Origin: Fragilaria crotonensis
Lineage: Eukaryota; Bacillariophyta; Fragilariophyceae; Fragilariales; Fragilariaceae
Reading direction: 5' to 3'
DNA: 34,848 nt
Assembly: GCA_022925895.1 (NCBI GenBank)
Contig: JAKSYS010000656.1
Location: 1-34,848, forward strand
The notes under the pieces were generated by a model. It was not told where the DNA came from. It saw nothing but the letters and a program-made list of their open reading frames with translations, and ran no database searches. The position numbers and the translations under genes were made by a program. This document shows, one piece after another, positions 1-34,848 of this stretch; the first letter of the stretch is position 1; each line of letters starts with the position of its first letter.

Positions 1-10
1 TGGTCATACT

Positions 11-59
11 CCGTAACAGACGGACGCACGCACGCACACAATTAATTTATAATCTAGTA
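11..59 (+). repeat. Direct repeat copy A (about 47 bp)
   Basis: The stretch starting ccgtaacagacggacgcacg and ending in tagta recurs almost unchanged at 2055-2101. It differs by one CACG unit and a few bases. The two copies flank the decayed inverted-repeat element at 195-2054. The right copy abuts that element directly; about 135 bp separate the left copy from it. It may be an old duplicated target or part of a longer dispersed repeat. Confidence 0.75.
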
Positions 60-194
60 ACTTTGAATTCGTACAGTATTGTAGTTCAGTAACGTAACAC
101 ACTGTCGTTCCAGCATAAATTACCGTCCGTTTATGTACTGCAGACCTGTAGTACATGTAATCGACGTAACAGTGCAACAGTACCCCAGAGTGGT

Positions 195-2054
195 CATATG
201 GCTGGATGCATATTTTGGGTACACGAGGTAGCTCTACGTAGGCCTAGTATTAATTTTTTTATTTCCGACGTCAAAAGTATACCAAGGTTACGGTACAGCT
301 ACTGAATTGGTGATTCTAATCGGGTTGTCAGTGCAGCTTTTGTTCATCTAGCCGAAATAGACCCCAACTGTGGCAATGAAGAAGTAGCTAGTCTAGTCGA
401 TGTACAATATAATGTTCGAGTTTCAGAACCCGCGACGTGAGCGCCAGCGTGACGAGATCTGCACCAACAAAGCAAGGTAATGGCAACAAGATGGTGAGCA
501 GTCATGAGTCATGACCAGGAGGAATGAGCCCACAGTCGAACACCAAGAAAGGGTATGCTGAAATCAAAGTGATTCCATCTCATCCGCCATGCTCTTGATT
601 GCCCGGCTTGTTGGATAAATATAGTGAGGTCTGCTTTAAAGAAAGCAGCATTATGATTGTACGCAACATGATTGCAGGCGACCGCACAACAAAATACATC
701 CGAGATGTGCCATAGTAGCATATTCGTTCAAATTTCTTGGCAGGGTGAGGCAGCCACTCAGAAAGTAGCATTTGATCTTTCAATCAACACCAATCAATTT
801 GAAGTTGTTGACAATTAGGTTTGTATTGGGCAGCAGGATTGTGTAGTTCATGCCAATCTTGTATGAGATATCTTGGCTGGTCATTGACATATCCTGACAA
901 ATCGAATACTGGCCAAGAAGTCCGGTTATTCAAATTGATATTGACATATATCAGCCAATTCTGTCTCTCCCGATTCATGAACTTGAATGGGCAGAGAATT
1001 GGCAACTTCTGGATAGGTTTTACAGCAAAATCTCGAAACTTGCGCACCACCGTGTCGGGTGACAAATGCAAGTGAAGGGCTCCCAGCGTCAAGAAGTTCC
1101 TCACGTGCGGTGTCCATGACTCGAGTCCTGCAGGATGATGATGGGTGATTCCTTATCTCTTAGCAGTGACAACAGATCACGAGATGCCGTGATGCATTGA
1201 TCCAGCGATGGAACCAGGATTGGGCTCTAGTAGCCAAAACGTTTGGAGCTGCTTGCTAGCACCATCAAGGAGCACACCAACAACAGAGGCTTCATCGGTG
1301 ACAGTATCAAATTCATCTTCCCTGTTAGTCTGCTATGACCTTCATCTGTATCCAGGCAATGCATGCCCAACTCATGGCACTTCACATGTCACGTCGTGAG
1401 AGCAAGCCATCGGTCGACACATCGACAGCCAACAAATTGATCCAACGTCTGGGGAGCAAAAGTTCCGAGGAGTGACATTCTGTGAGCCTCTTCCGTCCTT
1501 ATTTTGAAAGGAAAAAGTAGGAATGGTGAAAATGCTTCCAAGAATGTTCCAAACGGAGTTCACCACGTGTTCGCCTCGGGTGGGGATGCTCTAAGGGTTC
1601 GAATCTGGATCCATCCCAAGATCCACTGTCATCGTCATCATGGTTCGTGACATTTGGTATGACTGACACCAACACTCAATTGGGCAACATGCTGGTAACT
1701 GTTCTCTTCATCAGACAACGTTTCTGGAATCACAAGAGAAGAAGGTGCTCCCCCTTTACTGCCATCTCCTGGCGCGTGATCAGTAGAAATTGGAATGGTC
1801 GTGAATTTATCAAAACTGCGTTTTCTGTGGAGCTTCAATGTGCTTTCACTCATGAAGAGCAAGGAGATGATGTAGCTTCAAGAAGCTCCACGGAATATCA
1901 AGAATTGGTTGAGATATTCACTGCCATGGTCAATGGAATGAAAAGCAAGTGATTTGGCGTGTAAATCAATTTTCAATATGCGAGCGCTAAAAAAATAGTG
2001 GTACTAGTACGTAGAGCTCTACCTCGCGAATCCTCTTCGTGAATCCAGCCATAT
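195..2054. mobile_element. Decayed DNA transposon with long terminal inverted repeats
   Basis: The left arm (195-250) and the reverse complement of the right arm (2003-2054) share three blocks in the same order: atatggctgga, cgaggtag and ctctacgta followed by ctagta. This gives inverted repeats of about 50 bp around a 1.86-kb body. The interior has only short, broken frames. On the minus strand a weakly coherent series of fragments lies between about 1240 and 510, in shifting frames, and a 101-codon plus-strand frame occupies 1647-1952. I recognise no transposase in them. The simplest reading is a non-autonomous or eroded cut-and-paste element. The superfamily is unknown because no clean target duplication can be read at the arm ends. 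Confidence 0.6.
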
Positions 2055-2101
2055 CCGTAACAGACGGACGCACGCACACACAATTAATTTATAATATAGT
2101 A
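2055..2101 (+). repeat. Direct repeat copy B (about 47 bp)
   Basis: Second copy of the repeat at 11-59, in the same orientation. It starts at the base after the right inverted-repeat arm of the 195-2054 element. Confidence 0.75.
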
Positions 2102-5100
2102 GGATATATACACTCGGACGTATAGGTGTGGTGCACAAGTACTTGTAGTCCAAGACTGAGTACAAGTACAAGGTACAAGTACAATACCAGACACTTTCAC
2201 TATGGATAACGCCAACTCCAAGTTTACTACTCGGTACTCGAGTACTCCGAGCTCCGAGTACATACCTGTATAAATATTTCTTGATTGTACGGTACTGTAT
2301 GCATCATGCAGATACCGTCCACTTCAATACGCCAGTAGGAGTGTACGAGTATTGATTTATCCGCCACAGTCTCTAATATGATATATTCATTGGAAACGAA
2401 CACTTTTTGGACCAACATATTACAGCTGCCGGAAGAAGTGTCAAAGTGGCGTCATTTTTGAGGACACAAGTAACAAGGAATAGGTTCGGCCAATCCAGCT
2501 CGATTACAATTTCAGTCATTTAAGCCGTTGGTGAAATCCTACAACGTCAGTCTGGTAATGAGTCACGTTGAAGGAACTCTTCGGATGTTCCTGATGTCGC
2601 TGTGGAAGTAGTCTCGACTTCTGAGTCCGAGCAGGAGTCTTGAAATTGCATTTTTACTTTTACGGAGGAAAGGACACTTGTAAGCCAGGTCTAATACCAC
2701 ACGCACCTTGGCTCAGCTTACTCTGCTGTGAAACCTGAAACCATGTTCACAAGTAACAAGTAATTACCAAAATCCAGAAGATTCACACTCTTTGACGCCT
2801 TCTCATGATCCCGCAGGAAGAGCCACACGGTTCGTAACAGTTTCTAATGACGTAGTTACTATATGGTACGTGGTACTACAGTACTTGTAATCCTAACAAC
2901 ACTGTCGAAGTCAACATTTGTTTACCGTCATCCGCACGGTAGCGGTGGAACGTGCGAGCCCGTGTCCAACAGTATTGTCGGAGCAAATATTCCATTTCTT
3001 TATTGCTTTCATTCATACTTGGCAAGGATTAATCTCATTGCCATTGCCTCTAAAGGCTTTGATTTACCCTTCATAATTAGTAAAGAAGATTTGCTTGGAA
3101 TTACTGTTGCTTTCATCTAGTGTCTACAGGTCTGAAACATGGGGTTAATCAACCCCATCATTTTTGTACGTGATGCAAGATGCTTTTCTGTACATTTCAT
3201 ATTATGGGCCACTGGAAATAATGCTCCAGTTGCAGTAATCAATGTGATAAGATAACAACACTTTTCTGCATTCATTTGATCCATTTTCCTTGTTCTTTGT
3301 TTCCTGTGGAAGTCAGGGATGTGAAAAAATGCAATACTTCATTTTTATCCCCCAATCAGTCTCTGACTACAGATAGGCAATCATGCGCAGTGTGTGGTAG
3401 ATGTTCTACGCAATATCAAAACAGTTTTTTTCAAGTCCATTTTCATTCAATTCTGCAATGCCAAATTGAGGCTTTGAGACAAACATGCTGAGTGGCCAAC
3501 GTTCGACTATTTTTTGGAGTATCATTACTGCCACTTTTGAGCTAAATTGGATTTGAACATCGTGAGCTGTGGACAATGTGATGTCATGGTCAAAAATGAA
3601 CAATGAAATACATGCATGTTTTTAGCTCAATATTGCGTTTATTAATTGAATAACAACTAACTCAATTGCCTATTTAGGCCAAGCATGTCAGTGTTCCAAG
3701 GAGATAGGCCAAGATGGAGTCCAACAGACATAGGACAAGATAAGTGGAAGCATATCCGAGATTGGCAAATACAGCAGGGTTGATTAACACCAAATGGGGT
3801 CAATTAACCTGTCGGACCTGTAGACACTCTAGTAGGTGTCTTTATTTGGTAAAGAAGACTTGTTTGGCATTACGCATTACCGTTGCTTTCTCTAGAAGGC
3901 GTTTTGTTTGCATTGCTTCAACAAGCTGGCTCCGTGGGCTTGACTCTGTAGGTCATTCTTCCTATCCCACATCACCATACAATGGCATGTTCTTTTCTAA
4001 CTCACTCTCCTCTTTGTTCCCCTGTTGAACACTTCTTGGTGGACATGAATCACTTCTTTCGTTGTTAGTAGCTGCTGCTACTAAGCATAGCAACAAATTT
4101 GGCGAGTACCGTCAGCCTGTGAGTGGGATTCATTGAGTGGTTGTTACATGAGTGAATGAGTGTAACTAACTGGACCAAGTGTTTGACATGTTGTTGGTCC
4201 AATTGACAACCTGATGTCAAGCGTACTTCACCAAACAGGTGTACAAAAACCAATATTCCATTATTGTTTTTCTGTTCTTAACCTGCCTGATGGTTCATCA
4301 TGTGCAACAGGCCATTGTGATGCTGGAACACTGCAAGGTGCTGATGTTGATTGCAGCAAAGTCAAAGATTTTTGGTCACCTGCAAAAGTGCAGGTTGATT
4401 GTACGTAGGTTTGTAGGTCTGTGATTGTGATCAGCAGAACCCCTTTGTATCAAGACATATCATGTTGCAACGGTGGTCCTTCAATGCAGAGGGACTTGAT
4501 GAAGGATAGAAAAGAAAGTAGATGCAGTGTTTCAGACAGGGCCCAATGCTTTGTGAGTGAATCATTTTGCATACAACATGACTTGGTACAACCTGAATGG
4601 CTAGTACAAGGCTACTTGCATAGTCCTTAGCTACTACGTACTCGAGTACATGTTTAACCCAGCCACAAGTATCACACATAATCCAAGATAGCATATGACA
4701 AATAGAAGGGTGTGCTTTTGAATACAGCACAGAAGGTGGGTGATGGATGACTGTCTGAGTAATTGAAGTTTTTCATCATGGTGATCACCAGTCACTTTGG
4801 GAAACATCTAAGATTAAGGTTACTATGTGCTTGTAAACGTACTCCCAGTACTACTGAAGTTTGAAGGGCATTCTTAACGCGGCAATTTTGGTCGGATGGT
4901 AGGATGATTTTTCGGTCATATTCGTTGTTGAATGTTATTCGACTGTAAAAACTGGAAAAGATGGTAGGTGGCAATTTTGCATCCTATGGTAGGGTGAAAC
5001 AGGCCTGAGCCTGAGGCATTTTTATCCTATCACATACAAGGTGACGTCTTCATATTGCCCTGCATCTTTTTTAAAATATCTGTAGATGTACATTTGGAAG

Positions 5101-5675
5101 CATCGTATTTGCTTTTTAGGTGCCCATCATAATGAAACACGAATTCTTCACGCATGATAGACTTTAAACTAGGTAGAAACGAGGTTGTTTTCCTTAGAAA
5201 ATTAAGTTGGATGAGAGGAGGAAAACTGAGTTGAGAAGGAGTAGTAGGATAAAAATTGAGCAATATAATGGTGTTGTCAACATGCGCTTCCCACAATCCT
5301 ACCAGCATCCTATGGGAATATTGCTGAGTGAAGAACGCCCCTGACAATTGTGATTAAAAAGTGAAAGAAGTGAAGGATGGGATGTAGCAAATGAGAATTT
5401 TGTTGAGTTGCTTGATGGGTAGTAAAATAGATGCAGTTGTTTGAATTCAGATGGTGTTATGACTGATGAACTGCTGCTGCTACAGAGATTCAAAACAAGC
5501 TTGCTTTTAATAGGATAGTTGGAATGAGGTGAAAGTTTTTCTCATTTACAGTGAGAAACAAGAGAATTGTGTTGGTAACAATTGAAGGCGAGGAAAGGGA
5601 GACAATTGACTCCTGTAGGTCAGTTGTTGAATGAATCGTCATGACATAGTACATGTGTTGCCCGGTTCTGAAGAC
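2102..5675. other. Gene-poor repeat-rich flank
   Basis: No coding region is supported here. The longest open frames are about 100 codons, overlap one another on both strands and have no recognisable motif. Visible structure includes GTAC-rich palindromic sequence at about 2130-2275 and a perfect hairpin ggggttaatcaacccc at 3142-3157. There is also a degenerate direct duplication in which about 3070-3120 (tagtaaagaagatttgcttg) resembles about 3850-3896 (tggtaaagaagacttgtttg). These look like remains of old repeats. Confidence 0.6.
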
Positions 5676-5745
5676 AGTACTGTACACGCTATACGGTATG
5701 GACCCGTCAAATGTGCAATAATAGGCTCCTGAACCTTTTCTTGCA
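5676..5745. repeat. Relic fragment related to the adjacent LTR
   Basis: The order tactgtacac, ggtatggac, atgtgcataa-like and taggctcctgaa echoes 5958-6026 of the intact LTR (tactgtacactgc, cgtatggac, atgtgcataaacagtagcctgaa) with small deletions. This suggests an older, decayed copy of the same LTR family lying about 150 bp outside the present insertion. Confidence 0.45.
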
Positions 5746-5824
5746 TTGAAATGTCTTTCCGAGAATGACCGACCGGGATCGATTCAAGAATGCCTCTCAT
5801 AGATGCATAGGATTGTAATTGTAT

Positions 5825-6054
5825 TGTTAACTTCTACCCGTGCAGTACTATAATCTGTTCGGAACCTTTCGCAAGACGATCATGCCCCGAAGGGGCAGCA
5901 TGTTGGTGATATTAGAATAGGATTACAAGAATATAAACGTATGATATCGAGCTTCTCTACTGTACACTGCTACCGTATGGACATGTCCACTACGGTCATG
6001 CATATGTGCATAAACAGTAGCCTGAAAACACGATAGCACGAGCCAAACTTAACA
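5825..6054 (-). repeat. 3' LTR of the copia element
   Basis: About 230 bp, starting TGTTAAC and ending TTAACA on the plus strand, the usual TG...CA form. It matches 34342-34568 over its full length at roughly 95% by eye. It contains a perfect small hairpin tgccccgaaggggca (about 5883-5897) that the other LTR has lost through a deletion. Confidence 0.88.
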
Positions 6055-6065
6055 GTCCCCACAAA
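6055..6065 (-). promoter_or_regulatory. Polypurine tract of the copia element
   Basis: On the minus strand the bases just before the 3' LTR read tttgtggggac and then TGTTAAG. A short G-rich purine run touching the LTR start is where plus-strand DNA synthesis is primed in LTR elements. It sits directly outside the left end of the nested DNA transposon. Confidence 0.6.
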
Positions 6066-6067
6066 TT

Positions 6068-6093
6068 CATCAGAAGGTGCAATATGGTAACTA
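6068..6093 (+). repeat. Left terminal inverted repeat, outer transposon
   Basis: Starts CATCAGAAGGTGCA. Positions 17-26 again match the right end in most places (at, g, taacta). Weaker matching continues to about 40 bp. Confidence 0.8.
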
Positions 6094-6512
6094 AATTTTC
6101 ACATGTTCAGTGTTACCGGATAATGGTGTCCGTCTTTCCTGTTCTTACAATGTACATGGTCGAGTAAACAAATATGTTAGCTCAACAATATATTGTTACT
6201 TTTAACCATATCAGCAACATATTGACTTGTTTCATAAACATTTATGTTAACATATTTTGCTTCTTGTTACTTTCTTATAACGACAATACACCATCTTTGT
6301 TAAGTGATTCCGTTGTAAAATGACCATATTTGTTGTCGTTTATGTTGCTTAGTAGATATATATGCTGTTGACTATGTTTCTTTGTAACTATATATGTTAC
6401 TCCTAAATTCAATTGTACAAATCACAATTGTTGATTAAATCCACCTATATTGTTTCATTACGAGTTGCTGATGTTGTTGTCACTTCTAACGAGAAGGCAC
6501 CCGATGCAACGT
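6094..6512. repeat. Left subterminal repeats, outer transposon
   Basis: AT-rich and without a gene. The motif tatgtta/tgttaac and variants such as atttatgttaacat or tatatatgttac recur about every 30-40 bp in both orientations. Such subterminal arrays are typical transposase binding regions in CMC-type elements. The same motif recurs near the right end. Confidence 0.6.
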
Positions 6513-8100
6513 CTAGTCATCATCTGAGTCCCAGTCCGCCTCGACAGGCACCATTGCTTCCGCTCTCTCCAACGTGTTATTGGGCGCTGCACCACCTGCA
6601 TCTAGCTCGTCATCCTGATTATCACCAGCATTCTTCTTTCCAGCGCTTGCCCTGCAGAAACGCATCAACTCCTTTTCCATTTGCTCGGCTTCCGGACACG
6701 CCCTGTCCTCTTCAACCACCTTGCGCAATGCATTGAACTGGCTAATTCCGTCGCGACTCCACCCACTGTACTTGCATTGTCCCGTTTTTTTTGTATACTT
6801 TCCCGCCATTCTTCTTGCTTTCTTTTGTATTCCCTGCCCGCTGCCTGTTTCTGCTTCTGTTGTTGTGCTGTTGTTTTCCGTTCTTGGTCCAGTGCCTCCT
6901 GCCTCCTCCTCCGCTACGACTTTCCACTTCTCCAAGTAATTGTCGATTAGCAACAAACCGAAGGCTTCGTCGCTCACACTCACAATTTTGATCCATTGCT
7001 CTCTCGCGCCGCCGAAATGAGCTGTGTTGTTTTGCATTTCTCAAGACGTTCGCACCACAAACACATTCCAAGAAGTTGTTGAAGAACCAGAAGAACGCCC
7101 TTTTTCCCTTTCTGACGTAGATCTCTGAGCTTGCAGAATTCCTCGAATGTGAAGAACTCTTCACCGCGCTTTTGAAGTCTTTGATTGCATCCCTTGCAAT
7201 TTGGGAGCCGGACTGTTCGCAAGTACTTCGTTTTTGGTTCAACGCCTTAGTGAAACATTTTTCGTATGTCAATTGAAACACGTACGGATTCTTGGGCCTC
7301 TCCACCTCTCTCACCTTTTGAAAAGCCTTGGTGAATGATGCTTGACTGGTTACAAACTTGATCCTACGGAACAAGTTGTTTTTGACAAATATCGTAATCC
7401 GCTGTGCCACATTCTTCTCCACTGTCGGAACTTCCAACTCTGCATTAAACTGCAACTCCGCGGCCTGTAATCATTTGTTGCCCTGCTTGGGGCTTTGACG
7501 CCTGAAGTTCCGTCCTCGTCCTCGCTCGGAGGATCAGCCGCACCTTCCTGGGCACGGCGGCTCGACTCCTTACGATTCTGTTGCTGACGTTTCAAGGAGT
7601 TGCTGCGACGACGAGAATCCTCGTCATCGCCCGATGATTCGTCATCTGGTGAGTCATGAATAGCATCGGGGTTCGAGGAACTTTCTTACCCCCGCCTCGG
7701 TATCATCATCCCTGTCGCCATCAGTAGATTTGTAGGACGAGTCATCATCCGAGTCCTTTCGTTCAGAACCCGGGTTGTTGCGTGGTGGGGGCGGAGCCCT
7801 TTTTGCTTTTGCCCTGTTTGTTTTCTTCCTCTTTGCCTTGCCGCCCGAACCAACAACACGCTTTTTTCCCGGTTTCTCCAGCTCAACTGTCTCCACAGGG
7901 TCCGTTTGCTGTACTGTCTCCAATAGTTTTGCACGTTTTGCCGCCTTCCTTTTCTCCTCTTTCAGTTTCCTCTTTGTCCGCGCCGTTGGTGTTTCGGGTT
8001 CACCGTTCCTGTCTAGACGAACGCGTCCGCCTTGTCCTTGTTTGCTCCGAGTGCGCGTTGCTGGTGAGGATTCCAGAATGTTTGTCACCACTGGAGGCAT
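6513..8100 (-). CDS. GWS accessory protein of the outer transposon (frame-disrupted)
   Basis: Function unknown. Fragments in several frames read as one gene. It starts at the ATG at 8098-8100 (MPPVVTNILESS) with a long charged lysine-, arginine- and aspartate-rich N-terminus, likely disordered and nuclear. Next is a segment with VKNNLFRRIKF, then SDEAFGLLLIDNYLEKW. Near the end comes the signature SGWSRDGISQFNALRKVV followed by EEDR and EKELMRFCRA, and the protein ends in an acidic tail. The same three blocks in the same order occur in the gene at 20023-21280 of the inner element, so this is a conserved transposon-borne family. An accessory or structural role in transposition is inferred. Frameshifts lie near 7680, 7460 and 7030. 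The gene ends about 440 bp inside the left terminus. Confidence 0.72.
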
Positions 8101-9239
8101 GACGGCTGCAATGGACAAGTACAAAAAGCAAGCAATGGGTTAGAAACAAGTCTGACTGGTACGTTTCAATTCGCAGCAAGTGTGAGTTCAATAACAAGAT
8201 TGCAATTTTTAGTCATGTACTCTTTTTTTTGAATCAGAGAACAGTTTTGGAAGCGTGCACTTGTTGTCCTGTTTGTTCATCATGTAACTGTACATGATTT
8301 GAACATAAATTTATTATGTTCAATTTTAACAATAATTTAACATGTGCATGTCATTTATGTTGTTTGAATGTACTTGCGTGTTCACTACATAACGTCGTAA
8401 ATGTACAGTTTCATCTACTTGGATGGATATGTGTAAGGTTTTGAATATATACGACATGTGTGTAGTGCAGTCTTGTTTTGCATGGGCGGCCTCGCCAATC
8501 ATGTATCGTCAGTACTGGTAAATGTCGTACGCAGCAGTGGTACTATTAGTTCGTGTATATATGTTTATTAGTAAGGTGTATACAAATATATTTATTAACA
8601 TATCTTTGAATATGTGTGTCGCGTTGAATACATAGGTGGATTATGAATCTTATGACAGTTTGAGACACGAATCATAAAAATTCGACTACTGTCGATACGT
8701 ATGCTGCAGTACAACGGCCATGTAGCAGTATGCAGTCCAGTCATGGGAAACTAATAAATCATACATACATGTAAATAAGCATTCTCTTTTTTGACTACTA
8801 AACTTGATTAAGTACAACATACTTATGCGATGTGTATGTCATTTTATTATACATATACACGGATACTTAATTAACATTGCTACGAATTAAATCTATGTAT
8901 TAAAACCATGTATATATGGCTGTACTCGTGCAATTACTCTAAGTAAATGCACCTCATTTAAAGGTCTTGCTTGGAGTTCCCATGTGTGAAGTTTCCTTTT
9001 TTTGCATAGCACGCAGTGTATCTTGTTTTGCCTGTTTTCTGCGCGCACTGACACCAAAAATCACAATCTGGTGTCAGAGTACTTCTATGAAGTACTTCGT
9101 TCATTGATTGTGTTTCGCAACATAACGTCGCCGTCGGATCGTTCTCGCTTCCTTTGAGACAAATTGACAGTCCGCGCCAGGAAGCGCGTTGATTGCTTTG
9201 TCAAAAAGGACACGGAACTGGCATTGTGCGGCTCACTAG
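8101..9239. other. Intergenic region of the outer transposon, left of the nested insertion
   Basis: No gene is supported. Upstream of the GWS gene the sequence is AT-rich with many atgtt/acatg motifs, and promoter elements for the minus-strand gene would lie here. The last 150 bp become more GC-rich, like the genes of the outer element, until the change near 9240. Confidence 0.5.
9048..9097. repeat. Two adjacent perfect hairpins
   Basis: The first arms are ctgacacca (9048-9056) and tggtgtcag (9069-9077). The second is agtacttc-tat-gaagtact (9079-9097). Both stems are perfect (9 and 8 bp). Role unknown. They lie about 140 bp outside the inferred left end of the inner transposon. Confidence 0.65.
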
Positions 9240-9254
9240 CATCTAAGGGCCAAA

Positions 9255-9560
9255 AATCGAAATAATGCAGTACTTACGAATGCTCAAGTTCGTACAAACT
9301 TAAAAAGGTAGATATTTAGCCGATTTTAGTACATAACCACAATTTTGTTTCCATATTTTTCCACAAGCTCATACATCCGTACTCGTTAATATACGTGTTT
9401 GTCTATTTATTCAAATTAGTCGTTCTACGTGTTTCTCAACCTATGTACTAATCAGTACCAAATCACGTCTAAGGATTCGGATTGACATTTGAGTTGGTAT
9501 TTCTGAAGTCAATACGGATAAATGAGATTTGTGTTTCTTCCTTATGTGTGCGCTCAAACA
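9255..9560. repeat. Left subterminal repeats, inner transposon
   Basis: Recurrent short motifs: tacgaatg, gttcgtac, catccgtac, attagtcgt, ggattcggatt and caatacgga. The same family of motifs fills 21466-21690 at the other end, and differs from the tgttaac motif of the outer element. Confidence 0.5.
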
Positions 9561-9744
9561 CGTCATCCCTGTTTGTCAGTATGCATGACCAGTTTTCATT
9601 GGTTGTCCATGAATTAATGTTGATATTGTTAGCCAGTGTTGTGAAAGCAGCCGTTTGATGACACACCCACTTGCAAACACGCAGTGACGCAAACACCACG
9701 TTTATTATCTCTCACAACATAAACAATTCAATCACTCTCAAAAC

Positions 9745-12588
9745 ATGTCAGGATTTGTATGCTACAACCCGCATTGTATGAGCCGTCACAAACTGTTCAC
9801 AACAGAAAAGGCATTCACAATCCATTTTCAGCGGTCACCGACATGTTTAGCTTTTCTCCGTCGCGGCCATTCAACAACCACAACACCAGTTGCGCAATAT
9901 CGCGTTGACGCAACCTTTGATGAAAGCGTTTTACAAGTACCAAACGTCCCAAGCATTTGCGTTGCGAAGTGGTAAATGACTTGTACAATCGTGCAGCTCC
10001 ATCGTCGTTGAACGCACTGCCAGCATTGTTGCCACCCGTCATTCATATGACGGAATCACCGTTTGATGATATAAATGACATTCAAAATCTTGTGGATGAA
10101 CCCAATGATATACCTGAATGTCCAACACGTCATGATAGAGTTGCCGCATCACAATTTATGTTTTCTACGGATCAAAAATGGACCATTTCATTGTTAAAGA
10201 TATTGGATGACATAAATGCGCCTGATTATGCGTTTGAATCGGTCTTAAATGGGCCAGACATGCCCACGCAGATGGGTACTCATTTAATCCCGTCGGTGGG
10301 CAATCGCGATTGAAAAATGTGGATGTTCTGTTTCAATCTGTGACAAACGCACAGAGGCTGTTACCTGCGGTTGTCACTGTGGAGGTGCCGCACGGACCAC
10401 CGTGCGATGTCATCGCTTATGAATTCGCACCGCAATTACTTAACTTGTTGCAAAACCCGTCCATCATGACTGCTGAAAATCTATTGATTGATTTGAACAA
10501 TCCCTTGGTACCATATCAGAGCCCTGATGGCAGACTTGGGGATGCGCTTTCTGGGAGTGTGTATCGCGATGCATACCAACGAATGATAACGAATCCGGCA
10601 CGACAATTATTTGTTCCCATTATCCAATGGATCGACCGCACACATGTGACAGGTAATGCCCGATTTTCACTGAAACCATACATGTTCGCGCCAGCTATTT
10701 TTAAAGAGGAGTTTCGTCGTAAGCTACAGGCCTGGGGATATCATGGCTTCCTCCCAAAAGCAAAATTATCATCCGCACAAAATCAAACTAACATGAAACA
10801 AGGTGACAATGTGCGGAACTATCATGCCCAGTTGGATGCAGTGTTAAGTTCATTTACTTCGGCCGGTCCCTATTTAATGAATGTATCATTGCCAATTGGT
10901 CCCCAGGGAATCATGCAAGTGGATGTCGTCACTTGTATTTTGTATGTCATTCAAGACATGCAAGAAGGTGACATGTTGTGTGGTCGATTTGGGTCACATG
11001 GAGCAGGCATTCAGCGACATAGTCGTGCGTGTGATGTCGATCATGAAAATTTGGATAATCCTGAGGTCCAATGTTCTATGCTTTCAGCCCACGATATTGC
11101 AGCCATTGCGCGTGATCCCAACGTGGCAACTCGAAAACGATGGTCACAACATCGTTTGAATAATGTCTTTGATAGCATTCCGATGGCCGACCCAATTCGT
11201 GGAATATATGGTGCAACACCGGTTGAAACCATGCATGCGTTTCGTAAAGGCATGATCGAAATGGTCACGTTCTTGATTCTTGAAAATGTCCCTCCCAGCC
11301 AGTTGGCGGCGTTGGACGCCCTTGCAATTCGGTTTCACAATACGCACCGACAAACAATTCGCCGAACGTTTCCTGCAACGGATTTTAGCCAAGGTATCAC
11401 AAATTTGACAAAAATTTCAGCAGCGGAACGTTTGGGTTTGGTATTTTTGTTTGTAATTCTGGCACAATATGATGAAGGATGGCTGATTTTAGAATCCACG
11501 TTTGAAATGCGGCGAGTAAGAGCCCAAAGTGCTGATAAAAACGCTGCAGCCGAAGAAGCTGCCAACCTTCCTGCTGTGATTTCTGTCTTTGAGGCAATGT
11601 TATGTTTTGATCAATGGCTCAATAAAACCTCATACTGGACCCCGCAGCATCATGCAGAATCCAAAATGGTTGTTCAGAATGCCATCAAAACATTAATGTC
11701 CATGTGTGTAACTGACATTCCACTGTCCAAAAACAAATCGTGGAAGTTTCCAAAGTTTCACGAATTGTTGCATTTACTCGACAATATGGAACGGTTTGGT
11801 GCTCCAATCAATTATTGTGCGCAACGTCCAGAATCACTGTTAATTCCAGTTGCCAAAAGCCTGGCCGCCGAGCACAAAAACGTCACAATGGATCTGCTTA
11901 CGAACTACAATCTGCGCAACGCTTGTCGTATTCACTGATGATTAATGCAGTCTATACCAGAATATGGGACACCACAAAAGGTGCCGCTAACGTTCCTGAG
12001 AACACCAATCCTCCGACCAGCACTGGCAAAGCCACTTTTGGAACATTGACATGTGACTTCACAACTGGATATCGGTTGTGTTGGCATACTCAAACCAATG
12101 TCTCATTGATGCACATTCCCGATACTGTATTGCAGTTCTTGAGTTACCAATTTGGTTCAAAGGTGCATGTGTGCACGGAGCTGAGGCACAACGCATCCAC
12201 GTATCGATGCCATCCATCATTCCAATCTGGAGGTCCTGTTTATGATTGGATGAATGTGAACTTCAAAACCAAAACGTCCAACAGAGTCTCGGTGCATCCG
12301 TGCCGTTTAACTATGGTTGTTGTTACCAACAATCTGCAACCCATTCGACTGGTTGTCCAAAAAGGCTTACACACAACTGGCATCAAATCAGTGCTTCTGA
12401 CCGAATGGTTAATGTCCGACGATTATACCGTTATTGAACCTTCTGATATAGATGGCCCCTGCTTTGCTATTTTGATTAAGGATGATGGCTCTAAAATTTT
12501 GCAAACGTTGCCTCGCCATTTGTGGGCATCAGAATTTACTGAACCTGTGGACGAGTCAAGCAAATGCTATCTCAAAACAGGGTCATAA
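9745..12588 (+). CDS. Transposase of the inner element (zinc finger plus DDE-type, frame-disrupted)
   Basis: About 950 codons over four frame segments, with shifts near 9955, 10305 and 11855. The N-terminus has a C-x4-C...H-x5-C finger (CYNPHC, then HFQRSPTC) for DNA binding. The core shows three conserved acidic sites: IDRTHVTG (Asp at 10634), QDMQEGDMLCG (Asp at 10955 or 10970) and QRPESLLIP (Glu at 11831). These are a plausible DDE triad. GIYGATPVETMH and FPKFHELLH...FGAPINYC resemble fungal Plavaka transposases. A C-terminal segment after 11940 (STYRCHPSF...VYDW) also has a counterpart in the outer transposase. AATAAA overlaps and follows the stop (12587-12597). The gene converges on the cargo gene with 36 bp between stops. 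Whether it belongs to CMC/Plavaka or KDZ is uncertain. Confidence 0.8.
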
Positions 12589-12597
12589 TAAAATAAA
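12587..12597 (+). terminator. Polyadenylation signals of the inner transposase
   Basis: Two overlapping AATAAA hexamers at 12587-12592 and 12592-12597, at the stop codon, in the 36-bp space between convergent genes. Confidence 0.5.
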
Positions 12598-12624
12598 TGT
12601 TATACTTAATTCATGTAAAAGGTT

Positions 12625-15600
12625 TCAATTTATTTCTGTCATCAATGTCATTTTTTCAATCCTCTGCTGTCGCTGTCCTTCATATCGAAAAATGTAACCC
12701 CGCCGGAATCCAACAAACTCACTCTTCACCAATGGAGTAGAGGTACAATAATTCAAAGCCTCTTCGCAAAAAGGGAGGGCTTTAACCTCATTCGCATCAT
12801 ACACAAATCCTCCATGAATGCAAACGGCATGACAACAGCTACCGTCCGATGCAGTCAGAACACCAAGCAAGAGGTTTCGCGCATCGAGGTCAACTCTCCA
12901 ATCGAATTGTCGAGGCAAACGCCGAATCACTATCCAAGTCGGAAGAATGCTTCTCGCATGTTTCACAACATTTTCCAAAGCATCGACAACTGCCCCTTTT
13001 AAAATTTCTTCACCGAAATTGTCAATGGTAGATGCCTCGTCGCAAAAACCTAGCGAAAACAAAGCTGAAGCAAGGGCCTTCGACACACACAAATCTTTTC
13101 CATCAGCTTGATTGAAGTGGACAGCAGGCGCCCCCATAACATTGCAAGTTTGGATGGTGGTGCAAGTGAGATGGTTTGTAATCACCGACGGGCACATCCA
13201 CGAACCCACGTAGATCCCCCATCTTCAACTCCTTCACAAATGGTTCACCAAATGCCATACTGACAAACTCTTCCTCCAAAGTTGTCTCCTTATTATTTTC
13301 CATTCGACCTAACCATTTCTCTTTTGAAGTAACAGGCTTTCGAATGACTGACTTTTGCCATTTTGCCTCTTCCTTTTCAAGACGTATTTTCTCATGTTTC
13401 TTGATGTTCATTGGACTTCTTGCAACCTTAGAAGGTGTGGGTGGTGCCTTTTGCTGTGACATTCGGCGTCTGGGAATTGTCTGTTCCAAAAGCGAAAGTT
13501 TGTCGATTCGCTCCGCTGGAAGGTCAGCAAATCCAAGCTTCTTTCGCCTCTTGGCATTCGTTACATCCTTCTCATTTATGACCTTCTTTGTTGCTTCATA
13601 ATCAATCACATGGCGAACTTGGGGAGGCACATATCGCACACGAACAACTTTATGTTTGGCGATTCTTACTTCAACATCACGTGGAACGTCAGTCCACTTG
13701 TCTGTTTGATGCATGTTGATAATATGTTGAATGTCCACATCTGCATATTCGCTTCGGACCCATTCTTCATCGACTTTTAGTTCTTCTTCAGAGACCACCA
13801 TTGTTTTTTGGATCTGTTTCGCTTGGTTCTTGATAAACCAAGCGAGCATAAAAGCTGTTGTTTGCTTTTTCAAAGCGGAGCCCCTTAACCATCGTAAGGC
13901 GAGTAAACATGAACTCGTTCGTCAACTCCTTTGTAAACTGAGATCGTTCATTCTTGATACCTTTAATCAACTCACGGATGTATTCTTTCTTGGTTTCGGA
14001 GCAATCTCGGGCTTTCATTTGCTTTGCCCAAAACTCAATCGTTTTCTGGTGATCCTTTTCACTTGACCAGTTCCACTTTTCAAAACTCTCTGCAATAAAT
14101 TTTGAGAGTTCCGCTTTGAAACCTTTGTCGATAGTGACAATTGTATCATCTGCAGTCGCTGTAGCATGGTATTTGTGATAGAAGGCCCCAATCGTAGTTG
14201 TCGACTGTGTAGAAACCTTTTGCTGTTTGGCTTCCTCAGTGAGCACGATGTAATCATTGTCGACATCACCATCATCATCATCGCTTTTGAGTCTTCCTTT
14301 CTTTCGTTGGGGTACCACATTGTCATCTTCAAACAGAACATCATCAAGATGCAATCGTTTCAACAATTCGCCATCTTTGCGCTTCTTTGTGGGGGTTCGA
14401 ATGTGGAGTTTGATGGGTCCAAGTTTTGAAGGATCCTCGATCTTCTTGATTGTGTACCCTGGTTCTTCATCTGCCGACTTGTCTTTTTTTTGTTGGTGTG
14501 TCTTCAATTTCGATGTCTGCAACGTCGTCTTTTGTTGGTGTGTGGTCGATTCTGATTTCTGCAACAATAGTGTCAGGATCGATTATTGTCAAATCATCAG
14601 CAGAGGCTCTTGCGATTTCATTTGATTGTGAAGCAACCTGCGTTGCAGCAGCCATCGAAGGCTCTGTCTCTGGCGACATGAAATTGATTTCATTGTCATC
14701 AACAGTTTCCCTTAATGCAGCAGAGGCTTTCGCATCTGGCGACATTAAATTGATTGTCACATTTTCATCCAGATTCATGGATACACCAGCCCCTCTCTTT
14801 GCTGGTGATGATAAATCAAAAGCCTTATCTGCCTTTTCTGCTGGTGAAGATAAATCAACAATGATATTTCTGTCGGGGCTCTGGGAAACATCAATTGCAG
14901 ATGAATCACCTTGAGCTGCAGCTTGGTGTCTTTTCTTTTTCTCTTCATCAATTTGTTTGCGCAGTAGGCGAAGTTTTGGCTTGGACAATGTCTGGCGCTT
15001 TTTCATTGTGTCGAAATCGGGCCAAGCAAGTGTACTCTGCTTTGTTTCCAAGTATAATGGATTGACCGAATTGTTCTTGTTCACTCGTTTTGGGAACACC
15101 TCATATTGCATAGCAGCCATCCGATCAAAGAGAACAAACCATTCTTGGCGAAGCATAGTAAGATAATCTGCCAATATCAAGTCGTTGTTTTCCGTCGGGA
15201 GTGGTTCAAAACCGTCTGTCAAAGTAGGCAAACCACTCCTTTGTGATGTTATCCTGATGTAGCTCCCAATTCTTCTGAGGACCAAATTGCTCATCGAAAT
15301 TCATTCGTTCCACTTTTTGGGTGCAAACATTTCGCAATATAATCCCGACAGCAGCAACAACTCCCACTCCACAGTTCCATCCATCGTCTTGTCGTGGGGA
15401 GCAAATTTGCTTCTGGGAGACGTAAGGCCGGAAAGCTTTTGGTTCCAAGCATATTGCCTTGGGACGTTTTTCCAAATGGGGAACACCATCTCATAGCCGC
15501 ACCTTGCGCAGGCATGCTTTCTTGGTAAACTTTGGTGCTGTATGACAAGTTCAGGAACCAAATGATGCCTGTATCAATGGAGACATCCCGCGTCCCAAAC

Positions 15601-17626
15601 GGATATTTGCTGCAGTATCGGAAGAAAAATGGTTTTGGAGAATTGTCTGCATTCTCAATGTCACCAACGTTGTCACGAATGTACCCTGGATTGAAGACAA
15701 AAGTAACACTCCAGTGCTCACCATCCTCATTTTGAGGGAACACTAATACCTGTTTCGAAAGCAATCCGGGATTTCTCTCGATGATTTCATGCACCACAAA
15801 GTCTTGCTGAACTTGTTGTGTACGTTTAATCTGTTTCGAACCTGTTCCCAAAATCTTTTGGACCAAGGCTTCCGAGTTCCTTTTCATCCATTGATGCATT
15901 GTCTTTTTCCAATTGAAGGAGGGCTTTGTAAGATGCGTGCGCCGCAAAACCTTTCTTCAAGACGCTTCCAAAATAAACAGACAAAATGAAAGTTGCATCT
16001 TCATATCTTCCATCACATGTCAAAATCGAAAGCATCAAGTTTATCTCACCACTCGAAAACCATTGTGTTCCTTCCGATTCACTATGTTGCTTGCGACGGA
16101 CCAGCGTCATTTCGCCTTTCAAGAACAACGAATTGGCAGGCAACAAAGGCTCAAGTGGACCAGGCAAGAGTTTGCGCAAAAGCGGTAGTGACATAAATAG
16201 ATTGTCCGCATCTTTTCGATCGTAGACGAATCTTCCACCACCTATCAAAAGTGGAGGTGGATACTGGCACCAGAATGGTTGGGTCCTCGGTTCAACATTG
16301 ACTGTGTCTTCATCATCTTCCTTGTCCTTGGCGGCATTTGCAGAATTGCGGTAATTCAATTCACCATGGCGCAAATGCATAAGCATTGGGTGCTTTGAAT
16401 CATTTGTTGAGCGCAAAAAGGATGATGGGGTTTGGGATTTCAATGCTGTTTGCAAATGCAAAGGAAGCATTTTAAACCCGTCATCTGCTTCACTTTTGTT
16501 CAACTGACGAAAACCAATCATCGTGTAGAAGTGAAATGCTGATGGTTCTGAACATTGAAGGAACACCTCAATCGTCTTGACATCCTTAATGGATGCACAC
16601 CGTTTAATAACTTGAACCATCATGAACAAACCCACTCCATTGCGGCGCCACGATGTTATCGAAGGCGGATGTGCTGTCAAATGGTGCGTCACTCCCAAGA
16701 AAGACACAAATACCGACATTGCTCCATGATCGTTTGGATCGCGATGCAATTGAAAAGTAACCGCTGACACTGTGATCAGGGATGAGGCATATGGCGTCAG
16801 GGATTTCGGTAGAACACCCTTTTTGGCAACCCGAAGAGCAAGCATCATGATTGTGATATCTTGTTTCATGGCCCGATCGATTTGTTCTTCCATTGACGGA
16901 GAGGGATGGAAAATCTCGGTGTAAAATTGTCGAGCGCAAGTTAAGAAATTCTTTGGAGCTGTTCCAAAAGAAATGTTTTCGACGCATTGCGGCCCCAAGA
17001 GAACATGGCGAAAATGCCACATTTTATTGCCAATGTCTCCAGGCTTGAATATAGCCTCCGCAAACCGAAAGTGTTTGAACCAATTACGGAATGGAGGTAA
17101 ATTCTGTTCCACAAAGCCGACATCCAACCCACGGATATACGCAGCAATTATGCCGCGCTTCTGTCCATGATTAAGTTGTCCAGCCAACTCATTAATTCCG
17201 TCAAACTTATACACCGAAGCTAATGTTGAAACTTTCGTGGGTGTACTTGGAACAGGAACCACAACATCGACGTCACCTTCAATAAGTTTGTGGATAACCT
17301 CAGGAGTGGGCGTTGTGCGGTACTGCCTCACCAGCAGCCTTGGCCATAACCTCAAGTCCTTGCATGGGATCGGCACTTGCAAGATTCGACAATGCCAATG
17401 CAGAAGCTGCCAAATCTGCATCACCATCCAATTCAACAGGAGGCATTTGGCTTGTCTCAGCTCTGGCATTTGCCTCTGAGGACGACGAAACCAAACTATC
17501 ACTGTTTTCCATCCTACCAATCATGAGTGTTGTCTCAGCATTGGTGACTGTTTCTGATGCGGCCGTGGACTCAGCTTCACTATCAACTTCACGAAGCATT
17601 TCACTCGTCAAATCTTTCCCACTCAT
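12625..17626 (-). CDS. Cargo protein of the inner element: GNAT + Ulp1-like protease + papain-like domain (frame-disrupted)
   Basis: One gene of about 1,660 codons, starting MSGKDLTSEML. Order: an acidic serine-rich N-terminus; a GNAT-type acetyltransferase region with the acetyl-CoA motif RRNGVG (about 16645) and the SAFHFYTMIGF motif (about 16520); an Ulp1/C48-like cysteine protease with EHWSVTF (His about 15715) and QDDGWNCGVGVVAA (Cys about 15372); a long lysine- and acid-rich linker with TPTKK/SP motifs; and a C-terminal part with DGKDLCVSKALASAL, then GSCCHAVCIHGGFVYDANE. Cys, His and Asp in that order suggest a second, papain-like peptidase fold. Frameshifts lie near 17320, 15840, 15395, 15215, 14485, 13865 and 13170. 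The one at 14484-14491 is in an 8-base T run. The substrate is unknown; deSUMOylation or acetylation of host chromatin or of the transposase is inference. Confidence 0.72.
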
Positions 17627-17689
17627 GATGGAGAATCAACAATCGTATGATTTCAATCAGACCTCACAAACTTCAATGACGCCCAATGG

Positions 17690-17849
17690 CTTGAACGGTC
17701 CTTTGCTAAACAAAGGACTACTGCACCAACCGAGTAATGTGGGCTTTACCAGTAAGGCACGACGTGTAGGCACACTACTCTTTCGAGCAAGATCCTCGCA
17801 GGTGACTGGTGTCCACTGTCCACACACAAAACCGAGCTGGTGCAGCAAC
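17690..17849 (+). repeat. Upstream direct repeat, copy 1 (about 160 bp)
   Basis: Starts cttgaacggtcctttgctaa and ends ggtgcagcaac. It is repeated 271 bp downstream with only a few differences, mostly a small deletion and single bases near the end. It lies just upstream of the cargo gene start at 17626, so it may be part of its promoter. The internal stretch cctttgctaaacaaagg is itself an inverted repeat. Confidence 0.9.
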
Positions 17850-17960
17850 AGAGAGAAGCAAGGAATGACAGGAACAATAATTGCGTCCTCGCAACAACTG
17901 TGGCCAAACAGCACAATGTCCTCCAAATCAATCAACAACAATGTACCAGGCGTCCAATTT

Positions 17961-18115
17961 CTTGAACGGTCCTTTGCTAAACAAAGGACTACTGCACCAA
18001 CCGAGTAATGTGGGCTTTACCAGTAAGGCACGACGTGTAGGCACACTACTCTTTCGAGCAAGATCCTCGCAGGTGACTGATGTCCACACACAAAACTCGA
18101 GATGGTGCAGCAACT
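17961..18115 (+). repeat. Upstream direct repeat, copy 2 (about 155 bp)
   Basis: Second copy of 17690-17849 in the same orientation. The 111 bp between the copies are not repeated. Near identity indicates a recent local duplication. Confidence 0.9.
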
Positions 18116-20022
18116 GAACAATCTTATCAATCAATAACGACGACAATGCTTGCCAGCTGAAGTTGTTGGTTGTAAAACTGACAAAACAGATCAAAATTGG
18201 AGTGAGTTATTTCGATTGTGATGCAGCAAAGCAGTTTCCTCTTGGTTGCACAACGGTAAGATCTTGATCAGTACCAGGTACAGTGATAAAGAGTACCTAC
18301 TGTCAAAGGAACAAGCGCGTAGTAAATACAACACAGTGCTCCTACCACCATGCAGTAGAGGCCACGTGTTTTTGGCGCGTACTACCAGTAAGTACTCACT
18401 GTACAAAAACAACAGTGCTGGTACGACGATGCCGTAGAAAACGCGTGGAAGTAGAGTTTTTGTACATCCGGGTTACCCTGCGGCAACACACCAAAATTCC
18501 CCTGATCTCATCCATTCAAAAAGAACAACAACCTTGTCATCTTCAAAGCCAAAACTCTCACAGATTCATCTCATGACATAAGAGGATGGGATGTTACTTA
18601 CAGAAACGAATTTGGTGAAGAATTGAGAAAAGAGTGAATAGAAGTGTGTCAGTTCACTTGAGGATCTGACACTGGATGGAGTTGTGTACCAAAAATGTGT
18701 TCGACGCATAACGGTCGTTTAACGTCATGTTAACATCGATTTAACGGATAATGTACCGAGAAGGTTTATACTACTTCTTCACACAAACGCAGGTTTTGAG
18801 GTGCATTAACTAGCAGGGACCGCAGTGGTTCGATGCCCGCAGCCCCAAGATCGTCAGTTCCATTTGCGTTCTCGAGGAGCCTTGGCGGTTTGTTTAACAG
18901 CAAAAGCAAATTGAATTGCGACATATATATAACGGCACGCCTACAAGACGAGTATCACTATCAACACCGAAACCACACCAAGTAACGATGCATCGAAACA
19001 CAATTGCAACACAACGGTTGATTCCGTGATATAACCGCAGTAGAAAAAACAATGGCAAATACAAAATGAAGAATTTCAAAGCCATTTGCTACGCGAAAAA
19101 AAGCGATGGAACAATAAGCAATCACACGACAGCTAACCACCATATACGACAACCGCCAACATATGGAACGACCGGTACAGCAGCAATGTGTTTATCCTAT
19201 TGTGATGCCGCATCTGCAGAGGCCCACATAGGTTACACAAAATTGTCTAACAATGAACACGTCTGTATTACGCATTAGCGAGACGGCGAGCAATCAAAGT
19301 AAAAAGTAAGAACAATACAGTCGTATTGCAGACCAGTAGAAGTACCGGCCGAAGTAAAGTACTTACTAAGAACTCAACGATAGTAAAAAAGGGCAATGAA
19401 AACATTTGATGCAAACTACTAGATTACTTTCACGGAAGTAGCGTTGAATCGTGTGAATCCAGTATCTTGTTCTACGTTGAATACAGCGGCAGCACGTTAA
19501 TTTAATTTACCGTTTTTTGTTCTTAGCACGGAACCAGTTCACAGTGCCATCAATTTATTACTGAGATTTTAATGCGGGAAACAATGTTCAAATTTAAATA
19601 ATGCGCGGCACGCAATTAAGGTTTGACTTTCAAATAAATCGTAAGTCGTAACTTTTGTTTGAACCACAACACGTGTTTTGGTTCACATTTATACATGCAA
19701 CAAACCACATGTTGTCATACAACATATATCTACGTTGGATGAAATGATCAATGTTTGAATGAGTTTGCATTAATCGTGGAATTATAAAGACTTACTACAG
19801 CACGTTTTACATGAGTTCATAAAACGCAAGTTTGCTTCAGATGAACGGAATGCATCATCGCGGTCAACTGGACCCATCATCCGTTTTGGATGATGAACTG
19901 CCTTCGATACTTACCAAAAACATGTTGTATATGTCGAGACGAAATGATTGCGCAGTTGCTGAGGCCGTGCAAAGTGATCAAAAGTACTATATCATCAACA
20001 ACAACACCAAGTAACGCCGATC
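18116..20022. other. Long intergenic region of the inner transposon
   Basis: No gene is supported; frames are under 100 codons and unpatterned. It separates the divergent cargo and GWS genes, so both promoters must lie here. The region is AT-rich. It holds an imperfect inverted repeat (18278-18303 against 18386-18404). Confidence 0.55.
18278..18404. repeat. Imperfect inverted repeat with an 82-bp spacer
   Basis: ggtacagtgataaagagtac at the left reverse-complements to cagtaagtactcactgtac (18386-18404) apart from a four-base loop-out and one mismatch. It could be a small foldback element or a regulatory structure. Confidence 0.5.
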
Positions 20023-21280
20023 ATGACTGGTTATTCTCCCATGCCATCAATGCGAGACGGCGGAGAAACAGAGCGTGCGTTAATGCCTGGAAATGTTGCA
20101 ATGGTTCCTCCTCATCCTCTTCCGCTTAACATGCAGCTTCAAAACACAATTGCGTCGCAACGCATGATGGTGAAAGAGTGTGTCAAAACAAAGTTGTTCA
20201 GTCGTCTCAAATTTTTAAAAAGACTTGCATGGTTTATATGATTTAAGACGTGGCACCGTTTGTTCGATGATTGTTGCTAATTGCAATGTAGCGACAGAAG
20301 ACGTTGATGAATACTGGTGGGCAGACATGCGTAAACTTGTTGTTTGTACTCACACAGATCGTCGCAACAACGTCATCAAAAACATGCGCTTAAGATTCAG
20401 AGGTACGTACAATTTTATGAATGGCTCGAGTGCAATCATATGACTAACGTTTGGTTTTGTTGTGTCAACGCAGACGGCATGTGTGGTAAGATACCGCACT
20501 TTAAAGTCAACAATGGTCAAAATGCCGATATGGACTACATGTTAGCTATGCGAGACAATTTGGTTCATTATGTTCATTTAATTGATATCTATGCGCCTTG
20601 CATTGTGGGACACAGTAATTGGAATGACAAGGCTAACATGATGAGTTATTGTCGTTCCGATGCTTGTGTTTTCAATGAATATGTGTTCTCGTTAAGCGAA
20701 GCCTTTATGCTTCTTGTGTTACTAAATTACACAGAGACATGGATGTCTGAATTGGCATTGGAACAATCAAAGGTATGACGATAAAGTGCAATGTTTTGAT
20801 TTTGTTCGATTGCCGTGCTAACACATTGCTATAAATATGGCCGATACTTCGTTACAGATTCAAGCACATGTTAACGCTGTTGCGGGTCAGGTCCCGCGAT
20901 TGTGGTAAGTTCTTGATTGCTGCGTGACAATATCGCAAGCATGCTACAAAGCTAACACTTGGTGCAATGGTAGGCACCAAAGTATACATTGTCACGAAAA
21001 CAACGCAACGATACTAATGGTGTAGCTGGGATTGGATGGACTGAAGATGGCATGAATAAGTTTAATGAGCTCTACGATTCCGTGAAAGAAGACAGGATTT
21101 CGCGTGGAGTGATGTTTAATAATCAATTGCTGAATGTTTTTGGAGCGCCAACGTGTTGTGAAACCAAATCCACGACGTGCAAACAACCGTAAGCGCAAAG
21201 CGATGCCACGAGATGATATGGGATGTATTGACACCGTGCTGTGCACAAATGAAAATCCAGACTGCATTGTGCCTTTATAA
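20023..21280 (+). CDS. GWS accessory protein of the inner transposon (spliced, frame-disrupted)
   Basis: Function unknown. Homologue of the gene at 6513-8100: VKTKLFSRLKFLK matches VKNNLFRRIKF, SEAFMLLVLLNYTETW matches DEAFGLLLIDNYLEKW, and GIGWTEDGMNKFNELYDSV with KEDR matches the GWS block. A 71-bp intron (20403-20473, GTACGT...CAACGCAG) joins in frame across Asp-Gly. A second intervening segment starts GTATGA at 20773 and ends at an AG at 20973; a 47-bp exon inside it (20858-20904) is possible but the phase does not fit. A shift near 21145 leads to a basic tail ending NPDCIVPL at 21280. Another single-base shift lies near 20225. The start at 20023 is the first ATG of the conserved frame; this version lacks the long charged N-terminus of the outer copy. 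Confidence 0.68.
20403..20473 (+). other. Intron in the inner GWS gene (71 bp)
   Basis: Donor GTACGT at 20403, pyrimidine-rich end and acceptor AACGCAG at 20473. Removing it restores one open frame across the junction, which supports a nuclear eukaryotic gene. Confidence 0.7.
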
Positions 21281-21357
21281 TGTGATTATTTTAATATTGA
21301 TTAAGATGCAGATATTTACCACACACCACTTCATAAATAGACAGTACGATACAACAT

Positions 21358-21439
21358 AATCAGGCGGTGCTAAGTAAAGGAATATGAAATGCAAAATTAA
21401 GGATTAACTAGCGACGAAAGATCAGGAGTACGCCTGATT
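21358..21439. repeat. 82-bp segment with 9-bp inverted ends
   Basis: aatcaggcg (21358-21366) and cgcctgatt (21431-21439) are perfect inverted arms. It lies downstream of the GWS stop, and could be a tiny element remnant or a transcript-end structure. Confidence 0.45.
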
Positions 21440-21465
21440 AGATTACGTTGTTTCGTGAGAAGAAA

Positions 21466-21690
21466 CTTAGGATTCCGTATTCTAAATTATACCGAATCCA
21501 TCAATTAGAACTCGGGTGTATCAAAGAGTATTTTGTTGGATTCCGAATTCTGGACTTCGGAACATGTGCATACAAAAGTACGGAATACGAAAAAAAAACT
21601 AGTACGTGAACAATAATGTGGCATTATTTTGTACGGATCTATGCATAATTTAATTCGTATAAATCCAAACAAAAAATAGGGATATGTGAC
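21466..21690. repeat. Right subterminal repeats, inner transposon
   Basis: Dense short motifs: ggattccgtattc, taccgaatcc, ggattccgaattc, gtacggaatacg, gtacggatc and aattcgtataaatcc. They mirror the motif family at 9255-9560. Confidence 0.55.
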
Positions 21691-21747
21691 ACGAATTCAG
21701 GTCTTGCTTTTTAGATGTACCTGCCAGGAAGCAGTAGAGAGCCCGAT

Positions 21748-24173
21748 GTCGCCAAATCGACGCGACGTTGGTTGCGTTGGCGTGGATGTTGTGGTGGAGA
21801 ACGGGATGACGGTTGTGGCGGAGAGGAAGGTTGTGGGAGTGGGGTTGGCGAAGACGAAAAAGCTCGCAAAGAAGAGGAAAAACGCGAAGAAGAAGGCTGC
21901 GGAGACCGGGAATAGGACTTCCCCAACTATGGCGTGTGTCAGGAACCTGGGGAACTCGCCACGTGTTCCGGGAGCGGACAGTGGGAAATTCCTTCCTACT
22001 GGGCGCGACGAGAGGCAGAATCGCCCAACTCATCAGCGCATTATGACGCTGTTGTCCATGGCCGTTGTTCGGAGGAGAGGATTGCATTCAGGCGGAGATT
22101 TGTGAAGGCCATGCGGGGTGGTGATGGGAGTGCCGCGAATTCTTGTGCTTTACTCCCGTGAGCGTCATTGCAAAGGCTTTCGGATGCAAGCCGTTTCAAT
22201 TGCGTTCCGCTGCCGACATGTTCCCGGAGTCCGGACTCCAGTCGGAGTTCCTCAACGAGTTCTACGTGATGGACGTGATACTCAATCGGGCTCCTTCACC
22301 GGCCGTTTTGACTGGCGGTGGGAAGGGGGGGAGGAGTGGTGGTGGCGGCCGTCGTTCGCATTGCGATGACTGCGATGCAGTCCGTCATGCCCTGTCACGC
22401 AAACCGGAAGACATTGGCCCTGGGATGGATCATTTCTACCGGGCTGCAATTCTGTTCCTACCTCAGTGTGGGGTGTTCTATTGTCACCGTGACCGTCACG
22501 TTGGGGATGCTGGCGTGCCCGGCACGCTGAGAGCGTATGATATGAGCTGGCTCCGCTTGCAGAGGACGGAGGGAACAGAACACGACTTTCCGTTGTATGC
22601 CTTTGGTGGTGACAGCTTTGTGAGGCGGTTCTATTCGGATCGCGGTCTAGGCGACAACCGCCGTGTTTCTGCGTGGAGGATCTCCACGGGGTACCTACCC
22701 AGTTCCCTACAGAATCGGGTTGTGCAGGGCCGTTCACAATAGTGATGCTGAATTACCTGCGTTACCACCGGATTTCATTGCTGGCGTTGACCTGCGGACT
22801 GTCCCTGCTGACTACCGCGCTCATGAATTCCGCAACAAACTCAGAAATTCTAGTAGTGCGAAGTTTGATTGCCGGCATTACGTTGACGGCAGCCACCACT
22901 ACAATCTGCAGGAGTCTTGCTGGATCATTGATCCAGAAACTCACTTTGTTGATGTTCACGTTCGCGTCGATGGAATTCCAAACCGTGAGTCTGTCGTTGC
23001 CATCCGGAACGTAACAAAGATCAGTGCGTGCGATGACCACCTTGAGTTGCTGGAGCGGTTGACATTGCGGTGTCGTCAGATCCGAGTGTCGGGGGCGAAG
23101 GGCACTGCCAGGGCGAAGTCGTCCGATGTCGGTTCAATGTTTGCACTGGGCACCAGAATCGAGAAAAAGAGTCCCCGACAGGCGTTGCTGTTCACAGCAA
23201 GATTCCGTACGCAGCCAATGGATGTGTTTCGGATAGTGTCCTCGGGGTCTCGTGGTTGACTTGGCAACCCTTGGGAGTCGCTGTTTCCTGTGGTCTACTC
23301 CGTGGTAAGGGACACCGAGGAGAACTCGGGACTGAGTCCGGTGCCACCGATGGATGGCGTTGCCCTTCCGACGGGTGGGTCGTGCGGGCGGGGTGGGTCG
23401 GATTGCGATGATGAGAATTGTGTTGACGATGATGACGATGACGAAAGAGACGGTGGCGATTGCCTTCGCAAGGAACTTCGGAGGAAAATGGAAGCGCAAG
23501 AGCGTAGACAACGGGTCGGATACACCGTCGACATGAGCATAAACCTGGGCAACTCCTCGCACTACGACGTGAACGATGCCTCGCAGGGCTATAGTGTGTG
23601 GACAGAGGAGGTGCTGGGCCTTGGGAAGAACTGGTATTTTGTTATCCCCAGTGTGTGTGGCCTGCGACCGGGCACGAAAACCAAGTTCAGTGGCATGGCG
23701 GTGAAACTTGGCCACGGCGTGGCCATCAGCTGGGATGGCAGGGTGATCCGGCACTGCACGTCGGTTTCCTGTCCAGACGGGATGGAACGTGGGTTTGTTG
23801 CCAGGAAGAGGTCTCCCTTTCGAAATTATCTTTATGGAACTTTCACGGCAGCAAGGAAAAATTGTTGAGGCGGGGCGTGCCGCGTGTGCCGAGGCTTTCT
23901 GTCCCGGAAAGCCCTCTCCTGTTAAAGCGGTGGTGGATCGCAAGAAGCGGCCGAACAGGAGGCGGAGAAAACCCCGTGGGGGGGGGGCCTCGGATCGAAT
24001 CCGGGGATGCCGTGGTTGCGGGTGTCGGTTGTCCTGCTGTTGAGTTCGCTTCTGTTGAGCCGACTGTTGAGCTCCCCTCCGTTGTGCCGCTGGTTTTTGG
24101 TGGCTGGCAGGTGCGGGCAACTGACCTGGAGGTTGGTGGAAGGTACAGGATACCAAGGAAACAAAAAAAATAA
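21748..24173 (+). CDS. Cargo protein of the outer element, 2-oxoglutarate/Fe(II) dioxygenase-like (frame-disrupted)
   Basis: GC-rich gene in several frame segments. The likely start is the ATG at 21748, followed by a basic lysine-rich stretch. A middle part contains FVKAMRGGDG and FGCKPFQLRSAADMF. The core (23290-23868) has VYSVVRDTEENSG, then NSSHYDVNDASQGYSVWTE (His at 23560, Asp at 23566), WYFVIPS, and HGVAISWDGRVIRHCTS (His at 23752). An HxD followed 64 residues later by a His on a DGRxxRH strand, with Arg soon after, is the metal-binding layout of double-stranded beta-helix dioxygenases. TET/JBP enzymes, known cargo of KDZ transposons, are one possibility, not proven. Frameshifts occur near 22120, 22700, 23290 and 23868, and in a run of G at about 23980-23990. 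It converges on the transposase with 77 bp between stops. Confidence 0.62.
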
Positions 24174-24174
24174 A
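24169..24174 (+). terminator. Polyadenylation signal of the outer cargo gene
   Basis: AATAAA overlapping the TAA stop at 24171-24173, as in the inner transposase gene. Confidence 0.4.
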
Positions 24175-24250
24175 CAACATGTTCGATTTGAATACTGAAA
24201 CTATTCCTTCTACTGGTACTCTCATCGATGGCACCCTAAGGACTGCCTAG

Positions 24251-27200
24251 CTACCCCTTGTTTGTCTTCACGGGAGCTTCCCTTTTGCGTTTCAAGTTCC
24301 CTATGGACTGTTGTGTGGCGGTGGCCTTCACAGCCTTCGCAGCCTTTGCAGCCGCTTTCTCTGTGGCGGTGTCCTCCCTCTTCTTCTTGGCGGCAACCTT
24401 TTCGGCCTTCTTTGCAGCAACCTCGGCTCCAAACTCTTCGGTCTTGACCCTATGCACCTCGGCCACTTGGCAGGCGGCTGACAAATTCTTTCTCGTACTC
24501 CTCTTCAAACCAAGTGTCGTCGTCGACGTCGTGTTCCAAATCGTGATGACACTTATTGATGAGAGAATCCCACGCTTGGGGCCACTCCGCCTTCCGACGG
24601 ATCAAAAACAGGTGACACCGCTTGCGCCTCGGCGCTTTCTCTACTCCAATGGGGGCGTCTTCGATGCCGAGTACTGGAGATAAGATTGACTTGACGTCCA
24701 CCAGGAACAAGGTGGGATGTCTCTCAGGTGAGTGGAAATGTGGGGTGTAGCGCCCTATGAGAGTGTTTGGAGTGTCGAGGTCACCAACGGAAACTGGATC
24801 AAACGAATGGGCGACAGCGTACAATCCGGCTTCCAAATTTTTCTGCCCATTTGCTTTGATGTTAATGCGCTCTCCATTTGGAAGCCCGCGAAGATCAACA
24901 AAGGTGTGGATGAATGCTGGATAATTGCGAGGTATCCTTCCCACTTGATCATTGCGCTGTCGTTCCAGGCTTTGCCATCGTAACAGGGGTGAGCGCGGTA
25001 CTTGTTGCCCTTACGGTCGGTAAACAATGTGAAGCATGGAAGTGAGTGCTGTGGCACCTTGGGCAAGCAGTGTTGACTCAGGAAGTCCATCACTCGGGTT
25101 GAAAGGTGGGCTGTCTCCATGTTGTCACCGGGAGATGGGTGAGTCCAGCGGCACGCTGAAAATTCATCACCAGTCTTCCATGAAAGGTTGAAGTGTCGGC
25201 CACCCTTGCCGTCAACAAGTAATGCAACGGGTTGACCTGCTCTGTTGCAGGCATCGCTTTTTTTTGGTGTCCATGTCCGCGGAAGCAAGCGATACAACAA
25301 GATTCTCAATGTAGCGATGGGCAGCTTGCTTGGTGAATGAAACGGCTCGTTTCTGGGTGTTCCGTGATGTTACCTTTGCGAGTGGAATGTGGGCTGACTC
25401 CGCGTACGAACTGTTTACGTTCTCTGGGACGCCGTGGTCAAGGATGTCCTCGCACAGATGCAAGACCAAATGTGTCTTGATCGTGTTGTTTCCCATTGCT
25501 CCTGGGCGGGGTGCCACTTCAGCGACAACACGCATCAGCCACTGAACTGCCACATGTGAACGCTTCACCATTTTCTTTGGAATGGATGGTTGCTTCATCC
25601 ATTGATGCCACACTAGAAGAGCAGTCACGATGTCAATCAATCGGTGACATGGTTTTCATAACGAAGCCTTTGGTCGGGAACCCCAAGTCTCGGTTCCTTC
25701 TTCCCGACATCGAAGATAGCGCGGAAGCAGGTGGTGTGCAACGCAAATAACTTCACCAAAGGCACCCGCCATCTCGTGTCCCATCAGATTGGTTCCTGAT
25801 GAGAATCCCTTGGGAAAGTTGGTTCGTGGGACGTCGCGGTCACTCTGTCTTGACAGTTTGCGGCCCAATTTTGCACACAGTTGATCGTACTCCTTCAATG
25901 CATTGGACTTGGGACCGGCTTGGGTGGAGAAGCCTGCAGGCAGTATTTGAACCAACCAAGAGAAATCAAGTGCAGCATCTCACCTGGACAGGCACCAAAA
26001 ATGCCCCGCTGATTGTGCAGACCAAAACGAACCCTGGCAAAGCCGTTTTTAAGGTAGGTCTGTGACAGCAATGGAGCTCATTGGTAAAACCCTTGCGTAC
26101 AAGGGTGTCCATTTTCTGGGAAGGCGGTGGGGAAACTTAGACTTGAGTAACCAGTCAAGTATGTAGGGCACTCACAGATGCGACAAAGTTGTTTGATCTG
26201 TGAAAATCGGGCGGTGTAGTGCCCACATAGGCGGTCGTGACCCTCTGTGTCACCAATGATGAACGGGACATACGGGTGGAACACGACGGGGTGCATTGTT
26301 CCGTTGTACTGCAGATTCCATCGGAAGCCGTACTTTTGTAACTGCAAAAACCAGACTCTTCGAGAATAAACTGGATCTGCATGTGCATCTCGTTGAGGAG
26401 TAATGTCGCCCAACTGACATTTTCATCAGGGCACCGGTGGGTTGTTGACGCGGTGCACACCCTTTGGCAAGTCTGCGGGTGCATTGAACTTGGGATCAAT
26501 TTCGGCGTCCGATGGGAGGTTGGCGGGGTGCTGTGATTGATGTATCAAGGATGCGCATGGCGCTTGGGAGGCGGCGCGTAATGTGGTTCAAAAGGCCGTG
26601 CGAGACTGTTATGGGCTCCATCTGGAGCCGTCCGGCCATGTCGATGTGGGTCTTGTCCATCGCCATGACACAAGGTAGGAGCATGTCAACACCGGGCTTC
26701 TTTATCAGGGCATCGTACGTCTTTCTATAACAACGACCTGTGTGTATGTCACCAACATCGGAGGATGCTTGTGGTGCAACAAACGGATCCTTTGCTTCAT
26801 CAAAAAAATAATTTGTGTCCTGATTAAGTGTGGGGCATGAGAGAAGCGACGCGAACACCTCGCGGGCATCAAAAAAAACCATGGACACTATCCTCTGCGT
26901 GTAAGGGAGATACAATTTCTTCTCCTTGGGGATCAGTCCATTCATGTTATACCTTTGGTACAACTTGGCAATTACCTTCTCACGAGTTGGTTGAACACCC
27001 TCGCGGAACACAGTAAATGCTTTGAGAGGACAGTGCAGCTTTCTAAGGAGATCCAATAACTCAATTAGGACCTTCTCCTCCTGGGAAAATCGCGCGAGAC
27101 CTAGTGGGTTCGCTCGCAGCTTGAACAGTTCCAAACACAAATCCAACACACCAAGATCAGGACCCTCCTCGTCCTCTTCTTCAGTTTTTTCGAAAGCATC

Positions 27201-27550
27201 CTGATTGCCAGCGTCGCCATCATCGTTGTCGTCAAACATCACAAAGTTGTCATCGTCAACTGCGTTCAAATCGTTGACGTGATGCAGAGGATCCCCGCCT
27301 CTCCTCTTACAGATGCACCGCTCCCACGGAGTGAAGTCCTCGAATTCGGGAAAGTGGAACGATTTCCGCCTTGCGACGCATTAGTTGTGTTTTCAATGCT
27401 GTCGTTCGGGATGGTGGGTGCCACTGTTGCAGCTGCTGCATTGACACGTGACATGTAGAATGATTTACATGCCAAATTTTGAGCGAGGTGGGACTGAAGC
27501 CTCTTGAAACTCTTTCCACAAACGGCACAAGCATTAGTTGACACTGACAT
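24251..27550 (-). CDS. Transposase of the outer element (zinc finger plus DDE-type, frame-disrupted)
   Basis: Starts at the ATG at 27548-27550 with a C-x2-C...H-x6-C finger (CAVCGKSF, then SHLAQNLAC), followed by a serine-rich and an acidic stretch. The core has MDKTHIDMAGR (Asp at 26655), IIGDTEGHDRLCGHY (Asp at 26249) and YAESAHIPLAK (Glu about 25399), the proposed catalytic triad. GIFGACPGEMLHL, NFPKGFSSGTNLMGHE and LVLHLCEDILDHGVPENVN match equivalent sites of the inner transposase and of Plavaka-type enzymes. The C-terminal segment (YRAHPCYDGKAWND, then FVDLRGLPNGERI) is followed by an alanine/lysine-rich tail with AAKKAEK repeats, possibly a coiled nuclear tail. Frameshifts lie near 27300, 26500, 26420, 26080, 25960, 25750, 25660, 25260 (an 8-T run), 24910 and 24500. 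The finger side faces the right terminus. Confidence 0.76.
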
Positions 27551-27775
27551 GCTGATCCCTGCTGATGATTTGGTTAACGCGCAGTAATGAGAACAGAACA
27601 CAAATGTTTTATTGTGATCAACAAAATTGGCGTGAAATGATTGGTGTACAATGATTATTTCCAATGAAGCCAGAAATGGTTCGTTCGTAATCCCCTCCGA
27701 TCCAATAACAAAATGTGGGATGTAAGATACATACCGTTCAATTGAAAAAAGGAGTGCGTGATAAGCGTAGGTCAT

Positions 27776-28050
27776 TCAATAAACCATGATGGTAAGATCA
27801 GAATATATATGATGAATTTTAACCACTTTATTTGCTGTGACGCATAATAACCAAACATATTATGTCTTACAATGCTTTAATTTGATATTTTGTTAACGTA
27901 ACAATCAATATTATTACTTTCAAGTATATACTGTAAGAACAAACTAATATAATAACTTCTAAGCAAAAATGCATTCAATTGTAACAAGATAATTGCGACT
28001 AAAGACAATTTATGTATCACATATCACAAAAAAGTTAACATATAATGACA
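27776..28050. repeat. Right subterminal repeats, outer transposon
   Basis: AT-rich, no gene. Motifs tgttaacgtaaca, ttgtaaca, agttaacatat and agttaacat repeat those of the left end (6094-6512). The transposase promoter probably lies between here and 27550. Confidence 0.6.
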
Positions 28051-28076
28051 TAGTTAACATTCTGCACCTTCTGATG
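28051..28076 (-). repeat. Right terminal inverted repeat, outer transposon
   Basis: Reverse complement begins CATCAGAAGGTGCA, identical to the left end for 14 bp. Flanked outside by TT (28077-28078), as on the left (6066-6067). Confidence 0.8.
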
Positions 28077-28197
28077 TTGATACGTGGTACGCGGGTCGAT
28101 TTGCCTCGGAACAATCATCACCCAACAGAGGCCTGAGGCACCATTTTGGGAACCTCGGTATTAAAATAAAAAAAAGGGGTTGTGCCGAAGCACATCG

Positions 28198-29985
28198 TCA
28201 CCATAATATCCGACCCGCATGCTCGCGTAAGGTCGGACCAGGCAAACATTTCGTCAACAAATCGGCAATATTCGTCGCCGTGTCTTCCTTTGCAACTCTA
28301 ATCACTCCCGCAGCGATTGCCTCTCGCGCCCGATGATAATTGATAGCCGCATGCTTCTTCTTCAACACGGATTCCGGGTTAGCTGAATTCAGCACCACTG
28401 CATTGTTATCGCAAAACACATTGCATGGCCCATCGATCCCTACACCCATCATCCGCAGCTTATAACGTAGTCCTCAATCATTTCGATTGCAATCCGCATT
28501 GCAACAAACTCCGATCCGAAAGTTGAGGACTCTACCGTATTCTGTCTTTTGAATACCACAATATTGGAGCTCGATTAACGAAGATGATCACACCCGTGTG
28601 CGATCGCCTCGTAACTCTGCACCCGCATGGTCTGCATCAACGAAGCAAGACATCACGACGGAACGTCCTCGGTGTCGGCATATCCGGAGGCAAAGCTTCC
28701 GTAGCCCCAGGATAGTATTCACTCCAATCACAAACCTTAAACCTCCTCTCATCAAAGGCAGGTTCCGTATCGTCAAAGACCATCGTCGACGAATCATATC
28801 GCTTCAAATACGCAAAGATATGAAAGAGTTGATCCAAGTGGCCTTTTCTAGCAGCCACCAAATATCGAGACATCATCGATACCGGCATGAGTATATCGAG
28901 CCGTCCGAGTTCGCATATCCAACGGAGTATTCCTATCAGCCCCTGATAGTAGTTCTGCTCTCTCGGCATTCAACTCCGTTGTTTGGTCCAACTCCGGCCG
29001 GTAAGCACTGGCAAGTGGAGTAACGACCTTGTGGGAAGTCGCTTTCCTATTGAATCTAGTTCGGTCTCAAGGTCAGCGATTGCCCTCTTGGTATATTTCG
29101 TAGACGCCAATGCCCATCGAACCTTTCCCGGTTCGTCTGACTCAGCGATATACCATTTCATAACATCGGCACCCAAATACAGTATTGGTTCCTGCACACT
29201 CCTTCTTTCAAAGTGAATCGCAGCCCTAGCTCGTCCATAAACCGTTTGGGTTCCTCCATTGTAACCGCCACATCATCGACATAGCAGATAACGTATCGGT
29301 AGTATTCCGTACCATCTGTTTTAGTGTCTGGCATCATCCACAGGTCCGGTCTGCCTTAGTACTTACGTACCCCATCTCTCGAAGATTGTTTGCGAGAAAG
29401 TCGCGAAAAGACTTGCCGCTGCTCCGTAATCCATAAAGTGCACGCACGATCATCACCGGACGTCCTTCATTCTTGGGACCAAACTCCTTCCCGCTATAGT
29501 GTATAACCTTCCCTCGCCGGAGCATTCAGATAGGCGTTCTGAATGTCGGCCGATAATATGTCCGTATCGTGAAGTGCTGCCATTAAGAAGAAGAGCTGAA
29601 CAGTGTCTCGAGACACCACAGTCGAAAAGGTTGAATCCTTTGGGGGATCCGTTTCATTACCGTTCGCACAAAACTCGCCTTCCTGGTCAAATCACCGATC
29701 TTGACGTCGAAAACCATATGGCATCTTATGCATTCATACCCGATAGGCATCTTATCGTCGTCTCTAAACTCAAAGCAGGTAAAACATTTCTCATCTCCTT
29801 CTCGATCGCTCGCCAGAAGTCAGTTCCTGTCTCCTCGTCGAACCTCAAAGCCTCTTCAACTGAATGCGGTAATCGGATACCAAATTTGTGCGTCCGCTTC
29901 CAATATTTGGCTGATTTCACTTTCTTGATGATACGATGTCGTTTCCTAAGCGTCTCGTCCACCCACCATTTGAAAGCGGGTTGAT
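28198..29985 (-). pseudogene. pol: Copia reverse transcriptase and RNase H
   Basis: Last part of the pol polyprotein; it copies the element RNA into DNA and degrades the RNA strand. RT starts near RTHKFGIRLPHSVEEAL. The catalytic motif VICYVDDV lies at about 29270-29290. RNase H has CFVDADHAG, TFGSEFVAMRIA, VFCDNNAVV and DLLTKCLPG, with the expected acidic residues, and ends at 28198. The frame is broken many times (for example near 29730, 29500, 29335, 29195, 28970 and 28600), so no full protein can be made as read. The 120 bp after the stop lead to the nested transposon rather than to the polypurine tract. Confidence 0.88.
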
Positions 29986-30420
29986 CTGAAATTTTGTTCG
30001 CAACAGCATATTCAGCCACTTCTATCGGGAACGACTCTTTAAATCCTTCAGAGGCACCCAGGTTGTCGTCCCGTCCTTCCACTCTACTAAGAGTCGCCAA
30101 CCCTGAGTAGTAATACGTGGCCGCTGTCGACCTTGCTTGTCAACGAAGGTGCCGTCAGCAACCTTCATTGCTCTTTCGTCTGATTCATGATCGACAATAT
30201 CGGATATCAACGTGTGAGCCTTGCCTTCTTTGTCCACCTGAGCGTACATGTTCTCCGCAATCATGTTCGCAGCGTACACCTCAGAAGTGCCATCTTCAAA
30301 TTCAACAACGTATTCCTCGTATCCAAAATCGGATTCGAGTTGGCTTTGCCGATTGATTCCCATTGATGTCCCTCTTCTGGCAACAACCTGTGCTTTCAGC
30401 ACTTCATCGCCTCGAGGCAG
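29986..30420 (-). pseudogene. Chromodomain-like segment between integrase and RT
   Basis: EEYVVEFEDGTSEVYAAN is followed by LLVEWKDGTTTWVPLKDLK and, after a frameshift near 30060-30090, FPIEVAEYAVANKI. The aromatic/W-K-x-G...W-x-P-L pattern followed by a helix resembles a chromodomain, which in some LTR elements directs integration to marked chromatin. The position before RT and the exact fold are inferred. Confidence 0.5.
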
Positions 30421-30649
30421 CATGACTGAAGCAGTTAAATATCCATCAAAAGTCTCTGGCGTATACTCATCCATCTCAGGCACGCCAGGTTCTTCGTCGA
30501 AAGCTGCATCATCGTCCAGATCCTCCAACAAGTCCCCATTCACCGGTAGAGCTCCAACGTTTTCTTGTGCAATTCCATCTTCCACACTATCCCCGATCTT
30601 GTCTCTTATCGAGAGGTCCAAAGATTCAATTGCCCTCCTGACAGCGTCA

Positions 30650-32290
30650 CCGGCCAACTCATCTCGTGTGATTGACCATACTGTAGACCTCGCAATAGGC
30701 CGTGCCGACAAAGGCAAAATCCAAAAACAATCACCTCCTCCGATGTTTGTCGCCAACCCTAGCCACTTACCGATCCTGCTTTCACCATCGGCATCACGGT
30801 ACCAAACATTCTCATACCAAGCATGTTGAACCCAAGGAGAAATGTCGGGTGTGTATCCTAAAGCATGCTCGGTCGCACAACGCCCTTGTAACTTTGGAGT
30901 TTCATACGCTGTCAGTCCCCGCAAAGTGGCAACCAACTCCCCAAGGAAACACCATAGACGTTTCGGAGAACCCGATCGTTTCGTAAACCTCCTAATTGAT
31001 CTCTTTATCTCGCGTACATCAAGTTCCGCTCGATTCTGCCAAGGTGAGTAGGGCTCCGTCATACGCTGATCAATCCGGAAACTCGCGAACTGTTTTGCGC
31101 CACTCTTTGTACGCCCATCGTTGGGTCATTATCAACCACCAAATTTTCCATCACGCCATGTTGCTGAATGAAGCTTGTGAGCGACAAATGTGCATCACTC
31201 TTCAATTCCATTGGCGTAAATCTAGCGAACCCCAAACCATTCCCAATCAGATGCGCACACTTGAACCCGCGGACCGATTTCATCGTAAAGAAAAGAGTGT
31301 CCGCATAAAAGGTCCCCTTCAAGCGTGGGTAGCGCAAGTGGGGCATGGCAGTCCGAAAACGACGTTGTGCCGGATATTTCAGCGTTCGTACACCGAGCTG
31401 CGTCGTGACTTGGAGGGTCTTAGTCGCCGTTGATAAACCAATGTTCCATCTTTTGGCGACATCCTCAGGCGTGATGACGGAACGCGTCCCGTCGCGAACT
31501 ACCGCTTCAACAGAACGTAGCTCAAAAGCACCAGCAGACCTCACAGGGTCATCCCCAACCAGATCAATCCGAACCGAGGCAATGAGGCGATCCGCTAAAT
31601 CATTTGACTCTGCAATTGCCAGTTCAACCGAGGTATCGTAGTCAGCACCTTCGCCCTTCGAATCACCGAGGTGGAGGACAAATCTCTCCTTCCAGTACGT
31701 ATCACGTTCTTCCTCAGCAGAAGAGAAGGCCGAGGCATAAGGTTCCCATTCCTCATCGGAGGTAAGTTCGACATGTCTTGCCAGATCTTCAAGCTCTGCC
31801 GTCGTAGGAACTCGCGTGATGAACCCAGAGATGACACCACGCAGTGTCAACGGTATGGTAAGGTCAGACTCCGGTATATGAATACTGTGCGTAGAATCAG
31901 AATCATATTGTCGTGGACAGTCATGTACCTTCAAACCATGAGCCCTCAGTTGGTTGGGACAAAGCAACGAATGCTTCATCTTGTCCCCAAAATACAAAGC
32001 CTCGTTTATTACCAAAATGTACGTCTTGCCAGTTGACGGACAATCATAAGCGGTTGCGACAGTTGCGATCGGAATATCTTCAAGCGCCCTGAACTCCGAA
32101 TCACAAAAGGGTGACACTGCAACTTTGCCGGTTAGGTCAAGAACCACTGTATTGCTACCCGCCACACATGTGTCTGCATGGGTGTCGAGTTCCATCCTTC
32201 CCTCACCGGTCACAGCAAATTGACTCGAGTCCATAACAACTCTGCGGGATACCATCATAACATGACGAACAGCCCTCGGGGTGGGTAACG
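30650..32290 (-). pseudogene. pol: Copia aspartic protease and integrase
   Basis: Protease: ELDTHADTCVAG (about 32160-32190), with the catalytic DTxAD-type site, then LCPNQLRAHGLKV. Integrase: after the NIGLSTATKTLQVTTQ region comes FYADTLFF (first Asp), LVVDNDPTMG (second Asp, about 31130) and PYSPWQNRAELDVREIKR (Glu about 31030), the D-D-E set for strand transfer. Two single-base shifts within about 60 bp (31115 and 31080) break the integrase between the second Asp and the Glu. The C-terminal part runs through TPDISPWVQHAWYENV to a diverged end. Confidence 0.85.
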
Positions 32291-33686
32291 CAGCCGTAGA
32301 AGAGACAGCCGAGATTGTGGCTTTCTTCTTAGCTTTCTTGTGCGCGCCACGTCCGAACTCGTTTCCACCTTGTGCCGTCGCATCGGTCTCGTTGGCTTCG
32401 TCACCATCGCTTGGTGCAGCCTCATCGTCCTTGTCTTTAGTTGACTCGGCTGAGGCAGCTTTCCTCTTGCTGGATCCCTTCTTATCCTTGCCCTTCGACC
32501 CTTGCTGTTTTTTGAGCTCGATAACCTTGGACCGCTCTTCCGACGTGAGCTGCTTCCACTCCTCCGCCGAGTAAAAACGGGCCTCAAGCTTCTTCTTGCC
32601 GCCCTTAGACTTCGCATGACCCTTGTTACTCCCGCTGTCGGCCGAAGACACATTACGATCATCGCTCCCACCACGTTTCGCTTGACGATGAATCATCTGG
32701 TTGGCGACCAAAGTCCCCAGAAACTGCTGCGTTGCTTCAAAGCTATCTTGGTATCGGTCCTCACTCAAAACACATGTGATCCCAGCCTCAAGTGACGAGT
32801 CCGAAATTCCTGCAAGGAAGTCCGACACCTTCTTAGTTTCGGGAATAGGCTCATTACAGTCCTCCAGCTCATTGTGTGCTGCTTGGTGAATCGCAACATA
32901 TTGAGCAAAGGTGAACTGCTTCCTTATTCCACGATAATTGGACGAAGCAATAGAAGCGTAGGCCTTGTTCTTGCGGGTCTTGACAGATGTCTTCCTCACA
33001 CTGCCGGCGCAGTGCAAGTACAGCACCTCTGCCGTCCATTGTCCTGTCAAAACGTTTGACAAATGACCATCCGAAGCCATCGATAACAAGGCTTTTGATG
33101 ATCTCCCACAAACTCACATTGTCAACGGCAAATGCTCACCAGACAACAGAACAATGTCAATGATTTTCTTGGTGTGTTGTATACGTTGCACCACGGATCT
33201 CGTCCGTAACCACGTCATGGTCTCTAATCGTGTATGACAACGGAATCTTCGCTGCACCGCGAATACGCCCAATAATTCTTGAGTTCCCAGAACTTGAACC
33301 AGTCCTTCTCAGCCTTCAAAGGGTCTGGCTTTGTAGGAACCTGGTCCTTCCTGGCAGCAATCTCTATCTCATCGGAACGCAAACATTCATGTATTCCACC
33401 AAGACTGCAGCATTAAAAAGGATAGGGGTCACAGGCAAACACACATGTGACGCTCCTCTGCCCAATACTTGAACGCATTCAACCGCCGAATCGAGGCAGT
33501 CGAAAAGATGACATCAGGTGGTGAAGATTTGATGGCGTTCTTAATCATCGTGTCAAAACTCTCTTTCGACGCCATGAGGAGTTCCTCAGTGGAGTCGAAG
33601 CCTTGATCGGTCATCACGTAGGTGGCGGTTGTTTGATTGAGACCACACCTTTCCAAAGCCGCGCGCATATTGACTGCGTCAGCCAT
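32290..33686 (-). pseudogene. gag: Copia Gag-like protein
   Basis: Starts MADAVNMRAALERCGL at 33684-33686, the typical start of diatom copia gag, followed by FSTASIRRLNAFKYWAEE. After frame breaks between about 33430 and 33090 it continues as WTAEVLYLHCAG, NYRGIRKQFTFAQYVAIHQ and PETKKVSDFLAGI, and ends in a lysine-rich nucleic-acid-binding tail with RFYSAEEWKQLTSEER. No CCHC knuckle is evident. It would coat the element RNA in virus-like particles. It needs several frame corrections as read. Confidence 0.8.
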
Positions 33687-34074
33687 TTCTTCACAAGTTT
33701 CAAAAAACGAAAGGAAGCGAATTAAAACACAAATCGTCCACGAAGTGCGAAAGAGGGTGAAACAACCATTTAATCATCGGCCGCTCAACGGATCCCGCAA
33801 AATAGCATATTAAGGTCAAAGCTGCGCCAACTGACAGCAACCATCGCACGAAAGATTGCTTGTGATGGTGTGCATGAAGATAAAGCGTCGGTTGAGGCGA
33901 TTCCAACCGGACGTAGTATCGCAAAACAAAAGACTGAAAAGTTCTTTTCCAGTTCGTCGCCCGTTTGCTCCGTCTGATCAAACGGAAGCAACGATCATCT
34001 TGGAACGACACATCCGACAGATGGACGAACCTTCCAGCAGTCGCGCTGGGACATCGCTGCATCATGAGGCGTTA

Positions 34075-34117
34075 CGAGCGATATCAACCTACATCGCTCG
34101 TCCGCCATGATGGCGGA
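34075..34117 (-). repeat. Tandem perfect hairpins in the copia leader
   Basis: First: cgagcgat (34075-34082) pairs with atcgctcg (34093-34100) over a 10-base loop. Second: tccgccat-g-atggcgga (34101-34117). The two stems abut. Their place in the leader suggests an RNA packaging or dimerisation signal. Confidence 0.65.
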
Positions 34118-34327
34118 TGACAAGGCGTATCCCGCCACCAATACACACTGTAGACCACCGACATTAGGTTCCATCCAGTAGCTTGAGGGCTGGGGCCTGT
34201 ACTGCTGCTACCCATGTAACCGGCGCATTTGCTGACCGGACACACATTCGTCATCGATTGGATTCAGCCCAGCCAAGCTGCCATATATCGAAACAACGAT
34301 GATGCTGCCAAGGTTGCCCTGCAGCAA

Positions 34328-34341
34328 TGGGTCTGATAAAC
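34328..34341 (-). promoter_or_regulatory. Probable primer binding site of the copia element
   Basis: Directly after the 5' LTR the minus strand reads gtttatcagacccattgc. TATCAGA in this place matches the centre of the initiator-Met tRNA site common in copia elements (TGGTATCAGAGC), with mismatches at both ends. Confidence 0.45.
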
Positions 34342-34568
34342 TGTTAACTTCTACCCGTGCAGTACTATAATCTGTTCGAACCTTTCGCAAGGCGATCATG
34401 CCCCCGAAGGCATGTTGGCAGTGATATTAGTAGGATTACAAGAATATAAACGTATGATATCGAGCTTCTCTACTGTACACTGCTACCGTATGGACATGTC
34501 CACTACGGTCATGCATATGTGCATAAACAGTAGCCTGAAAACACGATAGCACGAGCCAAACTTAAACA
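34342..34568 (-). repeat. 5' LTR of the copia element
   Basis: About 227 bp with TG...CA ends, paired with 5825-6054. It should hold the element promoter on the minus strand. Small indels separate the two copies (for example around 34400-34430). Confidence 0.88.
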
Positions 34569-34572
34569 GTAT

Positions 34573-34848
34573 GTTATGCATTGACATAAATATGTACTTC
34601 TGGTCTCCTGTAGGACAAGTACTGGAGTACGGAGTAGTTGGTAGTGCACAGAATGGGAGCTGAGGCGACATTAACGTGACACGAAGACATAAGACCTGAC
34701 ATCCCGGACAGAGATCGATTCGCAGTGGTGTACACGAACCTCCTCTTCTTGATCTTTGCTCTACTGGTTCTCGAGTATGCTGGTAATGAGTACACTCCTC
34801 GATCGGTACTTGTGAGTCATAATTGAACTGTAAGTACTCCAGAGTACC
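34573..34848. other. Right flank
   Basis: No gene supported. Short GTAC-rich inverted motifs (gtactggagtac, gtactccagagtac) resemble those at about 2130-2275 in the left flank. Confidence 0.5.

Follow-up and report, generated by a model that had tools for sequence, protein, structure and literature searches.

The analysed window corresponds to the whole of contig C620 (34,848 bases) from Fragilaria crotonensis, and the assembly searched with it comprises 881 contigs and 62,107,879 bases. A copia retrotransposon is interrupted there by a DNA transposon (outer element), which is itself interrupted by a second DNA transposon (inner element). The features of the locus are listed in Table 1. This three-layer nest is real (probability of about 0.93), and its boundaries, target duplications (TSDs), empty sites and gene content were directly observed.

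Table 1. Positions of the nested elements and of their genes in the window.
Feature	Position	Strand	Evidence or remark
Copia TSD GTAT, left	5821-5824	.	sequence
Copia 3' LTR	5825-6054	-	LTR pair search
Outer TSD TT	6066-6067 (left), 28077-28078 (right)	.	TT present once at the empty site of C45
Outer DNA transposon (PlavakaB-like)	6068-28076	-	TIRs and other copies
Outer third gene	6513-8139	-	ORFs 6513-7040, 6742-7470, 7654-8139
Inner DNA transposon (Plavaka transposase)	9239-21717	+	TIR CATCTAA, TSD TA 9237-9238/21718-21719
Inner Plavaka transposase gene	9745-12588	+	PF18759, E 3.3e-12 on 10238-11935
Inner cargo gene region	12625-17635	-	several frames (broken); GNAT ~16450-16650; His/Cys motifs ~15350-15720
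Inner third gene region	20026-21280, ends approximate	+	several short ORFs
Outer TET/JBP-like dioxygenase gene	21718-24180, ends approximate	+	pieces 22125-22739, 22651-23256, 23260-23868
Outer Plavaka transposase gene	24240-27775, ends approximate	-	PF18759 on 26499-27380
Copia internal region (gag, pol)	28077-34341	-	RVT_2 found in the C45 allele
Copia 5' LTR	34342-34568	-	LTR pair search
Copia TSD GTAT, right	34569-34572	.	sequence

The outermost layer is a Ty1/copia element with TG..CA LTR ends (TGTTAA..TTAACA), an RVT_2 reverse transcriptase, the gag-pol order and a TSD, the latter being of 4 bp here instead of the commoner 5 bp. Since the copia genes are carried by the minus strand, the left LTR of the window is the 3' one. 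The distance between the LTRs, given as 28.5 kb in the initial annotation, was measured as 28.51 kb. An uninterrupted allele of 6,767 bp was found on contig C45, with open frames of 508 and 1,490 codons; in Pfam, the longer one matched RVT_2 (E = 2.4e-12) and the 508-codon frame matched no family. The size of this natural allele is in agreement with the proposal that excision of the insertion leaves a normal copia element of about 6.7 kb, as subtraction of 6068-28078 gives 6,733 bp. The 3' LTR of the window shows one substitution against either C45 LTR. Dating by LTR divergence adds little, the two LTRs of C45 being without difference (0/230).

C45 is collinear with two blocks of the window, 34842 to 28077 and 6070 to 2104, which directly follow one another on C45. 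The match runs through both sides of copia and therefore both genomic flanks agree, over 274 bases on the right side, where the window ends. The empty site expected for the outer element is thus present on C45 as a copia without this element. Substitutions between C45 and the window amount to 0.19% in the copia internal region and to 0.00-0.49% in the flank pieces. The nest is heterozygous and young. C45 is also devoid of about 2.5 kb upstream (window 1-2103), which are present in C202 and C620.

At 97% identity or more, the left flank (4600-5824) was found only in C620, C45 and C202, and 12 further contigs gave partial matches of 72-85%. C202 matches the window over 1-19217 at 97.7%, the differences being mostly gaps. 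In the 3,891 gap-free columns of the left flank, 26 private sites were counted for C620, 21 for C202 and 5 for C45; 26 gap columns are common to C620 and C202, and 3 are found in C45 alone. Moreover, an extra G between TA and CATC at the inner left end is present in both C620 and C202. On the basis of this three-way count and of the shared G, C202 is most likely the nest haplotype assembled a second time, with errors; it may otherwise be a third, diverged copy of the locus.

Deprived of the inner element, the outer element measures 9,530 bp. Relative to copia, it lies beyond the pol stop, at a distance of about 120 bases, and 13 bases separate it from the 3' LTR that follows. Its arms (6068-6114 and 28030-28076) are the longest inverted pair found in the window, in which each of its perfect 14-base ends occurs once. 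The left kilobase of the element was detected at nine genomic places at 96% identity or more, C620 included. The TSD is TT in C620, AT in C773 and AA in C649, which are the copies in which both intact ends were read; C98 (damaged left end), C110 (which begins at a contig end) and C177, C546, C269 and C691 (one end read in each) were left out of this set. PlavakaB elements are defined, in the available excerpt of the source, by CATCA..TGATG termini and a 2-3-bp TSD (PMC12730594). The outer element carries these termini and a 2-bp TSD, and its ends and transposase domain suggest a PlavakaB-like transposon.

The inner element has a size of 12,478-12,479 bp. The second gene set previously described at 9745-21280, in opposite orientation, was recovered with the same order reversed, but this range covers the inner genes and the element itself extends over 9239/9240-21717. 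An empty site for the inner element was found at six loci, where copies of the outer element (C773, C110, C98, C649, C177 and C546) pass directly from 9238 to 21718, the two matches overlapping by 2 bases; the uninterrupted junction, with TA once, was read in three of them (C98, C773 and C110). The inner left end was found at 97% identity or more in ten contigs besides C620 and C202. Among the seven copies of which both ends were read, a matching 2-bp TSD is present in five (C620, C474, C106, C147 and C874) and not in C527 and C200, the left flank of C200 being of 3 bases only. The inner element differs by 0.00-0.27% substitutions from C474, C106, C147, C674, C200 and C527, versus 2.3-3.2% from C131, C339, C710 and C874 at the left end and 6.3-7.0% from C874, C380 and C825 at the right end, suggesting that one inner subfamily was active very recently and that others are older. 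The inner ends, CATCTAA..TTAGATG, share CATC with the PlavakaB termini and differ from them at the fifth base; for this reason the element is called Plavaka-type and not PlavakaB.

The locus is best explained by three successive steps. The copia retrotransposon integrated first, with its 4-bp TSD GTAT. A cut-and-paste transposon of the PlavakaB type, about 9.5 kb long, then entered TT just before the 3' LTR in one haplotype. Finally, a Plavaka-type transposon only distantly related to it, and about 12.5 kb long, would have entered TA inside the outer element, in reversed orientation, between the outer third gene and the outer dioxygenase gene. Both DNA elements would be mobilised at their CATC...GATG ends by a CACTA-like DDE transposase. 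The event order proposed in the initial annotation (copia first, outer second, inner last) holds for copia before the outer element at this locus and, structurally, for the outer before the inner one; the inner element may nevertheless have joined the outer one elsewhere. In that case, the 22-kb composite would have jumped into copia as a unit; it could be mobile because the outer TIRs are intact, and in the giant elements of Ectocarpus nested insertions are generally fixed among multiple copies, according to the portion of the source available (PMC12477816). This origin seems improbable, since the outer and inner pair was found nowhere but in C202, at the same locus, and all of the other outer copies reaching the site (6/6) are without the inner element. 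That the 22-kb block could be one large element or an assembler chimera, as might be suggested by the partly indel-rich C620 consensus and by right-hand junctions (inner and outer) that are seen in a single contig, is hardly credible in view of the TIRs, the 2-bp duplications, the precise empty sites of both insertions and the same two left junctions in C202. The one-element form is refuted by the existence of the empty sites, which at both levels led to the rejection of the one-unit and misassembly readings. As for LTRs enclosing all 22 kb elsewhere, the sole further contig found with LTR, outer and inner sequences is C202, which represents the same locus.

Both DNA elements of the nest have the same layout in opposite orientations: a transposase gene, a cargo gene placed tail-to-tail with it and a third gene. 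The inner transposase contains the Plavaka domain PF18759 (46.7 bits, cut-off 26.3), and its frame in copy C147 covers at least 705 codons and is still open at the end of the piece. For the outer transposase, the PF18759 score of the window copy is just below the cut-off (26.1 bits versus 26.3, E = 6.2e-06), and the C773 copy exceeds it (28.2 bits), which identifies the Plavaka domain. The two transposases share 21% identity, and 173 related proteins were found by a protein search with both; a precomputed PF18759 assignment is present in many of them, among the best 120 of the 173. The outer transposase matches the entry MHU86_2294 of Fragilaria crotonensis. The outer third gene gave no Pfam match over the cut-off, and it is open over 484 codons in copy C773 (L006:2179-3630:-). 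No similarity was found between the outer and inner third genes (best E = 1.1, the inner sequence being a 139-aa piece).

The cargo of the outer element is a putative dioxygenase. In C620, the dioxygenase and transposase frames of the window are interrupted; over the dioxygenase gene, alignment of C620 with three other copies gives 4-6 gap openings per kb, so assembly errors are likely there. In copy C773, the dioxygenase frame is open over 581 codons. In sequence searches, neither a Pfam match over the cut-off nor a meaningful E-value in the PDB was obtained, and the TET kinship was found by fold search only. The AF2 model (pLDDT 71.8, pTM 0.75) predicts the double-stranded beta-helix of the TET fold, with low Foldseek TM-scores (0.32-0.43, target-normalised). 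The HxD...H iron ligands are present in the alignment of the family (43 rows), and no ligand is missing in any of the 49 homologues, out of 97, in which both motifs are readable. In P0002, the only invariant basic residue after the distal His is a Lys located 35 residues further (positions not superposed). In the alignment, no Arg is invariant at a distance of about 10 residues from the distal His on its C-terminal side, which we take to be the position of the 2-oxoglutarate-site Arg in NgTET. The protein is similar to TET2, CcTet, NgTET and CMD1 by its predicted fold and its HxD...H pattern, but differs from them by an identity of 9-13% and by the lack of an invariant Arg at this position, with an invariant Lys further on instead. 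An alternative reading of this conserved cargo, a 2OG-Fe(II) oxygenase fold devoid of TET activity (AlkB-, FTO- or prolyl-hydroxylase-like), is judged unlikely. At least 63 merged TET-like loci, alleles not removed, are present in the assembly; 30 of the 63 are without a transposase match within 8 kb, among the matches listed, and the dioxygenase is tail-to-tail with the neighbouring transposase in 32 of 33 cases. When viral contigs were scanned for the dioxygenase family, none of the 16 pattern matches was confirmed as a relative.

The inner cargo contains a GNAT domain (PF13673, E = 4.4e-05, 23.9 bits, cut-off 23.6), its homologue P0098 being just below the same cut-off (23.4 bits), and profile comparison retrieved NAA50 chains (E = 1.9e-04). 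Of the C48/Ulp1-like motifs, HWS could be read in 8 and NCG in 6 of the 13 homologues compared, a set that includes several fragments; these His and Cys motifs presumably resemble those of C48 peptidases. The Pfam C48 signal is weak, a single member out of 12 giving E = 0.17. No fold is claimed for the inner cargo because its AF2 model is poor (pLDDT 35.5). A relative at 99% is MHU86_12070 of Fragilaria crotonensis.

Nested transposons are common, and a base-resolved polymorphic nest is useful but ordinary as an arrangement; the larger point is the cargo, and the layer worth following is the middle one, in which a diatom Plavaka transposon carries a TET-like gene. In the excerpts available of the reports on comparable systems, the closest are the TET-carrying PlavakaB families of the fungi Agaricus bisporus and Gymnopus confluens, which share with the outer element PF18759, the CATCA..TGATG ends, the 2-bp TSD and, as cargo, a dioxygenase of the TET/JBP type that is recognised as such by its structure (PMC12730594); the differences here are the diatom host, a cargo tail-to-tail with the transposase in 32/33 cases and the presence of at least 63 loci. 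The giant repeats of Amoebidium also contain Plavaka transposases outside fungi in large gene-bearing repeats, but reach 50 kb and contain tyrosine recombinases, TET cargo not being mentioned in the accessible part of that report (PMC11244446). The giant DNA transposons of Ectocarpus (KDZ, EnSpm and Sola elements) are likewise large algal elements that bear accessory genes and contain nested transposable elements; as far as the available excerpt goes, their nested insertions are mostly fixed among copies (PMC12477816), whereas here the other haplotype lacks the nest, and the cargo is TET-like. In the literature searched, which did not include the 2014 paper that reportedly tied TET/JBP genes to transposons, no report of Plavaka with TET in diatoms was found.

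TET/JBP-carrying transposons being known from fungi, at least 63 TET-like diatom loci, about half of them next to Plavaka-type transposases, would extend the DNA-methylation arms race to stramenopiles. Thirteen PF00145 matches point to host C5 cytosine methyltransferase genes; the best one (E = 5.9e-67, on C869) is most likely diatom DNA because C869 also has Plavaka matches, and the others, which are weaker, could be bacterial. According to the excerpt of the source at hand, methylation in Phaeodactylum is restricted to transposons (PMC12344493), and these host genes together with this restriction make a transposon-borne TET plausible. Oxidation of 5mC on transposon DNA by TET has been proposed for fungal elements, in the corresponding excerpt (PMC12730594). 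On balance, we favour the idea that the outer TET-like enzyme would oxidise 5-methylcytosine on its own DNA and so weaken host silencing. The GNAT/C48-like cargo of the inner element might likewise counteract silencing, by acting on chromatin or on proteins of the host, which is more doubtful. A tentative generalisation would be that diatom Plavaka elements carry anti-silencing kits, a TET-type eraser in one lineage and an acetyltransferase-peptidase in the other, and that most TET-family genes here are transposon-borne. If true, the heterozygous nest would be a natural allele pair in which one of two near-identical haplotypes carries the element, so that the influence of a transposon TET on neighbouring methylation is testable and directly readable. 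With respect to CpG ratios, the elements are not depleted and the flank is somewhat depleted.

In the copies of the outer element carried without the inner element by contigs C773, C110 and C649, the left end differs by 0.6-1.6% from that of the window copy (6068-28076), whereas the right (transposase) end differs by 4.1-8.2%. Judging by this contrast, it is as if outer-element subfamilies had recombined. The corresponding C98 copy is 0.1-0.2% and 0.9% different from the window copy. When the whole window was compared with near-identical copies, the number of gap openings per kb depended on the region, with a range of about 0.7-22, pointing to a consensus which is unevenly indel-prone; the broken frames of the window should therefore not be taken for genuine decay.

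Haplotype comparison revealed a segment of about 2.5 kb at window 1-2103 (571-3079 of the C202 piece, most likely the same nest haplotype) that is missing in C45, the contig with the empty allele. Its inverted arms and direct repeats suggest another small transposon. The flank 2104-5824 is CpG depleted (observed/expected 0.56); the three nested elements, with ratios of 0.92-1.08, are without depletion.

Among the matches listed, 30 of the 63 TET-like loci have no transposase match within 8 kb. These could be host genes, older remnants or loci whose transposases fall outside those matches.

Coordinates of repeats and of example TET-like loci
Feature	Coordinates	Location or remark
Inverted arms	196-231/2019-2054	upstream segment of window
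Direct repeats	10-59/2054-2101	upstream segment of window
Direct repeat, 137 bases, 97% alike	17680-17816 and 17951-18087	immediately upstream of inner cargo gene
TET-like locus	C108:544927-546441	no nearby transposase match
TET-like locus	C34:84498-86549	no nearby transposase match

In its C-terminal portion (12628-13224, - strand), the inner cargo contains a second Cys...His pattern, which by eye resembles that of another cysteine peptidase.

Follow-up and report, generated by a model that had tools for sequence, protein, structure and literature searches.

Nested Plavaka-group transposons with unrelated cargo genes in the diatom Fragilaria crotonensis

The window analysed here, a stretch of 34,848 nucleotides from the diatom Fragilaria crotonensis (assembly GCA_022925895.1, contig JAKSYS010000656.1, positions 1-34,848, forward strand), holds a pair of related Plavaka-group DNA transposons, nested one within the other (6068-28076 and 9240-21717) and together inside a Copia-like element. 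Both have a transposase gene, an accessory gene designated GWS and a cargo gene. Genome-wide searches and counts refer to this single diatom genome, in which the two elements look like members of two old lineages, each with one fixed cargo. The features of the window are listed below.

5825..34565, (-) strand: Copia-like LTR retroelement, from direct repeats and ORFs, its class read by eye
5825-6052 and about 34342-34565: LTRs of the Copia-like element, from direct repeats
6068..28076: outer Plavaka-type DNA transposon (TIR CATCAGAAGGTGCA, TSD TT), from the inverted repeat and copies L001-L003
6513..8100, (-) strand: outer GWS accessory gene, frameshifted in the window and nearly one frame in copy C773
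9240..21717: inner Plavaka-type transposon (ends CATCTAA..TTAGATG, TSD TA), with one extra G at 9239
9745..12588, (+) strand: inner Plavaka transposase, spread across four frames in the window
12625..17626, (-) strand: inner cargo (N), with a GNAT domain (Pfam) and Ulp1-like and papain-like motifs that lack profile support
19800..21280, (+) strand: inner GWS accessory gene, in several exons or frames, its left limit approximate
21746..24173, (+) strand: outer cargo (D), dioxygenase-like, frameshifted in the window, its start codon set by likeness to other copies
24251..27550, (-) strand: outer Plavaka transposase, with an N-terminal zinc-finger-like motif, frameshifted in the window

The outer transposon interrupts the Copia-like element in the interval from the RNase H-like end (28201) to the 3' LTR, while the inner element lies 28 bp upstream of the likely start codon of the outer cargo. 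In all three outer copies (L001-L003) the inner element is missing, with the junction exactly at 9238|21718; as their homology ends at 9238 and restarts at 21718, the insert comprises 9239-21717, including a 2-bp TA duplication. Both window copies carry frameshifts, with the outer transposase and outer GWS gene broken as well.

The first-pass annotation had proposed two related elements built on one backbone, with GWS at one end, the transposase at the other and the cargo converging on the transposase. This was confirmed by the Plavaka domain in both transposases, by the homology of the GWS proteins (7.8e-8 and 4.8e-9, hhalign) and by the gene coordinates. The convergent stops of cargo and transposase are separated by 77 bp in the outer element (24171-24173 and 24251-24253) and by 36 bp in the inner one (12588 and 12625). 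The distances from terminus to gene are also as alike as had been claimed: the GWS stop lies 445 bp from the outer left end and 437 bp from the inner right end (the latter read in the frame of copy C147, since the window copy is frameshifted there), and the transposase ATG lies 526 bp (outer) and 505 bp (inner) from the element end.

The outer termini at 6068 and 28076 form an inverted repeat of 14 exact bases (47 nt at 74%), flanked by TT on either side. For the inner element, C147 provides a copy of 99.5% identity with the ends CATCTAA..TTAGATG and TA flanks, relative to which the window copy has one additional G at 9239. CATC..GATG ends with 2-bp duplications were found in the window outer element, C773, C869, C414 and C147, the duplications being TT, AT, TT, TG and TA, within the 2 or 3 bp of PlavakaB. 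The first four of these have PlavakaB-type CATCA..TGATG termini, from which the CATCT..AGATG ends of the inner lineage are a small departure. Subterminal repeats are weak in the outer family, where the 9-mer AACAATATA occurs up to four times in C773; there was no excess over controls in C869 and C414, and no 9-mer occurred three times in the inner family.

The Pfam Plavaka model PF18759 (cut-off 26.3 bits) recognised the inner transposase at 46.7 bits and that of the outer copy C773 at 28.2 bits; the outer transposase fragment in the window reached 26.1 bits, just below the cut-off. The Plavaka residue order D..D..C(2)C..H(3-4)H..E is present in all four outer-type transposases checked, and in the inner transposase a serine replaces the first cysteine of this order. 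The inner transposase occupies four overlapping frames in the window, versus one 967-codon frame in C147. Neither a search of viral contigs with a single transposase query nor one for GWS returned any relatives, and profile searches yielded no name for GWS.

The two cargos, which the first-pass annotation had seen to differ, are unrelated to each other. Of its labels, GNAT alone clears a curated cut-off; dioxygenase, Ulp1 and papain are readings of motifs, and Pfam recognises neither of the last two. Acetyltransf_10 scored 23.9, 24.1 and 25.2 bits in inner cargos against a cut-off of 23.6, and 14.5 bits, under the cut-off, in the distant C449. Peptidase_C48 had no match at E<=1 in the inner cargos of C449 and C874. 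In the putative dioxygenase domain of the outer cargo, HxD and a downstream H and R are invariant in 9/9 domains. A fold model from the window sequence alone was unusable (pLDDT 36) and does not establish the fold. Comparison with Pfam, NCBIfam, PHROGs and the PDB gave no convincing family match for the outer cargo, the best profile match being an antitoxin model (E 0.0016, far below the model's cut-off) and the best PDB match 0.018 over 44 residues. No relatives were found in viral or prokaryote contigs. Nor did it match the TET/JBP dioxygenases: Pfam Tet_JBP had no match genome-wide at E<=1, and none among the seven members of the outer-cargo alignment.

The layout recurs across the genome at tens of loci, which is more than chance would give. 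A convergent transposase lies within 9 kb of the outer cargo at 32 of 63 loci, compared to about 0.5 expected under uniform placement. Among the 116 tabulated transposase loci, 48 are of outer type, with the outer cargo at 29 and the inner cargo at none, and 41 are of inner type, with the inner cargo at 34 and the outer cargo at none. The first-pass annotation had named rarity of GWS and cargo genes beside such transposases in other genomes as the sign of a chance arrangement; in the F. crotonensis genome, both accompany the transposases at many loci.

The outer cargo has also moved beyond Plavaka, into elements of another superfamily. Mutator-like elements have a target duplication of about 8-11 bp, and those with a Ulp1 domain are a known kind. 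Relatives of the outer cargo were located in Mutator-like elements, with a MULE transposase, long TIRs and a duplication. The MULE profile matched at 4.4e-12 in C592 and 36.9 bits at C87, and at 13.9 bits, below cut-off, on the C131 frame. C131 and C87 resemble the known Ulp1-bearing kind in that their MULE transposase frame includes a Peptidase_C48 domain, C87 having long inverted repeats as well, and differ from it in also carrying the diatom dioxygenase-like gene. The TIRs of C87 are about 480 bp long, with an 8-bp repeat located 2 and 3 bases outside them; no repeats were found directly at the TIR ends.

The explanation that we consider probable builds on the demonstrated structure of two nested Plavaka-group transposons: GWS would act as a DNA-binding partner of the transposase, and the cargos, by analogy, would counter silencing. 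Each family encodes a cut-and-paste transposase, a GWS backbone protein and a cargo protein, the last of which may help the element escape silencing by its host. The outer cargo could be an oxygenase of the 2-oxoglutarate/Fe(II) kind with modified DNA or chromatin as its substrate, and the inner cargo could act through acetylation, possibly also proteolysis, of chromatin or SUMO-marked proteins. GWS would be comparable to TnpA, the second protein that CACTA/EnSpm elements encode beside their transposase. Weighing against this reading are the lack of a convincing family match for the outer cargo, its HxD motif where fungal Plavaka enzymes have HxE, the unusable fold model, the failure of Pfam to recognise Ulp1 and papain domains in the inner cargo, the higher of the dN/dS values given below and the discordant placement of C873, together with the scarcity of subterminal repeats to which GWS could bind (weak in the outer family, absent in the inner).

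The strongest competitor, though itself unlikely, is that the cargos belong to the transposition machinery itself, serving excision, target choice or turnover of the complex. The recurrent convergence of cargo and transposase and their largely common history are consistent with this. However, this position is taken by either of two unrelated proteins, and the outer cargo is also found with the Mutator-like transposases of another superfamily, both of which argue against a transposase-specific partner.

The first-pass annotation envisaged a modular family with an exchangeable middle slot. Two unrelated cargos on a homologous backbone were indeed found, but free swapping was not. None of the 63 scored Plavaka pairs (29 + 34) was crossed, with 47/640 and 48/565 transposase candidates scored, and the trees of the outer cargo and the transposase have their deepest split in common. 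Cargo class thus tracks transposase lineage, pointing to two old lineages with fixed cargos. Of the Plavaka loci lacking a tabulated cargo, twelve were read; among these, C456 (contig end) and C23 and C364 (interrupted by retroelements) could not be judged. The other nine all had one of the same two cargos and no third class: the outer cargo at C123, C873, C869, C414 (N-terminal part only, 165 of 808 positions), C134, C829, C1 and C87, and the inner cargo at C476, with the calls in C873, C869 and C414 resting partly on sequence matches. A slot whose cargos are often exchanged between backbones would account for two cargos on one backbone, for the presence of one cargo in two or more superfamilies, and for C873, on whose position the tree of cargos and that of transposases disagree, albeit within the outer cargo class. 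Set against the absence of crossed pairs, the shared deepest split and the lack of a third cargo, we regard such exchange as improbable.

Passive capture of host genes without function is less probable still. Gene capture is common in transposons, many of the present copies are broken, and some dN/dS values fall at 0.4-1.0: namely 0.57 and 0.70, and 1.02, 0.45 and 0.43, partly from pairs with frameshifts, the 1.02 arising from ends compared in different frames (0.70 on a local-match recount). Between divergent families, however, the sequence comparisons indicate purifying selection, at 0.15-0.19 for the outer cargo (0.19 for C829 against C1, where the transposase gives 0.16, and 0.15 for the Mutator-borne cargo) and 0.30 and 0.36 for the inner cargo. 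Distant families also retain long open cargo frames (808, 754, 873, 1291 and 1414 codons). Chance neighbours or an assembly artefact, to which the many frameshifts might point, are refuted by the empty sites in all three outer copies, the identical layout at tens of loci and the excess of convergent transposases given above.

The closest known case is that of fungal PlavakaB transposons with a TET/JBP dioxygenase, described from Agaricales, with CATCA..TGATG termini and 2-3 bp duplications (PMC12730594). The diatom elements share with these the Plavaka transposase, the CATCA..TGATG termini (outer), the 2-bp duplication and a cargo that is, by its motif, dioxygenase-like. In contrast, the outer cargo has no Tet_JBP match and carries HxD, where the fungal Plavaka elements carry PE type enzymes marked by HxE (PMC12730594). 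The claim that this form is undescribed does not hold for a Plavaka element with a dioxygenase cargo. The diatom case differs from the fungal one as described there in its host, in an outer cargo that matches no described family, in having GNAT as a second type of cargo, in the GWS gene and in the Mutator-like carriers. The main text of PMC12730594 mentions neither Ulp1, nor diatoms, nor cargo, and no diatom Plavaka element with such a cargo was found in the open-licence literature searched. The fungal TET/JBP cargo group has likewise moved between transposon superfamilies (PMC12730594). Fungal KDZ elements with TET/JBP also have a dioxygenase cargo adjoining the transposase, but their transposase has no sequence similarity to Plavaka and their duplications are 7-8 bp (PMC12730594). 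CACTA/EnSpm elements have a related DDE transposase (PMC12730594). In its arrangement beside the transposase, GWS is comparable to their TnpA. The diatom elements nevertheless fall outside that group, as their termini are not CAC..GTG and they duplicate 2 bp of target, not 3.

A fuller history can be offered tentatively, as one we think somewhat more apt to be wrong than right. A diatom Plavaka backbone may have split early into two lineages that took up unrelated anti-silencing enzymes, one a new, non-TET/JBP class of oxygenase and the other a GNAT/protease fusion. The oxygenase would then have spread to Mutator-like elements, leaving unrelated transposons within a single genome with a common counter-silencing gene, a parallel to the fungal case of independent origin.

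If the cargos do counter silencing, the link between Plavaka and oxygenase genes exists far from fungi, and two chemically different solutions have been adopted on one backbone. The two uncharacterised protein families would then be candidates for proteins that affect DNA methylation or chromatin in diatoms, and the idea of transposon-borne anti-silencing genes would become testable outside fungi.

The outer transposon (6068-28076) splits a Copia-like LTR element, leaving the RNase H-like end on one side and the 3' LTR on the other; the class and the RNase H were assigned by eye:

5825-6052, minus strand: one LTR of the Copia-like element, a direct repeat of the other
28201-34565, minus strand: the rest of the Copia-like element
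about 34342-34565, minus strand: the other LTR

The ends of the outer transposon have 14 identical bases in common (CATCAGAAGGTGCA), and TT borders it at either side. Within it sits the inner transposon (9240-21717). Outer copies on three other contigs (C773, C110 and C649) lack the inner element and align with the window on both its sides, the alignment ending at 9238 and restarting at 21718 in all three. C147 carries the inner element by itself, at 99.5% identity across 12.5 kb; this copy ends in CATCTAA..TTAGATG and is flanked by TA duplications. Clear end pairs were found in five of the 14 sequences searched for them, namely the window's outer transposon, C773, C147, C869 (9,885 bp, TT duplication, 16/16 terminal bases matching) and C414 (L011 221-9613; 9,393 bp, TG duplication, 15/16). 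A further pair in C829 (10/16, TA) is a weaker candidate, and the remainder, many cut by the limits of the fetched stretch, gave none. Because just 28 bp separate the inner element from the likely outer-cargo start codon downstream of it (21746), the insertion probably disturbed that gene's promoter. Near the start of its own cargo gene the inner element has a 137 bp direct repeat (17680-17816 and 17951-18087, 97%). The genes of both elements (6513-28076) are often frameshifted, differently from copy to copy, and decay and assembly indels are indistinguishable here. The Plavaka elements in C23 (L006) and C364 (L007) are split by long retroelements with reverse-transcriptase-like frames, as judged by eye.

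Both transposons share a backbone. The inner transposase matches Pfam Plavaka (3.3e-12), as does the outer transposase copy in C773 (1.5e-6). PMC12730594 gives the Plavaka residue order as D, D, C(2)C, H(3)H, E. All four outer-type transposases examined have it; the inner type carries S where C(2)C begins. Profile comparison shows GWS, the accessory protein encoded at the end opposite the transposase, to be homologous between the two transposons, with two collinear matching segments (7.8e-8 across 94 columns and 4.8e-9 across 27 columns, as single pairwise comparisons). GWS has no convincing relative in Pfam, NCBIfam or PDB.

The two cargos are unrelated (hhalign probability 0.7%), and the labels proposed in the first-pass annotation fared unevenly. 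A GNAT domain in the inner cargo exceeded the Pfam cut-off in three sequences and fell below it in one distant sequence, with weak resemblance to NAA50 (E 0.047), while its Ulp1-like and papain-like parts are read from motifs only. Among relatives of the outer cargo, open reading frames run from 754 to 1291 codons; in C414 (L011), only an N-terminal part was recognised, adjoining a repetitive stretch. No profile or structure library searched recognised this protein convincingly, and structure prediction gave no usable fold. Its C-terminal domain has an HxD motif, downstream histidines (112, 125) and arginines (121, 124) that are invariant in nine of nine sequences. Such a pattern belongs to Fe(II)/2-oxoglutarate oxygenases, making the outer cargo putatively dioxygenase-like. 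The same residue pattern is given in PMC12730594.

The 62.1 Mb assembly (881 contigs, the window being C620), in which Pfam Silic_transp finds 19 silicon transporter matches (best E 4e-193) that speak for a diatom, was searched with Pfam Plavaka (80 matches), both transposases, both GWS proteins (one exon for the inner) and both cargos. The merged results comprise at least 116 transposase loci, of which 48 are outer-type and 41 inner-type; the other 27 were found by Pfam alone. Since only part of the candidates were scored (47/640 and 48/565 in the transposase searches, 75/523 in the outer-cargo search), locus counts should be read as minima and absences as weak evidence. Among scored candidates, the outer cargo was convergent at no fewer than 29/48 outer-type and 0/41 inner-type loci, and the inner cargo at no fewer than 34/41 inner-type and 0/48 outer-type loci; the Pfam-only loci had the outer cargo in three cases, the inner in three and neither in 21. 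The expectation that GWS and cargo recur beside these transposases was borne out in this genome, with GWS at the opposite end, or upstream in divergent orientation, in at least 23/29 and 31/34 of the outer and inner pairings, respectively (one of the 31 rests solely on a match to the outer GWS protein). In a layout variant at 14/116 loci, GWS is divergent from the transposase and lies 1.3-2.3 kb upstream of it; one of these loci is C361 (L018 862-4405), where the cargo is still of the inner type. Twelve loci without a tabulated cargo were also read: eight had the outer cargo (N-terminal part only in C414), one the inner, and three could not be judged, so that no third cargo appeared in the nine judgeable loci.

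Trees built for the outer cargo and for the transposase (13 taxa apiece, the former including three Mutator-like carriers and the latter C364, C456 and the inner element) both separate C134, C414, C829 and C1 from the remaining outer-type elements (support 1.00 and 0.86, respectively), with identical branching order within that group. In the other group they differ over C873: the cargo tree puts it with the outer family (0.72), the transposase tree with C123/C87 (0.98). The trees are consistent with cargo and transposase having mostly been inherited together after cargo diverged between two lineages long ago. The modular middle slot originally proposed is weakened in favour of old lineages, as no crossed cargo/transposase pairs were seen among those scored and the trees largely agree.

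The outer cargo also occurs in Mutator-like elements (MULEs). With a limit of 9 kb, a Plavaka-type transposase converged on the cargo at 32 of 63 outer-cargo loci and a MULE match lay near it at nine (uniform placement would give 1.7); 21 had neither, and one had a Plavaka-type match in another orientation. The MULE was divergent from the cargo at 2.9-3.6 kb in seven of the nine. An Ulp1-MULE element carrying an 808-codon outer-cargo gene is common to C131 (L020 3342-8546) and C87 (L022); the inverted repeats of the C87 copy are about 480 bp long, with the 8-bp repeat TTAATCTA two and three bases beyond them. In C592 (L021), a different MULE adjoins a 754-codon relative. The outer-type GWS query had no match in these three loci. 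Three further MULE loci were examined, and the cargo was present in C32 (L025; residues 360-808 seen) and C165 (L026), with no match in C49. In the cargo tree the MULE-borne genes fall beside or within one Plavaka group (support 0.95 for the node with C592 and Plavaka cargos, 0.31 for the exact neighbour of C592), a placement that suggests, without settling the direction, that the gene passed from Plavaka to MULE.

Several dN/dS values, obtained by a simple counting method, were low: 0.19 for the outer cargo and 0.16 for the transposase (C829 vs C1), 0.13 for the outer transposase (C773/C649), 0.14 and 0.22 for the inner GWS exon, 0.30 and 0.36 for the inner cargo (C874 vs the window and C147), and 0.15 (C131 vs C165) and 0.34 (C131 vs C87, on 13 changes) for the MULE-borne cargo. 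Less favourable values came from the inner cargo with its frameshifted end counted in (0.43), the outer cargo (C773/C649 0.57, C123/C87 0.70) and its domain (C110/C649 0.45, C123/C87 1.02). Synonymous change was saturated for three further pairs.

The first-pass annotation suggested that the family, in this form, was undescribed. Plavaka elements with an oxygenase-type cargo are already known from fungi, making the diatom system a variant of that kind. As described in PMC12730594, TET/JBP-carrying Plavaka elements belong to PlavakaB (CATCA..TGATG ends, 2-3 bp duplications), TET/JBP genes have moved between transposon superfamilies, and their function in those elements is, by the paper's own statement, without experimental validation. 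The enzymes that Plavaka elements carry in that paper belong to the PE type, which HxE distinguishes, whereas HxD is present in the diatom outer cargo. In the open-licence literature searched, no Plavaka family carrying these cargos was seen in a diatom. In the diatom elements the transposase would effect cut-and-paste movement with GWS as its partner, and, given the fungal parallel and the selection estimates, the cargo would most likely act as an anti-silencing factor.
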